A DNA stretch of 64,000 nt from contig NZ_LMCM01000005.1 of the NCBI RefSeq assembly GCF_001426245.1, positions 248,001-312,000 on the forward strand, given 5' to 3'. Positions 1 to 64,000 of the stretch are shown here, one piece after another. Each line of letters starts with the position of its first letter. Position 1 is the stretch's first letter. Below the pieces are notes generated by a model that saw only the letters and a program-made list of their open reading frames with translations, ran no database searches and had not been told where the DNA came from. The translations under genes and the position numbers were made by a program. The DNA is from Phycicoccus sp. Root101. GTDB lineage: Bacteria; Actinomycetota; Actinomycetes; Actinomycetales; Dermatophilaceae.

Positions 1-2
1 AG

Positions 3-812
3 GCGGGTTCGGCGATCGAGAAGGTGGAGGGCCTGATCGACCAGCGGACCGGCGGCAAGTACGCCGACAAGATCGACAAGGGCGGTGACGTCCTGCGCGA
101 GAAGCTGGGTCTGCCCAGCGACGGCGACACCCGCACGGTCCCCGCGGGCCAGGGCCCGACCGAGCAGTCCGGTCAGGCGCCGTCGGTCGACACGCCGGTG
201 GGCTCGCCCACCGAGCACCAGCCGGGCGGCACGCCGACGGGCCAGCTGTCCGAGGAGCAGACCATGCCCGCGCCACCGGCGCCGCCGGAGACCACGCCCG
301 AGCCGGCTCCCGCACCGACACCGGAACCGCTGCCCACCCCCGAGCCGGCTCCCGCACCGGAGCCTGCGCCGAGCCCGGAGCCTGCGCCGAGCCCGGAGCC
401 TGCGCCGAGCCCGGAGCCCGCGCCGGCCGGGCCGGTGTCCAGTGGCGACCGCGACGCCGGAGCCACCGAGTCCGTCCAGGGTTCGGTGCCCAACCCGGAT
501 CCCGGCACCAACGACCCGCAGCAGCCCGGCTCCCTGTCCGAGGGCTCGCTGGTCCCCGGGGACAACGAGCGGGTCGGGCAGCCCGGCGGCCCCATCGACC
601 CGCAGCACCCGGCAGGGGACCACCCCACGTGGGGCACGCCCGGCGACACGACGCCTGACGGTGGGGGTGACACCTCAACGCTTCCGACCCAGCCGTCGCA
701 GCACCCGGACGGTCTGCCGCAGGGCGGGTCGACGCAGCAGGGCGAGTGGCAGTCCGACGACGCCGTCCCCGGCGGCAAGCAGCCCGATGACGGCGGTCCC
801 GGCCGCGGCTGA
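3..812 (+). CDS. Antitoxin-like protein (Rv0909/MT0933 type) with long Pro-rich tail, 5' partial
   Basis: The frame is open through the left edge, so the true start lies outside the window; an internal GTG at 24 should not be taken as the start. The first visible 40 residues contain TGGKYADKIDKG, the hallmark of the small Rv0909/MT0933 putative antitoxin family, usually only 60-100 residues long. Here it is followed by about 220 residues rich in Pro, Ala, Glu, Ser and Gly, with EPAPSP-type repeats around bases 350-430, predicted to be disordered. No membrane segment or partner toxin is visible. The family assignment rests on one short motif and antitoxin function is not shown. Confidence 0.6.
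   Translation, partial: AGSAIEKVEGLIDQRTGGKYADKIDKGGDVLREKLGLPSDGDTRTVPAGQGPTEQSGQAPSVDTPVGSPTEHQPGGTPTGQLSEEQTMPAPPAPPETTPEPAPAPTPEPLPTPEPAPAPEPAPSPEPAPSPEPAPSPEPAPAGPVSSGDRDAGATESVQGSVPNPDPGTNDPQQPGSLSEGSLVPGDNERVGQPGGPIDPQHPAGDHPTWGTPGDTTPDGGGDTSTLPTQPSQHPDGLPQGGSTQQGEWQSDDAVPGGKQPDDGGPGRG
345..432 (+). repeat. In-frame Pro-Glu-Pro-Ala repeat
   Basis: A tandem run of 18-base units coding for EPAPSP-like hexapeptides, three nearly identical copies plus diverged flanks. It makes a low-complexity Pro/Ala linker in the antitoxin-like protein and is a likely site of copy-number change by slippage. Confidence 0.7.
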
Positions 813-853
813 GGCTCGGCGCGGACCCGGCTCCGCGGCATGCCGAAGTGACG

Positions 854-886
854 AAAGGCCCTGTCCCACCACGGGACAGGGCCTTT
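854..886. terminator. Bidirectional rho-independent terminator
   Basis: A perfect 14-bp stem (854-867 pairs with 873-886) closes a 5-base loop. It has AAA at the left foot and TTTT at the right, so it can work in both directions. It lies between the convergent antitoxin-like gene and the carboxylase alpha gene and is the clearest terminator in the window. Confidence 0.9.
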
Positions 887-906
887 TCGGCCGGTATGGC
901 GCGGGG

Positions 907-2709
907 TCAGTCCTTGATCTCGGCGATGACGGCGCCGTTGGTCACCGTCTGGCCGACCTCGGCCGAGAGGCCGGTGACGGTGCCCGCCTTGTGGGCGTTG
1001 ATCGGCTGCTCCATCTTCATCGCCTCGAGGACCACGACGAGCTCACCCTCGGCGACCTGCTGGCCCTCCTCGACCGCGATCTTGACGATCGTGCCCTGCA
1101 TCGGCGCGGTGAGGGAGTCGCCCGAGGCGGCTGCGCCCGCCTTGGCGCCACCCGAGCGACGGGGCGCCTTCTTCTTCGCGCCGCCACCGCCGCCGAGCGA
1201 GAGGCCACCGGGGAGGACGACCTCGAGGCGCTTCCCGCCGACCTCGACGACGACGCTCTGGCGCTCGCCGGACTCGTCGGGGGCTTCGGGCGTCGCGCCG
1301 GAGTAGGCCGGGATCTGGTTGTCGAACTCGGTCTCGATCCAGCGGGTGTGCACGGTGAACGCCGAGTCGTCCTCGGGCGCGAACGCCGGGTCGGACACCA
1401 CGACGCGGTGGAACGGCAGCACCGTCGGCATCCCGTCGATGACGAACTCGGCCAGCGCCCGGCGTGAACGCTCCAGCGCCTGCCGACGGTCACGGCCGGT
1501 GACGATGAGCTTGGCGAGCATCGAGTCGAACGCACCACCGATGACGTCACCCTCGACGACCCCGGAGTCGAGCCGGACGCCGGGGCCCGACGGAGGCTGG
1601 AAGGTCGCGACCACGCCGGGGGCGGGCAGGAAGTTGCGCCCGGCGTCCTCGCCGTTGATGCGGAACTCGAACGAGTGGCCCACGGGCGTGGGGTCGTCGT
1701 AGCCGAGGACCTCGCCGTTGGCGATGCGGAACTGCTCGCGCACGAGGTCGATGCCGGTGACCTCCTCGCTCACGGGGTGCTCGACCTGGAGTCGGGTGTT
1801 GACCTCGAGGAAGGAGATCCGGCCGTCCTGGGCCACGAGGAACTCGCACGTCCCGGCGCCGGTGTAGCCGGCCTCGGACAGGATCGCCTTGGAGGCGCGG
1901 ACGAGCTCGGCGTTCTGCTCGTCGGACAGGAACGGCGCGGGCGCCTCCTCGACGAGCTTCTGGTGCCGACGCTGCAGGGAGCAGTCGCGCGTGGAGACGA
2001 CGACGACGTTGCCGTGCTGGTCGGCCAGGCACTGGGTCTCGACGTGGCGCGGCTTGTCGAGGTACTGCTCGACGAAGCACTCGCCGCGGCCGAAGGCGGC
2101 GACGGCCTCACGGGTCGCCGAGTCGAACAGCTCGGGGATCTCCTCCATGGTGCGGGCGACCTTGAGGCCGCGGCCGCCACCGCCGTACGCCGCCTTGATC
2201 GCGACGGGGAGGCCGTGCTCCTTCGCGAACGCCACGACCTCGTCGGCGCCCTCGACCGGGTCGGGGGTGCCCGCGACGAGCGGGGCGTCGGCCTTGGAGG
2301 CGATGTGGCGGGCCTTGACCTTGTCGCCGAGCGAGTCGATCGCCGACGGGGGAGGGCCGACCCAGGTCAGCCCGGCGTCGATGACGGCCTGGGCGAACGA
2401 GGCGTTCTCGGAGAGGAAGCCGTAGCCGGGGTGCACGGCGTCGGCCCCGGACTTGCGGGCCACCTCGAGGAGCTTCTCCTGCACGAGGTAGGAGTCGCCG
2501 GGGGTGGTCCCGCCCAAGGCCCACGCCTCGTCGGCGACCTTGACGTGCAGGGCGTCCCGGTCCGGGTCGGCGTACACGGCGACCGAGCCGAGTCCGCTGT
2601 CGGCACAGGCCCGGGCGATGCGCACGGCGATCTCACCACGGTTGGCGATGAGGACCTTCGAGATGGGGCGGGGGCTCGGCTTCGTCGTCGAGTCGGGAGA
2701 GGGCACCAT
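907..2709 (-). CDS. accA: Acyl-CoA carboxylase alpha subunit (biotin carboxylase + BCCP)
   Basis: Carboxylates its own biotin with ATP and bicarbonate and hands the carboxyl group to a beta subunit to make malonyl- or methylmalonyl-CoA. Order: biotin carboxylase N-domain ([17 protein letters not shown]), ATP-grasp with a glycine-rich loop (YGGGGRG), C-domain, Ala/Lys linker, then BCCP with EAMKMEQP; the biotinylated Lys is about residue 565 of 600. The ATG chosen gives exactly the length I recall for mycobacterial AccA3 and lies 7 bases after a TAGGCT -10 box; a longer GTG frame would put the promoter inside the gene. Beta and epsilon subunits and biotin ligase lie 14-18 kb away, so it probably serves more than one beta subunit. 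Confidence 0.93.
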
Positions 2710-2716
2710 GCGGCGG

Positions 2717-2722
2717 AGCCTA
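2717..2722 (-). promoter_or_regulatory. Leaderless -10 box of accA
   Basis: On the minus strand TAGGCT is followed by 7 bases and the ATG, placing the predicted transcript start at or next to the start codon. Confidence 0.6.
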
Positions 2723-2778
2723 GCCCGTTTCCCCGGCGTCACTCCCACCCACGGGGTGTGGCCTGGGCGACACCTGCA

Positions 2779-2784
2779 TACAGT
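2779..2784 (+). promoter_or_regulatory. Leaderless -10 box of the aldo/keto reductase
   Basis: TACAGT lies 6 bases before the ATG at 2791, with no Shine-Dalgarno site. It forms a divergent promoter pair with accA. Confidence 0.5.
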
Positions 2785-2790
2785 CGAAGC

Positions 2791-3627
2791 ATGACCTCAG
2801 TCCCGAACCTCCAGCTGTCCACCGGCGCCGACACCATCACGATCCCGCAGCTCGGGTTCGGGGTGTGGCAGGTCCCGGACGCCGACGTCGACGCGGCCAT
2901 CGCCTCGGCCCTCGAGGTCGGCTACCGCAGCATCGACACGGCCAAGCTCTACGGCAACGAGGAGGGTGTCGGCCGGGCGCTGGCGGCCACCGACCTCGAC
3001 CGCAGCGAGCTGTTCGTCACCACGAAGGTGTGGCAGGACGACCACGGCCACGACGCGACGCTCGCGTCGTTCGACGCCTCGATGAAGCGGCTGGGTCTCG
3101 ACGTGCTGGACCTCTTCCTCATCCACTGGCCGGCACCCGCCCAGGACAGGTACGTCGAGACCTGGCGGGCGCTGCTCGAGCTGCGGGCCTCGGGCCGGGT
3201 GCGCGCCGTCGGTGTCTGCAACTTCGAGGTCGAGCACCTCCAGCGCCTCCTCGACGAGACCGGGGAGCTGCCGGCGATCAACCAGGTCGAGCTGCACCCC
3301 TACCTCCAGCAGTTCGAGCTGCGCGAGTTCCACGCCAACCACGGCATGCTCACCGAGGCCTGGAGCCCGCTGGCCTCCGGTGGTGGGGTCCTCACCGACG
3401 AGGTGGTGGTGAGGATCGCGGACAAGCACGGCGTCACCCCGGCCCAGGCGATCCTGCGGTGGCACACCCAGATCGGGAACGTCGTCATCCCCAAGTCGGT
3501 GACCCCGAGCCGGATCAGGGAGAACTTCGACCTCTTCGGCTTCGAGCTCGATCCGGACGACCTGTCCGACATGGCCCGCCTCGACCGCGGCGAGCGCACC
3601 GGGCCCGACCCGCGCGAGTTCGGCTGA
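2791..3627 (+). CDS. Aldo/keto reductase (2,5-diketo-gluconate reductase-like)
   Basis: Cytosolic NADPH-dependent carbonyl reductase of the AKR family, 278 residues, the usual length. The catalytic tetrad is visible: D49 and Y54 ([11 protein letters not shown]), K79 (VTTKVWQ) and H112 (FLIHWPAP). NADP-binding signatures VIPKSVTP and RIRENFD lie near the C-terminus. The start is the ATG six bases after a TANNNT box; the upstream extension of the frame is antisense to accA and not coding. The physiological substrate cannot be told from sequence. It is monocistronic and divergent from accA. Confidence 0.9.
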
Positions 3628-3645
3628 CGCCCGCGCCGCTGGCCC

Positions 3646-3651
3646 TAGGGT
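3646..3651 (+). promoter_or_regulatory. Leaderless -10 box of kynA
   Basis: TAGGGT lies 7 bases before the ATG at 3659. This favours that ATG over the in-frame GTG at 3650, which overlaps the box. Confidence 0.55.
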
Positions 3652-3658
3652 GGGCGCC

Positions 3659-4579
3659 ATGAGCACGGACGAGCAGGCCGCTGGAGCCACGACGAACGAC
3701 GGGGTGGGTGCCGAAGCGGCAGACCACGCGGCGCAGGACGCCAAGGCGATCCGGCCGATCGAGGAGGGCGTGCAGCGCGACTTCTCTCAGTCCATGTCCT
3801 ACGGCGCCTACCTGGGGCTCGACCGGCTGCTGTCGTCGCAGCACCCGCGCAGCGAACCGCCCCAGCACGACGAGCTGCTGTTCATCATCCAGCACCAGAC
3901 GTCCGAGCTCTGGTTGAAGCTGATGCTGCACGAGCTGCGTTCGGCCCGGGCACTGCTGTCGACCGACGAGCTCGCCCCGGCGCTCAAGCGGCTGGCGCGC
4001 GTCAAGCACATCCAGCACACCCTCACCGGCCAGTGGTCGGTGCTCGCGACGCTCACGCCGAGCGAGTACGCCGAGATCCGGCCGTTCCTCGCGACCAGCT
4101 CGGGGTTCCAGTCCTGGCAGTACCGCGCGGTCGAGTTCCTCCTGGGCAACAAGAACGCCGACATGGTGACCGTGTTCGAGCACGACCCCGCGGCACGGGA
4201 CATGCTCGCCGAGCTGCTCGTCGAGCCGAGCCTGTACGACGAGTTCCTGCGCTATCTCGACCGACGGGGGTATGCCGTGCCCGCCGAGCTGCTCGAGCGC
4301 GACTTCACCCAGCCCTACCGGCTCGACGAGCGGCTGGTCGACACCTTCGCCGCCGTCTACGCGTCGCCGGCCGAGCACTGGGGCGTGTACGAGACCTGCG
4401 AGGAGCTGGTCGACCTCGAGGACAACTTCCAGCAGTGGCGGTTCCGGCACCTGCAGGTCGTCACGCGCACGATCGGCATGAAGCCGGGGACCGGTGGGTC
4501 GTCGGGTGTGAGCTTCCTGCGCCGTGCGCTGGACCTGACGTTCTTCCCCGAGCTCTACGCCGTCCGCGCCCGCGTCTGA
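3659..4579 (+). CDS. kynA: Tryptophan 2,3-dioxygenase
   Basis: Heme enzyme that opens the indole ring of L-tryptophan to N-formylkynurenine, the first step of the kynurenine pathway. The 306-residue product shows family signatures: MSYGAYLGLD, the substrate-pocket helix FIIQHQTSELW, SGFQSWQYR, the proximal heme-His helix RFRHLQVVTRTIG and the loop GTGGSSG. The N-terminal 35 residues are a low-complexity extension. No kynureninase or formamidase gene is nearby, so any pathway partners lie outside the window. It runs tail-to-tail with the next gene with no base between the stop codons. Confidence 0.95.
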   Translation: MSTDEQAAGATTNDGVGAEAADHAAQDAKAIRPIEEGVQRDFSQSMSYGAYLGLDRLLSSQHPRSEPPQHDELLFIIQHQTSELWLKLMLHELRSARALLSTDELAPALKRLARVKHIQHTLTGQWSVLATLTPSEYAEIRPFLATSSGFQSWQYRAVEFLLGNKNADMVTVFEHDPAARDMLAELLVEPSLYDEFLRYLDRRGYAVPAELLERDFTQPYRLDERLVDTFAAVYASPAEHWGVYETCEELVDLEDNFQQWRFRHLQVVTRTIGMKPGTGGSSGVSFLRRALDLTFFPELYAVRARV

Positions 4580-5953
4580 CTACAGCCAGCCCTCCGGGCC
4601 GTCCGACCCGGCGGCATACGACTCGAGCGGGACGACGTCGTCGGCCCACGCCTTGATGACCGGGGCCATGACCCGCCAGCACTCCTCGGCGGCGTCGCCG
4701 CGCACGGTGAGCAGCTGGTCGCCGTCGAGGACCTGGGCCAGCACCTCGCCGTAGGCCTGCATCCGTGGTGCGGCGAGGGGAGCCGTGAGGGTCTTCTGCT
4801 CGAGGTCGAGGGGGTCGCCCTCGGCGTTCATCGTCAGGGTGAGCGAGACCGCGCCGGGCTTGAGGTCGATGGTGAGCCGGTCGCCGGCGCTGGTGCCGAC
4901 GAAACCGGTCGGCAGGTGCGGCACGTCCCTCAGGTGCGCGACGACCTGCTTGCGCGGCGAGCCCAGCGCCTTGCCGCTGCGCAGGACGAACGGCACCCCC
5001 GCCCAGCGGTTGTTCCTCACCTCGAGGGTGACCTGCGCGAGGGTCTCGGTGTGGCGGCGTGGGTCGACACCCTCCTCCCGCGCGTAGTCGGGAACGGCGC
5101 GGCGGCCGGTCTTCCCCGCGGTGTAGCGGGCCCGGCGGGAGGACCGCTTGGGCGACCCGCCCCACACCCGGGTGGCACGCAGCACCTGGACCTTCTGGTC
5201 GCGCATCTCCTGGGCGTCGAGGGTCGCGATGGACTCCATGGCGAACAGCGACATCACCTGCAGCAGGTGGCTCTGGAGCATGTCGCGCAGGGCTCCTGCG
5301 CCGTCGTAGTAGCCGGCCCGGCCCTCGAGCGCGAGGTCCTCGTCGTAGACGATCTCGACGCGCTCGATGTGCTCGGCGTTCCAGATCGGTGCGAGCACGC
5401 GGTTGGCGAACCGCAGCCCCACGAGGTTGAAGACCGTGGCGACGCCGAGGAAGTGGTCGATCCGGAAGATGGCGTCCTCGTCGACCACCTCGTGCAGCAG
5501 GGCGTTGAACTCCACGGCACTCTCGTGGTCGGTGCCGAACGGCTTCTCCAGCGCCAGCCGGGTGGTCTGCGGCAGGTCGACGTGCCGCAGCAGCGCGCAG
5601 ACCTTCATGGTCACCTGCGGCGGCAGCGCGAAGAAGATGACCAGGGGACCGTCGCCGCAGTGCGCGACGAGGTCACGCAGCGCGGCCTCGTCGAGCAGGT
5701 CCGTCTGCAGGTATGCCGTGTGCCGGGTCACGGGCGTGGTCACCTTCGTCGGCGCATCGACGGTCGAGAACGAGTCCTTGACCCGCGCCTTCCACTGGGC
5801 CGGAGAGAGATCCACGCGGTCGGCCCCCAGCACCCGGACCCGCCGGTCTGGTTCGACGACCAGGAGGCTGGCCAGACCGGGGAGCAGGAGCCGGTGGGTC
5901 AGGTCACCGCCCGCGCCGAGGATGAGCAGGGTCGTCTCGGGGGTGGTTGCCAC
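4580..5953 (-). CDS. Glucose-6-phosphate dehydrogenase family protein with altered active site
   Basis: Member of the G6PD family, 457 residues, a little short. It has an N-terminal Rossmann domain (ILGAGGDLTHR), EKPFGTD, the substrate motif RIDHFLGV (164-171) and the second-His region GALRDMLQSHLLQ. Two lysines normally conserved for glucose-6-phosphate handling are replaced: the Lys of the GDLAKRKL-type loop is His20, and the Lys ending RIDHYLGK is Val171. The base-type His is kept. It may therefore be a paralogue with another substrate or low activity rather than the housekeeping Zwf; no opcA, tal or tkt gene is adjacent. The GTG start is chosen because MATTPETTLLILG begins the Rossmann fold; upstream in-frame codons are low quality. 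Confidence 0.8.
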   Translation of the reverse strand: MATTPETTLLILGAGGDLTHRLLLPGLASLLVVEPDRRVRVLGADRVDLSPAQWKARVKDSFSTVDAPTKVTTPVTRHTAYLQTDLLDEAALRDLVAHCGDGPLVIFFALPPQVTMKVCALLRHVDLPQTTRLALEKPFGTDHESAVEFNALLHEVVDEDAIFRIDHFLGVATVFNLVGLRFANRVLAPIWNAEHIERVEIVYDEDLALEGRAGYYDGAGALRDMLQSHLLQVMSLFAMESIATLDAQEMRDQKVQVLRATRVWGGSPKRSSRRARYTAGKTGRRAVPDYAREEGVDPRRHTETLAQVTLEVRNNRWAGVPFVLRSGKALGSPRKQVVAHLRDVPHLPTGFVGTSAGDRLTIDLKPGAVSLTLTMNAEGDPLDLEQKTLTAPLAAPRMQAYGEVLAQVLDGDQLLTVRGDAAEECWRVMAPVIKAWADDVVPLESYAAGSDGPEGWL

Positions 5954-6054
5954 CCTGTCACCCTGCCACGCGGTCCTGTGCCGCGCTCGGGCGCAGCCCG
6001 CATCGCGCCCCTGTGCGGCCGCACCCGGAGGCCGACACGGCATACTCCGTCGGC

Positions 6055-7047
6055 ATGGCCACCCACGACGCCGAAGAGGCACGCCGTCCGCGGTCCGTTC
6101 GGCCGCGGGTGATCCACAGTGCCCAGGCGCTCGTGGACGAGGTGGTCGAGGTCGCGTCCCTGCCCGAACGCGGCGGCAACGCCGTGGCCACCTCCTACAG
6201 CCGGTATGCCGGCGGGGCGGTCAACATCCTCGTCGCCGCGGCGCGGTCGGGAGCCGTCGCCGTGCACGCCGGCTCGGTGGGGACGGGGGCGAACGGCGAC
6301 CTCGTCCGTGCCGCCCTGGCCGCCGACGGGGTGGCGCTCAGCAGCCCGGTCGTGCCCGACTCCGACACCGGCATCTGCGTCGTCATGGTGGAGCCGTCGG
6401 CCGAGCGGACGTTCGTGACGACCCAGGGTGCCGAGCGCGACATCTCGGTCGCCAGCCTCGACACGTCTGCGCCGGTCGCCGGGGACCTCGTCTGCGTGAG
6501 CGGGTTCTCGTTGGTCGGTCGGACGCGGGATCCGTTGCGGCAGTGGCTCTCCGGGCTCGCTGACGACGTCGTGGTCGTGCTCGACCCGGGTGACGCGTTC
6601 GGCAGTCTGGACGACTCGCTGCGGGAGGAGGTCCTGGCCCGGACGAACGTCTGGACGAGCAACGCGGACGAGGCGCTCACCCTGACCGGGGTGCAGGTCG
6701 AGGACGACTCCGCCGCAGCCGTGGCCCTCCGCCTGCCCGATGGCGCCGTCGCGATCGTCCGCGACGGGTCCAAGGGCTGCCACGTCCACGAAGCCGGCCA
6801 CACCGCATACCTCGCCGGTCACCCGCAGGAGGCGGTCGACACCAACGGTGCAGGCGACACCCACACCGGCGTGCTCCTCGCCGAGCGGGCACGGGGCGCC
6901 GACTGGCTGACGGCCGCGCGGCGGGCCAACGCCGCCGGTGCGATCAAGGTGACCCGGCGCGGACCGGCGACGGCCCCCACGGCCGCCGAGATCGACGCCT
7001 TCCTGGCAGCGACGGGGGTCGCGCCGGTCCGGGTCGACCGGGGCTAG
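6055..7047 (+). CDS. PfkB-family carbohydrate kinase
   Basis: Ribokinase-like sugar or nucleoside kinase, 330 residues. The N-terminal domain has the GG motif SRYAGGAVNILVAAARSG; the C-terminal signature VDTNGAGDTHTG carries the catalytic Asp and anion hole. Phosphate is taken from ATP, but the acceptor cannot be named. It is divergent from the G6PD-like gene and converges on the next gene, sharing the palindromic CTAG as stop codon for both. A CATACT box lies 8 bases before the ATG, a weak leaderless candidate. Confidence 0.85.
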   Translation: MATHDAEEARRPRSVRPRVIHSAQALVDEVVEVASLPERGGNAVATSYSRYAGGAVNILVAAARSGAVAVHAGSVGTGANGDLVRAALAADGVALSSPVVPDSDTGICVVMVEPSAERTFVTTQGAERDISVASLDTSAPVAGDLVCVSGFSLVGRTRDPLRQWLSGLADDVVVVLDPGDAFGSLDDSLREEVLARTNVWTSNADEALTLTGVQVEDDSAAAVALRLPDGAVAIVRDGSKGCHVHEAGHTAYLAGHPQEAVDTNGAGDTHTGVLLAERARGADWLTAARRANAAGAIKVTRRGPATAPTAAEIDAFLAATGVAPVRVDRG

Positions 7048-8054
7048 AGCGCCCGCGGGCGGTAGGCCTCGAGCAGGCGGTCGTAGAGGGCGTCGAGCTC
7101 GTGGTCGATGCGCTGCCGGGTGGGGTCGGCGAGGTGCCAGGCGACCATCTCGGCCGCGCCGCGGCGGAACGGGACCCGGGCGTTCCACCCGGCGGCGAGC
7201 GTCCGGATCTTGGTGTTGTCGAAGACCATCGAGTTCGACTTGTCGCCGACGAGGGACGCGCCGAGCTCGGCGTCGTTGGCGGCGATCGCGTCGGAGGCGA
7301 CGTGCACGATCCGGGCCTCGACCCCGGCCGCGGCAGCCACTTCCTGGTGGATCTGGTCCCACGTCAGTGCCTCGTCGGAGGTGATGTGGAAGGCCTCGCC
7401 GATGGCCTGCGGCCGGTCGAGCAGGCGCACGAACGCGCGCGCGAAGTCCTCGTGGTGGGTCAGCGTCCACCACGACGTCCCGTCGCCCGGGACGACCACC
7501 TCCTTGCCGTCGAGCATCCGCTGGACGACCGTCCAGCCACCGCTGAACGGGAGCAGGGTGTGGTCGTAGGTGTGCGACGGGCGCACGATCGTCACCGGGA
7601 GCCCGGCGTCCCGGTAGGCGGCGACGAGCAGGTCCTCGCAGGCGATCTTGTCTCGGGAGTACTGCCAGAACGGGTTGCGCAGCGGAGTGGACTCGGTGAC
7701 CGGGCCGTGGGTGGGTGGGGTCTGGTACGCCGAGGCCGAGCTGATGAAGACGTACTGGCCGAAGCGTCCCTCGAGCAGGTCCAGGTTGGCGGTGAGCTGG
7801 TCGGTCGTGAACGTCAGGAAGTCGACGACGACGTCGAACCCGCGACCGTCCAGGGTGGTGGCGACGGCCCCACGGTCGCGGATGTCGGCGGTCAGCACCT
7901 CGGCACCCGGCGCCGGCTCGTGGGTGCTGCTCGCGCCGCGGTTGAGCAGGGTGACGGCGAACCCGTCGGCGACCGCGGCCCGGGCGCACGCGGTGCTGAT
8001 CACCCCCGTCCCGCCGATGAACAGGACGGTGGGGGACGCGCTCGAGGAGGCCAT
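7044..8054 (-). CDS. NAD-dependent epimerase/dehydratase (extended SDR)
   Basis: Extended short-chain dehydrogenase/reductase, 336 residues. N-terminal nucleotide-binding motif GGTGVISTA, Ser-region SSASAYQ and catalytic pair YSRDK. The substrate domain does not match UDP-galactose epimerase closely; similar proteins are annotated only as NAD-dependent epimerase or reductase. The ATG is 6 bases from a TAGGGT box. It is monocistronic; the role is unknown. Confidence 0.8.
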   Translation of the reverse strand: MASSSASPTVLFIGGTGVISTACARAAVADGFAVTLLNRGASSTHEPAPGAEVLTADIRDRGAVATTLDGRGFDVVVDFLTFTTDQLTANLDLLEGRFGQYVFISSASAYQTPPTHGPVTESTPLRNPFWQYSRDKIACEDLLVAAYRDAGLPVTIVRPSHTYDHTLLPFSGGWTVVQRMLDGKEVVVPGDGTSWWTLTHHEDFARAFVRLLDRPQAIGEAFHITSDEALTWDQIHQEVAAAAGVEARIVHVASDAIAANDAELGASLVGDKSNSMVFDNTKIRTLAAGWNARVPFRRGAAEMVAWHLADPTRQRIDHELDALYDRLLEAYRPRAL

Positions 8055-8060
8055 GCCCCA

Positions 8061-8066
8061 ACCCTA
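8061..8066 (-). promoter_or_regulatory. Leaderless -10 box of the SDR gene
   Basis: TAGGGT on the minus strand, 6 bases before the ATG at 8054. Confidence 0.5.
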
Positions 8067-8218
8067 GGTCGCACCGCCGCGAGCTGCCCCGGTCGGCAAC
8101 CAGGTGGCCGAAGGGTGGGAAACGGCCCACCCCGGACGTGGGGAGGGGGCGTTCTGCCCCCCTTCGTGCGCGCTGGAGCAGCAGTCGGGTGAGCCGGGTG
8201 CGAAGGGGCCCGGCAGGG

Positions 8219-8620
8219 TCAGGCGAGGTGGTCGAGGTCGGCGCGGCAGCGGCGCTCGAACTCGCCGAGCTCGGCCAGCGCGTCCTCGAGGTCCCGGCGG
8301 CGCTGCTCGAGGTCGCGGCGGCGCTCGTCGATCTGGGAGAGCACGTACTCGAGCTGGCTGGCCTTGCCGCGGGGCCGGTCGTAGAGGTCGATGATCGTGC
8401 GGATCTCCTCGAGCGGGAACCCGAGCCGCTTGCCCCGCAGGATCAGGGCCAGGCGGGTGCGGTCGCGGCGACGGTAGACCCGGGTCGTGCCACGGCGTTC
8501 GGGGGAGATGAGCCCGAGGTCCTCGTAGTGGCGCACGGTGCGGTGCGTGACGTCGAACTCGTCCGCGATCTCCCGGATGGACCACGACTGGTCGAGATCG
8601 GTCACGTCGGCGGCTGGCAT
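8219..8620 (-). CDS. MerR-family regulator, LiuR-like
   Basis: A 133-residue transcription factor with an N-terminal winged HTH (WSIREIADEFDVTHRTVRHYEDLGLI), then RGTTRVYRRRDRTRL and a C-terminal dimerisation coiled coil rich in Arg and Glu (about residues 80-125). There is no Cys cluster, so it is not a metal sensor. It is divergent from an acyl-CoA dehydrogenase/carboxyltransferase pair, the usual layout for LiuR-type MerR repressors of branched-chain amino-acid catabolism. A matching dyad lies in its own promoter. The effector is unknown; LiuR identity is inference from family type, context and operator shape. Confidence 0.85.
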   Translation of the reverse strand: MPAADVTDLDQSWSIREIADEFDVTHRTVRHYEDLGLISPERRGTTRVYRRRDRTRLALILRGKRLGFPLEEIRTIIDLYDRPRGKASQLEYVLSQIDERRRDLEQRRRDLEDALAELGEFERRCRADLDHLA

Positions 8621-8627
8621 ACCCGTG

Positions 8628-8657
8628 AGTATTGCTTTACGTTTACGTCAACGTCAA
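8628..8657 (-). promoter_or_regulatory. MerR promoter with embedded operator
   Basis: On the minus strand TTGACG (8652-8657) and AATACT (8628-8633) are 18 bases apart, and AATACT is 7 bases from the ATG. The spacer and -35 contain an inverted repeat, on the plus strand TTTACGT-N8-ACGTCAA (8636-8657). The AT-rich dyad is the obvious binding site for the MerR product and could control both directions. Confidence 0.7.
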
Positions 8658-8724
8658 GAACTGGCGGCCACACACCTCACGCCGTGGCACCCCCGCACCA
8701 CCCCCGATCCCACGAGGAGCGCGC

Positions 8725-9906
8725 ATGTTCGAGCTGTCCAAGGAGCACGAGGACTTCCGCAAGGTCGTCCGGGAGTTCGCCCAAGACGAGGTCGAGCCGA
8801 ACATCGCGAAGTGGGACAAGGAGCACCACTTCCCCACGGACCTCGTCCCGAAGATGGGCGAGCTCGGGCTCTTCGGGCTGGTCGTGCCGGAAGAGTTCGG
8901 GGGGATGGGCGACGACGGCGACTTCACCAGCCTCTGCGTCGCGATCGAGGAGCTCGGCCGGGTCGACCAGTCGATCGGCATCACGCTGTCCGCCGGGGTC
9001 GGCCTGGGCATCAACCCGATCCTCACCTACGGCACGCAGGAGCAGAAGGAGCGCTTCCTGCCCGACTTGGTCGCCGGGCGCGCGCTCGCCGGTTTCGGCC
9101 TCACCGAGCCCGACGCGGGTTCGGACGCCGGTGCCACCCGCACTAAGGCGGTCCGCGACGGCGACGAGTGGGTCGTCAACGGCTCCAAGGCGTTCATCAC
9201 CAACTCCGGGACCGACATCACCTCCGTCGTGACGGTCACCGCCCGCACCGGCACGAACGACGACGGTTCGGCCGTCCTCAGCGCGATCATGATCCCGTCG
9301 GGCACCCCCGGGTTCACCGTCGAGCCGGCCTACGACAAGCTCGGCTGGCACGCCTCGGACACCCACGGCCTGACCTTCGGGGACTGCCGCGTCCCGGCGG
9401 GCAACCTGCTCGGCAACGAGGGCGAGGGCTTCAAGCAGTTCCTCAAGACCCTCGACGACGGCCGCATCGCCATCTCCGCGCTCGCCATCGGCATGAGCCA
9501 GCGGATGCTCGAGGAGACCACGGCCTACGCGAAGACCCGCAAGGCGTTCGGCAAGCCGATCGGCGTCAACCAGGGCATCTCGTTCCAGATCGCCGACCTC
9601 GCCGTCATGGTCGAGGCCTCGCGACAGCTCACCTACAAGGCCGCCTGGCTCAAGGACGAGCTCGAGCGTGGCCGCCGTTCGGTCAAGGAGGTCAAGCAGG
9701 CCGCCGCCATCTGCAAGCTGTACTCGACCGAGGCCGCCGTCACCGCGACCCGCATCGCCACCCAGGTCTTCGGTGGCAACGGCTTCATGGAGGAGTACCC
9801 CGTGGCGCGCTTCTACCGCGACGCCAAGATCCTCGAGATCGGCGAGGGCACCTCCGAGGTCCAGCGCATGGTCATCGCCCGCCACCTCGGCCTCCCGACC
9901 GCGTGA
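8725..9906 (+). CDS. Acyl-CoA dehydrogenase (MerR-controlled)
   Basis: FAD enzyme that introduces the alpha-beta double bond into an acyl-CoA and passes electrons to ETF; 393 residues. Signatures include FGLTEPDAGSDA for FAD/substrate contact, FITNSGTD, the C-terminal segment QVFGGNGFMEEYP and EGTSEVQRMVIARHL. The start ATG has GAGGAG 5 bases upstream; the longer frame runs back through the MerR operator. A carboxyltransferase follows 26 bases downstream, and the pair is probably one operon for degrading a short or branched acyl-CoA. Exact chain specificity is not evident. Confidence 0.9.
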   Translation: MFELSKEHEDFRKVVREFAQDEVEPNIAKWDKEHHFPTDLVPKMGELGLFGLVVPEEFGGMGDDGDFTSLCVAIEELGRVDQSIGITLSAGVGLGINPILTYGTQEQKERFLPDLVAGRALAGFGLTEPDAGSDAGATRTKAVRDGDEWVVNGSKAFITNSGTDITSVVTVTARTGTNDDGSAVLSAIMIPSGTPGFTVEPAYDKLGWHASDTHGLTFGDCRVPAGNLLGNEGEGFKQFLKTLDDGRIAISALAIGMSQRMLEETTAYAKTRKAFGKPIGVNQGISFQIADLAVMVEASRQLTYKAAWLKDELERGRRSVKEVKQAAAICKLYSTEAAVTATRIATQVFGGNGFMEEYPVARFYRDAKILEIGEGTSEVQRMVIARHLGLPTA

Positions 9907-9932
9907 GCGCCGGAGTGCGAGAGGGTATGCCG

Positions 9933-11525
9933 GTGAGCCGAGTCGACGACGCAAGTCCCGCCTTCGCCGTGGCCGGGGACTCCGGCGCCGACCCCAAGGT
10001 GGGGGACGTGCGCCGGCGGCTCGCCGCGGCATACGAGGCCTCGGGCTCCGCACCCGAGAAGGCGAAGGCGAAGCTCGACGCGCAGGGCAAGCTCTACGTC
10101 CGCGACCGGATCGCCCTGCTGTTCGACGAGGGCAGCTTCGTCGAGGACGGCCGGTTCGCCAACGCGACGGCCGAGGGCCTGCCCGCCGACGGTGTCGTCA
10201 CCGGGCGCGGGATGGTCGACGGGCGGCCGGCGATCGTCATCGCGAACGACCCGACCGTCAAGGCCGGCTCGTGGGGCGCGCGCACCGTGGAGAAGATCGT
10301 GCGCGCCACCGAGATGGCGCTGCGCGAGGAGCTGCCGGTCTTCTGGTTCGTCGACTCGGCAGGCGCCCGCATCACCGACCAGGTCGAGATGTTCCCGGGA
10401 CGTCGTGGCGCCGGGAAGATCTTCCACAACCAGGTCGCGCTGTCCGGCAAGGTCCCGCAGATCTGCTGCCTCTTCGGCCCGAGCGCCGCGGGCGGAGCCT
10501 ACATCCCGTCGTTCACCGACCTCATCATCATGGTCGAGGGCAACGCGTCGATGTACCTCGGCAGCCCACGCATGGCGGAAATGGTTGTGGGAGAGAAGGT
10601 TTCGCTCGAGGACATGGGCGGTGCGCGCATGCACTGCACCGTCTCCGGGGTCGGCGACCTGCTCGTCTCCGACGACACCGAGGCGATCGAGCTCGCCAAG
10701 CTCTACTTCTCCTACGTCCCCTCCAGCTGGCGCGCCGACAAGCCGAGCTATGCCCCCGAGGAGCCGTCGCGCCCGCTCACGCGGCACACGGTGCCCGAGC
10801 GCGAGAGCCAGCCGTTCGACATCCACGAGGTGATCGACGGGCTGCTCGACGACGAGTCGTTCTTCGAGATCAAGCCGCTGTTCGCCCCCGAGCTCGTCAT
10901 CGGGTTCGGCCGGATGGACGGCGAGACCGTGGGCATCGTCGCCAACAACTCGATGGTCAAGGGTGGCGTGCTGTTCACCGACAGCGCCGACAAGGCCGCA
11001 CGGTTCATCTGGCTGTGCGACGCGTTCTCGATCCCGCTGCTCTACCTCGCCGACGTCCCGGGGTTCATGATCGGCTCCGAGGTCGAGCGCGGTGGCATCA
11101 TCCGCCACGGCGCGAAGATGGTGCACGCCGTGTCGTCCGCGACCGTCCCGCAGTTCTGCATCGTCGTCCGCAAGGCGTACGGCGCCGGCCTCTACGCGAT
11201 GGGTGGACCGGGTTTCGCTCCCGACGCGACGATCGCGCTGCCGACCGCGCGGATCGCCGTCATGGGTCCCGAGGCCGCGGTGAATGCGGTGTACGCCAAC
11301 AAGATCGCCGCCATCGAGGACCCCGACGAGCGCGAGGCGTTCGTCCAGGAGATGCGCCGCGAGTACGAGGAGGACGTCGACCTCGAGCGCCTCGCCGCGG
11401 ACCTCGTCCTCGACCAGGTCATCGAGGCCGACGCCCTGCGCGCCGAGCTCCTCCTGCGGCTGCGGTACGCCGCGAACCGTGAACGCCACTTCGCCACCAA
11501 GCGCCGGGACGTCCCCCCGGTCTGA
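9933..11525 (+). CDS. Acyl-CoA carboxylase beta subunit (carboxyltransferase)
   Basis: Transfers CO2 from biotin to an acyl-CoA; crotonase-like tandem domains, 530 residues. N-terminal half: SAGARITDQ, FPGRRGAGKIFHNQ and CLFGPSAAGGAYIPSFTD (CoA/biotin oxyanion loops). C-terminal half: VADVPGFMIG, RHGAKM and the biotin-site loop YGAGLYAMGGPGF. It lacks the SGGAFLP motif of methylcrotonyl-CoA carboxylase beta and the SGGARIQEG of propionyl-CoA type, so the substrate is open. The GTG is preferred because GAGAGGG ends 7 bases upstream; the ATG at 9927 would leave one base. No dedicated alpha subunit is adjacent. Confidence 0.88.
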   Translation: MSRVDDASPAFAVAGDSGADPKVGDVRRRLAAAYEASGSAPEKAKAKLDAQGKLYVRDRIALLFDEGSFVEDGRFANATAEGLPADGVVTGRGMVDGRPAIVIANDPTVKAGSWGARTVEKIVRATEMALREELPVFWFVDSAGARITDQVEMFPGRRGAGKIFHNQVALSGKVPQICCLFGPSAAGGAYIPSFTDLIIMVEGNASMYLGSPRMAEMVVGEKVSLEDMGGARMHCTVSGVGDLLVSDDTEAIELAKLYFSYVPSSWRADKPSYAPEEPSRPLTRHTVPERESQPFDIHEVIDGLLDDESFFEIKPLFAPELVIGFGRMDGETVGIVANNSMVKGGVLFTDSADKAARFIWLCDAFSIPLLYLADVPGFMIGSEVERGGIIRHGAKMVHAVSSATVPQFCIVVRKAYGAGLYAMGGPGFAPDATIALPTARIAVMGPEAAVNAVYANKIAAIEDPDEREAFVQEMRREYEEDVDLERLAADLVLDQVIEADALRAELLLRLRYAANRERHFATKRRDVPPV

Positions 11526-11608
11526 CCGGACGTCTCGCTGGCGGCGGCGTAGGCCGTGCGTCCCTGCGCGTCAACGAGAGCCAGGTGCGCGGTCGCTGGC
11601 GTCTTGCG

Positions 11609-12271
11609 TCAGTTGCCGCGGGCGGAGCTCGGGCTGCGCAGGGTGCGCCAGGCGATGCCGATCTCCCCGAGCAGCTCGCGCAGCAGCGGCAGGCTGAGTC
11701 CGACGACGTTGCTCGGGTCGCCCTCGATGCCCGCGACGTAGGGGGAACCGAGCCCGTCGAGCGTGAACGACCCGGCCACGCGCAGGGGCTCACCCGTCGC
11801 GACGTACGCCTCGATCTCCGCGGGGTCCAGGCTGGCGAAGTGGACAGTGGTCGAGGCCGTCGCCCCCAGGGTCGCGCCGGTGCCGCCGGCGTCGCTCTCG
11901 CGGGTGTCGACGAGCCAGTGCCCGGTGTGCAGGACGCCGGAGCGCCCGCTCATCCGGGACCAGCGCTCGATCGCCTCCGCGGCGTCGACGGGCTTGCCGT
12001 GCACCTCGCCGTCGAGCTCGAGCACCGAGTCGCAGCCGAGCACCAGGGCGTGCTCGATCTGGGCGGCGACGTCCTCGGCCTTGGCGCGGGCGAGGACGAG
12101 AGCGACGTCCTCCGGGGCCAGCTCGCCGTACGTCTCGCGTGCCGCTGCCGTCACGGCGTCCTCGTCCACGGAGCTGACGACGATGCTCGGCTCCACCCCC
12201 GCGGCGAGCAGGAGCTTCTTGCGGGCGGGCGAGGCGGAGGCGAGGACGAGCGAGGCGGTCGGGTTGGTCAT
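11609..12271 (-). CDS. maf: Maf-family nucleoside triphosphate pyrophosphatase
   Basis: House-cleaning NTPase that hydrolyses non-canonical or excess NTPs to NMP and pyrophosphate and is linked to septum control; 220 residues. Motifs: N-terminal LASASPARKKLL, SVDEDAV, and LGCDSVLELDGEVHGKP with metal-binding acids. A TAGGGT box lies 6 bases before the ATG. It converges on the carboxyltransferase gene. In mycobacteria maf lies near accD5-birA, consistent with the rest of this block. Confidence 0.92.
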   Translation of the reverse strand: MTNPTASLVLASASPARKKLLLAAGVEPSIVVSSVDEDAVTAAARETYGELAPEDVALVLARAKAEDVAAQIEHALVLGCDSVLELDGEVHGKPVDAAEAIERWSRMSGRSGVLHTGHWLVDTRESDAGGTGATLGATASTTVHFASLDPAEIEAYVATGEPLRVAGSFTLDGLGSPYVAGIEGDPSNVVGLSLPLLRELLGEIGIAWRTLRSPSSARGN

Positions 12272-12277
12272 GCCCGG

Positions 12278-12283
12278 ACCCTA
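12278..12283 (-). promoter_or_regulatory. Leaderless -10 box of maf
   Basis: TAGGGT on the minus strand, 6 bases before the ATG at 12271. Confidence 0.5.
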
Positions 12284-12309
12284 TCCGCCGCCGGACGCCC
12301 CCCGAACCC

Positions 12310-14208
12310 TCAGCCGAGCTGGTTGTCGACGAAGCACCAGCGCCAGGACTCGCCGGGCTCGAAGCTGCGCATCACCGGGTGCCCGGACTCGTGGAAGTGC
12401 GCGTCCGCGTGCTTCTGCGGCGAGGAGTCGCAGCACCCGACGTGGCCGCAGTCCAGGCACAGCCGCAGGTGGACCCACTGCGTCCCGTCGCGCAGGCACT
12501 CCTCGCAACCGTGCGGGCTGGTCGGGGCGACGAACCGGTCGTGGTGGTCAGCGAGGTGCTGGCACTGTCCCTCGGTGCGCTCGACCGGCAGCATCGGCTC
12601 GTCACGCAGCGCGGAGGTGCGGTCCTCGATCCGGTCGAGCATCGACTCCTCAATGTCGAGCTGCGCCATGACGTGGGCGAGGACCTCTTGGTCGGCGTTG
12701 CCCTCGCCTCGGATCCGCAGCAGCTCGCGCCGCTCGGCCTCGAGCATCGTCATCCGCATCCGCCGGTACGTCTCGCTCGGGGTCTCGGCGCCCTCACGCC
12801 CCTGGCCGAGGCGTTCCCAGACGATGTTCGTACGGTTCTCCGCCCGGGCCCGGAGGGTCTCGACCACCTCGGGGTCCGAGCCGTCGCAGTTCTCCAGGGC
12901 GGTCAGCCCTGCGGAGACCGAGGCCTGGAGGATGGTCGCCTCCTGCAGCGCGTCCTCGCGCGGGTCGGGCCCGCGGACCCGCAGCCAGCGGGCGAGCAGC
13001 GGCAGGGTGGTGCCCTGCACCAGCAGGGTGCCCACGGTGACGACCATGGCGATCCAGACCAGGACGCCCCGGTACGGCGTCTCCTGGGGGAGCGTGAACG
13101 CGGCGGCGAGCGTGACCACGCCACGCATGCCCGCCCACGAGATGATCGCGCTGTGCGCGTACGGCCGCGACGTGGGGCTGATGCCCTTGTCGAAGCGGCT
13201 GAACAGCAGTCGGGTGGGGAAGACGTACAGGGGGCGCAGGAGGACGACCGTGGCGAGGACGGCCAGGGTGACGACCACGACCCGTCCCCACGACAGGCCG
13301 GAGTCGGAGATGTCGGCGACGATGCGCCGCATCTGCAGGCCGATCATGAGGAAGACGGCGTTCTCGAGGAGGAACTGCACCGATGCCCAGTTGATCCGCT
13401 CGCTGAGGCGCGAGGCCGCCGTCTGCACGACCGGTGACTTGTGGCCCAGCAGCAGCCCGGCGACGACCACGGCCAGGACGCCGGAGGACTCGAAGTGCTC
13501 GGCCGGCAGGAATGCCACGAACGGCACGATGAAGGACAGGGAGGTGTCGATGGCCGGGTCGGTGAAGTTGCGGCGGATCAGGCCGATGACGAGGGCCACG
13601 ACCACCCCGAACCCGATCCCGCCGACGACCGCCCAGGCGAAGTCGAGCGCGACCGACCCGAAGGTCACCTGGTCGGCCGCGGCGTGCGCGCCCACACCGG
13701 CGACGCTGAAGGCGGCGATGGCGGTCCGCAGGGACACCAGGGCCGTCGCGTCGTTGACCAGCGACTCGCCCTCGAGGATGGTCACCACCCGGCGCGGGAG
13801 ACCGATCCGGCGGGCCACGGCGGTGGCCGCGACGGCGTCCGGTGGGGCGACGACGGCGCCCAGGGCGAAGGCCACGGCGAACGGGACGGGGATCAGCCAC
13901 CACGTCACGAGGCCGACACCGGCAGCGGTGAACAGCACCAGCCCGACGGACAGCGCCAGGATCGACGTGGTGTTGGCCCGGAAGTCCACGAGCGAGGTCC
14001 GGACCGCCGCGGCATACAACAGGGGTGGGAGCAGGCCGTAGAGGACGACGTCCGGAGTGAGGACCGGCTCCTTGATGAAGGAGATGTAGGAGATGCCGAT
14101 GCCCACGACGATCAGCGAGAGGGGCGCCGGGACGTTGATGCGTTCGGAGAGCCCCGCGACGACGATCACCGCAGCGACGATGGCGACCAGGGTCAGGGCG
14201 AGTGTCAC
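12310..14208 (-). CDS. Na+/H+ antiporter (CPA1) with C-terminal UBP zinc finger
   Basis: Integral membrane cation/proton antiporter, 632 residues. About 11-12 hydrophobic helices occupy residues 1-400; the transport core shows VVAPPDAVAATAVARR and EGESLVNDATALV, typical of NhaP/CPA1. A cytosolic helical region (about 400-540) follows. The last 85 residues form a UBP-type zinc finger with ordered Cys/His ligands (CQHL, CEEC, CLDCGHVGCCD, HFHESGHP, W-rich end), a fold that in eukaryotes binds ubiquitin C-termini but here needs another ligand. Translation starts at GTG; an upstream ATG is out of frame. Confidence 0.88.
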   Translation of the reverse strand: MTLALTLVAIVAAVIVVAGLSERINVPAPLSLIVVGIGISYISFIKEPVLTPDVVLYGLLPPLLYAAAVRTSLVDFRANTTSILALSVGLVLFTAAGVGLVTWWLIPVPFAVAFALGAVVAPPDAVAATAVARRIGLPRRVVTILEGESLVNDATALVSLRTAIAAFSVAGVGAHAAADQVTFGSVALDFAWAVVGGIGFGVVVALVIGLIRRNFTDPAIDTSLSFIVPFVAFLPAEHFESSGVLAVVVAGLLLGHKSPVVQTAASRLSERINWASVQFLLENAVFLMIGLQMRRIVADISDSGLSWGRVVVVTLAVLATVVLLRPLYVFPTRLLFSRFDKGISPTSRPYAHSAIISWAGMRGVVTLAAAFTLPQETPYRGVLVWIAMVVTVGTLLVQGTTLPLLARWLRVRGPDPREDALQEATILQASVSAGLTALENCDGSDPEVVETLRARAENRTNIVWERLGQGREGAETPSETYRRMRMTMLEAERRELLRIRGEGNADQEVLAHVMAQLDIEESMLDRIEDRTSALRDEPMLPVERTEGQCQHLADHHDRFVAPTSPHGCEECLRDGTQWVHLRLCLDCGHVGCCDSSPQKHADAHFHESGHPVMRSFEPGESWRWCFVDNQLG

Positions 14209-14277
14209 GCGGGCATCTTCCCACCCGCAGGGGATGAACGCGTCGGCCGACCACCGCTGGTGGCCGGCCGACGAAGG

Positions 14278-15975
14278 TCAGTCGAGCTCGCCGAGGACCG
14301 CCTGGCGCAGGGTGTCGAGGCCGACGCTGCCGATGTCGAGCGCGCGACGGTGGAAGTCCTTGAGGCTGAAGGCGTCGCCCTCCTTCTCGCGCACCTGCTC
14401 GCGCAGCTGCAGCCAGAGGCGCTCGCCGATCTTGTAGGAGGGAGCCTGACCCGGCCAGCCGAGGTAGCGGTCGAGCTCGAAGCGCAGCCAGGCCTCGCCC
14501 TGGTTGGCGTGGGCGGTGAGGTACTGCCAGGCCTTGTCGTAGTCCCATGCACCGCCGCCGACCTCCTCGGGCGCCTCGAACCCGCAGTGCACGCCGATGT
14601 CGATGACGACGCGGGCTGCTCGCAGGGACTGGCTGTCGAGCAGGCCGAGCCGGTTGCCCGGGTCGTCCATGTGCCCGAGCTCGGCCATGAGCAGCTCCGC
14701 GTACAGCGCCCAGCCCTCGCCGTGGCCGGAGGTCCAGATGCCGATGCGGCGCCAGCGGTTGAGCAGCTCGGAGCGGAACACCGTCTGGGCGACCTGGAGG
14801 TGGTGACCGGGAACGCCCTCGTGGTAGACGGTGGTCAGCTCCTTCCACGTGCCGAACGCCGTGACGCCCTTGGGGACGGACCACCACATCCGGCCCGGGC
14901 GGGTGAAGTCCTCGCTGGGGCCGGTGTAGTAGATCCCACCGGTCTGGGTCGGCGCGATGAGGCACTCGATGGTGCGCACCGGGTCGGGGATGTCGAAGTG
15001 CGTGTCGGCGAGCTCGGCGATGGCGGCGTCGGCCTTCTTCTGCATCCAGGCCTTGAGCTCGTCGGTGCCGTGGAGCTGGTACGCCGGGTCGGCGTCCAGG
15101 GCCGCGATGGCCCCGGCCACGGTGGCGCCGGGCTTGATCTGGTCGGCGACCGCGGCCATCTCGGCCGTGATCCGCCGGACCTCCTCCTGGCCCCACGCGT
15201 AGGTCTCCTCGAGGTCGACCTCGGCCCCGATGAAGGCCCGCGACAGCAGCGCGTAGGCCTCGCGCCCGCAGGCATCCGCCTCCGGGGCCCGGTCCAGCAG
15301 GTTCTCGGCCAGCCAGGGGCCGAGCTCCGCATATGCCGCGCGGGCGCCGCCCACGGCGGCCTCCAGCTGGGTGCGGGTGCCGTCGGAGAGGTCGGCCGTG
15401 CCGGCCGTGGTTCCGTCGAGCAGTCCGGCGAAGTAGCCGTCGTCGGCGGTGAGGTCCTCGCACTGGGCGATGCAGGCCTTGACCTGGCGGCGCGGGGCGA
15501 TGTTGCCCTTGTCGGCCGCGGCGGTGAGGCTCTGCTTCCACTGGTCGAGGGCGGTCGGCACCTTCTCCAGCCGCCGGGCGAAGACCCCCCAGTCCTCGTC
15601 GGTGTCCGTGGCCATGAGGTCGAAGCAGCCCCGGATCTCCTGCAGCGGGGAGGCGAGGACGTTGAGGGCCATCTCGTCCAGCCCCGCGGCGTACGTCTCC
15701 TCGGCGAGGCCGATGCGCTCGCGCAGGGCCGCGATGGTGACGCGGTCGATGTCGTCGACGGGCGGCACACCCTCGAGGCGGGACAGGATCTCGCGACGCA
15801 GCTCCGAGGCGGCGGCATGGCCGGCGGGGGAGAAGTCGTCCAGCTCCTCCTCGTACCCGGCGATGCCGTAGTAGGTCGCGCTGATCGGGCTGAGGGCTGC
15901 GGTGCGCGCGAGGTAGTCGTCGGCGATGGCGTCGACTGCGGTGGCGGGCCGGGTCGTGGAGGTCTGGGTGCTCAC
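14278..15975 (-). CDS. DUF885 protein, zinc-peptidase-like
   Basis: A 565-residue protein of the DUF885 family, mostly helical, thought to be a gluzincin-like metallopeptidase. The zinc-site motif YHEGVPGHHLQ (about residue 380) and the downstream GEGWALYAE, providing a likely third Glu ligand, are both visible. There is no signal peptide, so it is cytosolic. The GTG start is fixed by a TACGTT box 7 bases upstream; the longer frame would translate the promoter. Substrate unknown. Divergent from the MOSC gene. Confidence 0.85.
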   Translation of the reverse strand: MSTQTSTTRPATAVDAIADDYLARTAALSPISATYYGIAGYEEELDDFSPAGHAAASELRREILSRLEGVPPVDDIDRVTIAALRERIGLAEETYAAGLDEMALNVLASPLQEIRGCFDLMATDTDEDWGVFARRLEKVPTALDQWKQSLTAAADKGNIAPRRQVKACIAQCEDLTADDGYFAGLLDGTTAGTADLSDGTRTQLEAAVGGARAAYAELGPWLAENLLDRAPEADACGREAYALLSRAFIGAEVDLEETYAWGQEEVRRITAEMAAVADQIKPGATVAGAIAALDADPAYQLHGTDELKAWMQKKADAAIAELADTHFDIPDPVRTIECLIAPTQTGGIYYTGPSEDFTRPGRMWWSVPKGVTAFGTWKELTTVYHEGVPGHHLQVAQTVFRSELLNRWRRIGIWTSGHGEGWALYAELLMAELGHMDDPGNRLGLLDSQSLRAARVVIDIGVHCGFEAPEEVGGGAWDYDKAWQYLTAHANQGEAWLRFELDRYLGWPGQAPSYKIGERLWLQLREQVREKEGDAFSLKDFHRRALDIGSVGLDTLRQAVLGELD

Positions 15976-15982
15976 AGCCGCG

Positions 15983-15988
15983 AACGTA
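15983..15988 (-). promoter_or_regulatory. Leaderless -10 box of the DUF885 gene
   Basis: TACGTT on the minus strand, 7 bases before the GTG at 15975; used to pick that start. Confidence 0.5.
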
Positions 15989-16036
15989 CCCCAGCGGCCT
16001 GACGTCGTCACCGCCTTATCGGCTTGCCGCACTGCC

Positions 16037-16042
16037 TAGGCT
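16037..16042 (+). promoter_or_regulatory. Leaderless -10 box of the MOSC gene
   Basis: TAGGCT, 6 bases before the ATG at 16049. Confidence 0.55.
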
Positions 16043-16048
16043 GGCCGC

Positions 16049-16714
16049 ATGACTGCCCGCCTGCTCTCGCTCAACATCGGCGCCTCCGAGCCCAACCCGG
16101 CCAAGTCGGTCGGTGTCACCGGCATCGGCAAGAAGCCGGTCGGGTCCGCGACCCTGCGCGCCCCCGGGCCCAAGCACGGTGGGCTCGGCAGCGGGGTCGT
16201 CGGCGACTTCATCGCGGACGTGAAGCACCACGGCGGGGACCAGCAGGCGGTCTACGCGTACGCCCGCGAGGAGCTCGACGCCTGGCAGGAGCGGCTGGGA
16301 CGCGAGCTGGCCGACGGGGTCTTCGGGGAGAACCTCACGACCACGGGGCTCGAGGTCGACGGTGCCCTCCTCGGCGAGCGGTGGGCGGTCGGGGACGAGG
16401 TCGTCCTCGAGGTCTGCGGCCCTCGCGTCCCGTGCGCGACGTTCCAGGCCCGGATGGGCGAGCGCGGGTGGGTCAAGCGGTTCACCGAGGTCGGCAACAC
16501 GGGTGCCTACCTCTCGGTCGTCACCGGTGGGGAGGTCCGTCCCGGCGACGCGATCGAGGTGGTGTCGCGGCCCGGGCACGGTGTCGACGTGCGGATGGCC
16601 TTCCGGGCGTTCATGGGCGACCTCGAGGCGGCCCGTCAGGTCCTGGCGGCCGACGCCCTCGCCGGGGCCGACGCCGAGGAGCTGCGCGAGATGGTCGAGA
16701 GCCGCACCCGCTGA
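16049..16714 (+). CDS. MOSC domain protein (YiiM-like)
   Basis: Small molybdenum-cofactor sulfurase C-terminal (MOSC) domain protein, 221 residues. The characteristic segments are KHHGGDQQAVYAY, GVFGENLTT and VPCATFQARM, whose Cys is the proposed persulfide or sulfur carrier. Members such as YiiM take part in Moco-linked reduction of N-hydroxylated compounds; no molybdoenzyme gene lies nearby, so the partner is unknown. Leaderless start. Convergent with accE across a large inverted repeat. Confidence 0.88.
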   Translation: MTARLLSLNIGASEPNPAKSVGVTGIGKKPVGSATLRAPGPKHGGLGSGVVGDFIADVKHHGGDQQAVYAYAREELDAWQERLGRELADGVFGENLTTTGLEVDGALLGERWAVGDEVVLEVCGPRVPCATFQARMGERGWVKRFTEVGNTGAYLSVVTGGEVRPGDAIEVVSRPGHGVDVRMAFRAFMGDLEAARQVLAADALAGADAEELREMVESRTR

Positions 16715-16730
16715 CCGACCACCACCCCAC

Positions 16731-16799
16731 GCAGAACGCTGGCTGCGCGGTGAAGCTCGCCGAATCAACCCTCGGTCTGCCGCGCAACCAGCGTCTTGC
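16731..16799. repeat. 20-bp imperfect inverted repeat between convergent genes
   Basis: Arms 16731-16750 and 16780-16799 are complementary at 17 of 20 positions by my alignment, with a 29-base loop that can itself form CCGA/TCGG pairs. There is no U-tract. It may terminate both the MOSC and accE transcripts or be a dispersed palindromic element; the 9-mer GCGTCTTGC of its right arm recurs between the convergent genes at 11526-11608. Confidence 0.6.
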
Positions 16800-16864
16800 C
16801 TGCGCTCCGTCGGGGACGTGAGGTATGCCGCGGAGCCGGGTGCGCGGCACACCTCCCCTGGGGC

Positions 16865-17263
16865 TCAGCGCCAGGCGGAGGCGCGCCACGCGCCCGGACC
16901 CGGGGTGAGGGGGCGGCGCACGAGGCGTTCACGGGACGTCCACGCCGAGGTGGACCGCGGTGCCGGCGCCTCGTCGCCACCGGACGCGGCCGACAGCACG
17001 GCGAACAGCGCCGCGATCTCCTCCGGGCTCGCGTCGCCGCGGACCAGCCGCAGCGGCGGCTCCGTCGCTGCGGACTCGCTCTGCTCGGGGGTCATGGGGC
17101 CGGGTCCCCCTGAGCTCGGACTCTGCTCGGGGGTCATAGGGCCGGGTCCCCCTGAGCTCGGAGCCTGCGACGAGGTCATAGGGCCGGGTCCCCCTGAGCT
17201 CGGAGCCTGCGACGAGGTCATAGGGCCGGGTCCCCCTGAGCTCGGAGCCTGCGACGAGGTCAT
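16865..17263 (-). CDS. accE: Acyl-CoA carboxylase epsilon subunit with repeated N-terminus
   Basis: Small subunit that stabilises the alpha-beta complex of actinobacterial acyl-CoA carboxylases; 132 residues. The conserved core is [16 protein letters not shown]...VLSAAS (about 71-95) and the C-terminal [15 protein letters not shown]. The first 56 residues are four 14-residue repeats ([14 protein letters not shown] x3, [14 protein letters not shown]) and a fifth begins MTPEQS. The first ATG overlaps the beta-subunit stop as ATGA, implying coupled translation. Each repeat carries its own AGGGGGA and ATG, so initiation could occur at any of five codons; the last would give the compact form. Confidence 0.88.
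17096..17263 (-). repeat. Four 42-bp tandem repeats at the 5' end of accE
   Basis: Units at 17263-17222, 17221-17180, 17179-17138 and 17137-17096. The first three are almost identical and the fourth is diverged in its first half. Every unit starts with ATG in frame and ends with a purine-rich site followed by 9 bases to the next ATG. Confidence 0.92.
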
Positions 17264-18912
17264 AGGGGAATGTTCCCGTGCTTCTTGGGCGGCAGCGTCT
17301 CCCGCTTGGTGCGCAGGGCGCGCAGGGCCCGGGTGACGTTCATGCGCGTGTTGCTGGGGGTGATCACCGTGTCGATGTAGCCGCGCTCGGCCGCGATGTA
17401 GGGGTTGGCGAGGGTGTCCTCGTACTCGGTGATGAACCGCTGGCGGGCCTCCTCGACGTTCTCGCCATCGGCCTCGGCGGCCGCGAGCTGCTTGCGGTAG
17501 AGGATGTTCACCGCGCCGTGGGCACCCATGACCGCGATCTGCGCCGTCGGCCAGGCGAGGTTGATGTCGGCGCCGAGGTGCTTGGAACCCATGACGTCGT
17601 ACGCGCCGCCGTAGGCCTTGCGGGTGATGACGGTGACGAGGGGGACGGTGGCCTCGGCGTAGGCGTAGATGAGCTTGGCGCCACGGCGGATGATGCCGTC
17701 CCACTCCTGGTCGGTGCCCGGGAGGAAGCCGGGGACGTCGACGAAGGTCAGCACCGGCACGTTGAACGCGTCGCAGGTCCGCACGAACCGGGCGGCCTTC
17801 TCCGAGGCGTCGATGTCGAGGGTGCCGGCGAACTGCATCGGCTGGTTGGCGACGACCCCGACCGAGCGGCCCTCGACCCGCCCGAAGCCGCAGATGATGT
17901 TGGGCGCGAACAACGGGTGCACCTCGAGGAACTCGCCGTCGTCGACGACCGAGCCGATGACGGTATGCATGTCGTAGGGCTGGTTGGGGCTGTCGGGGAT
18001 GAGCGTGTCGAGGACCCGGTCGTCGTCGGTGACCTCAAGGGACGGCAGGTCGGCGTCGTCGGCGAAGGACGGCGGCTCCTCGAGGTTGTTGCTCGGGAGG
18101 TAGGACAGGAGCGCCTTGACGTACTCGATCGCGTCGGCCTCGTCGTCACCCATGTAGTGCGCGACACCGGACTTGGTGTTGTGGGCGCGGGCGCCACCGA
18201 GGTCCTCGAACGAGACGACCTCTCCGGTGACGGTCTTGATGACGTCGGGACCGGTGATGAACATGTGCGACGTCTGGTCGACCATCACGGTGAAGTCCGT
18301 GACGGCGGGGGAGTAGACCGCCCCGCCGGCACAGGGGCCCATGACGAGGGAGATCTGCGGGATCACGCCGCTGGCGTGGACGTTGCGGCGGAAGATCTCG
18401 CCGTAGAGGCCGAGCGAGACCACGCCCTCCTGGATCCGCGCGCCGCCGGAGTCGTTGAGGCCGACGACCGGGCAGCCGACCTTCATCGCGAAGTCCATGA
18501 CCTTGCAGATCTTCTCGCCGAAGACCTCGCCGAGCGACCCGCCGAACACGGTGAAGTCCTGGGCGAAGACGGCGACGGTGCGGCCGTCGACCGTGCCGTA
18601 CCCGGTGACGACGCCGTCGCCGTAGGGGCGGTTCTGCTCCTGCCCGAAGGCGGTGCTGCGGTGGCGGGCGTACTTGTCCATCTCGACGAAGGACCCCTCG
18701 TCGAGCAGCATCTCGAGGCGCTCGCGGGCGGTCTTCTTGCCCCTGGCGTGCTGCTTCTCGACGGCCCGCTCCGAGCCGGCGTGGGCGACCTCGGCCACGC
18801 GCCGCTTGAGGTCGGCGAGCTTGCCTGCCGTCGAGTGGAGGTCGACACCGGAGTCGGGGCTGGGGACGTCGGTGCCGCCGGTGGAGACCGCGTCGGTGGT
18901 GGTCTGGGCCAT
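17260..18912 (-). CDS. accD: Acetyl/propionyl-CoA carboxylase beta subunit (AccD5/PccB type)
   Basis: Carboxyltransferase that makes malonyl- or methylmalonyl-CoA; 550 residues. Propionyl-type signatures: [74 protein letters not shown] and [15 protein letters not shown]. It is coupled to accE by a 4-base ATGA overlap and divergent from biotin ligase, which biotinylates the alpha subunit. The ATG start lies 7 bases from a TAGGCT box; the longer frame would run into birA. Confidence 0.93.
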
Positions 18913-18919
18913 GCCGGGG

Positions 18920-18929
18920 AGCCTAGCCT
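18920..18929. promoter_or_regulatory. Overlapping divergent leaderless promoters of accD and birA
   Basis: AGCCTA (18920-18925) is TAGGCT for accD on the minus strand; TAGCCT (18924-18929) is the box for birA. They share the two central bases and each is exactly 7 bases from its ATG. Only 24 bases separate the two start codons, so RNA polymerase can occupy one direction at a time. Confidence 0.7.
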
Positions 18930-18936
18930 TGCCCCC

Positions 18937-19716
18937 ATGCGCCAACCTCTCCAGCGTGAGGCATTGCACGAGGCGTTGGTCACGTCGGGCTCACCGTGGT
19001 TGGACGTCGACGTCCACCGCGAGCTCGGCTCGACCAACGCCGAGGCCGCTCGCCTCGCCCGGCCCTTCCACGTCGTCGTCACCGACCACCAGCAGGCGGG
19101 GCGCGGACGGCTCGGCCGCGTCTGGGAGACGCCACCGGACACCTCCGTGACCCTGTCGGTCCTGCTGCCCGCACCGGACGCGGGGCGTGGGTGGATGCCC
19201 CTGGCTGCGGGACTCGCGGTCCGCGACGCCATCGGGGACGTCACCGGCCTGGAGGCCGGGCTGAAGTGGCCCAACGACGTCCTCCTCCCCGCCGACGAGG
19301 AGCGCAAGGTCTGCGGCATCCTCTGCGAGCTGCAGCCGGGCGGCATCGTGGTGGGCCTCGGGATCAACGTCGACCAGGAGCGCGACGAGCTGCCCGTCGA
19401 CACGGCCACGTCGCTGCGCCTCGCCGGCGCCCCCGACACCAGGCGGGAGGACCTCGTGGTCGCCCTGCTCGGCCACCTGGCGCGGTGGCACGGTGAGCTG
19501 TGCGGCGGCCCGGCGGCGCGCGCGGGTCTCCACGCCGCCTACCGGTCGGCGTGCCTGACCATCGGGCGCGACGTGGAGCTGCACGTCGCCGGCGGGGACG
19601 TGCGGCGCGCCCGGGCCACAGGGGTCGACGAGGAGGGGCGGCTCGTGGTCGCCTCGGGGGGCACGGAGTACCCGGTCGCCGCCGGGGACGTCGTGCACGT
19701 GCGGCCGGCGAGCTGA
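18937..19716 (+). CDS. birA: Biotin--[acetyl-CoA-carboxylase] ligase
   Basis: Activates biotin as biotinyl-AMP and attaches it to the Lys of BCCP; 259 residues. Motifs: GSTNAEA, the biotinyl-AMP loop [18 protein letters not shown] with the catalytic Lys, KVCGIL and VVGLGINVD, then an SH3-like C-terminal domain. There is no N-terminal HTH, so it is a group I ligase and not itself a DNA-binding repressor. It is divergent from the carboxylase beta gene and presumably modifies the alpha subunit encoded at 907-2709. Confidence 0.93.
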
Positions 19717-19877
19717 CCGACTCCTGCGGCGGGGGCCTCCCCGGCACGGCATGATGCGGGGTGAGGGACGCACCGCCGCGCCCCGTGCAGTCCTGCCGCG
19801 TGCGGGGCTGCTCCCGTGTTGCCCAGCAGGCGCAGCGACGTGTGCGCCGTCCGTGAGATCCCGAGGAGGTGTCGGCC

Positions 19878-20993
19878 GTGTCCGAGGTCGGACGCCACCG
19901 CATCGTGCGCCCCGAGGACTTCGCCGCCCTGAGCCCGGACAACCTCGAGGCCCGACTGCTCGGCAAGCCGGCCACCATGGCCCGCCGCGACGTCAGCCGC
20001 GGCGCCGAGGTCTCGCTGCTGTCGGCCCGCAAGTTCTGGCACGCCCTGGGGTTCCCGATCGTCGAGGACGACGACGCGATGTTCACCGAGGCCGACCAGA
20101 TGGCCCTCATGGCCGTGGCGCGGCTCGTGCGCGAGGAGGAGCTCGACGAGGCGACCGCCCTCGCGATGACCCGGGCCTTCGCGCGCACCACCGACCGGCT
20201 CGCGGTCTGGCAGACCCAGCTCATGGCCGAGGCGCTCGCCGACCCGGCGCTCGAGGCGGCCCTCGACGAGGCCGACGCCCGCGGCGCCCCCGACCTCGAC
20301 GCCGCCAAGGCGGCGGCCCGCAAGCTCGCCGACATGGCCGACTCGCTCGAGCCCCTGCTCATCTACGCCTGGCGCCGGCACCTCACCGCCGCCATCTCCC
20401 GCATGCTCGCCGACGCCGACCCCCAGCAGTCGGCCCAGGGCGTGCGCCGCGTGGTCGGGTTCGCCGACCTCGTCAACTTCACCTCGCTGGTGCGCCGGAT
20501 GACCGAGCGCCAGCTCGCGGTCATGGTGCAGCGGTTCGAGGCGCTCGCGACCGACATCGTCACCGCCCACGGCGGCCGGGTGATCAAGACCGTGGGGGAC
20601 GAGATTCTCTTCGTCACCATCGACGCCGCGCCCGCCGCCGCGGTCGCCCTCGACCTCGTCGAGACGATGGCCGAGGACGACCTGCTCCCGGACGTGCGGG
20701 TCGGTATGGCGGTCGGCCCGGTCCTCTCGCGCCTCGGGGACGTCTTCGGCACCACCGTCAACCGCGCCTCCCGGATCACCAGCGTCGCGCCGGGTGGCGG
20801 CGTGCTCGTCGACGACGCCCTCGCCACGGCGCTCGCGTCGCTGTCGGGGTTCGAGACCACCGCGCTGCGCACCCGCACGCTGCGTGGCATCGGTCGGGTG
20901 ACCCCGAGCGAGCTGCGCCGCGCCACCGGCGGCCGCCTGGCCGGCCGCACCCCCACGCCGCCCCCTGCACCCCCACGAGAGGACACCCCATGA
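19878..20993 (+). CDS. Class III adenylate/guanylate cyclase
   Basis: Makes cAMP from ATP; 371 residues. The N-terminal 185 residues (PEDFAALSPDNLEARLLG onward, helical) resemble the autoinhibitory region of Rv1264-like cyclases. The catalytic domain has metal ligands D197 (GFADLVNFTSL) and D241 (KTVGDEIL), Lys237, N295 and R299 (TTVNRASR). The C-terminal 30 residues are Pro/Arg rich. The GTG is favoured over the one at 19869 because GAGGAGG lies 8 bases upstream of it. The stop overlaps the next start as ATGA. There is no membrane segment. The base carries full catalytic residues, so it is probably active. Confidence 0.88.
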   Translation: MSEVGRHRIVRPEDFAALSPDNLEARLLGKPATMARRDVSRGAEVSLLSARKFWHALGFPIVEDDDAMFTEADQMALMAVARLVREEELDEATALAMTRAFARTTDRLAVWQTQLMAEALADPALEAALDEADARGAPDLDAAKAAARKLADMADSLEPLLIYAWRRHLTAAISRMLADADPQQSAQGVRRVVGFADLVNFTSLVRRMTERQLAVMVQRFEALATDIVTAHGGRVIKTVGDEILFVTIDAAPAAAVALDLVETMAEDDLLPDVRVGMAVGPVLSRLGDVFGTTVNRASRITSVAPGGGVLVDDALATALASLSGFETTALRTRTLRGIGRVTPSELRRATGGRLAGRTPTPPPAPPREDTP

Positions 20994-21781
20994 CGACGAC
21001 CATGGTCCGCATCGAGCGGCACGGAGACGGCGGCCACGTCGCCGAGCTGGTCCTCGACCGCCCCGAGGCGATGAACGCGGTGTCCACCGAGATGGCGCAC
21101 GCCCTCGGACGCGCGGCCCGCGAGCTGGCCGAGGACCGCACCGTGCGCGCGGTCGTCGTCAGCTCGACCCACCCGAAGGCCTTCTGCGTCGGTGCCGACC
21201 TGAAGGAGCGCAACTCCTTCACCGACGAGGACCTGCGCGCCCAGCGCCCGCTCGCGCGGGCGGCATACCGCGGCGTGCTCGACCTGCCCGTGCCCGTCGT
21301 GGCGGCCGTGGACGGGTACGCGCTGGGAGGTGGCTTCGAGATCGCGCTGTCCTGCGACCTCGTCATCTGCGGCGAGGGCGCAGTGGTCGGCCTGCCCGAG
21401 GTGTCCGTCGGGGTCATCCCCGGAGGGGGCGGCACCCAGCTGCTCACCCGCCGCATCGGCTGGTCCCGCTCGGCGCGGATGATCTTCACCGCCGAGCGCT
21501 TCTCCGCGGCCGACGCCTGCGCCCTGGGCGCGGTCGACGAGGTGGTGCCGGCCGGCTCGGCCCGCGAGCGGGCCCTCGAGCTCGCGACGACGATCGCGGC
21601 CAACTCGCCGGTCGGCGTGCGCAACGCCAAGGCCGCGATGCGCCGCGGCTTCGACACCGACCTGGCCGCCGGGCTGGAGCTCGAGGACGAGCACTGGGCC
21701 GCGACGGCGTTCTCTGCGGACCGTGCCGAAGGTGTGTCCGCTTTCAACGAAAAACGCCGTCCGGAGTGGCCTGGTCGCTGA
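20990..21781 (+). CDS. Enoyl-CoA hydratase/isomerase
   Basis: Crotonase-family enzyme, 263 residues, hydrating trans-2-enoyl-CoA in beta-oxidation. Oxyanion-hole segments AFCVGADLKER and GYALGGGFEIALSCD, and both Glu positions of classical hydratases (GGGFE and LPEVSVG), are present, followed by PGGGGTQLLTRRIG. It overlaps the cyclase stop by 4 bases and has GAGAGGA upstream, so the two are translated from one mRNA. The chain length acted on is unknown. Confidence 0.9.
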   Translation: MTTTMVRIERHGDGGHVAELVLDRPEAMNAVSTEMAHALGRAARELAEDRTVRAVVVSSTHPKAFCVGADLKERNSFTDEDLRAQRPLARAAYRGVLDLPVPVVAAVDGYALGGGFEIALSCDLVICGEGAVVGLPEVSVGVIPGGGGTQLLTRRIGWSRSARMIFTAERFSAADACALGAVDEVVPAGSARERALELATTIAANSPVGVRNAKAAMRRGFDTDLAAGLELEDEHWAATAFSADRAEGVSAFNEKRRPEWPGR

Positions 21782-21798
21782 TCTGGCCCGTCGTTCCC

Positions 21799-21804
21799 TA
21801 CGAT
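21799..21804 (+). promoter_or_regulatory. Leaderless -10 box of the response regulator
   Basis: TACGAT, 6 bases before the ATG at 21811; no Shine-Dalgarno site there. Confidence 0.5.
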
Positions 21805-21810
21805 CACCCC

Positions 21811-22488
21811 ATGACCCGTGTGCTGTTGGCCGAGGACGACCCCGCCATCTCCGAACCGCTGGCCCGTGCGCTGCGACGAGAGGGCTACGACGTCGACGTC
21901 CGCGCAGACGGCCGTGCGGCCCTCGAGGCCTCGGCGGAGAACCCGGACCTGGTCGTCCTCGACCTCGGCCTGCCCTACGTCGACGGGCTCGAGGTGTGCC
22001 GCCGCATCCGTGCGGAGGGCCGTACCGTCCCCGTCCTGATCCTCACGGCCCGCGCCGACGAGGTCGACACGGTCGTCGGGCTCGACGCCGGCGCAGACGA
22101 CTACGTCACCAAGCCGTTCCGCCTCGCCGAGCTCCTGGCCCGGGTCCGGGCCCTGCTGCGGCGCAACCCCACCGACGCGCCGTCGGCCAACGAGCTCGTC
22201 CGCATCGACCCCGAGGGTCGGCGCGCGTGGTTCCAGGAGGAGGAGCTGCAGCTCACCGCCAAGGAGTTCGACCTGCTGCGCGTGCTGGTCCGCGAGCAGG
22301 GCAAGGTCGTCTCCCGCGAGCAGCTCATGCGCGAGATCTGGGAGACCGCATGGTTCGGCTCGACCAAGACGCTCGACATGCACATCTCCGTCCTGCGCCG
22401 AAAGCTCGGCGACGACGCCGCCCAGCCCCGCTACATCGCCACCGTGCGTGGTGTCGGGTTCCGCTTCGAGCGCGGCGACGAGGTCTGA
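21811..22488 (+). CDS. OmpR/PhoB-type response regulator
   Basis: A 225-residue two-component transcription factor. Receiver domain: acidic pair 9-10, phospho-acceptor D51 (VVLDLGLP), conserved Thr/Ala switch and K101 (VTKPF). The C-terminal winged helix (about 125-222) has LTAKEFDLLRVLV and the recognition segment STKTLDMHISVLRRKLGD. Its kinase follows 9 bases downstream. The genes controlled are not evident here. Confidence 0.93.
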   Translation: MTRVLLAEDDPAISEPLARALRREGYDVDVRADGRAALEASAENPDLVVLDLGLPYVDGLEVCRRIRAEGRTVPVLILTARADEVDTVVGLDAGADDYVTKPFRLAELLARVRALLRRNPTDAPSANELVRIDPEGRRAWFQEEELQLTAKEFDLLRVLVREQGKVVSREQLMREIWETAWFGSTKTLDMHISVLRRKLGDDAAQPRYIATVRGVGFRFERGDEV

Positions 22489-22497
22489 GCGCCTGAC

Positions 22498-23523
22498 ATG
22501 CGTCAACAGCTGATCCGCTCCACGGTCCTGGCCGTGGGACTCGCGATCGTCATCACGATGGTGCCGGTGGCCGTGGCGATCTGGCGCGCCACCGTCGCCG
22601 GCCGTGGGGTGGTCGCGACCTGGCTCAGCGCCGGGACCCCGACCGAGACGTCCCTGCGCCTCGTCGGCATCGCCATCGCCCTGTCGGTGCTCGCCCTCGG
22701 CGTGGGCGTGTTCGTCGCGATCCAGCAGGCGCGTCGCCTCTCCCGTCCGATGACGCAGCTCGCCGACCGGGCCGAGCGGCTCGGTGCCGGTGAGTCGCGG
22801 ATCCAGCCGCTGCACTCGGGCATCGCCGAGCTCGACCAGGTCTCCCAGGTCCTCTCGCGCAGCGCGCAGACCCTGACGAAGTCGCTGGCGTCCGAACGCG
22901 ACTTCGCCGCCGATGCCTCGCACCAGCTGCGCACGCCGCTCACCGCGCTCCTCATGCGCCTCGAGGAGATCGCCGCCACGGACGACCTCGAGGTCGTGCA
23001 GGAGGAGGCCAACATCGCCATCGCCCAGGTCGAGCGGCTCACCCGGGTCGTCGACGACCTCATGTCGCGGACCCGCCGCGGTGGCGACGAGCCCAAGGCG
23101 ACGGTCTCCCTCGACTCGGTCATCGCCGCGCTCCAGCGCGAGTGGCAGCCGGCCTTCGAGCAGGCCCGGCGCAGCGTCCGGGTGCACGGGGAGCGGGGCC
23201 TGGTCGTCCAGGCCACCCCGGTGGCGCTCTCGCAGGTGCTGTCCACGCTGCTCGAGAACTCCCTGGCCCACGGTCGCGGCACCGTGGACGTCGCCGCCCG
23301 GCGCTCCGGCCCGTCCGTCGTCGTCGAGGTGACCGACCAGGGCGAGGGGGTGCCCGCCACCATCGCCCCGCACATCTTCGAGCGCTCGGTCACGACCAGC
23401 GGCACCGGCCTCGGCCTGGCCCTGGCCCGCGACCTCGCCGAGTCCAACGGTGGCCGGCTCGAGCTGATCCAGGCCCAGCCCGCGATCTTCGCGCTCTTCC
23501 TCAGCGAGTCCGACGCCGCCTGA
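22498..23523 (+). CDS. Sensor histidine kinase
   Basis: Membrane sensor kinase, 341 residues. Two transmembrane helices (about 8-30 and 53-75) bracket only 22 external residues, so it is likely to sense a membrane or intramembrane cue. HAMP linker 76-130, dimerisation domain with phospho-acceptor H142 (DASHQLRTPLTALL), then the ATPase domain with N box (LLENSLAHG), G1 (DQGEGVP) and G2 (GTGLGLALARDLAESNGG). Paired with the upstream regulator. Confidence 0.92.
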   Translation: MRQQLIRSTVLAVGLAIVITMVPVAVAIWRATVAGRGVVATWLSAGTPTETSLRLVGIAIALSVLALGVGVFVAIQQARRLSRPMTQLADRAERLGAGESRIQPLHSGIAELDQVSQVLSRSAQTLTKSLASERDFAADASHQLRTPLTALLMRLEEIAATDDLEVVQEEANIAIAQVERLTRVVDDLMSRTRRGGDEPKATVSLDSVIAALQREWQPAFEQARRSVRVHGERGLVVQATPVALSQVLSTLLENSLAHGRGTVDVAARRSGPSVVVEVTDQGEGVPATIAPHIFERSVTTSGTGLGLALARDLAESNGGRLELIQAQPAIFALFLSESDAA

Positions 23524-23547
23524 GGTGGATCCGCTGCGGCGGGGGCG

Positions 23548-24048
23548 TCACTCGGACAGGGGCGAGGTGTCCGCGAGGGGTTCGTGGCTGAACACGAACC
23601 GGCGGTAGGCGTAGAACCGGAACAACGTGCCGAGCGCGATGCCGATCATCTTGGCGAGGTTCTCCGCGACCCAGCCGGTCTCGCCGGCGACGACCTGGTT
23701 GGTGACCCCGACGCAGAACGCCTGGATGAGCAGGGCCACCCCGTTGGTCAGCGCGAACAGTAGCGCCTCGTGGTGCACCGGACGGTTGCGGCGGTGCCGG
23801 AACGTCCACATCCGGTTGCCGACCCACGCGACCACGGTGGCCACGGCGGCCGAGATGATCGTCGCCACCACGGCGTGCGACAGCACCCAGTCGCCGGTGC
23901 CCTGCAGGACGGTGCGGCGAAGGAGGTTGAACCCGCCGATGTCGATGACGAAGGCGACGGCCCCCACGACGCCGAACTTGATCATCTCGCGGTAGAGGAC
24001 GTCGACGGTCCCACGCAGGCGCGTGAGGACGGAGGGGGTCGCAGACAC
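23548..24048 (-). CDS. GtrA-family membrane protein
   Basis: A 166-residue protein with four hydrophobic helices: [50 protein letters not shown] and a C-terminal one ending [11 protein letters not shown]. GtrA proteins flip or help transfer lipid-linked sugars in cell-wall glycosylation. The [12 protein letters not shown] start and the WTFRH loop are typical. The GTG start sits 6 bases from a TAGGCT box. Divergent from purK, an arrangement also found in mycobacteria. Confidence 0.87.
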
Positions 24049-24054
24049 CAGCGG

Positions 24055-24060
24055 AGCCTA
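24055..24060 (-). promoter_or_regulatory. Leaderless -10 box of the GtrA gene
   Basis: TAGGCT on the minus strand, 6 bases before the GTG at 24048. Confidence 0.5.
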
Positions 24061-24121
24061 TCGACCGATGCCGTGCGGCGCGTGCCCAGCACCGCGCCCT
24101 CGGCCCAACGGGGGAGGCCGA

Positions 24122-24127
24122 TATCCT
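24122..24127 (+). promoter_or_regulatory. Leaderless -10 box of purK-purE
   Basis: TATCCT, 7 bases before the GTG at 24135. Confidence 0.5.
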
Positions 24128-24134
24128 CGCCGTC

Positions 24135-25331
24135 GTGACGTCACCGCAACGCGCCCCCGGAGGGTTCCCCGTCGTCGGCATCATCGGTGGCGGCCAGCTC
24201 GCCCGGATGTGTGCCGGACCCGCTGCCGAGCTGTCCCTGACCCTGAGCGTCCTGGCCGAGGCACCGGATGCCGCCGCGGCACAGGTGATCCCGTCGGCGC
24301 CCGTCGGGGACCACACCGACGTCGAAGCCGTCCTCGCCTTCGCGGCCGAGTGCGACGTGGTGACCTTCGACCACGAACACGTCCCGCCGGCGGTCCTGGA
24401 CGCCCTCGTGGCTGCGGGGGTGCCGTTGCACCCGAGCCCGGACGCCCTGCACTTCGCGCAGGACAAGCTGGCCATGCGCGAACGCCTCACCGAGATCGGC
24501 GTTGCCTGCCCGCCGTGGGCCAGGGCCCTCACCGCGGACGAGGTGACGGAGTTCGGCGACCGCACCGGGTGGCCGGTCGTAGCGAAGACCCCCCGCGGCG
24601 GCTACGACGGCAAGGGCGTGCGGGTCATCGGCTCGGCCGACGACGTCGCCGACTGGCTCGAGCAGGTCGGGCAGCCCGGTGCCCTCGCCGACGGCGTGCT
24701 GCTCGAGGAGAAGGTCGACTTCGTCCGGGAGCTCGCGGTCCTCATCGCCCGCAGCCCCTCCAACCAGGCTGCGGCCTGGCCGGTGGTCGAGACGGTGCAG
24801 ACCGACGGCATCTGCACCGAGGTGCTGGCCCCGGCGCCCGGACTCGACGCGGACCTCGCGGCCGTGGCCACCGAGGCCGGCCTGCGGATCGCCGAGGAGC
24901 TCGGCGTCACCGGGGTCTTCGCGGTGGAGATGTTCGAGGTGCGCGACCCCGCGACGGGCGCCGCGGCATACGTCGTCAACGAGCTGGCCATGCGCCCGCA
25001 CAACAGCGGGCACTGGTCCATGGACGGGGCGGTGACGGGCCAGTTCGAGCAGCACCTGCGCGCGGTCCTCGACCTCCCGCTCGGCGCGCCCACGCCGCGC
25101 GAACCGCACACGGTCATGGCCAACGTGCTCGGTGGCGACTTCCCGGAGCTGTACCCCGCCTACCGTCACATCATGGCCAGGGACCCCGGTCTCAAGGTGC
25201 ACCTCTACGGCAAGTCGGTCCGTCCGGGCCGCAAGATCGGCCACGTCACCGTGAGCGGAGCCGACCTCACCGACCTGCGCGCGCGGGCCGGCCACGCCGC
25301 CGACTACCTCGCAGGAGTGATCACCGAATGA
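24135..25331 (+). CDS. purK: 5-(carboxyamino)imidazole ribonucleotide synthase
   Basis: Converts AIR, ATP and bicarbonate to N5-CAIR in purine synthesis; 398 residues. ATP-grasp fold with N-terminal [20 protein letters not shown], the glycine loop [23 protein letters not shown], and the metal-site segment [17 protein letters not shown]. The stop overlaps the purE start (ATGA), so the two enzymes are made together and the unstable N5-CAIR can pass directly. Confidence 0.95.
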
Positions 25332-25870
25332 GCGACGCCGCCACCACCCCCCGCTCCGAGCCCCTCGTCGGCCTCGTCATGGGCAGCGACAGCGACTGGC
25401 CGGTCATGGAGCTGGCGGCCACGGCGCTGGAGGAGTTCGGGATCGCGTACGAGGCGGACGTCGTCTCGGCGCACCGGATGCCCGACGAGATGATCGCCTA
25501 CGGCCAGCAGGCGGCCGACCGGGGCTTGCGCGTCATCATCGCCGGAGCCGGGGGAGCCGCCCACCTGCCCGGCATGCTCGCCGCCGTCACGCCGCTTCCC
25601 GTCATCGGGGTGCCGGTCCCGCTCAAGCACCTCGACGGCATGGACTCCCTGCTGTCGATCGTGCAGATGCCGGCCGGAGTGCCGGTGGCCACCGTCTCCA
25701 TCGGGGGCGCCCGGAACGCAGGGCTCCTCGCGGCTCGCATCCTCGCAGCAGGGGAGGGTGAGCTCGCGGCCGGACTGCGTGAGGCGATGGTGCGGTTCCA
25801 GTCCGCGCTGCGCGACCAGGCCCACGCCAAGGGAGCGGCCCTGCGCGAGCGCCGCGGCACCGGCGGCTGA
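25328..25870 (+). CDS. purE: N5-CAIR mutase, class I
   Basis: Isomerises N5-CAIR to CAIR; 180 residues. Signatures: [11 protein letters not shown] for the ribose-phosphate site, the catalytic His in [22 protein letters not shown] and [22 protein letters not shown]. It is the classical octameric class I enzyme that depends on PurK. Second gene of the purKE operon. Confidence 0.95.
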
Positions 25871-25931
25871 GCGGGGTCGTCCGTCTGGTCAGACCTTCGC
25901 GGAGTGGGTGATTTGTCCCGCATCGTGGGGT

Positions 25932-25937
25932 TACGGT
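25932..25937 (+). promoter_or_regulatory. Promoter box of the first CWB2 gene
   Basis: TACGGT within GTTACGGTG, with TTTGTCCCGCAT 13 bases upstream. The second CWB2 gene at 41229 has both words. Here no start codon lies 6-8 bases downstream, so the mRNA has a leader of about 35 bases with GAGAGGG. Confidence 0.5.
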
Positions 25938-25979
25938 GCCTCGCGCCCTTCCCCCGCACCCGTCCGAGAGGGTCCCCCC

Positions 25980-27035
25980 ATGCGCCCTGCCCGCCTCACC
26001 GTCCCCGCGCTGGTCACCAGCGCCCTGCTCGCCCTCGGCACCACCGCCGCCACCGCCGCCCCGTCCCCCGAGGCGAAGGGCACCCGCGTCGCCTCGACCG
26101 CCGCGGTCGCCGCCGTCACCACCTCACGCCTGTCCGGCGCCAACCGGTACGCGACCTCGGTCGCGATCTCGAAGGCCAACTTCGCCCCTCCGCAGGACAC
26201 GGTCGTCGTCTCCTCGGGGCAGAACTTCCCGGACGCGCTCGGCGCCGGTCCGTTCGCGGCCCTCGTCCAGGCCCCCCTGCTGCTCGTCCCGACCTCGGGC
26301 AAGCTTCCGGCCGAGATCGCCGCCGAGCTGGACCGTCTGAAGACCAGGGACGTCATCGTCGTCGGTGGCCCCGGGTCGGTCAGCGACTCGATGCTCACCC
26401 AGCTGGAGAAGCACGCCGGCAACGCGATGGCCTACCGGTTCGCCGGCAGCAACCGGTACGCGACCGCCGCCTCCCTCACCGATGCCTTCGAGACGCCGCT
26501 GACCGGGGTCCCCGTCTACCTCGCCTCAGGGACCACCTTCCCCGACGCACTCGGCGGTGGGGCCGCGGCCAGCGTCGCAGGGGGGTACCTGCTGCTCACC
26601 GGTGCCACCAAGCTCCCGCCCGAGACAGCGGCCGCCCTCAAGCGGATCAAGCCCTCCGAGATGGTCGTCCTCGGTGGGACGGGGGCGATCTCCACCAGCG
26701 TCCTCGGTGCCGCGAGGTCCGCGGCCGGGCTGGCCAACGATGCCGTGCGCCGCATCGGCGGCAAGGACCGCTTCGCGACAGCGGCGCTGGTCTCGCAGGG
26801 CACCCTCCGCTCGGCCACCGAGGTGCTGCTCGCCGACGGGATGTCCTACCCCGACGCCCTCTCCGGGTCGGCGGTCGCGCCCTACTTCGGCGGCCGACCG
26901 GTGTTGCTGACCCTCAAGGACTGCGTCCCGGCGGCCACGCTGGCAGAGATCACTCGGCTCGGTGCCACCAAGGTCACCGCCCTGGGGGGGACGGCCGTGG
27001 TCTCCGACCGCGCCCTCGCGCTCACGCCCTGCTGA
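25980..27035 (+). CDS. Secreted cell wall-binding repeat 2 (CWB2) protein
   Basis: Exported surface protein, 351 residues. A Sec signal peptide (MRPARLTVPALVTSALLALG...ATAA) is followed by three CWB2 domains, each starting with an (R)-x-x-G-x-(N/D)-R-(Y/F)-A-T motif (SGANRYAT, AGSNRYAT, GGKDRFAT) and containing FPDALG/SYPDALS and VVGGPGSVS/VLGGTGAIS. CWB2 triplets bind anionic wall polymers in clostridia. It has no separate effector domain, so it is either an anchor or a structural layer protein. GAGAGGG lies 8 bases before the ATG. Confidence 0.9.
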   Translation: MRPARLTVPALVTSALLALGTTAATAAPSPEAKGTRVASTAAVAAVTTSRLSGANRYATSVAISKANFAPPQDTVVVSSGQNFPDALGAGPFAALVQAPLLLVPTSGKLPAEIAAELDRLKTRDVIVVGGPGSVSDSMLTQLEKHAGNAMAYRFAGSNRYATAASLTDAFETPLTGVPVYLASGTTFPDALGGGAAASVAGGYLLLTGATKLPPETAAALKRIKPSEMVVLGGTGAISTSVLGAARSAAGLANDAVRRIGGKDRFATAALVSQGTLRSATEVLLADGMSYPDALSGSAVAPYFGGRPVLLTLKDCVPAATLAEITRLGATKVTALGGTAVVSDRALALTPC

Positions 27036-27062
27036 CGGGCTCGGCCGTCGTGGGCCGTGTGG

Positions 27063-27530
27063 TCAGCGGGCCATCCCGGAGGAGCGGACGGTGCGCCACT
27101 CGATGCGGGGGCAGGTGTCCATGACCACGCCGAGGCCGGCCTCGCGGGCGCGCGCGGCCGCCGCCTCGTCGGCCACCCCGAGCTGCATCCAGATCGCGTC
27201 GATCTGGAGCCGGTCCTTCTGGGCGATGACCTCGTCGACGAGCGCCCCGACGTGCTCGGAGTTGACGAAGCAGTCGACGACCTTGATGTCCGTGCCGTCC
27301 GGGATGTCGGCCAGGGTGGCGTAGCCCTGCTCGCCGTGGACCGTCTCGGCTCGGGGGTGCACGGGGATGAGCCCCTTGCCGAGCTCGACCTTGAGCCACC
27401 GGGAGACCCCGAACGCCTCGCGGTCCTGGTTGTTCGACAGTCCGACGACCACCCAGATGCCGGGATCGACCAGCAGCTCGCGGACCAGCTCGGGGTCGTT
27501 CTGGTGCTTCAGGCTCATGAAGGCCAGCAT
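27063..27530 (-). CDS. CoA-binding domain protein (YccU-like)
   Basis: A 155-residue single-domain Rossmann protein of the CoA-binding family. Segments: VVGLSNNQDREAFGVSRWL, LIPVHPR, IKVVDCFVNSEHVGALVDE, IWMQLGV and DTCPRIEW with the conserved Cys. Function in bacteria is unknown; it may sense or bind acyl-CoA. The ATG was picked because GGGGGA lies 8 bases upstream; another ATG four codons later is possible. Convergent with the CWB2 gene. Confidence 0.82.
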   Translation of the reverse strand: MLAFMSLKHQNDPELVRELLVDPGIWVVVGLSNNQDREAFGVSRWLKVELGKGLIPVHPRAETVHGEQGYATLADIPDGTDIKVVDCFVNSEHVGALVDEVIAQKDRLQIDAIWMQLGVADEAAAARAREAGLGVVMDTCPRIEWRTVRSSGMAR

Positions 27531-27657
27531 CACACGTTCCCCCGGAGGCGCAAGGCTCCCGGCCGCCACGGTGCTGGCACTTCGCTCTCACCGGGCGGCC
27601 ACGGGAGCGGCTGTGGGGGCGGCCACGGGGCGTGCCGGCGCGTCGCCGGGGAAGCCC

Positions 27658-27663
27658 TAAGAT
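27658..27663 (+). promoter_or_regulatory. Promoter box of the uronic-acid operon
   Basis: TAAGAT about 31 bases before the GTG at 27695, leaving a leader of roughly 25 bases with GAAGGA; a leadered promoter for the six-gene operon. Confidence 0.4.
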
Positions 27664-27694
27664 CGTTCGCGGACCCCAACCGTGAAGGAACACC

Positions 27695-28999
27695 GTGAAG
27701 ATCACCGTAGTCGGCCTCGGCAAGATCGGCCTTCCCCTGGCCGTGCAGTTCGCCAAGTCCGGGCACGACGTCCTCGGCGCGGACGTCAGCCAGCCCGTCG
27801 TGGACCTCGTCAACGCAGGGACCGAGCCGTTCCCCGGTGAGGCGCACCTGGCGGAGTACCTCGCCGAGGTCGTGCCGGCCGGGCGCCTCGTGGCCACCAC
27901 CGACACCGCCGACGCCGTCTCCCAGAGCGACGCGGTCGTCGTGGTCGTGCCGCTGTTCGTCGACGCGGAGGCCCGTCCCGACTTCGGCTGGATGGACTCC
28001 GCCACCGACGACATCGCGCGCGGCCTCAAGCCCGGCACCCTGGTCATCTACGAGACCACCCTCCCCGTCGGGACCACGCGGACCCGCTGGAAGCCCCGCC
28101 TCGAGGAGGGCAGCGGCCTGACCGAGGGCAGCGACTTCCACCTCGTCTTCTCGCCCGAGCGCGTCCTCACCGGCCGCGTCTTCGAGGACCTGCGCAAGTA
28201 CCCCAAGCTCCTCGGCGGGCTCTCCGAGGCCGGGGCCGCCAAGGCCGTCGAGTTCTACGAGCAGGTGCTGCAGTTCGACGAGCGCCCCGACCTCGAGCGT
28301 GGCAACGGCGTCTGGGACCTCGGGACCGCCGAGGCGGCCGAGATGGCCAAGCTCGCCGAGACGACGTACCGCGACGTGAACATCGGGCTGGCCAACCAGT
28401 TCGGTGCGTTCGCCGCGAAGAACGGCATCGACGTCTTCCAGGTCATCGAGGCCAGCAACTCCCAGCCGTACAGCCACATCCACCGTCCCGGCATCGCCGT
28501 CGGCGGGCACTGCATCCCGGTCTACCCGCGGCTGTACCTGTGGAACGACCCCGACGCCACGGTCGTGCGTGCGGCGCGTGAGGCGAATGCCGCGATGCCC
28601 GCCTACACGGTCGGCCTGACCGTCGGCGCCGCCGGTGGCAGCCTCGCCGGCAAAAGAGTGGCCGTGCTCGGTGCGTCCTACCGCGGCGGCGTCAAGGAGA
28701 CGGCGTTCTCCGGCGTCTTCGGCACCGTCGACGCCCTGCGCGAGGCCGGCGCGGACGTCGTCGTCCACGACCCGATGTACACGGCCGAGGAGCTCGCGAA
28801 GTACGGCTGGGACGCCTACACGCTCGGTGACCCGGTCGAGGTCGTCGTCATCCAGGCCGACCACGCGGCATACCGCGAGCTGTCCGCCAAGGACTTCCCG
28901 GACGTGCAGGTCGTCGTCGACGGCCGGCGCATCCTCGACCCGGCCAGGTTCGAGGACGTCCGCTTCCTCGTCGTCGGCCAGGCCGAGAAGGTGGGCTGA
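27695..28999 (+). CDS. wbpA: UDP-sugar 6-dehydrogenase (WbpA/WecC type)
   Basis: NAD-dependent four-electron oxidation of C6 of a UDP-N-acetylhexosamine to the uronic acid; 434 residues. Rossmann start VVGLGKIGLPLAVQFAKSG, YETTLPVGTTR, FSPERVLTGR, middle helix AETTYRDVNIGLANQF, catalytic C273 in VGGHCIPVYPR and the C-terminal UDP-binding domain (GASYRGGVKET). First gene of an operon with acetyltransferase, aminotransferase and Gfo/Idh oxidoreductase, which points to the UDP-diacetamido-uronate pathway rather than plain UDP-glucose oxidation. GTG start with GAAGGA. Confidence 0.85.
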   Translation: MKITVVGLGKIGLPLAVQFAKSGHDVLGADVSQPVVDLVNAGTEPFPGEAHLAEYLAEVVPAGRLVATTDTADAVSQSDAVVVVVPLFVDAEARPDFGWMDSATDDIARGLKPGTLVIYETTLPVGTTRTRWKPRLEEGSGLTEGSDFHLVFSPERVLTGRVFEDLRKYPKLLGGLSEAGAAKAVEFYEQVLQFDERPDLERGNGVWDLGTAEAAEMAKLAETTYRDVNIGLANQFGAFAAKNGIDVFQVIEASNSQPYSHIHRPGIAVGGHCIPVYPRLYLWNDPDATVVRAAREANAAMPAYTVGLTVGAAGGSLAGKRVAVLGASYRGGVKETAFSGVFGTVDALREAGADVVVHDPMYTAEELAKYGWDAYTLGDPVEVVVIQADHAAYRELSAKDFPDVQVVVDGRRILDPARFEDVRFLVVGQAEKVG

Positions 29000-29001
29000 C
29001 C

Positions 29002-29601
29002 GTGGCGGTCCGGATCGTCGACTCGGCCGACGTCGCCGACGGCGCGACGATCGGTGACGGTTCGTCCATCTGGCACCTCGCGCAGGTCCGTGAGGGCGCT
29101 GTCCTCGGCGAGAACTGCGTCGTCGGGCGTGGGGCGTACGTCGGCACCGGGGTGCAGATGGGTGACAACTGCAAGCTGCAGAACTACGCCCTCGTCTACG
29201 AGCCCGCCGTCCTCGAGGACGGTGTGTTCGTGGGTCCGGCGGTCGTGTTCACCAACGACCACTTCCCCCGTGCCGTCAGTCCCGACGGCACCCTGAAGAC
29301 CGGCGACGACTGGGAGGCGGTCGGGGTCACCTGCCGCACCGGCGCGTCGATCGGCGCCCGCAGCGTCTGCGTGGCACCGGTGACGATCGGACGGTGGGCG
29401 CTCGTCGCCGCAGGCTCCGTCGTCACCAAGGACGTCCCCGACTTCGCCCTCGTGGCCGGGGTCCCGGCGAGGCGGATCCGCTGGGTCGGCAAGGCGGGCG
29501 TCCCCCTCGAGCAGAACGACTCCGGCACGTGGGTCTGCCCCCAGACCGGAGACCAGTACACCGAGCACGACAACACCCTGACGGAGGCCGTCGCACCATG
29601 A
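29002..29601 (+). CDS. wbpD: Left-handed beta-helix N-acetyltransferase (WbpD type)
   Basis: Acetyl-CoA-dependent acetylation of the 3-amino group of a UDP-amino-uronate; 199 residues. Hexapeptide repeats run from about residue 12 to 155 (VADGATIGDGSSIW, GENCVVGRGAYVGTGVQMGDNCKLQN, ASIGARSVCVAPVTIGRWALVAAGSVV). FTNDHFPRA and PARRIRWVGKAG match the WbpD/WlbB group. The extended C-terminus is TWVCPQTGDQY. Starts two bases after the wbpA stop and overlaps the aminotransferase start (ATGA). Confidence 0.85.
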   Translation: MAVRIVDSADVADGATIGDGSSIWHLAQVREGAVLGENCVVGRGAYVGTGVQMGDNCKLQNYALVYEPAVLEDGVFVGPAVVFTNDHFPRAVSPDGTLKTGDDWEAVGVTCRTGASIGARSVCVAPVTIGRWALVAAGSVVTKDVPDFALVAGVPARRIRWVGKAGVPLEQNDSGTWVCPQTGDQYTEHDNTLTEAVAP

Positions 29602-30692
29602 CCGAGTTCATCCCCCCTGCCAAGCCGCTCATCGGCGACGAGGAGCGCGAGGCGGTCGACCGCGTCCTGCGCAGCGGCATGCTCGCCCAGGGCCCGGAGG
29701 TGAAGGCCTTCGAGGAGGAGTTCTCCGCGCACTTCGGCCTCGGCCGCGCCTGCGTCGCCGTCAACTCCGGCACCTCGGGCCAGCACCTCGGCCTGCTCTC
29801 CTCCGGCGTGAAGGCGGGGGACGAGGTCATCGTCCCGTCCTTCACGTTCGCCGCGACGGCCAACTCCGTCGCGCTGACCGGTGCCACCCCGGTCTTCGCC
29901 GACATCTCGGCCGACGACTTCTGCCTCGACCCGGCGGCCGTCGAGGCGGCGATCACCGACAAGACCGTCGGGATCATGCCGGTCCACCTCTACGGCCACC
30001 CGGCCAAGATGGACCAGCTCATGGCCATCGCCGACAAGCACGGCCTGCAGGTCTACGAGGACGCGGCCCAGGCCCACGGCGCCTCGCTGAACGGGACCCC
30101 GGTCGGAGCCTTCGGCACGTTCGCGATGTTCTCGCTCTACCCCACGAAGAACATGACGTCCGGTGAGGGCGGCATGGTCTCGGTCGCGAACGACGAGGTC
30201 GAGCGCCTCATGCGGCTCTACCGCAACCAGGGCATGGAGAAGCAGTACCACAACGAGGTCGTCGGGTTTAACACCCGCATGACCGACATCCACGCCGCCA
30301 TCGGTCGCGTCCAGCTGACCAAGGTCGGTGCCTGGACCAAGCAGCGCCAGGAGAACGCGGCGTTCCTCACGGCCAACCTCGAGGGCGTCACCACGCCCCC
30401 GGTCGCGGACGGCGCGGTGCACGTCTACCACCAGTACACCGTCCGGGTCCCGCAGGACCGCGACGGCCTCGCCGCCGCCCTGCGCGAGGAGCACAACATC
30501 GGCTCGGGCATGTTCTACCCGGTGCCCAACCACCGCCTCGCCCCGTTCGTGGGTGACGGGACCGTCGACCTCCCGGAGACGGAGAAGGCCGCGGCCGAGT
30601 GCCTGTCGCTGCCGGTCCACCCGTCGCTGAGCCAGGACGACCTCGAGCGGATCGTCGCCGGCGTCAACGCCCTCGCCAAGGCCGGTGCCTGA
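29598..30692 (+). CDS. wbpE: PLP-dependent sugar aminotransferase (DegT/WbpE type)
   Basis: Transfers the amino group of glutamate to the 3-keto UDP-sugar; 364 residues. DegT/DnrJ/EryC1 fold: NSGTSGQHLGL for cofactor phosphate, SFTFAATANS, VHLYGHPAKMD, D155 in EDAAQAHGA and the Schiff-base Lys K184 in YPTKNMTSGEGG. GFNTRMTDIHAAIGRVQL is typical of 3-aminotransferases acting on UDP-hexuronates. Overlaps both neighbours by a few bases, so it is translationally coupled. Confidence 0.88.
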   Translation: MTEFIPPAKPLIGDEEREAVDRVLRSGMLAQGPEVKAFEEEFSAHFGLGRACVAVNSGTSGQHLGLLSSGVKAGDEVIVPSFTFAATANSVALTGATPVFADISADDFCLDPAAVEAAITDKTVGIMPVHLYGHPAKMDQLMAIADKHGLQVYEDAAQAHGASLNGTPVGAFGTFAMFSLYPTKNMTSGEGGMVSVANDEVERLMRLYRNQGMEKQYHNEVVGFNTRMTDIHAAIGRVQLTKVGAWTKQRQENAAFLTANLEGVTTPPVADGAVHVYHQYTVRVPQDRDGLAAALREEHNIGSGMFYPVPNHRLAPFVGDGTVDLPETEKAAAECLSLPVHPSLSQDDLERIVAGVNALAKAGA

Positions 30693-31699
30693 TGGCGAAC
30701 CTGCGCGCCGGCCTCATCGGCCTGGGCATGATGGGCCGCCACCACGCCCGGGTCCTGGGCTCCCTGCCGGGCGTCGACCTCGTCGCCGTGGCCGACCCGG
30801 GTGGTGACGCCCACGGCGTCGCCGGCAACCGCCCGCTCGAGGACTCGATCGAGGGCCTGATCGCGCACGGCCTCGACTACTGCATGGTCGCCGTCCCGAC
30901 GATCTACCACGAGCCGGTCGGCCTGGCCCTGGCGGCTGCCGGGGTGCACGCGATCATCGAGAAGCCGCTGGCGCAGGACACCCCGTCCGCCGTCCGCCTG
31001 GCCAAGGCGTTCAAGGACGCCGGTCTCGTCGGCGCCGTCGGCCACATCGAGCGCTACAACCCGGCACTCCAGAGCGCGCGGGCGCGCCTCGAGGCCGGCG
31101 AGCTCGGCGACGTCTACCAGGTCACCACCCGCCGGCAGGGCCCGTTCCCGGCCCGCATCGCCGACGTGGGCGTGGTCAAGGACCTCGGCACCCACGACAT
31201 CGACCTGACGGCCTGGGTCACCCAGCAGACGTACACGTCGGTGTCGGCGCGCACGGCATACAAGTCCGGTCGCGAGCACGAGGACCTCGTCGCCATCGTC
31301 GGCCAGCTCAGCGGGGGCACGGTCACGAGCCACCTGGTGAACTGGCTGTCGCCGCTCAAGGAGCGTGTCACGATCATCACCGGTGAGCGCGGGACGTTCG
31401 TCGCCGACACCCTCACGGCCGACCTCACCTTCCACGCGAACGGCGAGATCGCGACCACGTGGGACGCGATCTCCAAGTTCCGTGGGGTCTCCGAGGGGGA
31501 TGTCGTCCGGTACGCCATCGCCAAGCCGGAGCCGCTGCGGGTCGAGCACGAGAACTTCCGCGACGCGGTGCTCGGCAAGGACGCGGACATCGTCACCATG
31601 GAGCAGGGGTTGACCACCGTCCGCGTGGCCGAGGCCTGCATCGAGTCGGCGAAGACCAGCCGGACCATCGACCTGACCGACGCCGTCCCGGCCCTCTAG
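30692..31699 (+). CDS. wbpB: Gfo/Idh-type sugar 3-dehydrogenase (WbpB type)
   Basis: NAD(P)-dependent oxidoreductase predicted to oxidise C3 of the UDP-N-acetyl-uronate before transamination; 335 residues. Rossmann motif GLIGLGMMGRHHARVL, EKPLAQ with the conserved Lys (EKP), GHIERYNPA, and KDLGTHDIDL with the catalytic His/Asp helix. The start shares bases with the aminotransferase stop (TGATG). In the WbpB/WbpE pair the enzyme recycles its NADH through 2-oxoglutarate; that detail is from the characterised family and is not visible here. Confidence 0.85.
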   Translation: MANLRAGLIGLGMMGRHHARVLGSLPGVDLVAVADPGGDAHGVAGNRPLEDSIEGLIAHGLDYCMVAVPTIYHEPVGLALAAAGVHAIIEKPLAQDTPSAVRLAKAFKDAGLVGAVGHIERYNPALQSARARLEAGELGDVYQVTTRRQGPFPARIADVGVVKDLGTHDIDLTAWVTQQTYTSVSARTAYKSGREHEDLVAIVGQLSGGTVTSHLVNWLSPLKERVTIITGERGTFVADTLTADLTFHANGEIATTWDAISKFRGVSEGDVVRYAIAKPEPLRVEHENFRDAVLGKDADIVTMEQGLTTVRVAEACIESAKTSRTIDLTDAVPAL

Positions 31700-31705
31700 G
31701 ACGAC

Positions 31706-32386
31706 GTGACCACGGCCCTGCGGCGCGCGGTGAGTCGTCTCGCCCGCACCCCGGTGCTCGAGCCGGCCGCCCTGTGGCTGCGCCGGCGCACCTTCCCGGG
31801 CACCGCTGCCTACTGGGAGCGGCGGTATGCCGCGGGCGGCACCTCGGGGGCCGGTTCGTCCGGCCCCCGGGCCGCGTGGAAGGCCGAGGTCGTCAACGGC
31901 TGGGTGCGCGAGCTGGGGGCCACCTCGGTCGTCGACCTCGGGTGCGGTGACGGGCAGCAGCTCGCGCTCGCGGAGTACCCGCGCTACCTCGGCATCGACG
32001 CGTCCGCCACTGCGGTGCGGCTCTGCATGGAGCGCTTCGCCGGTGACCGCGACAAGAGCTTCCTGCACCTGCCGCCGGGGGAGTTCAGCGACCCGGCCGG
32101 CTGGCTGCGCGGAGACCTGGCGCTGTCGATGGAGGTCCTGTTCCACCTCGTGGAGCAGGAGGTCTTCGAGGACTACCTGCGGACGTTGTTCGCCAGCGCG
32201 GAACGCTGGGTGGTCATCTGCGGCATCGACCGGACCGGCGTCCGGAAGGCCGCGACGGAGCAGCACCGTTCGTTCTCCGAGTGGATCGCCGTGCACGAGC
32301 CCGGCTGGCGGCTCCGCGACCGCCGTGACCCCCCGGAGGGGGTCGACCTGATGTCCTCGCTGTACTGCTACGAAAGGGTGTCATGA
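31706..32386 (+). CDS. SAM-dependent methyltransferase
   Basis: Class I methyltransferase, 226 residues. The SAM motif VVDLGCGDGQQL (about 75-86) and acidic GIDASATAV are clear; the later region SMEVLFHLVEQEVFEDYLRTLF fits motif IV-VI of small-molecule or glycan methyltransferases. N-terminal 30 residues are Arg rich. In this operon a sugar O-methyltransferase or chain-capping role is likely, but no catalytic residue proves it. GTG start 7 bases after the preceding stop. Confidence 0.75.
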   Translation: MTTALRRAVSRLARTPVLEPAALWLRRRTFPGTAAYWERRYAAGGTSGAGSSGPRAAWKAEVVNGWVRELGATSVVDLGCGDGQQLALAEYPRYLGIDASATAVRLCMERFAGDRDKSFLHLPPGEFSDPAGWLRGDLALSMEVLFHLVEQEVFEDYLRTLFASAERWVVICGIDRTGVRKAATEQHRSFSEWIAVHEPGWRLRDRRDPPEGVDLMSSLYCYERVS

Positions 32387-32429
32387 CCCCCGTCCGCCGC
32401 CTGCCCCTCCGCGTGGTCGGGGCCCGCCG

Positions 32430-33608
32430 GTGACCCGTCCGGTCCGCGTCGCGTCGCGCTTGTTCTCGCCGGAGGTGGCCGCTGCGGCGTTCCGGCTGCG
32501 CGTGCTGTCCGACGCCTTCGACTCCCTGGGCCACCCCGTCGAGGTGCTCACGACCACCCCGCCCGGGGGCCTCGTCCCCGACGACGGTCCGCTGCGGGTG
32601 AGCCGGTGGCCGGCGCTGCGCGACGAGCAGGGCAACATCCGGGGCTACCTGCACTACCTGTCGTTCGACCTGCCGCTGGCGATCCGGTTGCTGGTGCGAC
32701 GCCGCCCGGCGCTGCTCGTCTGCGAACCGCCACCCACCACCGGCCTGGTCGTGCGCGTGGCGGCCGCGATCCAGCGGGTGCCCTACGCCTACTACGCCGG
32801 CGACGTCTGGTCGGACGGCGCCGCGTCGATGGGCGCCCCCGCTGCGATCGTCAAGGTGCTCCGGGCGGTCGAGTCCTGGGTCATGCGTGGGGCGAGCAGC
32901 GTGCTGTGCATCAGCGACGGCGTCGCCGAACGCGTCGCGCACCTCGGCGTCGAGGACTCCCGGATCGTCGTGGTGGGCAACGGAGTCGACACCGACGTCT
33001 TCACCCCCGAGGGGCCGGCACCCGAGGCCCTGGCCGAGGGGGGTGCCGGGCCGCTGTTCGTCTACACCGGCACGATGTCGGAGTGGCAGGGAGCCGAGGT
33101 GCTCGTGCGGGCCCTCGTAGCCTTCCGTGCCGCCGAGCCCACGGCACGACTGGTCTTCCTCGGACAGGGCAGTGACGTGCCCCACCTGCGCCGGCTCTCG
33201 GACCAGCTCGCCCCGGGTGCCGTGGACTTCCGTGGCGTCGTGCCCCCGGCTCAGGCGGCGGCCTGGTTGCGCTCCGCGACGGCCGCGCTGGTGTCGATCA
33301 AGCCCGGCCAGGGCTACGACTTCGCCAAGCCCACCAAGGTGTATGCCGCGACGGCCTGCGGCACGCCCGTGATCTTCGCCGGCGCCGGCGCCGGCCACGA
33401 GCTCGTGCAGTCCCAGCGGCTCGGCTGGGCACCCGGGTACGACGCCGACGGGGTCGCGCGCGCGATGTCGAGCGCGTGGGCCCTCACCGAGGAGGAGCGG
33501 GCCCGCACCAGCGAGCACGTCGTCGCCTGGACGCACGGCCACGCCTCGCTGAGGACGATGGGTCGCCAGGCAGCTGAGGCCGCGTTGCGCGGCGCTGGCC
33601 TGTCCTGA
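32430..33608 (+). CDS. GT4-like glycosyltransferase
   Basis: GT-B fold glycosyltransferase, 392 residues. N-terminal acceptor domain (FRLRVLSDAFDSLGHPVEVLTT), a hydrophobic stretch around 75-120 possibly for membrane association, VVVGNGVDTDVFTPEG linker and C-terminal donor domain (VYTGTMSEWQGAEVLVRAL, FLGQGSD, KVYAATACGTPVIFAG). Last gene of the plus-strand uronic-acid operon, probably adding one sugar to the lipid-linked repeat unit. Starts at GTG after a 43-base gap, with no strong Shine-Dalgarno site. Confidence 0.85.
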   Translation: MTRPVRVASRLFSPEVAAAAFRLRVLSDAFDSLGHPVEVLTTTPPGGLVPDDGPLRVSRWPALRDEQGNIRGYLHYLSFDLPLAIRLLVRRRPALLVCEPPPTTGLVVRVAAAIQRVPYAYYAGDVWSDGAASMGAPAAIVKVLRAVESWVMRGASSVLCISDGVAERVAHLGVEDSRIVVVGNGVDTDVFTPEGPAPEALAEGGAGPLFVYTGTMSEWQGAEVLVRALVAFRAAEPTARLVFLGQGSDVPHLRRLSDQLAPGAVDFRGVVPPAQAAAWLRSATAALVSIKPGQGYDFAKPTKVYAATACGTPVIFAGAGAGHELVQSQRLGWAPGYDADGVARAMSSAWALTEEERARTSEHVVAWTHGHASLRTMGRQAAEAALRGAGLS

Positions 33609-33645
33609 CGAGCTCAGCCCGCGCGGTGCGGGAGCCGAACCCGGG

Positions 33646-34713
33646 TCAGCGGCGCTGGGCGGTGTGGATCGCCTCGACCACGCGGGTGGCGGCGTCGCCG
33701 TCGCCGTAGGGGGTCTCGTCGGTGGCGGCCGGGGTCGGGCGCTGGACGAGGTCCCTGAGGTCGTTCGGGTCCTGGACGAGCACGTTCCAGCCGAGGTCGA
33801 CCGTCTCGGTCCACTCGGTCTCGGTGCGCACCGTGGTGCACGGCACGCGCAGGATGAAGGCCTCCTTCTGGAGCCCGCCGGAGTCGGTGATGACGCCGGC
33901 GCTGGTCATGACGTTGCGCACCAGTGCGGGGTAGGGGATCGGGTCGGCCACGGTGACCGAGCCGCGGTCGAGGTCGATGCCGAAGTCGGCGGCGCGCTGG
34001 CGCAGCCGGGGGTGCGCGAACAGCAGGACCGGCGCCTGCACGCCGGCGAGCCCGTCGATGATCGTCCGCAGGCGGTCCGCGTCGTCGGTGTTCTCGGCCC
34101 GGTGCAGGGTGGTGACGTAGTAGGGCTGCTCGGGGTCGACGCCCGCGGGCAGCTCGGCCGGCCGGTCGGCGACGGCGTCGCGCACCCGCAGGAGCACGTC
34201 GGTCATCACGTCGCCCACCATGACGCTGGAGCCGGCCAGTCCCTCGGTGCGCAGGTGGCCCATCGCCACCTCGGTCGGTGCCAGGCACAGGTCGGCGGCG
34301 TGGTCGGTGAGGACGCGGTTGTGCTCCTCGGGCATGCGGCGGTTGAACGACCGCAGGCCGGCCTCGAGGTGGGCCAGCGGGATCCCCATCTTCACCGCGC
34401 TGAGCGTGCCGGCGAGGGTGGAGTTGGTGTCACCGTAGACGAGCACCCAGTCGGGGCGGGTCTCCTCGAGCACCTCGTCCATCGCGGCGAGCATGGCCCC
34501 GGTCTGGCGTCCGTGCGAGCCGGAGCCGACCGCGAGGTGGCGGTCCGGTGCGGGGATGCCGAGGTCGCGGAAGAACACGTCGGACATGTTGATGTCGTAG
34601 TGCTGGCCGGTGTGCACGATCACGTGCTCGTCGCCCCGGGCCGCCATGGCGGTCGCGACGGGGGCGAGCTTGACGAACTGGGGCCGGGCGCCGACCACGC
34701 TGAGGATCTTCAC
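33646..34713 (-). CDS. wecB: UDP-N-acetylglucosamine 2-epimerase family (WecB/WbpI)
   Basis: Non-hydrolysing C2 epimerase that converts a UDP-gluco sugar to the manno form; 355 residues. Signatures: SVVGARPQFVKLAP, HTGQHYD, VYGDTNSTLAG, HLEAGLRSFNRRMPEEHNR with catalytic acids and His, and TDSGGLQKEAF. With WbpA, B, D and E next door it is probably WbpI-like (UDP-GlcNAc3NAcA to UDP-ManNAc3NAcA); as WecB it would make UDP-ManNAc. It is on the opposite strand from the operon, with its own TAGAGT box 8 bases before the GTG. Confidence 0.9.
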   Translation of the reverse strand: MKILSVVGARPQFVKLAPVATAMAARGDEHVIVHTGQHYDINMSDVFFRDLGIPAPDRHLAVGSGSHGRQTGAMLAAMDEVLEETRPDWVLVYGDTNSTLAGTLSAVKMGIPLAHLEAGLRSFNRRMPEEHNRVLTDHAADLCLAPTEVAMGHLRTEGLAGSSVMVGDVMTDVLLRVRDAVADRPAELPAGVDPEQPYYVTTLHRAENTDDADRLRTIIDGLAGVQAPVLLFAHPRLRQRAADFGIDLDRGSVTVADPIPYPALVRNVMTSAGVITDSGGLQKEAFILRVPCTTVRTETEWTETVDLGWNVLVQDPNDLRDLVQRPTPAATDETPYGDGDAATRVVEAIHTAQRR

Positions 34714-34721
34714 GGCCGGTC

Positions 34722-34727
34722 ACTCTA
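34722..34727 (-). promoter_or_regulatory. Leaderless -10 box of the epimerase
   Basis: TAGAGT on the minus strand, 8 bases before the GTG at 34713. Confidence 0.4.
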
Positions 34728-34818
34728 GCGGCCCGCGATCCCGGGTCCGTGGGCGACCGATCCCGCCGGGACCTGGCCTGGACCTGGCCGGGGCACCGGA
34801 GGCAGGGGGTCGCTCTGC

Positions 34819-36321
34819 TCAGCGGAACCCGGGCAGCCGGTCCTTGACGGCGGCGGGCAGCGGCAGCAGCCGCAGGTCCTTGCGCGACAGCGTCCACCAC
34901 GCCAGGCAGAACGCCGCGGCCACGACCGGCTCGAGGTAGACGGGCAGCTCGAGGGTGCGCTCGGCCACGAGCAGGCCCACGATCGTCACCGCCCCGGTCA
35001 GGCCACGCGCCGCCAACCCGAGCCACGCGTGCCGTCCCTTGCGCCACTCGGCGAGCAACGGCACGCTCGCCGACACCGCGGAGCCGAGGAGGAACCCGAC
35101 CGCCACGCCGTCGACCCCCATGCCGGGGGTGAGCAGCCACCACGACAGGCCGCCGACGCACAACCCGGCGAAGGCGGCGCCACTGGTCAGCTGCATCGCC
35201 CGGCGGGAGCGGGTGGCGAGGGCGTTGATGCTGGCGACGGCGACGTTGGTCAGCATGAGGGCGAACACGAGGACGGGGAGGATCAGCGACTCGGGGTCGA
35301 AGTTCTTGCCCCACAGGACGGTCATGACCAGCCGCGAGCACAGGATCAGCGAGCCGAACATCGTCACCATGACGAGGACGAGGACCCTCGTCGCCTGGTT
35401 GGTCTGGGCCTTGAAGTTCACCAGGTCCCCGCGGCCCCAGGCCTCGGCGAGCGACGGGAAGAGCACGAGGCTGAGCGACGCGGCGAGCATGGACGCGGGG
35501 GTCGCGGTGGCCATCGCCGCGGCGAACTGGCCGGCACCGGCCTGGTCGAGACCCTTGGCCACGACCATGGCGAGCTGGAGGAAGCCTGCGCTCGCGAGCG
35601 TCCCGGCGACGCCGACCAGGACGACCTGGTCCATCTCGCGCTTGAGCGCGGGCTCGAGCCGGGCCGTGCGGTCCACGCCCCGCGGCCACCCCGAGAGCGT
35701 GTACACGCCATACGAGAGGGAGAGGGCGAGCAGCAGCGCGGGGCCGCGCACCCCGGCGAGCAGGAAGGCCGCCAGGGCCACGAGCCCGGAGCCGGCGCTG
35801 AGCAGGTCCCACGTCGTGGCGCGGGCGACCTGCCCCGTGCCGAACTGGACCCCGCGGATGAAGCTGTAGCCGGAGTAGGAGGCGGTGAACACCGCCACCC
35901 ACAGGCCGTCGATCCAGCGGCCGTCGTCGTAGTAGACCCAGAACGGGGCCGCGACCCCGGCCAGCAGCAGGCTGGACTGCAGGGCACGGCGACGGAAGTG
36001 GGTGGCGACCGCGTGCAGCTCCTCGAGGTTGCCGGAGCCGCGGGCCCGGGCGAGGTACTTGGACGCGACGCTGCCCGTCGTCGTGGGCCACATCAGGGTC
36101 AGCAGCGAGGCGGTGGAGATCGCGGCCTGCACGGTGCCGAGGACGAGCTTGCCGGCGATGCGCCCGATGAGCCAGCTGGTCGCGAACCGCAGCACCCCCT
36201 GGGCGAGGAGGCCGACCGTGCTCAGCGCCCCGCGCTGGGCGAGGCTGTGGGCGGTCGGGGTGTCGAGCCGGAGGGGGCGGAGGTTCTCCACGATGGAGGT
36301 GCCCAGGGCCCGTGTTCTCAC
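34819..36321 (-). CDS. Polysaccharide flippase (Wzx/MurJ superfamily)
   Basis: Integral membrane transporter of the MOP flippase group, 500 residues with about 12-14 helices. The first helices (LAQRGALSTVGLLAQGVLRFATSW) and repeated FPSLAEAWGRGD / GKNFDPESLILPVLVFALML segments are typical of Wzx. It would move the lipid-linked repeat made by the neighbouring glycosyltransferases to the outer face. Arg-rich N-terminus and C-terminus face the cytosol. GTG start 6 bases from TAGGGT. No Wzy polymerase is evident in the window. Confidence 0.85.
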   Translation of the reverse strand: MRTRALGTSIVENLRPLRLDTPTAHSLAQRGALSTVGLLAQGVLRFATSWLIGRIAGKLVLGTVQAAISTASLLTLMWPTTTGSVASKYLARARGSGNLEELHAVATHFRRRALQSSLLLAGVAAPFWVYYDDGRWIDGLWVAVFTASYSGYSFIRGVQFGTGQVARATTWDLLSAGSGLVALAAFLLAGVRGPALLLALSLSYGVYTLSGWPRGVDRTARLEPALKREMDQVVLVGVAGTLASAGFLQLAMVVAKGLDQAGAGQFAAAMATATPASMLAASLSLVLFPSLAEAWGRGDLVNFKAQTNQATRVLVLVMVTMFGSLILCSRLVMTVLWGKNFDPESLILPVLVFALMLTNVAVASINALATRSRRAMQLTSGAAFAGLCVGGLSWWLLTPGMGVDGVAVGFLLGSAVSASVPLLAEWRKGRHAWLGLAARGLTGAVTIVGLLVAERTLELPVYLEPVVAAAFCLAWWTLSRKDLRLLPLPAAVKDRLPGFR

Positions 36322-36327
36322 GCGACG

Positions 36328-36333
36328 ACCCTA
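36328..36333 (-). promoter_or_regulatory. Leaderless -10 box of the flippase
   Basis: TAGGGT on the minus strand, 6 bases before the GTG at 36321; only 38 bases separate it from the divergent glycosyltransferase start. Confidence 0.5.
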
Positions 36334-36346
36334 CCTGCGTCGGCCC

Positions 36347-36352
36347 TAGACT
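36347..36352 (+). promoter_or_regulatory. Leaderless -10 box of the divergent glycosyltransferase
   Basis: TAGACT, 7 bases before the GTG at 36360. It excludes the longer frame beginning at 36312. Confidence 0.5.
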
Positions 36353-36359
36353 CCGTCCG

Positions 36360-37556
36360 GTGACTGCCGACCTGCCGATCGCCAGCGCGGACGCGTCGTC
36401 CGCAGCCGACCGACCCCGGGTCGCCGTCGTCCACGGCACCCTGCGCGTCCCGCCGACGTACTTCACCATCCAGCACGCGGTGCCTCTGGCCGACCGCTTC
36501 GACTTCACCTTCTTCGCGCTCGCCACCGACGTCGCCGAGGGGGCCTCGCCGTTCCCCGTCGTCGACGCCCTCGGCCTGCACGGGAGGCCGTTCCGCGAGC
36601 GCGAGTTCCTCCTGCCGCTCGTGCTCGGTCGACTGGCGTCGGCCGTCGAACACTTCGACCCCGCCCTCGTCCACCAGCACTTCGGCACGTGGTCGCTGCC
36701 GGCGCGGCGATCCGTCCGACGGCTGCGCGTGCCCCTGGTGGCGACGCTCCACGGCTCCGACGTGTTCACGTCGAGCTACACCGGCCGTGACCCTCGGTAC
36801 CGCTGGCATCGCGCCAACCTCGCCGGTGTCTATGCGGAGGCCGACCGGATCCTGTGCGTGAGCCGCTTCCTCGCCGACGCGGCGGTGGCGGCAGGGGCGC
36901 CCCCGGAGCGGGTCGAGGTGCACCACCAGGGGATCGACACCGACTTCCTGACGCCGGCGGACCCGGGTGCTTCGGCGGATGGTGGGCCCGGACCGTCCGC
37001 GACGTCGGCAGGCGGTCCTCCGCGGGTGGTCTTCGTCGGGAGGCTCGCGGCATACAAGGGGGTGCCGGACCTCGTGGAGGCGTCGACCGCGCTGCGGGCC
37101 CGCGGCGTCGAGCACGAGCTGGTCCTCGTCGGTGACGGCCCACTGCGGGCGGAGCTCGACGCGCTGGCCGAGCGCGAGCAGCACGTCGGTGTGACCGGCT
37201 CGTTGGACCGGGTCGGTGTGCGCGAGCAGCTGCGCGCAGCGCACGTCGTCGCCCTGCCCAGCACGCCGCGCGAGGCCGCCGGGCTGGTCCTGCTGGAGGC
37301 TCAGGCCTGCGGGGTCCCCGTCGTGGCCTACGACGGGGGTGGCAAGCCCGAGATGCTGCGGCCGGGGGCGACCGGCCTGCTCGCCACCCAGGGCGACGCG
37401 GCCGACCTGGCCGTGCGCCTGGAGGAGCTGCTCACCCTTCCGGCGGCGGACCACGAGACCATGGGCCGGGCCGCGCGGGAGTTCGTCGTCGCTGAACGCA
37501 GCCTGGCCGTCAGCGCCGAACGCCTCGGGGAGCAGTACCGCTCGCTGCTCGGGTGA
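36360..37556 (+). CDS. GT4-family glycosyltransferase
   Basis: Retaining GT-B glycosyltransferase, 398 residues. N-terminal domain AVVHGTLRVPPTYFTIQHAVPL, HQHFGTWSLPARR and ATLHGSDVFTS; linker HHQGIDTDFLTP; C-terminal donor domain VFVGRLAAYKGVPDLVEA, LVGDGPLR and the E-x7-E motif (REAAGLVLLEAQACGVPVVA). A Gly/Ser/Pro-rich linker near residues 200-215 separates the lobes. Likely builds the same surface glycan as its neighbours; donor and acceptor unknown. Confidence 0.87.
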   Translation: MTADLPIASADASSAADRPRVAVVHGTLRVPPTYFTIQHAVPLADRFDFTFFALATDVAEGASPFPVVDALGLHGRPFREREFLLPLVLGRLASAVEHFDPALVHQHFGTWSLPARRSVRRLRVPLVATLHGSDVFTSSYTGRDPRYRWHRANLAGVYAEADRILCVSRFLADAAVAAGAPPERVEVHHQGIDTDFLTPADPGASADGGPGPSATSAGGPPRVVFVGRLAAYKGVPDLVEASTALRARGVEHELVLVGDGPLRAELDALAEREQHVGVTGSLDRVGVREQLRAAHVVALPSTPREAAGLVLLEAQACGVPVVAYDGGGKPEMLRPGATGLLATQGDAADLAVRLEELLTLPAADHETMGRAAREFVVAERSLAVSAERLGEQYRSLLG

Positions 37557-37572
37557 CCCGTCGGCGGTGCGC

Positions 37573-38733
37573 TCAGGCCGTGCGTCCGGCGAGGAGCCTG
37601 GTGACGATCGCGTGCGAGGTCGCGACGTCGGTGTCGCTGCTCAGGGCCTGCGCGTGGGCGTGGGCCGACTGCTTGGCGGCCACGATCCGCTCGGGCGTCA
37701 GGGTCCGCAGCGCGGCGACCAGACCCTCCTTGGAGTAGTCCGCGGCGACGACCCCGAGGTCGTTCTCCGTCACGAACCGGGCCATCTCCGGCGACGGGCT
37801 CACCGCGAACGCGAGCCGGGCCTGGAGGAAGTCGAACAGCTTGTTCGGCAGGCAGTTCTCCATGTTGAAGTTGTCCGGTGGCAGCGAGAACACCCCGACG
37901 TCGTACTGGTTGAGGGTCTTCGGGAGGTCGGCCGGCGGCACCGGGTCGTGGATGGTGATCCGGGGGCTCTGGGCGGCTTGCTCTCGCAGGGACCTCAGGA
38001 ACTTGCCACCGTCGCCCGCGGCGACGAGGTACAGGTCCAGGGTGACGTGCTCGAGCTCGAGGGCCGCGTCCACGAGCATGCCGAGGTTGCGGTTGGGCTC
38101 GGCGCCACCACTGTGGGCCAGCCGTATGGTGCCGTCGGCCGGCAGCGGGGTGGGCGTGAGCTCGGTGAACGGCCGGGCGTTGCGGACCAGCTCGGGTCGG
38201 ACGCCGTACACACGGGCATACTCGTCGACGAGGCTCGCGGCCACCGTCGTGACCGCCGCGCAGCGCGGCAGGTAGGTGCGGCACATGTAGTCCATGAGCG
38301 GGGCGACCATGGTCCGCCAGACGAAGTACTGGTCGCGCTGGCCGGGGGCCCACTCGTGCATGTCGCCCCACACCGGCGGGGACCCGCCTGCGTCGGCGAT
38401 CGCGAACGCCAGCGCGAGCGCCCGGGCGTCGTTCGCGACGACCAGGTCGAAGGACTGCCCCCGGAGCCGGGACAGCGCGAACTGCACCGCGGGGGCGTCG
38501 AGCTCGGCGCTGCGCAGCCGGTGCAGGCCGAGCTTGACGACGCCCTTCGGGGTCTGCGGCAGCGTGAGGGCGGCGTCGGGGACCTGCACGTGCTCGGCCG
38601 CTCCCTGCGGCTTCGGGCCGTAGCCCACCGTGACCACGTCGCCGTGCTCGGCGAGCACCGCGAGCTGGCGCAGGACGCGCGCGTCGCGGGAGATGGGGGA
38701 CAGCGAGATGCACAGGATGCGGGGGGTGGCCAC
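37573..38733 (-). CDS. GT4-like glycosyltransferase
   Basis: GT-B glycosyltransferase, 386 residues. N-terminal half: RILCISLSPISRDARVLRQL and VVANDARALALAFAIADAGG; middle: MHEWAPGQRDQYFVWR and a hydrophobic MVAPLMDYMC; C-terminal half: IRLAHSGGAEPNRNLGMLVDAA, LVAAGDGG and NCLPNKLFDFLQARLAFAVSPSPEM. The LPNKLFDF block matches the family's donor-site loop. A GTG start is set by a TAGGAT box 7 bases upstream. Convergent with the previous gene and divergent from an LLM oxidoreductase. Confidence 0.85.
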   Translation of the reverse strand: MATPRILCISLSPISRDARVLRQLAVLAEHGDVVTVGYGPKPQGAAEHVQVPDAALTLPQTPKGVVKLGLHRLRSAELDAPAVQFALSRLRGQSFDLVVANDARALALAFAIADAGGSPPVWGDMHEWAPGQRDQYFVWRTMVAPLMDYMCRTYLPRCAAVTTVAASLVDEYARVYGVRPELVRNARPFTELTPTPLPADGTIRLAHSGGAEPNRNLGMLVDAALELEHVTLDLYLVAAGDGGKFLRSLREQAAQSPRITIHDPVPPADLPKTLNQYDVGVFSLPPDNFNMENCLPNKLFDFLQARLAFAVSPSPEMARFVTENDLGVVAADYSKEGLVAALRTLTPERIVAAKQSAHAHAQALSSDTDVATSHAIVTRLLAGRTA

Positions 38734-38740
38734 GGCCCCG

Positions 38741-38746
38741 ATCCTA
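38741..38746 (-). promoter_or_regulatory. Leaderless -10 box of the third glycosyltransferase
   Basis: TAGGAT on the minus strand, 7 bases before the GTG at 38733. Confidence 0.5.
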
Positions 38747-38773
38747 GGTGGTGGGCGCGGTGGCTCCGGTGTG

Positions 38774-38779
38774 TAGTGT
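38774..38779 (+). promoter_or_regulatory. -10 box of the LLM oxidoreductase
   Basis: TAGTGT about 38 bases before the ATG at 38817, which has its own AGGAG; a short leadered promoter. Confidence 0.4.
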
Positions 38780-38816
38780 CGGGTCGCCGCAACACCCACG
38801 AACCAGGAGTGGTCGC

Positions 38817-39875
38817 ATGAAGTTCGGACTCTTCGTCCCGCAGGGCTGGCGGATGGACCTCGTCGGCATCGACCCCTCGCAGCACTGGGGGGTGATGGCT
38901 GGATTGGCCCGTCGAGCCGACGCGAACGAGGACTGGACCTCGATCTGGGTCTACGACCACTTCCACACCGTGCCGATCCCGAGCGAGGAGGCGACGCACG
39001 AGGCGTGGACCCTCATGGCCGCCTTCGCCGCTGTCACCGGGCGGGTGCGGCTCGGACAGATGTGCACCTGCATGGCCTACCGCAACCCGGCCTACCTGGC
39101 GAAGGTCGCGGCCACGATCGACATCATCTCCGAGGGACGAGTCGAGATGGGTATCGGCGCCGGCTGGTACGAGCACGAGTGGCGCGCCTACGGCTACGGC
39201 TTCCCGCGCGCGGGCGAGCGTCTCGCCGCCCTCGACGAGGGCGTCCAGATCTTCCGCCAGATGTGGACCACCGGCTCGGCGACCTTCGAGGGCAAGCACT
39301 TCCAGGTCGACGGCGCCCGCTGCTACCCGCAGCCGCTGCAGGGCACCGCCGTCCCCGGGTCCAAGGGCAACGGCATCCCGATGTGGATCGCGGGCGGCGG
39401 CGAGAAGAAGACGCTGAGGATCGCGGCGCAGTACGCCGACTACACGAACTTCGACCCCAGCCCCGAGGGCTTTGCGGCCAAGAGCGCGATCCTCAAGGGA
39501 CACTGCGACGACGTGGGTCGTGACTTCGGCGAGATCGTCCGCAGCGGCAACCTCAACGTCTTCATCGGGAGCAACGAGCGCGAGGTCGACGACCGGTTCG
39601 CCTCGATCCGTGACCGCCTGCTGTCGGTGGGGACCCCGGAGGCGCGGGTCGACGGACTGCTCGCCGAGTACCGCGACTCCGCGACCGTCGGGACGCCCGA
39701 GCAGATCGTGGAGAAGCTCGGCGCGCTGCAGCAGCTCGGCATGACCTACGCGATCCTCAACTTCCCCGAGGCCGCCTACGACACGACCGGCATCGCCATG
39801 TTCGAACGCGACGTGATGCCCGAGCTGCTCGACCGCGAGGAGCACGGCCACCTCTGGCACCTCGGCCGCCGCTGA
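38817..39875 (+). CDS. LLM-class (F420-type) oxidoreductase
   Basis: Luciferase-like TIM-barrel flavin or F420 enzyme, 352 residues. Family segments: KFGLFVPQGW, DHFHTVP, TGRVRLGQMCTCMAYRNPAYLAKVAATIDIISEGRVEMGIGAGWYEHEW and PMWIAGGGEKKTLRIAAQYADYTNF. The NPAYLAK and GAGWYEHE blocks are typical of F420-dependent groups in actinobacteria; FMN use cannot be excluded. Substrate unknown. Monocistronic, closed by a GC-rich hairpin. Confidence 0.87.
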   Translation: MKFGLFVPQGWRMDLVGIDPSQHWGVMAGLARRADANEDWTSIWVYDHFHTVPIPSEEATHEAWTLMAAFAAVTGRVRLGQMCTCMAYRNPAYLAKVAATIDIISEGRVEMGIGAGWYEHEWRAYGYGFPRAGERLAALDEGVQIFRQMWTTGSATFEGKHFQVDGARCYPQPLQGTAVPGSKGNGIPMWIAGGGEKKTLRIAAQYADYTNFDPSPEGFAAKSAILKGHCDDVGRDFGEIVRSGNLNVFIGSNEREVDDRFASIRDRLLSVGTPEARVDGLLAEYRDSATVGTPEQIVEKLGALQQLGMTYAILNFPEAAYDTTGIAMFERDVMPELLDREEHGHLWHLGRR

Positions 39876-39906
39876 GGCGGCCCCGGGGCGTGGTCCTGCT
39901 CGGTGA

Positions 39907-39934
39907 CCCCGGCGTGGCGCAACGCACGCCGGGG
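39907..39934. terminator. GC-rich hairpin terminator
   Basis: A perfect 10-bp stem (39907-39916 with 39925-39934) and 8-base loop, 31 bases after the LLM stop. There is no U-tract, as is common in high-GC actinobacteria. Confidence 0.55.
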
Positions 39935-39961
39935 CACTGCCCCAGGCGGCATACCAGCGGG

Positions 39962-39967
39962 TAACCT
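39962..39967 (+). promoter_or_regulatory. Leaderless -10 box of the acyl-CoA dehydrogenase
   Basis: TAACCT, 6 bases before the GTG at 39974. Confidence 0.5.
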
Positions 39968-39973
39968 GACCTC

Positions 39974-41140
39974 GTGAGCACAGGGAACCCCGACTTCGAC
40001 CTCTTCCGGATCTCCGAGGACCACGAGGCGCTGCGCGACGCGGTGCGCGCGGTCGCCGAGGACAAGATCGCGCCCTACGCGGCCGCCGTCGACGAGGAGG
40101 CGCGCTACCCGCAGGAGGCGCACGACGCCCTCGTGGCGTCGGACTTCTTCGCGCCCCACATCGCCGAGGAGTACGGCGGCGTCGGCGCCGACGCGCTCGC
40201 GACGTGCATCGTCATCGAGGAGGTGGCCCGTGTCGACGCGTCCGCCTCGCTCATCCCGGCGGTCAACAAGCTCGGCACGATGCCGCTGATCCTCGCGGCG
40301 AACGACGACGTCAAGAAGCGCTACCTCACGCCGGTCGCCGCGGGGGAGTCGACGTTCTCGTACGGCCTGTCGGAGCGCGAGGCCGGCTCGGACACCGCCG
40401 CGATGAAGTGCCGCGCCAGGCGCGACGGTGACGACTGGGTCCTCAACGGCCAGAAGTCGTGGATCACCAACGCCGGTGTGTCCGAGTACTACACCGTCCT
40501 GGCCGTGACCGACCCCGAGGGCCGCCGCGGCGCCAACGTCAGCGCGTTCGTCGTCGAGAAGTCCGACGCGGGGTTCACGTTCGGCGAGAAGGAGCGCAAG
40601 CTCGGCATCAAGGGCAGCCCCACCCGCGAGCTGCACTTCGACAACGTCCGCATCCCCGGTGACCGCATCGTCGGCACCGAGGGCGAGGGGCTCAAGATCG
40701 CCCTGCGCACCCTCGACCACACCCGCGTCACCATCGGTGCGCAGGCCGTCGGCATCGCCCAGGGCGCGCTCGACTTCGCCATCGGGTACGTCAAGGAGCG
40801 CAAGCAGTTCGGCAAGCACATCGCCGAGTTCCAGGGCATCCAGTTCATGCTCGCCGACATGGCGATGGCCGTGGAGGCCGCTCGCCAGATGGTCTACGTC
40901 GCGGCCGCCAAGTCCGAGCGCGGTGACAAGGACCTGCCGTTCTTCGGGGCTGCCGCCAAGTGCTACGCCTCCGACGTCGCCATGCAGGTGACCACGGACG
41001 CGGTGCAGCTGCTCGGTGGCGCGGGGTACGTGCGCGACTTCCCGCTCGAGCGGATGATGCGCGACGCGAAGATCACGCAGATCTACGAGGGCACCAACCA
41101 GGTCCAGCGCGTCGTGATGGCCCGCCAGCTGCTGGGCTGA
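39974..41140 (+). CDS. Acyl-CoA dehydrogenase (FadE25-like)
   Basis: FAD-dependent acyl-CoA dehydrogenase, 388 residues. Signatures YGLSEREAGSDTAAM, WITNAGVSEYY, QFGKHIAEFQGIQFMLADMAM, LLGGAGYVRDFPLERMMRDAKI with the catalytic-base region, and EGTNQVQRVVMARQLL. In mycobacteria an acyl-CoA dehydrogenase (fadE25) sits next to purEK and accD5-birA; its position here beyond the polysaccharide locus fits an insertion into that block. Leaderless GTG start. Followed by a terminator hairpin. Confidence 0.92.
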   Translation: MSTGNPDFDLFRISEDHEALRDAVRAVAEDKIAPYAAAVDEEARYPQEAHDALVASDFFAPHIAEEYGGVGADALATCIVIEEVARVDASASLIPAVNKLGTMPLILAANDDVKKRYLTPVAAGESTFSYGLSEREAGSDTAAMKCRARRDGDDWVLNGQKSWITNAGVSEYYTVLAVTDPEGRRGANVSAFVVEKSDAGFTFGEKERKLGIKGSPTRELHFDNVRIPGDRIVGTEGEGLKIALRTLDHTRVTIGAQAVGIAQGALDFAIGYVKERKQFGKHIAEFQGIQFMLADMAMAVEAARQMVYVAAAKSERGDKDLPFFGAAAKCYASDVAMQVTTDAVQLLGGAGYVRDFPLERMMRDAKITQIYEGTNQVQRVVMARQLLG

Positions 41141-41151
41141 CCCGTCGGACC

Positions 41152-41180
41152 GGCCGAACCTGGCCCGTTCGGTTCGTTTT
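41152..41180 (+). terminator. Rho-independent terminator after the acyl-CoA dehydrogenase
   Basis: CCGAAC (41154-41159) pairs with GTTCGG (41167-41172), extended by two G-T pairs, and is followed by a T-rich tail ending TTTT. It lies 12 bases after the stop codon. Confidence 0.5.
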
Positions 41181-41215
41181 GTCCGCATTCACTCGGTCGC
41201 CGGCCCGGCGGCCGT

Positions 41216-41221
41216 TACGGT
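41216..41221 (+). promoter_or_regulatory. Leaderless promoter box of the second CWB2 gene
   Basis: TACGGT in the word GTTACGGTG shared with the first CWB2 gene; TTTTGTCCGCAT lies 31 bases upstream. The GTG at 41229 is 7 bases downstream, so it is preferred over the GTG at 41220 that overlaps the box. Confidence 0.55.
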
Positions 41222-41228
41222 GTCCCGT

Positions 41229-43196
41229 GTGTCACGAGTGAGAGCCATGTCCGGTGCGTTGCTGGCCGCCGCCGTCACGGTCGGCGTCATGGCTGCGTCG
41301 GCCACCCCGGCCAGCGCCGATGACCGCAACGTCGAGCCCGGACAGCTCGCGGCTGCGGCGGCGGGCGGTGGGCTGGTCGCTGGGATCACCCGCCCCACCA
41401 TCCAGGTGACCCTGCTCGGTGGCGCGAGCGTCCTCCCGGACACCTTCCGCGACCGTGCCGACGTCGTCGCCGGCGACTCGCGTCGCATCGCCGGCTCGGA
41501 CCGGTTCCGGACGGCCGTGTCGGTGTCCCGCGCGATCGCCCCGAACGGCGCCGGCGAGGTCGTCCTCGCCTCCGGTGTCGACTTCCCCGACGCGCTGTCG
41601 GCCGCCCCGCTCGCCTCACGGCTGAGGGGGCCGCTGCTCCTCGTGCCGCGCGATGCCCTCCCGTCGTCCGTCGCGGCCGAGCTCGCCCGGCTGTCGCCGA
41701 CGCGGGTCACCGTGGTGGGTGGTCCCGGCGTGGTCTCGGCCCGGGTCGCCGATGCAGCCCGCGCCGCTGCAGGCGGCGCCTCGGTGGCACTGCGCCGGAT
41801 CTACGGCTCCGACCGGTACTCCACTTCCGCGAAGGTGGCGGGGTACTTCGCCGCCGGCGGGGCCGGAGCCGTGCTGGCCTCCGGGGCCGCCTTCCCCGAC
41901 GGTGTCTCGGCGGGTCCGGTTGCGGCGGCCCTGCGCGGACCGCTCCTGCTCACGCCGCCGACATCGCTTCCCCCTTCGGTGGGCGAGCAGCTCGTGCGGC
42001 TCGCGCCCGGCCGCCTGGTCGTCGCGGGTGGCACCTCGGCCGTCTCCGCACGCACCGTCGCTGCCGCCGAGTCGGCCACGGGCGCCACGGCCGAGCGCGC
42101 CTCCGGCGCCGACCGGTATGCCACGTCGTCCGCCCTTGCGGCCATCGTCGCCCAGCTCCGCAAGGCGACGGGGGCGTACCTCGCAACGGGTCAGGGATTC
42201 GCCGACGCCCTCGTCGGTGGTGTGGGTGCCGCCACGCAGGGCGGCCCCGTGCTGCTCACCGCCCCGGGCAAGGGGGCGCTCGCGTCCGTCGCGGCAGACC
42301 TCGCTCGCTCCCGCAGGGTGGGCACCTGGCTCCAGCTCTCGCTCGACCTGCTGGCCCGCCAGCAGAAGCAGCCGCCGACTGCCTACGTCGCCTACGACGC
42401 GGCATACCAGGCTGCCTCGATCGCCACGCTCTACGGCTGGGGCTCGTCCGAGGCGCTGGCCCAGCTCTCGCGGCTGCGCAGCGTGAAGAAGCCTGACGGC
42501 GGCTACGGCATGGAACGGGCCTGGGACGCGTTCAGCGACGGCTCGGTGAACCCGCCCGACACGAGCTACCTCGTGTCGGTCACGGACCACGCGGGAGTGG
42601 GCCTGCTCGTCGGGCTCCGCGCCGGGGAGGTGCAGGCCGCCGAGGTGGGTGACCTCGTCGACCTGGTCATGGCGTGGCCCCGCGTGACGGGGGACGAGGA
42701 CTGCCTCGCGTACTCCACGGCTGTCTCGGATCGGCGGTTCTGCGTCTACAACGTCAACTCGTCGGCGTCGTGGTTCCTCCAGTCGGCGTGGGACGCCGGG
42801 GTGCGGCGACCCGGTCAACAGGAGCTGGCCCAGCGCCTCTACGCGCACGACGTCTCCAAGGCCTCCGGCGGCTGGTGGCCCTACAGCTCCAACCACCTCA
42901 CCACCCGCCAGGACTGGAACCACAACGCGGCGATGATCGACTTCCAGTTCCAGCTCGACGTCGAGGCCGGCCGGGCCTCCCTGGCGTCGGTGATGCCCGG
43001 CGGCTGGGTGCACCCCGACCGGTCGACGGTCAACGACGTGCAGGGCTACATGCGTCTGCTCCCCTACGCCTGCTCCTACCGCGACGGCGTGCCCGAGGCA
43101 GCCCGGATCCTGGCGGCCAAGCAGAAGGACGCCAGCGAGTCGGGGCAGCTCGCGCTGTGGTCGATCCGCACCACCGCCTCGTGCGGCCCGAACTGA
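41229..43196 (+). CDS. Secreted CWB2 protein with unassigned helical C-terminal domain
   Basis: Exported surface protein, 655 residues. Signal peptide with cleavage after about residue 30 (ASATPASA). Three CWB2 domains follow (IAGSDRFRTAVSV, IYGSDRYSTSAKV, ASGADRYATSSAL) with DFPDALS, AFPDGVS and GFADALV. From about residue 375 a 280-residue domain begins TWLQLSLDLLARQQK, with repeated motifs such as KKPDGGYGMERAWDAF, NPPDTSYLVSVTDHAG and SGGWWPYSSNHLTTRQDWNHNA; the spacing of Gly/Trp/Tyr-rich turns and helices suggests an alpha-alpha toroid like those of terpene cyclases or glycosidases. Four Cys could form disulfides. Enzyme function is not established. Confidence 0.85.
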   Translation: MSRVRAMSGALLAAAVTVGVMAASATPASADDRNVEPGQLAAAAAGGGLVAGITRPTIQVTLLGGASVLPDTFRDRADVVAGDSRRIAGSDRFRTAVSVSRAIAPNGAGEVVLASGVDFPDALSAAPLASRLRGPLLLVPRDALPSSVAAELARLSPTRVTVVGGPGVVSARVADAARAAAGGASVALRRIYGSDRYSTSAKVAGYFAAGGAGAVLASGAAFPDGVSAGPVAAALRGPLLLTPPTSLPPSVGEQLVRLAPGRLVVAGGTSAVSARTVAAAESATGATAERASGADRYATSSALAAIVAQLRKATGAYLATGQGFADALVGGVGAATQGGPVLLTAPGKGALASVAADLARSRRVGTWLQLSLDLLARQQKQPPTAYVAYDAAYQAASIATLYGWGSSEALAQLSRLRSVKKPDGGYGMERAWDAFSDGSVNPPDTSYLVSVTDHAGVGLLVGLRAGEVQAAEVGDLVDLVMAWPRVTGDEDCLAYSTAVSDRRFCVYNVNSSASWFLQSAWDAGVRRPGQQELAQRLYAHDVSKASGGWWPYSSNHLTTRQDWNHNAAMIDFQFQLDVEAGRASLASVMPGGWVHPDRSTVNDVQGYMRLLPYACSYRDGVPEAARILAAKQKDASESGQLALWSIRTTASCGPN

Positions 43197-43212
43197 CGGC
43201 CCTTCCGGCGAC

Positions 43213-43234
43213 GAGCCGGACCTAGACCCGGCTC
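43213..43234. terminator. Hairpin between convergent genes
   Basis: GAGCCGG (43213-43219) pairs with CCGGCTC (43228-43234) around an 8-base loop. It lies between the CWB2 stop and the aldehyde dehydrogenase stop, with no U-tract. Confidence 0.45.
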
Positions 43235-43243
43235 AGGCAGGTG

Positions 43244-44698
43244 TCAGAGGGCGATGCCGACGTACTTCGTCTCGAGGTACTCCTCGATGCCCTCGAACCC
43301 GCCCTCACGACCGAACCCCGAGTGCTTGACCCCTCCGAACGGCGCCGCCGGGTTGGAGACGATGCCCTGGTTCACGCCGACCATGCCGAACTCGAGGGCC
43401 TCACCGACGCGCAGGGCACGCGAGAGGTCGCGGGTGAAGACGTACCCGACCAGCCCGTACTCCGTGGAGTTGGCAGCAGCGACGGCTTCGGCCTCGGTGG
43501 CGAAGGTGGTGACGGGGGCCACCGGTCCGAAGATCTCCTCGGTGAGGCATCGCGCCCCCGGTGGGACGTCGGTCAGGACCGTGGGGCCGTAGAACCAGCC
43601 GTCACCCGAAACGGGTGAGCCCCCGGTGAGGACCTTCGCCCCCCGGCCCACGGCGTCCTGGACGAGCGCATCCACCCCGTCGCGCGCCTTGGCCGTCACC
43701 AGCGGTCCGACGTCCACCCCGGCCCGGGTACCCGGACCCAGCGTCAGCGCGCCCATCCGTGCCGCGAGCTTGCCGGAGAACTCCTCCGAGACCGACTCGT
43801 GGACGAGGAAGCGGTTGGCCGCGGTGCAGGCCTCGCCCATGTTGCGCATCTTGGCGAGCATGGCGCCGTCGACTGCGGCGTCGACGTCGGCGTCCTCGAA
43901 GACGAGGAACGGGGCGTTGCCGCCGAGCTCCATGGACACCCGCAGGAGCTGCGCGGCGGACTGCTCCACGAGGGCCTTGCCCACCGGGGTGGAGCCGGTG
44001 AACGTGAGCTTGCGCAGGCGTGGGTCGCGGATCAGCGGTGCGCACACCGCCCCCGACTGCGACGTGGTGACGACGTTGACCACACCGTCCGGTACGCCGA
44101 CCTCCTGCAGCAGCCGCGCGAGCGCCAGCATGGACAGTGGTGTCTCGTGCGCCGGCTTCACCACCATGGTGCAGCCCGCCGCGATGGCGGGTCCGATCTT
44201 GCGCGTGCCCATCGCGAGCGGAAAGTTCCACGGCGTGATCATCAGGGTGGGGCCGACAGGAGCCTTCATCGTGACGAGCCGTGTCGCTCCGTTGGGGGCG
44301 ACGGAGAAGCGCCCGTGGACGCGGACCGCCTCCTCGCTGAACCAGCGGAAGAACTCTGCGCCGTAGGCCACCTCGGCCCGCGACTCGGCGAGCGGCTTGC
44401 CCATCTCGAGGGTCATGAGGAGGGCGAGGTCCTCGGTGCGTTCGACGAGCAGCTCGTATGCCGCGCGCAACAGCTCGGCGCGCTCGCGCGGTGGGGTCCG
44501 CGCCCACCCGGCCTGCGCCGCTGCGGCCGCATCCAGCGCGGCAGCGCCGTCCTCGACGGTGGCGTCGGCGACGTGGGCGAGGACGGCACCCGTCGCCGGG
44601 TCGTGGACCTCGAAGGTCGAACCCGAGCTCGAGTCCTGCCACGTGCCGCCGATGTACAGCTGTTTCGGCACGTCGGCGAGCAGGTCCTGACGGTTCAC
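43244..44698 (-). CDS. Aldehyde dehydrogenase (succinate-semialdehyde type)
   Basis: NAD(P)-dependent aldehyde oxidation to the acid; 484 residues. Motifs: MITPWNFPLAMGTRKIGPAI, FTGSTPVGK, the catalytic Glu in MELGGNAPF, catalytic Cys in GEACTAANRF, and EEIFGPVAPV. Closest in pattern to GabD-like enzymes, but the island context suggests an aldehyde from an unknown polyol or hydroxyketone. GTG start with GGAG 7 bases upstream. Second gene of a minus-strand pair after the PRISE reductase. Confidence 0.88.
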   Translation of the reverse strand: MNRQDLLADVPKQLYIGGTWQDSSSGSTFEVHDPATGAVLAHVADATVEDGAAALDAAAAAQAGWARTPPRERAELLRAAYELLVERTEDLALLMTLEMGKPLAESRAEVAYGAEFFRWFSEEAVRVHGRFSVAPNGATRLVTMKAPVGPTLMITPWNFPLAMGTRKIGPAIAAGCTMVVKPAHETPLSMLALARLLQEVGVPDGVVNVVTTSQSGAVCAPLIRDPRLRKLTFTGSTPVGKALVEQSAAQLLRVSMELGGNAPFLVFEDADVDAAVDGAMLAKMRNMGEACTAANRFLVHESVSEEFSGKLAARMGALTLGPGTRAGVDVGPLVTAKARDGVDALVQDAVGRGAKVLTGGSPVSGDGWFYGPTVLTDVPPGARCLTEEIFGPVAPVTTFATEAEAVAAANSTEYGLVGYVFTRDLSRALRVGEALEFGMVGVNQGIVSNPAAPFGGVKHSGFGREGGFEGIEEYLETKYVGIAL

Positions 44699-44735
44699 GC
44701 TGGTCTCCAGGGGGCTTGAGGTCGGAGGTGGCCGG

Positions 44736-45803
44736 TCAGACGCGGGGCACGATGCCGTTCTCGCGCAGCTGCTCGAACAGGTCGCGGAACGACTGGGCCG
44801 TGCCCTGGTAGTCCAGGAACCCGGCAGCGCGGCTCTTGCCCATGTCGGCGAAGGTCTCCACGGTGCGCCCGAGGTCGGCGTCGGTGTGCCACCAGGACGC
44901 CAGCTCGGACGCGGCATACGGCTTGAGGTCGTTGGCCTCGACGATGCCGGCCCACACCTCGTCCGCGTGGTCCATCCGACCCTCCAGCGGGGTGGGGGAG
45001 CCCGGGTACTCCGCAGGCTCGACACCGAGCGCCGCGGCGACGTCCTTCCACAGCTGCCGCCAGCGGAAGACCTCGCCGTTGACGGTGTTGAAGGCCTCGT
45101 TCTCGCCGGCCGGTTCGCTGGTGGACCAGGCCACGTGGCGTCCGAGCAGGCGGGCGTCGGTGAGGTCGGTGACGCCGTTCCACTGCTCCGGGCTGCCCGG
45201 GAACACGAAGGGCTCGCCGGTCGCGCGGCAGATCGCACCGTAGACGGCCAGCGTCACCCCCATGTTCATCGCGTTGCCCAGGGCGTAGCCGATGAGCGTG
45301 TGGGGTCGGTGCACCGACCACGTGAACGAGTGCTCCTCCGCCGCCGCGAAGAGGATGTCCTCCTGGACGTAGTAGAAGTTCTGGTGCGGCAGTCGTCCCT
45401 GCTCCTCACGGAACGGGGTGTCGGCCGGGGCGCTGGCGTAGGCCTCGAACGGCCCGAGGTAGTGCTTCAGCCCGGTGATGAGGGTCGCGTGCGTCAGCTG
45501 GTTCGTGGCGCACACGATGTCCAGGGTGTTCTGCAGCATTTCACCATTGACCCTGCAGTTCTCCGCCTCGGTGTCCTGCCGCTGCCAGGTCGCGAACACC
45601 ACGTCCGTGATGGTGAGCCCGGCGATGGCTGCCCGGATCGACTCCCGGTCGAGCACGTCGGCGTACACGTGGGTGACGCCGGGGAGCTCGTACTTGGGTG
45701 ACCGCGACATGCCGATCACCTCGAATCCCTTGTCCTGCAGGGCGATCGCTGAACTGTAGCCAGCCATGCCGGTAACGCCGACAACGAGGGCAGAGCGCTT
45801 CAT
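44736..45803 (-). CDS. PRISE-type SDR (enone reductase-like)
   Basis: Atypical SDR of the progesterone 5-beta-reductase/iridoid synthase-like group, 355 residues. Nucleotide motif VVGVTGMAGYSSA, and both PRISE catalytic signatures: Lys in TGLKHYLGPF and Tyr in NFYYVQEDILF. The classical SDR YxxxK is absent. PRISE enzymes reduce activated C=C bonds of enones with NADPH. First gene of the minus-strand pair, with AGGAGACC before the ATG. In bacteria the substrates are unknown. Confidence 0.85.
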   Translation of the reverse strand: MKRSALVVGVTGMAGYSSAIALQDKGFEVIGMSRSPKYELPGVTHVYADVLDRESIRAAIAGLTITDVVFATWQRQDTEAENCRVNGEMLQNTLDIVCATNQLTHATLITGLKHYLGPFEAYASAPADTPFREEQGRLPHQNFYYVQEDILFAAAEEHSFTWSVHRPHTLIGYALGNAMNMGVTLAVYGAICRATGEPFVFPGSPEQWNGVTDLTDARLLGRHVAWSTSEPAGENEAFNTVNGEVFRWRQLWKDVAAALGVEPAEYPGSPTPLEGRMDHADEVWAGIVEANDLKPYAASELASWWHTDADLGRTVETFADMGKSRAAGFLDYQGTAQSFRDLFEQLRENGIVPRV

Positions 45804-45871
45804 CTGACAGGTCTCCTGAGGTGTGACGGGACAGCCAGGCGGGGGACGGGCCTGGTCCGACGGTGTGCGGC

Positions 45872-45900
45872 ATCGTGGCGCGCATAGACCGAGGGGTCAA
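45872..45900 (-). promoter_or_regulatory. Promoter of the PRISE-aldehyde dehydrogenase pair
   Basis: On the minus strand TTGACC (45895-45900) is 17 bases from CACGAT (45872-45877). Predicted start near 45865 leaves a 60-base leader. An operator-like site lies just upstream. Confidence 0.45.
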
Positions 45901-45906
45901 GTATAG

Positions 45907-45923
45907 GTTAACATTTTGATCAC
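45907..45923. promoter_or_regulatory. Operator-like site 1
   Basis: GTTAACATTTTGATCAC, a partial dyad (GTNANCA-N3-TGNTNAC) in an AT-rich island in otherwise GC-rich DNA. It resembles the sites at 46835 and 49855 and flanks the XRE-cupin regulator gene. Confidence 0.5.
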
Positions 45924-46078
45924 TGTCGCGAACCACTGAACGGAGAAGGGCATGCCTGAGCGCCGTCCCGGCCCGAGAGCCGTTCCGGTCGGACGCATCG
46001 ACACGGTGTGGCACTGATGCGGCACGGGACCGACTGGTCCTCGCGGATCCGGGGTACCTTCGGCGGGAAGTGGATCCG

Positions 46079-46792
46079 ATGAGCGAGGGATTGGTCACCA
46101 TGCCAGTGGGACGGTTGGGCGCACGCCTGCGCGAGGAACGGACGCGGGCCGGCCTGTCCCTGCGGGGTGCGGCGCGCGAGCTCGGCGTCTCGCCGTCCTT
46201 CGTGTCGCAGATCGAGAACGGCAAGTCCCAGCCATCGGTGGCCACCTTGTACTCCCTGGCCCGCTTGCTCAACGTCTCCATCGACGAGCTCTTCGCCGTG
46301 GAGTCGGAGACGCCGGATCCTGCTGCGACACCGGTGCGTTCGCTTGGGTCCACGCCGAAGAAGCGCAAGGCCGTAGGGGTGGTGGGCAAGCTCCCCGCCC
46401 GCTCCGACATCAGCTCGCCGGCGGAGGCCTTCCCCCAGGAGTCGAGCCACAGCCGGGTCGCCGTGACGCGGCCGGGGGAGCGCTCGCGGCTCGAGATGGA
46501 CACCGGCGTGGTGTGGGAGCGACTGGCCACGAACACGGGGCCGGACTTCGACTTCATGGAGATCATCTACCCGGCGCACAGCAGCTCGACGAGCGACGGG
46601 CGGATGCTGCAGCACGCCGGCTTCGAGTTCGGGTACCTCGTCGAGGGGGAGCTCGAGATCACCGCGGGTTTCGACGTGTTCACCCTGCGCGCCGGGGACT
46701 CGATGAGCCTGGACTCCTCCCTGCCCCACCTCCTCACGAACCGCGGCGACGAGCCGGCGCGGGGCATCTGGCTCGTCGCGCACCAGCACTGA
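46079..46792 (+). CDS. XRE-cupin transcriptional regulator
   Basis: A 237-residue regulator. N-terminal HTH_XRE (about 8-65): GARLREERTRAGLSLRGAARELGVSPSFVSQIENGKSQPSVATLYSLA region; a basic linker (PKKRKAVG); C-terminal cupin (about 150-230) with the conserved block HAGFEFGYLVEGELEI and LPHLLTNRGDEPARG, likely to bind a small effector. It lies between the minus-strand pair and the plus-strand series of the island, with operator-like sites on both sides, and is the obvious local regulator. ATG chosen; a GTG at 46070 would overlap the purine-rich ribosome site. Confidence 0.88.
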   Translation: MSEGLVTMPVGRLGARLREERTRAGLSLRGAARELGVSPSFVSQIENGKSQPSVATLYSLARLLNVSIDELFAVESETPDPAATPVRSLGSTPKKRKAVGVVGKLPARSDISSPAEAFPQESSHSRVAVTRPGERSRLEMDTGVVWERLATNTGPDFDFMEIIYPAHSSSTSDGRMLQHAGFEFGYLVEGELEITAGFDVFTLRAGDSMSLDSSLPHLLTNRGDEPARGIWLVAHQH

Positions 46793-46814
46793 GGCGACGA
46801 TCGTTCGGTAGTTC

Positions 46815-46843
46815 TTGACACCGAACGCCGCAGCGTTAACCAT
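46815..46843 (+). promoter_or_regulatory. Promoter of the plus-strand island series
   Basis: TTGACA (46815-46820) and AACCAT (46838-46843) with a 17-base spacer. A second candidate -10, TAGTGT, lies at 46855-46860. The operator-like site overlaps the -10 region. Confidence 0.5.
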
Positions 46844-46853
46844 GTATGAACAC
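46835..46853. promoter_or_regulatory. Operator-like site 2
   Basis: GTTAACCATGTATGAACAC, followed directly by a dyad GAACAC-N3-GTGTCC type (46848-46862). It shares GTTAAC and a TGA-CAC end with site 1 and matches 14 of 19 bases with the site at 49855. Confidence 0.5.
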
Positions 46854-46903
46854 ATAGTGTCCCTCGCGGATGCTGCGACAACGACGTCGACCGAGAGGTG
46901 CGC

Positions 46904-47884
46904 ATGAAGGCGCTGCAGTTCGAAGCCCCCTCCACCTACGCGGTGAACGAGCTGGATCTCCCGCGCATCGGCGATGACGAGGTCCTCGTCGCCAGCCGCG
47001 CGGTGGGCGTCTGCCACTCGGACATCGAGCTGCTCGAAGGCCGCTACATCATCCCCTTCGAGTACCCGGTGATCCCGGGGCACGAGTGGGCCGGCGAGGT
47101 CGTCCAGGTGGGGCGGGGCGTGACCGGCTACGGGCCCGGCGACCGGGTCGTGGGGGAGTGCGTCATCGGCAGCGACCACTTCGGCTTCAGCATCAGCGGC
47201 GCGGCCGCCGAGTTCTTCGTCGCGAAGGAGTCGTGGCTGCACCGCCTCCCGGACGCGCTGTCGTGGACCCAGGGCGCCCTGGTCGAACCCTTCAGCTGCG
47301 GCTACTACGCCACCGTGCAGGCCGACAACCTCGACGCCAGCGACACCGTGCTGGTCTACGGAGCCGGCCCCATCGGGCTCGGCGTGGTCGCCGCATCCGC
47401 GGGCAAGCGGGCCAAGGTCATCGTCGCCGAGCCGTCGGCCGCCCGGTCCGGCCTGGCGCAGACGCTCGGGGCGGAGATCGCCCTCGACCCGACGTCGGCC
47501 GACTTCGAGGACGCGGTCAAGGAGCACACCGACGGCCAGGGGCCGAGCGTCGTGATCGAGGCGAGTGGTCGCCCGGAGGCGATGGCCTCTGCGCTGGAGG
47601 TCGCGGGTTTCCGCGCCCGACTGGTCTACGTCGGCATCGACGTGGGCTCCTCGGTGCCGGCGAAGCTCGGTCTCTTCCAGTCCAAGGAGCTCCAGGCGCG
47701 GGGGATCATCGGCTCACCCGGCGTGTGGCCCCAGACCCTGCGCTTCCTGGCTCGCAGCGGTGTCGACCTCTCCCCCCTGGTCACGTGCCAGGTCCCCCTC
47801 CTCGAGGGTGACCGAGGCATCCGGACCGTCCTCGAGGACAAGGCGCAGGTCAAGGTCCACCTGACGTCCGACGCGACGCTGTAG
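46904..47884 (+). CDS. Zinc alcohol dehydrogenase lacking the structural-zinc lobe
   Basis: Medium-chain dehydrogenase, 326 residues, shorter than usual. Catalytic-zinc ligands C37 (GVCHSD), H60-E61 (GHEWAGE) and E128 are present; NAD motif VLVYGAGPIGLGVV. The four-Cys structural zinc loop expected around residues 85-105 is absent and replaced by a Gly/Ser-rich stretch. Such variants are found among polyol and inosose dehydrogenases. GAGAGG lies 5 bases before the ATG. First gene of the island's plus-strand series. Confidence 0.87.
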   Translation: MKALQFEAPSTYAVNELDLPRIGDDEVLVASRAVGVCHSDIELLEGRYIIPFEYPVIPGHEWAGEVVQVGRGVTGYGPGDRVVGECVIGSDHFGFSISGAAAEFFVAKESWLHRLPDALSWTQGALVEPFSCGYYATVQADNLDASDTVLVYGAGPIGLGVVAASAGKRAKVIVAEPSAARSGLAQTLGAEIALDPTSADFEDAVKEHTDGQGPSVVIEASGRPEAMASALEVAGFRARLVYVGIDVGSSVPAKLGLFQSKELQARGIIGSPGVWPQTLRFLARSGVDLSPLVTCQVPLLEGDRGIRTVLEDKAQVKVHLTSDATL

Positions 47885-47916
47885 GTCCACCGAGCCCTGA
47901 AGAGAAGGACATTCGC

Positions 47917-48969
47917 ATGCTTGCAGGAGTTCTCCACGCACCGGGTGACCTCAGGGTCGAGGAGGTGGCCGACCCCACGCCGAAGACGGGCGAGGTCGTC
48001 ATCGAGGTGTTCCACAACGGCCTCTGCGGTACCGATGCCACGGAGTACAGCAAGGGACCGATGATGGTCCCGCTGCAGACCCGCCACCCCGGCAGCGGAC
48101 ACGTGGGCCCGACCATCCTCGGCCACGAGTTCATCGGTCGCGTCGTGGGATCGGCTCCGGACGCCAGCGAATGGGTCGGGAAGACCGTGGCCTCCGGGGC
48201 GGGTGTCTCCTGCGGAGCCTGCGCGTGGTGCCGCCGTGGGCGGACGAACCTCTGCGCCTCGTACTACACGCTGGGTCTGTCGACGCACGGGGGACTGGCC
48301 CAGTTCGTGGCTGCCCCCGCCTCGACCCTGGTGGAGGTCCCCGCGGGCATGCGCACCGTCGATGCCGCGCTGGCGCAGCCGCTCGCGGTGGGGCTGCACG
48401 CCGTCGACCGCGCCGGCATCCGCCCGGGTGACACGGTCCTCGTCCTCGGGGCGGGCGCCATCGGCTCCTTCATCCTCGCAGGGCTGACCGGTCACGACGG
48501 TGAGGTCGTGGTGGCCGACATCGACGACGCGAGGTTGGCGGCGGCCACCACCCTGGGTGCGAGCCGCACCATCAAGCTGACCGCGGACACCTCGACGGAG
48601 GCCGTCGCCGACCTCGTCGGCGGCCAGGTCGACGTCGTCATCGAGAGCTCCGGTGCCCCCGGGGCGGCTGCGAGGGCCCTGGACCTCGCCGTCCGCGGTG
48701 GGCGGGTCCTGCTGGTCGGCCTGTCGAAGGCGCCCCAGCCGATCGCCCTCGCGGGGGTTGTCCTGAGGGAGGTGGACGTCGCGACGACGGTGGCCCACGT
48801 GTGCGGAACCGACCTCCCCCGGGCCCTCGCGCTGCTCGACCGGACGCGTCTGAGCGATGCCGTCGGCGTCAGGACGATCGCGCTGGCAGACGTCGTCCCG
48901 CAGGGGCTGGACCCCCTGGCCGCCGGCACCGCCGGACAGAAGATCCTCGTGGACCCCCGTCGTGGCTAG
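47917..48969 (+). CDS. Zinc-dependent alcohol/polyol dehydrogenase
   Basis: Medium-chain dehydrogenase, 350 residues. Catalytic zinc ligands C37, H70 and E71 (GHEFIG); structural zinc C99, C102, C105 and C113 all present; cofactor motif VLGAGAIGSF. An insertion at residues 48-65 (MMVPLQTRHPGSGHVGP) is like that of butanediol or threonine dehydrogenases. AGAGAAGGA lies before the ATG. Its last 8 bases overlap the next gene. Confidence 0.88.
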   Translation: MLAGVLHAPGDLRVEEVADPTPKTGEVVIEVFHNGLCGTDATEYSKGPMMVPLQTRHPGSGHVGPTILGHEFIGRVVGSAPDASEWVGKTVASGAGVSCGACAWCRRGRTNLCASYYTLGLSTHGGLAQFVAAPASTLVEVPAGMRTVDAALAQPLAVGLHAVDRAGIRPGDTVLVLGAGAIGSFILAGLTGHDGEVVVADIDDARLAAATTLGASRTIKLTADTSTEAVADLVGGQVDVVIESSGAPGAAARALDLAVRGGRVLLVGLSKAPQPIALAGVVLREVDVATTVAHVCGTDLPRALALLDRTRLSDAVGVRTIALADVVPQGLDPLAAGTAGQKILVDPRRG

Positions 48970-49819
48970 GGTCGCCGTCCTCGGGGCGGGGCGCATGGGT
49001 GGGGCCGTCGCCCGCAAGGTGGCCGGTGCCGGGCACGACGTCCCACTGTGGAACCGCACGCGCGCCACGGCCGAGGCCGTCGCCGAGGGGCACGAGCGCC
49101 TGGTCGTCGCGGACACGGCCGCGGAAGCGGTCGCGGGCGCCGACGTGGTGCTCACCATGATGGCGACCGGTGCTGCCACGTGCGAGGTGCTGCTGGCCGA
49201 TGACGTGCAGGGCGCGTACGCCGACGACGTCGTCGTCGTCGACCTGGGCACCAGTGGCGTCGAGGCCGCGCACCGCCTTGCCGAAGGCCTGTCGCAGCGA
49301 GGGGTGTCCTTCGTCGACGCCCCCGTCTCGGGGAGCGTCCCGGCTGTCGAGGGCGGCACCCTGCTCGTCATGGCCGGGGGCCCGGAGGATGCCATCGCGC
49401 GGGCCGAGGGGGTGCTCGGTGCCATCGCCCGCAGGGTGATCCGCGTCGGGGATCCCGGGGCCGGCCAGGTCATGAAGCTCGCCGTCAACCTCGTCCTGCA
49501 CGACCTGAACGCTGCGCTCGCCGAGTCGCTGCGGCTCGCCGAGGGAGCGGGTCTCTCGCGTGAGGACGCGTATGCCGTGCTCCAGGAGAGCGTGGTCGGC
49601 GCACCGTACGTGCAGTACAAGCGGGGCGCCTTCCTGGACACCGCGACACCGGTGGCCATGACGCTGGCGCTGGTGGCCAAGGACCTCCAGCTCATCACCG
49701 AGCAGGCCCGTCGCACGGGTGCGCCGGCCGTGGTGACCGAGCAGGTGCTGCGCACCGTGCAGCTCGCCGTGGAGTCGGGCTTCGGCGACCGGGACATGGC
49801 CGATCTCAGCCGCGTCTGA
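48962..49819 (+). CDS. Beta-hydroxyacid dehydrogenase (HIBADH family)
   Basis: NAD(P)-dependent oxidation of a 3-hydroxy acid to the semialdehyde or reduction in reverse; 285 residues. Rossmann motif VLGAGRMGGAVARKV, substrate loop DAPVSGSVPAVEGGTLLVMAGG, catalytic Lys region GAGQVMKLAVNLVL. Similar to 3-hydroxyisobutyrate and tartronate-semialdehyde enzymes; substrate open. The GTG inside the preceding gene gives the conventional length and places the Rossmann fold at the N-terminus. Confidence 0.87.
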   Translation: MARVAVLGAGRMGGAVARKVAGAGHDVPLWNRTRATAEAVAEGHERLVVADTAAEAVAGADVVLTMMATGAATCEVLLADDVQGAYADDVVVVDLGTSGVEAAHRLAEGLSQRGVSFVDAPVSGSVPAVEGGTLLVMAGGPEDAIARAEGVLGAIARRVIRVGDPGAGQVMKLAVNLVLHDLNAALAESLRLAEGAGLSREDAYAVLQESVVGAPYVQYKRGAFLDTATPVAMTLALVAKDLQLITEQARRTGAPAVVTEQVLRTVQLAVESGFGDRDMADLSRV

Positions 49820-49854
49820 GCGCGACGGTCCGCCGGTGGGACGAACCCATAGGC

Positions 49855-49873
49855 GTAAACCCCTTGTGAACAC
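49855..49873. promoter_or_regulatory. Operator-like site 3
   Basis: GTAAACCCCTTGTGAACAC; it matches site 2 at 14 of 19 positions and overlaps the -35 of the transporter promoter. Confidence 0.45.
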
Positions 49874-49892
49874 CTCAGCACAGTTGTACAGT
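49864..49892 (+). promoter_or_regulatory. Promoter of the ABC transporter genes
   Basis: TTGTGA (49864-49869) and TACAGT (49887-49892) with exactly 17 bases between. Predicted start near 49899, leader about 57 bases. Confidence 0.6.
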
Positions 49893-49899
49893 CACACCT

Positions 49900-49916
49900 A
49901 ACGAACTGCAGTCGTT
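49900..49916. promoter_or_regulatory. Inverted repeat at the predicted transcription start
   Basis: AACGA-N7-TCGTT with an inner palindrome ACTGCAGT. Its place at +1 to +17 suits a repressor roadblock; the protein is unknown and the sequence differs from sites 1-3. Confidence 0.5.
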
Positions 49917-49955
49917 CTGTGAACACTGCGGAGGACCTCGACGAGGAGGCACGGG

Positions 49956-50975
49956 ATGGCATCGACCGACGGCGCCCACGGCAGCAGCCCGCGGCGAACC
50001 CTGCCCGTGCTCTCGCGCGGACTGTGGACCGTCCTGGCCGCCCTGGCCCTCCTGGCCGTCGTCTCGATCGTCTTCGCCCCGAGCAGCATGAGCTCCGGAG
50101 CGCTCCAGGGAATGCTGCCGTTCGCTGCGGTCCTGGCGATCGTGGCCATCGGCCAGACCCTGGTCGTCATGCAGGGTGGCTTCGACCTGTCCGTCCCGGG
50201 ATCGGTGTCCATCGTCGTCGTGATCGTCACCCACCAGGCCTACGGGAACGACGCGAAGGTCCTCCCTGCGGCGCTGATGGCGCTGGGCGTGGTGCTCGTC
50301 GCCGGACTGGTCAACGGGTTCCTGATCGGTCGGATGGGTCTGAACCCCATCGTCGCGACGCTCGGGGTGAACGCCCTGCTGTATGCAGGTGTCCTCGGCA
50401 TCTCAGGAGGCACCCCCCGCCAGACCACCGACCTGCTGGCCAGCGTGGCCGGCGGAACCCTCCTGTGGGTCCCGAACTCGCTGCTCGTCGCGGTCGTCAC
50501 GGTCGCCGTCACGACCCTGGTGGTCAAGCGCACCGTGGCAGGTCGCAGGTTCGAGGCCGTGGGGGCGAACGGCAGGGCGGCATGGGCGACCGGCCTACGG
50601 GTGCAACGACATCGCGCCGGCGGGTACGTGGCCGCCCAGGTGCACTACTGGCTGGGAGGTCTGCTGCTCGCGGGCATCCTCAACAAGCCCACCGCCTACC
50701 AGGGCGACCGCTACCTGCTGCCCTCGGTGGCCGCCGTCGTCCTCGGCGGGACCTCGCTGCTGGGCGGCCGCGGCAACATCGCCGCCACGGCGATCGCCGC
50801 GTTGTTCCTCACGCAGCTCGACCAGCTGGTGCTCGCGCTGGGCGTCAACTTCGCCGTCGAGACGCTCGTGCAGGCGGCAGCCTTCGCCATCGGCGTGGCC
50901 CTCTACTCCATCGAGTGGCGCCGTCTGCGCGAACGGTTCGCCCGCAGCCCCGGGCCGGTCGCGTCCCCCTCCTGA
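49956..50975 (+). CDS. Ribose-type ABC transporter permease
   Basis: RbsC-family inner-membrane permease, 339 residues with about 9-10 helices. Family blocks: AIVAIGQTLVVMQGGFDLSV, NGFLIGRMGLNPIVATLG, and the cytosolic coupling region VGANGRAAWATGLRV followed by VLGGTSLLGGRGN. GAGGAGG lies 8 bases before the ATG. It precedes a binding protein and a fused ATPase-permease, so the importer has two different membrane subunits. Confidence 0.9.
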   Translation: MASTDGAHGSSPRRTLPVLSRGLWTVLAALALLAVVSIVFAPSSMSSGALQGMLPFAAVLAIVAIGQTLVVMQGGFDLSVPGSVSIVVVIVTHQAYGNDAKVLPAALMALGVVLVAGLVNGFLIGRMGLNPIVATLGVNALLYAGVLGISGGTPRQTTDLLASVAGGTLLWVPNSLLVAVVTVAVTTLVVKRTVAGRRFEAVGANGRAAWATGLRVQRHRAGGYVAAQVHYWLGGLLLAGILNKPTAYQGDRYLLPSVAAVVLGGTSLLGGRGNIAATAIAALFLTQLDQLVLALGVNFAVETLVQAAAFAIGVALYSIEWRRLRERFARSPGPVASPS

Positions 50976-51079
50976 CCACCACGCAGCACCCCTGCTCCGC
51001 CCCACGCCGTCGCCCCGTCGCCTCCCCTGACGCGGCTCTACCCAACGCTGTCCCGTGCACCACAGAAAGGTCCAGAACC

Positions 51080-52198
51080 ATGAAGGAATCCACGAGCAAG
51101 ATCCGGCTGATGGCCTCCTGCGGCGCCGTCGCCCTCTCGCTGGCAGCGTGCAGCAGCACCGGAACCACAGCGGGCGGTGACACGAGTGGATCGGCCAGTG
51201 GTGCGACCGTGGCCGGCGCCCCGTCCTGGTGCGGCACCAAGAAGATCTCCCTCGGCCTGACCGACGGGTTCGGCGGCAACAGCTGGCGCCTGGTCACGAC
51301 GGCCGCGGCCAAGGAGGAGATCGCCAAGTGCCCGAGCGTCACGAACTTCACCTACGCCGACGGGCAGGGTGACACCCAGAAGGCCATCTCCGACATCCAG
51401 GGACTGGTCGCCAAGGGCGTCAACGCGATGGTGGTCTTCCCCGACGCCGGCAACGCGATGCTCCCCGCCCTGCGCAGCGCCTTCAAGGCGGGCGTGGTCA
51501 CCGTGCCCTACCGCGTGAACCCGGGCGGGACGGCCAAGGCCGACTACAACGTGTGGATCGGGGCCGACTTCACCACCGACGGCAAGAACTGGGGCGACTG
51601 GATCGTCAAGAACCTCCCCGACGGCGGCAACGTCCTCTTCCTCTCCGGACCTGCGGGCAACAGCCAGGGCGTCGACGAGCTGAAGGGCATGAAGTCCGTG
51701 CTCGACCCCACGGGCAAGTACAAGTTCATCGGTCAGTCGCCGTTCGAGGTGACCAACTGGGACCCGTCCAAGACCCAGCAGGTGCTCAGCGCGGCCATCG
51801 CCAAGTACCCGAAGATCGACGTCATCGTCTCGGACTTCGGCCCGTCCCTCGTGGGCGCCCTGCCCGAGTTCGAGAAGTCCGGCCGGTCGATCCCGATGAT
51901 CGCCACGTCCGACGGCAACGTGCTCTCCTGCTTCTACGAGGCGCACAAGGCCAAGAACCCGGACTTCAAGCTCATGACGGTCGCCACCGGCAACGACAAC
52001 GCCCGCCTCGCCGTCCAGTGGGCCGTGGCGCTCGCCACCGGCGGCAAGACGCCGAGCGACGACGTGTTCAAGGCGCCGATGTTCGAGGACTCGGTCAGCT
52101 CCACGCCGCACCCCGTCACCTGCGAGAAGGCCCTGCCCGGGGACATCTACCTCTCCGCCCAGATGGCCGGCGACGCCCAGGCGAAGCTGCTGAAGTAA
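51080..52198 (+). CDS. Periplasmic-type sugar-binding lipoprotein
   Basis: Solute-binding lipoprotein of the ribose/galactose family (Peripla_BP_4 type), 372 residues. Lipobox LAAC with C24; mature N-terminus is Ser/Gly/Thr rich. Ligand-domain segments: DTQKAISDIQGLVAKGVNAMVVFP, WIGADFTTDGKNWGDWI, FLSGPAGNSQGVDELKGM and VIVSDFGPSLVGALPEF. Delivers an unknown small sugar, polyol or related solute to the neighbouring permeases. GAAAGG lies 9 bases before the ATG. Confidence 0.9.
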   Translation: MKESTSKIRLMASCGAVALSLAACSSTGTTAGGDTSGSASGATVAGAPSWCGTKKISLGLTDGFGGNSWRLVTTAAAKEEIAKCPSVTNFTYADGQGDTQKAISDIQGLVAKGVNAMVVFPDAGNAMLPALRSAFKAGVVTVPYRVNPGGTAKADYNVWIGADFTTDGKNWGDWIVKNLPDGGNVLFLSGPAGNSQGVDELKGMKSVLDPTGKYKFIGQSPFEVTNWDPSKTQQVLSAAIAKYPKIDVIVSDFGPSLVGALPEFEKSGRSIPMIATSDGNVLSCFYEAHKAKNPDFKLMTVATGNDNARLAVQWAVALATGGKTPSDDVFKAPMFEDSVSSTPHPVTCEKALPGDIYLSAQMAGDAQAKLLK

Positions 52199-52218
52199 GT
52201 CCCACGTGAGGCGATCCC

Positions 52219-54783
52219 ATGTCGAAGATGCACGTTGATGTCCAGGACGGATCCATGAGCGACCAGACGCAGGACCGGACTCCGGCCGACCTCGCCACCG
52301 ACCTCAGGTCGGCGATGAGGCTGACCGAGATCAGCAAGCACTACGACGGCGTGGCCGCCCTCACCGACGTCTCCCTGACCATCCGGCCGGGAGAGGTGCA
52401 CGCGCTGCTCGGGGAGAACGGTGCCGGCAAGTCGACGCTCATGGGCGTCGCCACCGGCTCCGTCCTCCCCGACGGCGGGACGATCGAGGTCGACGGGGAG
52501 CCCATCGACTCGCTGACGCCGGCCCGGGCGACGCAGCTGGGGATCGCGATCGTCCACCAGCACCCTGCGGTGCTGCCGGACATGACCGTGGCGGAGAACA
52601 TCCGGGTGGCGGTCCAGGCCGACCGGCTCGGTGGGCGCAGGGCCGCCGAGTCGACCATGCGCCAGGTCCTGGACGACGTGGGCTCGACCGCCCACCTCGA
52701 GGACCGCGTCGACTCGTTGAGCGTCGCACAGCGGCACCTGCTCGAGCTGGCCAAGGCGATGCTGGTCAAGCCGACCATCCTCATCCTCGACGAGCCGACC
52801 GCCCCCCTCGGCCCGGAGTCGGTAGACCGCCTCTTCGCCTGGGTCAGGCGGGCCGCCGAGCGCGGCACCGCGGTCGTCTACATCACCCACCGCCTCGCCG
52901 AGGTCCGCGAGCTGGCGCAGCGGGTGACCGTGCTGCGCGACGGTCGCGTGCGCGGCACGGCCGAGGTGGACACGATCACCGACGACGAGCTGCTGGCCCT
53001 GATCGTCGGACGCCAGCTCGAGTACACGTTCCCGCCCAAGCGCCCGGACGTGGTCGACGCAGAGGAGTTCCTCACCGTCGAGGGCCTCTCCGGCAAGGGC
53101 TTCAACGACGTCTCCTTCACCGCCAGTCGAGGAGAGGTCCTGGGGATCTCGGGCATCGTCGGGAACGGCCAGAGCGACCTGCTGCGCGCCCTCAACGGGC
53201 TCGAGCCGTTCACGGGGACCGTCAGGATCGGCGCCAAGGACCACACGGCGAAGCAGCTGGCGCACGCGACGGCATACCTCCCTGCGGACCGGCACGTCGA
53301 GGGACTGATGATGACCCTCTCGGTCCGGGAGAACGCGGCGCTCGCCGCACTGGGCCGGTTCCGCAAGGGATGGCTGCTTGACCGCGGCGCCGAGGTCGAG
53401 ACGGTCGGCGCGGAGCTCAAGGACCTGGCCGTGAAGACCGCCTCGCAGGAGACCGAGGTCTCGGCGCTGTCGGGCGGCAACCAGCAGAAGGTGGTGCTCG
53501 CGCGCGCACTGCTGTCGCGACCCAAGCTGCTCGTCGCCGACGAACCCACCCAGGGCGTGGACGTGGGAGCGCGCGCGGAGATCTACCGCATCCTGCGAGA
53601 GGTCTCCGACAGCGGCGTACCCGTGGTCGTCGCGTCCTCGGACGCCAAGGAGCTCGAGGGGCTCTGCGACCGCGTCATCGTGATGTCGAGGGGCTCGGTG
53701 GTCAACACCTTCGCCGGCGCGGACGTCACCGAGAGCAACCTCATCGACGCGGCCGTGCGAGCCACCAGCCGGACGAAGTCCAAGGACCGGGCGGTCGCGT
53801 CGACCAGCGCGACCGGTTCCACCCGGGTCGGGCGCTTCCTGCAGGGTGACTACGCCCCGGTCCTGATCCTCGCCCTGGTCATGATCGCGCTGGGCGGCTA
53901 CATCTACGCGCAGAACCCCCGTTTCCTCTCTGCGTTCAACATCACCAGCGTCACGATGTCCTGCGCCGCACTGGGATTCATCGCCCTGGGCCAGACCGTC
54001 GCACTCCTCTCCGGAGGCATCGACCTGTCCGTCGGCCCACTGGCAGGCTTCGTCGTCGTCATCGGTTCGTTCTTCCTCGTCAACGGGAAGTCACCGGCCT
54101 TCATGGCCCTCGGGATCGTCCTCATGGTGCTGGCCTCGGCCGGTGTCGGGGCGGTCAACGGCTCGCTGATCCGGTACGCCAAGTTCACCCCGGTCGCCGC
54201 GACCCTCGCGGCCTACATCGCCCTGCAGGGGCTGAGCCTCCTGCTGCGCAGCGCGCCGGGCGGCAACATCGCGGACGGTGTCACCGCGTTCCTCCAGCTC
54301 GGGGTCGGCCCGGTCCCCAACGTGTTCATCCTGCTCGTCATCGCCGCGGTGGTGATGGAGTGCCTGCTGCGCTACAGCGGGTGGGGGAGGCGGCTGCGCG
54401 CCGTCGGGTCCGACGAGGGCTCGGCCCGACGGGTCGGGGTCAAGGTCGACCGCACGGTGGTGCTCGGCTACGTCGTGGCCTCGCTGTTCGTCTTCCTGGG
54501 CTCCGTCGTCCTGCTCGTGCAGCTCGGGATCGGCGACCCCACCCAGGGCGTCGGCTACACCCTGAGCAGCATCACGGCCGTCGTGCTCGGTGGCACCAGC
54601 CTCCTGGGTGGTCGGGGGACGTTCATCGGCACGCTCCTCGGTGCCGGACTGATCATCGAGCTGCTGAACGCGACGGTCTTCCTCGACCTCTCGCAGACGT
54701 GGCAGTACCTGTTCCAGGGCGGGCTCATCGTGGCCGCCGCCGTCATCTACGGGCGCGTCCGCGGCGCGCGCGCCAGCGTCTAG
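52219..54783 (+). CDS. Fused ABC transporter: two ATPase domains plus permease (RbsA-RbsC fusion)
   Basis: An 854-residue single chain. ATPase 1 (about 34-270): Walker A GENGAGKST, Q-loop VHQHPA, Walker B ILILDEPT. ATPase 2 (about 280-515): degenerate Walker A GIVGNGQSDL, good signature LSGGNQQKVVLARALL and Walker B LLVADEPTQG. This matches RbsA. After a charged linker (about 514-548) a complete RbsC-type permease domain follows (ALGFIALGQTVALLSGGIDLS, VGSDEGSARRVGVKV, VLGGTSLLGGRGT). No stop or frame change lies between the parts. With the separate permease it would make a heterodimeric channel. The first ATG is used; ATG at 52255 is possible. Confidence 0.92.
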   Translation: MSKMHVDVQDGSMSDQTQDRTPADLATDLRSAMRLTEISKHYDGVAALTDVSLTIRPGEVHALLGENGAGKSTLMGVATGSVLPDGGTIEVDGEPIDSLTPARATQLGIAIVHQHPAVLPDMTVAENIRVAVQADRLGGRRAAESTMRQVLDDVGSTAHLEDRVDSLSVAQRHLLELAKAMLVKPTILILDEPTAPLGPESVDRLFAWVRRAAERGTAVVYITHRLAEVRELAQRVTVLRDGRVRGTAEVDTITDDELLALIVGRQLEYTFPPKRPDVVDAEEFLTVEGLSGKGFNDVSFTASRGEVLGISGIVGNGQSDLLRALNGLEPFTGTVRIGAKDHTAKQLAHATAYLPADRHVEGLMMTLSVRENAALAALGRFRKGWLLDRGAEVETVGAELKDLAVKTASQETEVSALSGGNQQKVVLARALLSRPKLLVADEPTQGVDVGARAEIYRILREVSDSGVPVVVASSDAKELEGLCDRVIVMSRGSVVNTFAGADVTESNLIDAAVRATSRTKSKDRAVASTSATGSTRVGRFLQGDYAPVLILALVMIALGGYIYAQNPRFLSAFNITSVTMSCAALGFIALGQTVALLSGGIDLSVGPLAGFVVVIGSFFLVNGKSPAFMALGIVLMVLASAGVGAVNGSLIRYAKFTPVAATLAAYIALQGLSLLLRSAPGGNIADGVTAFLQLGVGPVPNVFILLVIAAVVMECLLRYSGWGRRLRAVGSDEGSARRVGVKVDRTVVLGYVVASLFVFLGSVVLLVQLGIGDPTQGVGYTLSSITAVVLGGTSLLGGRGTFIGTLLGAGLIIELLNATVFLDLSQTWQYLFQGGLIVAAAVIYGRVRGARASV

Positions 54784-54800
54784 ACCAGGAGGACACCCCC

Positions 54801-55871
54801 ATGCGGGCAGCACGGTTCCACGGCAAGTCCGACATCCGCGTCGAGGACGTCGACGTCCCCCAGATCCACGAGCACGACGAGGTGCTCGTCGAGGTCCTGT
54901 GGTGCGGCATCTGCGGCACCGACCTCCACGAGTACATGGTCGGTCCCATCGTCACGCCGGTGACGCCACATCCGCTCACCGGCGTGACGCTTCCACAGGT
55001 GCTGGGTCACGAGTTCTCCGCGCGGGTGGTGGAGGTCGGTCGGAGCGTCAGTGACGTGGCGGTCGGTGACCGGGTCGCCATCATGCCCGCCATCGTCTGC
55101 GGACGGTGCCGCTTCTGCCGGGAGGGCCTGGGCCACCTCTGCGAGAAGTTCGCCTGCACCGGACTGTCCGCGGAGACCGGTGGCCTCGCGCAGTATGCGG
55201 TGCTGAAGGAGTACCAGGTCAGCCGCCTGCCGGACTCGGTGTCGGACGTCGAGGGTGCGGTCGTCGAACCCGCCAGCGTCGCGGCATACGGCATCGACCG
55301 CGTCGGGGTCCGCGGCGGTGACATCGTCCTCGTCACCGGTGCCGGCCCGATCGGTGTCCTGTCGGCGATGTACGCGAGCGCCCTGGGCGCCACCACCGTC
55401 GTGATCGCCGAACCCAACCCCAACCGTGCGGCGTTGGCCCGGGCGATGGACATCGGGCCGGTGGTCGACCCCACCCAGGACGGTTTCGCCGACTTCATCG
55501 CCGAGACGACCGAGGGGCGGGGCGTCGACATCGTGGCCGAGTGCTCCGGCTCGACGCCAGGGCTCACCACGGCGATGGACAGCGTGCGCACCCGCGGCAG
55601 CATCGTCCAGACCGGGCTGCACACCCGGCCCGCGACGATCGACGCGATGCGCTTGTCGGAGAAGGACATCAGCTACATCGGGAGCTGGTGCTACCTCATC
55701 ACGGACTGGCCCCGCATCATCCGGCTGATCGCGTCGGGCAAGTACCCCGTCGCCAAGGCGGTCACGACCCGGATCGGGCTCGAGGACGTCGTGTCCCGAG
55801 GCTTCGACGTCCTCGTCAACCCGACCGGTGACCAGCTCAAGGTCCTCGTGTCGCCGACGACGTCGGGCTGA
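54801..55871 (+). CDS. 2,3-butanediol dehydrogenase-like zinc enzyme
   Basis: Medium-chain dehydrogenase, 356 residues. Catalytic zinc C38 (CGICGTDLHEY), H70 and E71 (LGHEFSA); structural zinc C100, C103, C106 and C114; NAD motif VTGAGPIGVLSAMYASALGA. DLHEYMVGPI and the length fit (R,R)-butanediol dehydrogenase, which interconverts butanediol and acetoin. AGGAGGA lies before the ATG; starts 17 bases after the transporter gene. Third zinc dehydrogenase of the island. Confidence 0.87.
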   Translation: MRAARFHGKSDIRVEDVDVPQIHEHDEVLVEVLWCGICGTDLHEYMVGPIVTPVTPHPLTGVTLPQVLGHEFSARVVEVGRSVSDVAVGDRVAIMPAIVCGRCRFCREGLGHLCEKFACTGLSAETGGLAQYAVLKEYQVSRLPDSVSDVEGAVVEPASVAAYGIDRVGVRGGDIVLVTGAGPIGVLSAMYASALGATTVVIAEPNPNRAALARAMDIGPVVDPTQDGFADFIAETTEGRGVDIVAECSGSTPGLTTAMDSVRTRGSIVQTGLHTRPATIDAMRLSEKDISYIGSWCYLITDWPRIIRLIASGKYPVAKAVTTRIGLEDVVSRGFDVLVNPTGDQLKVLVSPTTSG

Positions 55872-55881
55872 GGCGACGGTC

Positions 55882-56424
55882 ATGGCGATCACCATCCAGG
55901 CCATCCACCACGTGGGCCTCGTCGTCCGGGACCTCGACCGGTCGATCTGGTTCTACCACGACCTGCTCGGGCTGCCCTTCGTCAACGAGCCGACGCCCTG
56001 GTTCGAGGGACCGGAGCTGTCCGTCGGTGTGGGGGTTCCCGGAGCCAGGCTCCGCCAGGTCTCCCTGCTCGCCGGCGAGACCATCATGGAGCTCATCGAG
56101 TACGCCGAGCGGCCCGACGGCGGGCCGCAGCCGCCGCCCAACAACAACCTCGGCGCGGCCCACGTGTGCTTCAAGGTGGCCGACGTCGCGGCGACCAAGG
56201 CAGAGCTCGAGAGCCACGGGGTGGCGTTCTACTCCGAGGTGAACGTCGTGGACGACGGGCCGCTCGCCGGCTGGCGCTGGGTCTACTTCAGCGACCCCGA
56301 CGGCCTGGCGCTCGAGCTCGTCGAGATCGCCTACTACGACCAGGAGGCGCGCCGGCTCGCGGCCGCGGAGTACCTGCGTTCCAGACCGTCGAAGGAGCAG
56401 GCCGAGAGTCGCGTGCCCGCCTGA
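55882..56424 (+). CDS. VOC/glyoxalase superfamily protein
   Basis: A 180-residue vicinal-oxygen-chelate protein. One double-module: AIHHVGLVVRDLDRSIWFYHDLLGL with a metal His, IMELIEYAERP with Glu, AAHVCFKVADVAATKAELESHG with the second His, and YFSDPDGLALELVE with the second Glu, so all four metal ligands are present. Likely an epimerase, isomerase or lyase acting on a diketone or hydroxyketone in this pathway; the reaction is not known. Confidence 0.87.
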   Translation: MAITIQAIHHVGLVVRDLDRSIWFYHDLLGLPFVNEPTPWFEGPELSVGVGVPGARLRQVSLLAGETIMELIEYAERPDGGPQPPPNNNLGAAHVCFKVADVAATKAELESHGVAFYSEVNVVDDGPLAGWRWVYFSDPDGLALELVEIAYYDQEARRLAAAEYLRSRPSKEQAESRVPA

Positions 56425-56517
56425 GGCGACCCGCAGGCTCGCCCCCGCCGACCCCGCTCGGCACCCCACCCGTGCCACCCGCCCCCGACTTTTCTTGCAC
56501 AGACCCGAGGAGAACTC

Positions 56518-57882
56518 ATGGTTTCGCCGACATACGGCACGAACGCCGTCGACTGGGAGAACCGCCTGGACATGGACCGACTGCGGTCCGAGCGGTTGGC
56601 GCGCCTCAAGGAGGAGCTCGACCGTTCCGACCTCGGTGCCCTGCTGACGTTCGACTTCCACAACATCCGGTACATGACCAGCACCCACATCGGCACCTGG
56701 GCCATGGACAAGATGATCCGCTTCGCACTGCTGCCACGCGGTGGTGACCCGGTGCTGTGGGACTTCGGCTCCGCCGCCAGCCACCACACCCTGCAGGCAC
56801 AGTGGCTCGACGAGCCGCACCGCGCCGCCGGGCGCGGTGACCGCTACGGCTCCAGGGCCGGAATCTCCACGCTGCGCGGGGCGATCTCGCCGGCGGCAGG
56901 TCGCGCCGAGGACGTCGCCCGCAAGGTGGCCGAGGTGATGCGCGACTTCGGGCTCGAGGGCCAGGCCGTCGGTGTCGACATCGTCGAACCCCCTGTCGCC
57001 GCAGCGCTCAAGGCCGCAGGGCACGAGGTCGTCGACGGGCAGCAGGTCTTCCTCGAGGCGCGTCGGATCAAGACCCGCGACGAGATCGGGCTGCTGACCC
57101 AAGCCGCGTCGATGGTCGACGGAGCCTACGAGCAGCTGTACGACTTCCTGCGCCCCGGGATCAAGGAGAACGAGTGCGTCGGCCTCGTGAGCAAGGTGCT
57201 CTACGACCTCGGGTCGGAGCACGTCGAGGGGGTCAACGCGATCTCCGGCGAGCGCTGCGCACCCCACCCGCACGTCTTCAGCGACCGGATCATCAGGCCC
57301 GGCGACCCGGCCTTCTTCGACATCCTGCACAGCTTCATGGGTTACCGGACCTGCTACTACCGCACCTTCGCCGTCGGCAGCGCGTCGCGCGGCCTGCGTG
57401 ACGCCTACACGATCTGCCGCGAGTACATGGACCGCGCGATCGACCTCGTGAAGCCCGGCGCCACCACCGCAGACATCGTCTCGGTGTGGCCGACGGCGCA
57501 GGAGTTCGGGTTCGCCAACGAGGAGGCGGCCTTCGCCCTCCAGTACGGCCACGGCATCGGGCTGTCGATCTGGGAGCGGCCGATCTTCAGCCGCATGACG
57601 TCGCTCGAGCACCCCGAGACCCTCGAGGAGGGCATGGTCTTCGCACTCGAGACGTACTGGCCGTCCGCGGACGGGTGGGGCGCCGCGCGCATCGAGGAGG
57701 AGCTGGTCGTGACCAAGGACGGGTGCGAGGTCATCACGAAGTTCCCCGCCGAGGACCTGCTGGTCGCGGGCAAGCGCTACTACACGACCGGCGGCTACCT
57801 GCCGACGGTGCGGGACAGCCAGTCCCACCTCAACCGCACCAGGTCGACGTCGGTCGTCGGCGTGGGGGAGGAGAGCCGATGA
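56518..57882 (+). CDS. M24-family (creatinase/Xaa-Pro peptidase-like) protein
   Basis: Pita-bread-fold protein of the M24 family, 454 residues, with creatinase-like N-terminal domain (about 25-180). In the C-terminal domain D268 (FFDIL), H345 (YGHGIGLS), E378 (FALETYW) and the late Glu of RIEEELVV are present, but the position of the second metal Asp is C279 in GYRTCYYRTF. Two-metal peptidase chemistry is therefore doubtful; like creatinase it may hydrolyse or cleave a small molecule. GAGGAG lies before the ATG; the stop overlaps the E1 alpha start (ATGA). Confidence 0.85.
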   Translation: MVSPTYGTNAVDWENRLDMDRLRSERLARLKEELDRSDLGALLTFDFHNIRYMTSTHIGTWAMDKMIRFALLPRGGDPVLWDFGSAASHHTLQAQWLDEPHRAAGRGDRYGSRAGISTLRGAISPAAGRAEDVARKVAEVMRDFGLEGQAVGVDIVEPPVAAALKAAGHEVVDGQQVFLEARRIKTRDEIGLLTQAASMVDGAYEQLYDFLRPGIKENECVGLVSKVLYDLGSEHVEGVNAISGERCAPHPHVFSDRIIRPGDPAFFDILHSFMGYRTCYYRTFAVGSASRGLRDAYTICREYMDRAIDLVKPGATTADIVSVWPTAQEFGFANEEAAFALQYGHGIGLSIWERPIFSRMTSLEHPETLEEGMVFALETYWPSADGWGAARIEEELVVTKDGCEVITKFPAEDLLVAGKRYYTTGGYLPTVRDSQSHLNRTRSTSVVGVGEESR

Positions 57883-58943
57883 GGTCACCACTGACCGACC
57901 ACGTCTACGGACAGCACGCGTCCGTCCTGCCACCGCAGGACCAGACCCGGCACGACGGGGACGACATCGACCTGGCCGTGCGCACGGGCCTGTACCGGAG
58001 CATGCGCGAGATGCGTGTCTTCGAGAAGCGCGCCTACGACCTGTTCATGAAGCAGCTGGTCAAGGGCACCAGCCACCTCTCGCTCGGCATGGAGGCCATT
58101 GCTGCCGGCTTCGGGCAGGCGATGCGCCGCGACGACTACACCTTCGCGACCTACCGCGGGCACGCCCACACGCTCGCCCGTGGCGTCCCCATGACCCCCG
58201 TCCTGGCCGAGCTCCTGGGCCGCGCCAACGGGCTACTCGGTGGCAAGGGTGGATCGATGCACCTCACCAGCGTCGAGCACGGGATGATGGGCTCTTACGC
58301 GATCATCGGTGCCCACCTCACGATCGCCAACGGTGCGGCGTGGTCGGCCCAGTACCGCGGTTCCGGCCAGGTCGCCGTGTGCTTCTTCGGTGACGGCACC
58401 ACCAACATCGGCGCCTTCCACGAGGCCCTCAACTACGCCGCCGTGTACAAGCTGCCGGTCGTCTTCGTGTGCGAGAACAACATGTACATGGAGTACACCT
58501 CGATCTTCGACATCACTGCTGTCGAGCGGCCGGCCGCCGACCGTGCGTCGGCCTACGGCCTCGAGCCGGTGCTGATCGACGGGAACGACGCCGACGAGGT
58601 CTACCTGGCCGCCGGGCGGGCGCTGGACCGGGCTCGCGCCGGGGACGGCCCCAGCCTGATCGAGGCGGTGACCTACCGCCACGGCGGCCACTCCCGCGCC
58701 GATCCGGGCAAGTACCGGCCCAGCGAGGAGGTCGAGGCGTGGAAGGCGTACGACCCACTCGACGTCTACCGCGACCGGCTCATCAGGCTCGGTGTGTCCG
58801 CCGACGAGCTCCTCGCGATCGACGCGGAGGTGCTGGCCGCGGTCGACACCGCCACCCAGGAAGCGATCGCCGGTGACCTGCCCGCACCGGAAAGCGCCTT
58901 CACGGATCTCTGGGCGGATGGAGGCTGGTCATGGCGCAACTGA
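57879..58943 (+). CDS. TPP-dependent dehydrogenase E1 alpha (AcoA-like)
   Basis: Alpha chain of a 2-oxoacid or acetoin-type dehydrogenase, 354 residues. TPP motif GDG 171-173 ending ENN 199-201 (CFFGDGTTNIGAFHEALNYA region), GGKGGSMHL, and the phosphorylation-loop-like YRHGGHSRADPGKYR. Thiamine diphosphate attacks a ketone and an acyl unit passes to lipoate. Overlaps M24 and E1 beta. The family includes acetoin dehydrogenase; pyruvate use is less likely given the context. Confidence 0.88.
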   Translation: MRSPLTDHVYGQHASVLPPQDQTRHDGDDIDLAVRTGLYRSMREMRVFEKRAYDLFMKQLVKGTSHLSLGMEAIAAGFGQAMRRDDYTFATYRGHAHTLARGVPMTPVLAELLGRANGLLGGKGGSMHLTSVEHGMMGSYAIIGAHLTIANGAAWSAQYRGSGQVAVCFFGDGTTNIGAFHEALNYAAVYKLPVVFVCENNMYMEYTSIFDITAVERPAADRASAYGLEPVLIDGNDADEVYLAAGRALDRARAGDGPSLIEAVTYRHGGHSRADPGKYRPSEEVEAWKAYDPLDVYRDRLIRLGVSADELLAIDAEVLAAVDTATQEAIAGDLPAPESAFTDLWADGGWSWRN

Positions 58944-59908
58944 CGTACCGCGACGCCGTCGCACGAGGGATCGCCCAGGAGATGCGACGCGACGAGCGCG
59001 TCCTGCTCGTCGGCGAGGACGTGGCCGGCGCGGGCGGGGTGTTCAAGACGACCGTGGGCCTGCTCGACGAGTTCGGCCCCACCCGGGTCGTCGACACCCC
59101 CATCTCGGAGCAGGCCATCCTCGGAGCGGCCATGGGCGCCGCCATGACCGGCCTGCGCCCCGTCGCCGAGATCATGTTCTCCGACTTCTTCGCCGTCTGC
59201 TGGGACATCGTCGTCAACCAGATCGCCAAGACGCGGTACATGACCGGCGGCCAGGTCAGCCTGCCGCTGGTCATCAAGACCGGCAACGGTGGTGGCCTGC
59301 GGTTCGGTGCGCAGCACTCCCAGTCGATCGAGAACTGGGCCATGGCGATCCCCGGCCTCAAGGTCGTCACGCCCTCGACCCCCGAGGACGTCGTCGGCCT
59401 CATGGCCGCGGCCATCCGTGACGACGACCCGGTGATCTTCTGCGAGCACAAGGGCCTGTACGCGTCCAAGGGCGAAGTCCCCGACGGCGACATCATCGAC
59501 TCCCTGGGTACCGCGAAGGTCCGTCGCCCGGGCAGGGACGCGACGATCCTGTCGCTCGGCATGATGGTGCCGCGGGCCCTGGCCGCGGCCGAGGCGCTGG
59601 CCGCGCGGGGCATGGACGTCGAGGTGATCGACGTGCGCTCCCTCGTCCCGCTGGACACGCAGACGATCCTCGGGTCCGTGTCGCGGACCGGTCGGCTGTT
59701 CACGGTGGAGGAGAACCCGCAGCTGCTGGGATGGGGAGCGGAGATCGCGTCCCTCGCCAGCGACGAGTGCTTCTGGGACCTCGACGGCCCGATCCAGCGG
59801 ATCACCACCCCCCACATCCCGCTCCCCTCGGCCGACTCGCTCGAGGACCTCGTCATGCCCTCCGAGGAGAGCATCGCGACCACCATCGAGAAGGCGCTGC
59901 AGTCGTGA
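58931..59908 (+). CDS. TPP-dependent dehydrogenase E1 beta (AcoB-like)
   Basis: Beta chain of the E1 tetramer, 325 residues. Blocks: LTYRDAVARGIAQEM, LLVGEDVAGAGGVFKTT, DTPISEQAILGAAMGAAMTGLRPV, FSDFFAVCWD, QHSQSIENWAMAIPGLKVV and VEENPQLLGWG. It completes the TPP site with the E1 alpha subunit. The gene begins 13 bases inside E1 alpha and its stop overlaps the E2 GTG. Confidence 0.9.
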   Translation: MAQLTYRDAVARGIAQEMRRDERVLLVGEDVAGAGGVFKTTVGLLDEFGPTRVVDTPISEQAILGAAMGAAMTGLRPVAEIMFSDFFAVCWDIVVNQIAKTRYMTGGQVSLPLVIKTGNGGGLRFGAQHSQSIENWAMAIPGLKVVTPSTPEDVVGLMAAAIRDDDPVIFCEHKGLYASKGEVPDGDIIDSLGTAKVRRPGRDATILSLGMMVPRALAAAEALAARGMDVEVIDVRSLVPLDTQTILGSVSRTGRLFTVEENPQLLGWGAEIASLASDECFWDLDGPIQRITTPHIPLPSADSLEDLVMPSEESIATTIEKALQS

Positions 59909-61110
59909 CCGGAGGACGGGAGGGGCGGGTCGCCGTCACGATGCCCCAGCTCGGCGAGACCGTCGCCGAGGGAACCGTCCTGCGGTGGCTCAAGCAGGTG
60001 GGCGAAGCGGTGGCCGACCAGGAGCCGCTGCTCGAGATCTCGACGGACAAGGTCGACGCCGAGGTGCCCTCGCCGGCCGCCGGCGTGCTGGCAGAGATCG
60101 TCGTCGGCGAGGACGAGACCGTCGACGTCGGAACGGTCCTCGCCCATGTCGCGCCCGGTGCTCCATCGCCCGGGCAGCGGGCCGAGGCCACGGGTGCACC
60201 GCCCGTCGAGCCGGCGGCCGAGGAGCGCTCGCCGTCACCCCCCAGCGGCGAGCGCTCCTCCCCGCCCGCCGGCGGGCCGCGCCACCGGCACTCACCGCGG
60301 GTGCGGCGGCTCGCACACGACAGCGGCGTCGACCTCGCCTCCCTCACCGGGACGGGGCCTGCAGGCCGGGTCACCCCCGACGACGTGGAGCGTGCCGCCC
60401 GGCACGCCGCCCCCGAACCCGTTCCCTCTCCGGAGGCGCCGGTGTCCGTACCGACCCGGGCCGCGCCCCAGCGCGTGTCGACTGCGGCGGCCACCGAGCC
60501 GTTGCCGAGCCTGGCGAGGAGCTCCGCCCCGGCTGCGAACCGTGCGTTCCGCACCCTGGTCGCCGAGGTGGACGTCCCTGCGGCGCAGTGGGTCGGCTCC
60601 TCCGACCAGGCGTCCGTCCCGGTGCCCGGCTCGGCAGCGGCGGCAGTCGTCGCAGCAGTCGCTGGTGCCCTGCGCAGTCACCCCTCGCTCCTGGCCCCCG
60701 GGGCCGGCGCCGACGCGGGCGACCTGGCCGTCTCGTGGTCGACCGGGTCCGGCACCACCTCCTGCCTGCTGTCGCAGGCCGGTGAGCTGAACGTCGGGGG
60801 AGTCGCCCAGCGGCTCCTCGCCGGGGCCACCGCTGGCGAGCCCCCGCCCGGGGCCGGCTTCACGGTGAGCCTCCTCCAGGACACCGACGTGCTCTTCGAG
60901 GTCGCCGAACCCCCGCCGGGTCAGGTCGCGACCATCGTCTTCGGCACCCCGACCCGACGCGTGGTCGTGGTCGATGCCGACGGCTCACCCGGCATCGCCA
61001 TCCGCCAGCGGTCCTCCGTGGCCCTCAGCCACGACCCGGGGACCGTCTCGAGGGAGGCCGCCCTCGCCTTCCTCCGGGACGTGGTCCGCCGGGCACACTC
61101 CCGCGCCTAG
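59905..61110 (+). CDS. Dihydrolipoamide acyltransferase (E2)-like protein with lost active site
   Basis: A 401-residue E2-like chain. Lipoyl domain 9-83 with lipoyl K49 (EISTDKVDAEVPSP); Pro/Glu/Ser linker; peripheral-subunit-binding domain about 129-165 (SPRVRRLAHDSGVDL, GTGPAGRVTPDDVERAAR); second linker; C-terminal catalytic-type domain from about 213. Where active E2 proteins have DHRxxDG, this one has the segment SHDPGTVSREAA: the His and Asp of acyl transfer are gone, and the domain is about 40 residues short. GTGA overlap with E1 beta. It can still carry a lipoyl arm but probably not transfer acyl groups to CoA. Confidence 0.82.
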   Translation: MTGGREGRVAVTMPQLGETVAEGTVLRWLKQVGEAVADQEPLLEISTDKVDAEVPSPAAGVLAEIVVGEDETVDVGTVLAHVAPGAPSPGQRAEATGAPPVEPAAEERSPSPPSGERSSPPAGGPRHRHSPRVRRLAHDSGVDLASLTGTGPAGRVTPDDVERAARHAAPEPVPSPEAPVSVPTRAAPQRVSTAAATEPLPSLARSSAPAANRAFRTLVAEVDVPAAQWVGSSDQASVPVPGSAAAAVVAAVAGALRSHPSLLAPGAGADAGDLAVSWSTGSGTTSCLLSQAGELNVGGVAQRLLAGATAGEPPPGAGFTVSLLQDTDVLFEVAEPPPGQVATIVFGTPTRRVVVVDADGSPGIAIRQRSSVALSHDPGTVSREAALAFLRDVVRRAHSRA

Positions 61111-61143
61111 CCGTCCGTCCACCAGCAGAAGCTCGGAGACCCC

Positions 61144-62376
61144 ATGCCCAGTCCCACCCGGACCCACCACCTCGCCTACTCGACGCTGGTCCACCCCGGC
61201 GACACCTGGGAGGAGATGCGCGAGAGCCTCGAGACCTATGCGCCGCAGGTGAAGGCGCGAGTCTCCCCGGACGAGCCGTATGCCGTGTCCCTGCGGATCT
61301 CGGGTGCCTCCGCCCGGACCCTGACGAGCGATCCCGTGGAACGGAAGCGGCTGCGTGACTGGCTCGACGAGCACGACATGTACGTCTACACCGTCAACGC
61401 GTTCCCCCACGGTCCGTTCAAGGGCCGCAGCGTCATGGAGGACGTCTACGAGCCCGACTGGAGCACGCAGGAGCGGGTCGACTACACCTGCCAGGTGGCC
61501 GACATCCTGGCCGAGATCACCCCCGAGTCGGTGTCGCCCTCGATCCAGACGGCCCCGCTGGCGTTCCGCCCCAAGGTGACCTCCGAGGCCGATGTCGTGC
61601 TCCTGACCGAGAACCTCCTTCGGGTCGTGGCCCACCTTGTCGACCTCGAGCAGCGCACCGGCCGGCGGGTGAAGCTCGCCCTCGAGCCGGAGCCCTACTG
61701 CTACCTCGAGACCACGGCAGAAACGATCACGTACTTCCAGGAGCGGATCTGGTCACGCGCTGGTCTGGTCACGTTCGCGAGGCTGAGCGGACTCCCCGTC
61801 AGCGAGGCGATCGGCGCGCTGCGTCGCCACCTCGGTGTCGTGTTCGACATCTGCCACCAGTCGGTGGAGTTCGAGGACATCGCGGTGTCGCTGGACTCGC
61901 TGGTCGACGCCGGGGTGCCGATCTTCAAGCTCCAGGCGGCTGCCGCGCTGTGGGTCCCGACGGTGGACGCGGAGACGGTCGAGGCGCTGGAGGCGTTCAC
62001 CGACACGATCTACCTCAGCCAGACGACGGAGTCCCGCGGGGGAGAGCTGACGCGGATGCTCAACCTCTCCGACGCGATCGCGGCGTGGCGCAAGGACCCG
62101 GGCGGTGACCGGGAGTGGCGCACGCACTTCCACGTGCCGGTGTTCCTGGACGACCTGGGTCCGTTCCGGACGACCCGCCCCGGCATCGAGGCAGCGTTGC
62201 GGGTGCACGCCGAGCTCGACCTCTCGGACCACCTCGAGATCGAGACCTACACGTGGGACGTGCTCCCCGGGCACCTCAAGACCGGCGACATCGTCGAGTA
62301 CGTCTCGCGCGAGCTCGAGTGGATGCGCGACACCTCGGCCGCACTGGCGACGGCCGACCGGACGGAGTCGCGGTAG
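61144..62376 (+). CDS. EboE-like TIM-barrel protein
   Basis: A 410-residue protein that I recognise as similar to EboE, the metabolite-traffic protein of ebo clusters. Matching features: LAYSTLVHPGDTWEEM, VKARVSPDEPYAVSLRIS, WLDEHDMYVYTVNAFPHGPFKG, VYEPDWSTQERVDYT and SIQTAPLAF. A xylose-isomerase-like metal site is suggested by LALEPEP, VVFDICHQSVEFED and IETYTWDVLPG. No other ebo gene (UbiA prenyltransferase, EboD) is here. It is the last gene of the island and may isomerise the imported solute. Confidence 0.75.
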   Translation: MPSPTRTHHLAYSTLVHPGDTWEEMRESLETYAPQVKARVSPDEPYAVSLRISGASARTLTSDPVERKRLRDWLDEHDMYVYTVNAFPHGPFKGRSVMEDVYEPDWSTQERVDYTCQVADILAEITPESVSPSIQTAPLAFRPKVTSEADVVLLTENLLRVVAHLVDLEQRTGRRVKLALEPEPYCYLETTAETITYFQERIWSRAGLVTFARLSGLPVSEAIGALRRHLGVVFDICHQSVEFEDIAVSLDSLVDAGVPIFKLQAAAALWVPTVDAETVEALEAFTDTIYLSQTTESRGGELTRMLNLSDAIAAWRKDPGGDREWRTHFHVPVFLDDLGPFRTTRPGIEAALRVHAELDLSDHLEIETYTWDVLPGHLKTGDIVEYVSRELEWMRDTSAALATADRTESR

Positions 62377-62433
62377 GGCGTCACCGTGAACGGTCGGCGC
62401 CGCACGCGCTGAGCCGGCCGCGCGCCATACCGG

Positions 62434-63771
62434 TCAGCCGCCGGAGGGCTTGCCGTCGGTGCCCTCGGGCGGGGACTCGAGCGGGGTGTCGTTGCGCAGC
62501 AGCGTGAACAGCGCCTTGGCCCGCGGGGTGTCCCACTTGACCGAGCTGCCGGCGCTGGTCTGGTAGTTCAGGCTCTGCAGCGGGACCACGAGGCTCAGGC
62601 CCTGGTCGTTGGAGACCGCGCGCATCGCCAGCAGCACGCGGCTCGCGTCGCGCATCGAGGTGTCCTGACCGACGATGAGGCCCCGGGCCGCGGCGTGGGA
62701 GAACCCCCAGTAGCGGGTCGGCACGAGGACCGTCGACGGTGTGAGCGCCTTCTTCATGATCGCCGCGAGGAACTGGCGCTGGCGCTCGGCCCGGCCGATG
62801 TCGCCGCGCGGGTCGGAGTAGCGGGCGCGGACGTAGCCGAGGGCGTTGCGGCCGTCGAGCAGCTGGCAGCCCTTCTTGAGGTTGATGCCGGCCTTCTTGT
62901 CGTTCATGGCGAACTTCACGCAGATGTTCACCCCGCCGACGCTGTCGACGACGGAGGCGAACCCGGCGAACCCGATCTCGACGTACCCGTCGATGTGCAG
63001 GTCGGTGACCTGCTCGACGGTCTGGACGAGCAGGTTCGGGCCGCCGAACGCGAAGGCCGCGTTGATCTTGTTGCTGTTGTGGCCCGGGATCGGCACGAAG
63101 CTGTCGCGCGGCAGGGAGATGAGCGCGGGCTTGCCGCCCCCGGCCGGGACGTGGACGAGGATGATCGAGTCGGTGCGGCGGCCCACGGCGTTGCCGGTGG
63201 CCAGCTCCTTCTTCTGGGCCTTGGTCAGGCCCTCGCGGCTGTCGGACCCGACGAGGAGGTAGTTGTACCCCTTGCTCTGGGCCGGGCGGGTGCCGGCGGG
63301 GGTGGTGTCGACCTTGCTGACGGAGTTCCACGCGTGCAGCGGGGTGAAGGCCATGAACGCCAGCCAGGCCACGACGACCAGGCCCACGAGCAGGGCGACC
63401 GGCCGTCGGCGGCGCCGGCGGGGCTCGCGGGGTCCGCGCGGCTCCTGCGGCGCGCGGGGACCGGCCGGGGGAGCGGACGGCGGGGGAGCGGCGGACTGGC
63501 GCGGTGTCCGGGGGGCCCGGTCGGCAGGGGCCGTGGCGGCTGCGCCGAACTGGGCGCGCGCACCGGTGTCCCGAGCCTGGTTCCGCGCCTGGTTGCGAGC
63601 CTGGTTGCGGGCCTGGCCGCCGCCCGAGCCGGGGCCACGGCCCTGCTTGCGGCCGCGCACGTCGACGACGTACACGTCGTCGGGGTCGTCCTCCCACCCG
63701 GCCGTGGGGTCGGCGTCGCCGCGCTGCGGGATCGGGCGGGCGTCGTCCGGCCCGGTGTGGCGTCCACTCAT
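62434..63771 (-). CDS. LytR-CpsA-Psr (LCP) family wall-polymer ligase
   Basis: Attaches polysaccharide or teichoic-type polymers from lipid carriers to peptidoglycan outside the membrane; 445 residues. Long cytosolic N-terminus (1-122) that is Arg/Pro/Gly rich with QARN repeats at 53-67, one transmembrane helix (about 123-142), then LCP catalytic domain: NYLLVGSDSREGL, RRTDSIILVHV, ISLPRDSFVPIPG, NKINAAFAFGG, GRNALGYVRARYSDPRGDIGRAERQRQFL. The key Arg and Asp residues are present. The ATG is preferred; longer frames translate intergenic sequence. Probable attachment enzyme for the glycan made at 27-38 kb. Confidence 0.9.
   Translation of the reverse strand: MSGRHTGPDDARPIPQRGDADPTAGWEDDPDDVYVVDVRGRKQGRGPGSGGGQARNQARNQARNQARDTGARAQFGAAATAPADRAPRTPRQSAAPPPSAPPAGPRAPQEPRGPREPRRRRRRPVALLVGLVVVAWLAFMAFTPLHAWNSVSKVDTTPAGTRPAQSKGYNYLLVGSDSREGLTKAQKKELATGNAVGRRTDSIILVHVPAGGGKPALISLPRDSFVPIPGHNSNKINAAFAFGGPNLLVQTVEQVTDLHIDGYVEIGFAGFASVVDSVGGVNICVKFAMNDKKAGINLKKGCQLLDGRNALGYVRARYSDPRGDIGRAERQRQFLAAIMKKALTPSTVLVPTRYWGFSHAAARGLIVGQDTSMRDASRVLLAMRAVSNDQGLSLVVPLQSLNYQTSAGSSVKWDTPRAKALFTLLRNDTPLESPPEGTDGKPSGG
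63571..63618 (-). repeat. 12-bp tandem repeat coding QARN
   Basis: Four 12-base units in the LCP gene, coding (QARN)3-QARD in the cytosolic tail. A second example of in-frame short-repeat growth. Confidence 0.75.
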
Positions 63772-64000
63772 CCCGCCAGTGTCCGCTGCGGGGAGCGGGC
63801 GTGGCAAAACGGCGCGGCGGCACGGGCGGGATTTCGTCCGACTTCGACCCGAGATGGTGCGCCCGGCCCAGCCGGTCGCGCGACGCACCGAAACCCTGAC
63901 CGGGACCTGACCAGGCCCTGACCGATCCCAGACCTCGCCACGACACTCGCACGATCACACGCGTCACAGGAATCACGCTGGCCCCACTTCATACTGGTCC
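63772..64000. other. Right-edge intergenic region
   Basis: 229 bases upstream of the LCP start. I see no gene. On the minus strand there is a weak GACACT box 6 bases before the ATG, and a TGTGACG...TGTGATCG direct repeat near 63945-63965 that may be regulatory. Nothing stronger can be supported. Confidence 0.4.

Follow-up and report, generated by a model that had tools for sequence, protein, structure and literature searches.

A block of sixteen genes from Phycicoccus sp. Root101 is a conserved system in soil and freshwater actinobacteria, and it is composed of two modules: a front end formed by EboE, the dehydrogenases, PRISE, and a CUT2-type importer, and a portable M24-E1alpha-E1beta unit. 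We tentatively propose that it encodes a regulated catabolic pathway, quite possibly one in which a polyol or cyclitol-like compound is imported, oxidized in unphosphorylated form, and cleaved at a C-C bond by a TPP-dependent E1 acting independently of E2. This reading builds on the gene content and its conservation, the near-obligate presence of an E1 in actinobacterial clades, the decay of E2 beside a constrained E1, and the predicted fold of EboE; from these we infer the substrate class, the order of steps, the TPP chemistry, and the independence from E2.

Gene Content and Organization

The window, i.e., the whole stretch of DNA that was analyzed, comprises 64,000 nt (GCF_001426245.1, NZ_LMCM01000005.1, positions 248,001 to 312,000 of the forward strand). 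All sixteen genes claimed in the preliminary description at 43244–62376 are open reading frames and belong to the families named there (Table 1). Twelve passed the GC-profile filter as listed; the binding protein, ADH3, E1 alpha, and E2 are missing from its list because their reading frames open well ahead of the probable translation start; these four gene calls are based on family matches. The ALDH and PRISE genes are divergent from the remaining genes of the cluster. The tight overlaps reported between M24 and E2 were found at 57879–57882 (ATGA, M24/E1 alpha) and 59905–59908 (GTGA, E1 beta/E2). Further overlaps join E1 alpha with E1 beta (13 nt, 58931–58943) and ADH2 with the HIBADH gene (8 nt, 48962–48969).

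Table 1. Genes of the block, with positions in the window and the matches on which the assignments are based.
Gene product	Position	Strand	Basis
Aldehyde dehydrogenase, ALDH (SSADH-like)	43244..44698	-	PF00171 545 bits; TIGR01780 562 bits, below cut-off 646
PRISE enone-reductase-like SDR	44736..45803	-	PF22917 58.6 bits, over cut-off 27
XRE-cupin regulator (PuuR-like)	46079..46792	+	PF01381 and PF07883; PuuR model 72 bits, below cut-off 211
Zn-dehydrogenase ADH1, without structural-zinc lobe	46904..47884	+	PF08240/PF00107; zinc motifs
Zn-dehydrogenase ADH2	47917..48969	+	PF08240/PF00107; both zinc motifs
HIBADH-like 3-hydroxyacid dehydrogenase	48962..49819	+	PF03446/PF14833; solved relatives 95–109 bits
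ABC permease	49956..50975	+	PF02653
Sugar-type substrate-binding lipoprotein (CUT2 class)	51080..52198	+	PF13407; best solved relatives YtfQ and ribose-binding-type, at most 52 bits
ABC double ATPase fused to permease	52219..54783	+	PF00005 (two), PF02653
Zn-dehydrogenase ADH3, butanediol/polyol type	54801..55871	+	Best solved relative (R,R)-butanediol dehydrogenase, 212 bits; IolM model 226 bits, below cut-off 450
VOC-fold protein	55882..56424	+	PF00903 61 bits
M24-fold protein, variant metal site D268/C279/H345/E378/E393	56518..57882	+	PF00557 129 bits
TPP-dependent E1 alpha	57879..58943	+	PF00676 237 bits
TPP-dependent E1 beta	58931..59908	+	PF02779/PF02780; PRK09212 over cut-off
Degenerate E2: lipoyl and E3-binding domains, dead acyltransferase	59905..61110	+	PF00364/PF02817 only; catalytic motif lost
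EboE-like TIM barrel, ketose-3-epimerase fold (predicted)	61144..62376	+	NF035939 passed

The family assignment of the three zinc dehydrogenases stood for all of them, but ADH1, although its motifs for the catalytic zinc are retained, has no four-Cys lobe for a structural zinc such as ADH2 and ADH3 possess. The best solved relative of PRISE is progesterone 5-beta-reductase (249 bits), and the protein keeps the GLKHY and NFYYxxED motifs, which presumably hold the catalytic Lys and Tyr.

Conservation and Co-occurrence

The same importer, dehydrogenases, PRISE, VOC, M24, and an E1 recur with EboE proteins of the window's subfamily, whose members (80 loci) share 59–79% identity. Since this gene set recurs across many genomes, the block is not a chance assembly, and the recurrent neighborhood supports the earlier view of a co-inherited system with uptake and oxidation genes. 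The co-occurrence of E1, M24, VOC, and EboE, which had been put forward as a check, is borne out by the recurrent set and by an E1 in 47 of 49 searched genomes, which represent 53 loci, most of them actinobacterial: a fused alpha-beta form in 40, and the split form of the window, with the fused form absent, in seven. EboE of clades 2 and 5 is thus without an E1 in only two of 49 genomes; no E1 was found for L076, whose contig begins within E2, or L094, whose record is labeled Marinovum. One locus (L050), the EboE reading frame of which was removed by the overlap filter, was assigned to clade 2 by hand.

The fused E1 occurs in 2 of 296 genomes of the phylum, possibly a slight undercount because only the three best candidates per genome were scored, with the foreground scored fully; two of the 40 foreground hits (L055 and L069) are fragments at the ends of contigs, and L069 would miss the E limit of the background. 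The phylum background also understates some families. The family of genome G307 has a fused E1 in 50 of 199 genomes, i.e., in all five EboE-positive genomes vs. 45 of 194 others (p = 0.0009). Within the window's own family (186 genomes), a close split E1 is present in four of four EboE-positive genomes and in none of the 182 others, and four further genomes contain a weaker E1 beta (52–63%). Across the phylum, a split E1 beta at a level of at least 60% was found in 24 of 296 genomes including that of the window; for 11 of the other 23, the loci were read.

These two family counts led us to reject an independent scatter of EboE and E1 in actinobacteria. Independent occurrence in relatives, which the preliminary description regarded as contrary to its claim, does apply to half of the block, as M24-E1alpha-E1beta is also found without EboE.

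Clade 4 comprises 27 EboE loci, mostly from proteobacteria and Acidobacteria plus two from Acidimicrobiia, and these loci contain no importer, XRE, or VOC. HIBADH-like genes are present in 21 of them and an E1 over thresholds in three, with weaker E1 pairs in L092 and L106. The fused E1 (58%) was detected only in L118 among 11 clade-4 genomes searched, and relatives of the split E1 beta (48–71%) in five of nine (L075, L092, L108, L112, and L118). It is therefore in clades 2 and 5 alone that a near-obligate association of EboE with an E1 is demonstrated.

The M24-E1 Module

Canonical metal ligands of M24 proteins are D, D, H, E, and E, and the known enzymes of this family act on C-N or C-S bonds. 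The M24 protein of the window departs from the canonical set, the second Asp being replaced by Cys in all 42 aligned sequences. It scores well below the cut-off for the DMSP lyase DddP (NF043017, 108 vs. 600 bits). Where the module occurs without EboE, it is often accompanied by ALDH or HIBADH; an ALDH gene adjoins the split E1 in 5 of 11 EboE-less loci, and also in the Tritonibacter and Phaeobacter modules. Loci L215–L217 are short stretches, and the M24 match in L217 is only 26%. At L214, a proteobacterial locus with a split E1, the E2 gene is intact and a match to M24 is missing.

The E1 pair had been called acetoin-type, a label that we do not retain: the best-scoring model for E1 alpha is PDH_E1_alph_y (314 bits, below the cut-off of 394), and E1 beta passes the cut-off for the PDH-type subfamily PRK09212 (352 vs. 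321 bits). In the E1 beta tree, which carries a long-branch warning, the fused type forms a clade apart from that of the window, which also includes L163, L165, L166, L168, and L169. The split E1 is exchangeable across loci with the fused form of another clade; as the two types replace each other, the E1 is not one fixed orthologue.

Decay of E2

The E2 of the window is dead, as had been claimed: Pfam models recognize the lipoyl and E3-binding domains but not the acyltransferase domain (PF00198), and the DHRxxDG motif is gone. In several lineages the E2 adjoining a split E1 is often degraded or absent, and all 11 EboE-less split-E1 loci (three of them short) are without a lipoyl, E3-binding, or acyltransferase profile match. 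The dN/dS ratio of E2 is 0.33–1.03 vs. 0.05–0.18 for neighboring genes, the L048/L049 comparison comprising few changes only (dS 0.033), and E1 stays constrained. The composition of the window E2 resembles that of PDHX, an E3-binding protein with lipoyl and E3-binding domains and no acyltransferase activity; unlike PDHX, the E2 of L047–L049 has also lost the lipoyl domain and is weakly constrained. At L047:14279 (minus strand), the acyltransferase profile matches a sequence devoid of the motif.

Because E2 decays while E1 remains constrained, the split E1 may work without lipoyl transfer. Alternatively, it could serve an ordinary oxidative E1-E2-E3 system by borrowing an intact E2 from a different complex of the 2-oxoacid dehydrogenase type, with acyl-CoA as the product and the local E2 as a redundant scaffold. 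Potential partners exist, as the genome encodes three PF00198 proteins, the window E2 not among them, one of which adjoins another E1 on C10. In fused-E1 clusters E2 is intact in 22 of 24 cases, the other two being cut by contig ends, and LpdA is sometimes kept; with a fused E1 in 40 of 49 genomes and an intact E2 where seen, the step can be oxidative. Both systems coexist in L057 and L089, where the split E1 has no E2 beside it and a fused E1 with E2 is located elsewhere in the genome. These observations, the intact E2 that adjoins the split E1 of L083 and L212, and the domains retained by the window E2 count against E2-independence. We nevertheless consider borrowing unlikely, given the EboE-less loci and the repeated loss or degradation of E2 next to a constrained E1.

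Proposed Pathway and Its Substrate

The E2-independent pathway would begin with uptake, by the CUT2-type ABC importer, of a small compound with several hydroxyl groups; a cyclitol or a polyol resembling one is the most likely candidate. Conversions among alcohols, ketones, and enones would fall to the Zn-dehydrogenases, PRISE, and the HIBADH-like enzyme, EboE would epimerize or isomerize a keto intermediate, and M24 and VOC would prepare the substrate of E1. With TPP as cofactor, the E1 pair would then split a C-C bond adjacent to a carbonyl group (in an acyloin, a diketone, or a 2-oxoacid). Its product would be an aldehyde or acid open to oxidation by ALDH, and no acyl transfer to a lipoyl E2 would take place. 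Phosphorylation is probably not part of the route, since none of the genes in the block was recognized as a sugar kinase.

This reading is supported by the similarity of ADH3 to butanediol dehydrogenase, an enzyme that makes acyloins, by the sugar-type binding protein, PRISE, and the EboE fold, and by ALDH genes near split E1. As to the substrate, the support is one of family resemblance. The role of ALDH is weakened because in the window it lies 13 kb from E1 on the other strand. With some reservation, we also consider it possible that the split E1 and the Cys-variant M24 form a widespread E2-free TPP module (a stand-alone C-C lyase, hydrolase, or decarboxylase feeding ALDH), which here ends a new unphosphorylated cyclitol-type pathway with a catabolic EboE epimerase front end. 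The decaying E2 partner suggests an unusual use of a very familiar enzyme. If true, the proposal would define a catabolic pathway common to freshwater and soil actinobacteria, provide a functional context for the catabolic branch of the uncharacterized EboE family, and, through an E1 freed from the E2/E3 complex, offer a natural experiment on PDH-type TPP enzymes without lipoyl transfer.

The M24 protein sits badly with a simple polyol, because the C-N and C-S bonds targeted by known M24 enzymes are absent from it. A substrate with nitrogen or a cyclohexenone ring (an aminocyclitol, or a mycosporine- or gadusol-like compound) would accommodate M24 chemistry on an amide-, imine-, or enamine-like C-N bond, enone reduction by PRISE, and handling of a C7 ring by EboE as in ebo clusters. 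RidA is encoded near M24 on Paenarthrobacter plasmids, some clade-4 loci have a MetE-like gene close to EboE, and ebo clusters contain EboD, a putative sugar-phosphate cyclase according to PMC5133447. We regard such a substrate as improbable, since the M24-E1 module occurs in other contexts too, the importer has a sugar-type binding protein, RidA is absent from the window cluster, and the matches listed for mycosporine catabolism in the literature included nothing relevant.

Comparison with Known Systems

The statement that no described pathway has this gene set agrees with our searches: among the matches listed for the 16 proteins, no NCBIfam model scored over its cut-off except EboE and the broad PDH-type E1 beta subfamily, and the open-access literature, covered by queries of which several were poorly aimed, yielded no description of it. 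Two pathways whose match would have contradicted that statement are acetoin/2,3-butanediol catabolism (bdhA, acoABCL) and inositol catabolism, with IolD-type TPP ring opening or the Thermotoga-type IolM route. The window resembles the former in its vicinal-diol-type dehydrogenase and in E1 alpha/beta, a feature of the acetoin dehydrogenase complex, and differs from it by the dead E2, the lack of E3, the ABC importer, EboE, PRISE, and M24. It would resemble the latter in the proposed dehydrogenase oxidation of a ring polyol, the proposed TPP-dependent C-C cleavage, and a xylose-isomerase-like TIM barrel, whereas its TPP enzyme is of the E1 family and not IolD. Membership in either was rejected, as the 16 proteins include no competent E2 (AcoC), no E3 (LpdA), and no iol equivalog over cut-off (for ALDH and ABC proteins, among the best 25 matches listed), ADH3 being the best match for an IolM-type scyllo-inosose 3-dehydrogenase. 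Even a variant of one of these pathways is highly improbable despite the E1 pair and the resemblance of ADH3 to butanediol dehydrogenase and IolM; to our knowledge, the importer, EboE, PRISE, and M24 are not part of them.

EboE exceeds the curated cut-off of NF035939 (420 vs. 250 bits); it has no Pfam match, and a sequence-profile search with it retrieved no relative of known structure (best E 0.17). The predicted fold is a TIM barrel shared with ketose 3-epimerases and the hydratase AtHYD, at an identity of only 8–17%, and EboE is approximately 80–140 residues longer than the 3-epimerase chains. Membership in an ebo operon was rejected, as the block is without EboA-D or EboF, which are annotated in L126–L129. 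EboE proteins from four plasmid ebo operons show 39.5–44.9% identity to that of the window, and residues E181, E183, D235, H238, H328, H330, E365, and E367, candidate ligands for an E-D-H-E metal site of the kind expected in the ketose 3-epimerase-like superfamily, are invariant in 50 of 50 sequences.

Gene content of the cluster

Profile matches assign families to all 16 open genes of the block, which lies in a window of about 69–74% GC from a 4.38-Mb genome in 12 contigs. Twelve of the genes pass the GC-profile filter as listed; the remaining four sit inside longer ORFs. ALDH and PRISE are encoded on the minus strand, while the plus strand carries, in this order, the regulator, dehydrogenases, importer, VOC, M24, E1 alpha, E1 beta, E2, and EboE. 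The gene overlaps reported in the preliminary description were confirmed as given, except that the overlap of E1 alpha with E1 beta is 13 nt long. The family profiles of the 16 proteins revealed no sugar kinase.

Position of the block and its flanking genes in the window
Feature	Coordinates	Remark
CWB2 protein	41247–43196	three cell-wall-binding repeats (PF04122); just outside the block, upstream flank
Block	43244–62376	
LCP protein		downstream flank

Conservation of the EboE neighborhood

A genome scan with the window EboE protein yielded 552 confirmed stretches, of which the best 80 loci (59–79% identity) were retained. Grouping of their ORFs separated EboE clades 2 and 5 (53 loci, with L050 assigned by hand), actinobacterial save for one record labelled Marinovum, from clade 4 (27 loci, mostly from other phyla). 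Within the available sequence of the 53 loci, many of them on short contigs, we observed the ABC fusion (the double ATPase fused to a permease) in 43, the zinc dehydrogenase ADH3 in 38, the binding protein in 36, M24 in 31, E1 in 26, VOC in 25, HIBADH in 22, ADH1 in 20, and PRISE in 19. At the same thresholds, none of these was found at 14 control loci with more distant EboEs (29–35% identity where matched; L045 had no match), the few weak ABC matches there (29–38%) falling under the thresholds. Four MAG records named Bifidobacterium breve or Marinovum (L053, L076, L083, L094) bear the actinobacterial cluster, and their names look doubtful. In Terracoccus/Terrabacter (L047–L049, with L047 scanned as representative), an FMN-dependent 2-hydroxyacid dehydrogenase family protein and an aldehyde dehydrogenase are encoded 3' of EboE.

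The partners of clade-4 EboEs, with one representative scanned per family, are Gfo/Idh, HIBADH-like, BKACE, Dabb, and MetE-like proteins. Their difference fits a keto-intermediate that is common to the clades and is reached and used by different routes. BKACE-type and Dabb proteins adjoin EboE in Paraburkholderia/Caballeronia (L095, L109, L123; one representative each scanned), and a MetE-like protein (Meth_synt_2, named from the L115 representative) is found near EboE at eight clade-4 loci (L075, L086, L092, L113, L114, L115, L119, L121). Complete ebo operons are present on Rhodobacterales plasmids (L126–L129), with EboEs 39.5–44.9% identical to that of the window.

E1 as a partner of EboE

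In clades 2 and 5, E1 is a nearly obligate partner of EboE, yet it is exchangeable between types. E1 alpha and beta are fused into one protein of about 733 aa in 20 of the 53 loci. The whole-genome search for E1 covered 49 of the 53 (all save L072, L097, L098, and L099) and detected a fused E1 of at least 58% identity in 15/21 genomes of one batch, which also took in nine clade-4 genomes, and in 25/28 of the other, which also took in two; in L055 and L069 it was seen only as contig-end pieces. Nine genomes are devoid of the fused type. Six of them (L047, L048, L049, L051, L052, L054) have a window-type split E1 beta at 77–91% identity, L083 has one at 60%, and no E1, fused or split, was found in the genomes of L076 and L094. 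In L051, L052, and L054, the split E1 lies on the EboE contig in the arrangement M24–E1 alpha–E1 beta, and both E1 types are present in L057 and L089. Of the co-occurrence that the preliminary description proposed as a check, that of EboE with an E1 of either type holds (47/49 genomes), but M24–E1 is also found without EboE. The background frequency of the fused E1 is 2/296 phylum genomes (with scoring limited to three candidates in each genome; Fisher p = 4e-41 versus the EboE genomes, relatedness ignored).

Two families served as internal controls. In the family of genome G307, EboE occurs in 5/199 genomes, three of which (G304, G307, G321) had also contributed to the 53 loci, and in all five the fused E1 is encoded about 2–18 kb away on the EboE contig. 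Since the fused E1 is also present in 45 of the 194 genomes without EboE, EboE implies E1, not the converse. In the window's family, EboE is present in 4/186 genomes, and the same four have an E1 beta at least 89% identical (or identical), the next-best being 63%. Ten more of the genomes listed belong to the same genus, and neither protein occurs in any of them. The four apparently include the three Terracoccus/Terrabacter genomes of the locus set.

Decay of E2 beside the split E1

The window E2, described previously as dead, has indeed lost its catalytic motif, while the lipoyl and E3-binding domains are kept. Further decay was observed at related loci: the motif is lost and the lipoyl domain missing in L047–L049, only a degenerate catalytic remnant is left in L213, and L211 has an intact motif and no lipoyl domain. 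In L057 and L089 the E1 beta–EboE interval contains no E2, and a fused E1 accompanied by an E2 is encoded elsewhere in the genome. At all 11 inspected split-E1 loci without EboE (L215–L217 being short), lipoyl, E3-binding, and acyltransferase profiles had no match. Lipoyl domain and motif are both kept in L083 (DHRAIDS), L212, and proteobacterial L214. By comparison, the E2 that accompanies the fused E1 (protein clusters 15 and 20) has the motif in 22/24 proteins, the other two being cut by contig ends. In the Terracoccus/Terrabacter trio, dN/dS is 0.05–0.18 for E1 alpha, E1 beta, M24, ADH3, EboE, and the ABC fusion; the E2 values are 1.03 (from few changes), 0.33, and 0.37.

As E1 is kept and E2 is lost, the simplest reading of these sequences is that E1 would function here without lipoyl transfer, and such an E2-free E1 would be the surprising part of the cluster. 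Alternatively, a housekeeping E2 may stand in for the decayed local one, as the window's genome encodes three other proteins with the E2 catalytic domain (PF00198).

A portable M24–E1 module

M24–E1 constitutes a second, portable module. Plasmid proteins are 53–74% identical to the window M24 (best 25 matches), and in the stretches inspected they lie inside other catabolic clusters. The Phaeobacter plasmid cluster comprises a sugar ABC importer, SDRs, HIBADH-type protein, M24, E1 alpha, E1 beta, a lipoyl protein, SSADH, a separate E2, and LpdA; Tritonibacter, Streptomyces, and Paenarthrobacter plasmids carry further catabolic clusters with a window-like M24. For the M24 relative on Rhodococcus pR1CP1, the genes listed within 15 kb include no E1. 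A split E1 beta (E ≤ 1e-110) was detected in 23 phylum genomes besides the window's; among the 11 inspected (L215–L225), M24 of at least 53% identity is close to E1 in 10 and ALDH adjoins E1 in 5, and the same screen found EboE in none of the stretches.

The canonical M24 ligand set has Asp at the second position. In all 42 aligned sequences (36 from the grouped loci including the window, six from plasmids), the metal positions are D, C, H, E, and E, with Cys at the expected second Asp. On Paenarthrobacter plasmids (L131, L132), the Cys variant has RidA, HIBADH-like, and cupin or HTH regulator genes in its vicinity; in L132, a flavin reductase predicted to be of the sulfonamide type (SulR) is encoded about 2 kb away. 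In Tritonibacter/Phaeobacter (L133, 15281–18604; L135, 16289–19910), the lipoyl and catalytic parts of E2 are separate proteins whose genes flank that of SSADH. The fused E1 recurs on plasmids (L137–L141) with SDRs and, in some of the stretches, with VOC, E2, LpdA, SSADH, and a shikimate-dehydrogenase-like gene; their annotation shows no EboE.

Predicted pathway

The favored reading of the cluster is oxidative breakdown of a polyol that includes a TPP-dependent step. Searches of open-access journal papers, some of them not well targeted, gave no description of this cluster. In the tentative scheme, where the substrate, the sequence of steps, and the parts played by M24 and VOC are putative, uptake by the CUT2-type importer would be followed by oxidation by up to three zinc dehydrogenases, of which ADH3 is nearest to butanediol dehydrogenase. 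PRISE, nearest to progesterone 5-beta-reductase, may reduce an enone, and the HIBADH-like enzyme may interconvert a 3-hydroxyacid and a semialdehyde. EboE would epimerize an intermediate, E1 would cleave a C–C bond, and ALDH would oxidize the aldehyde released.
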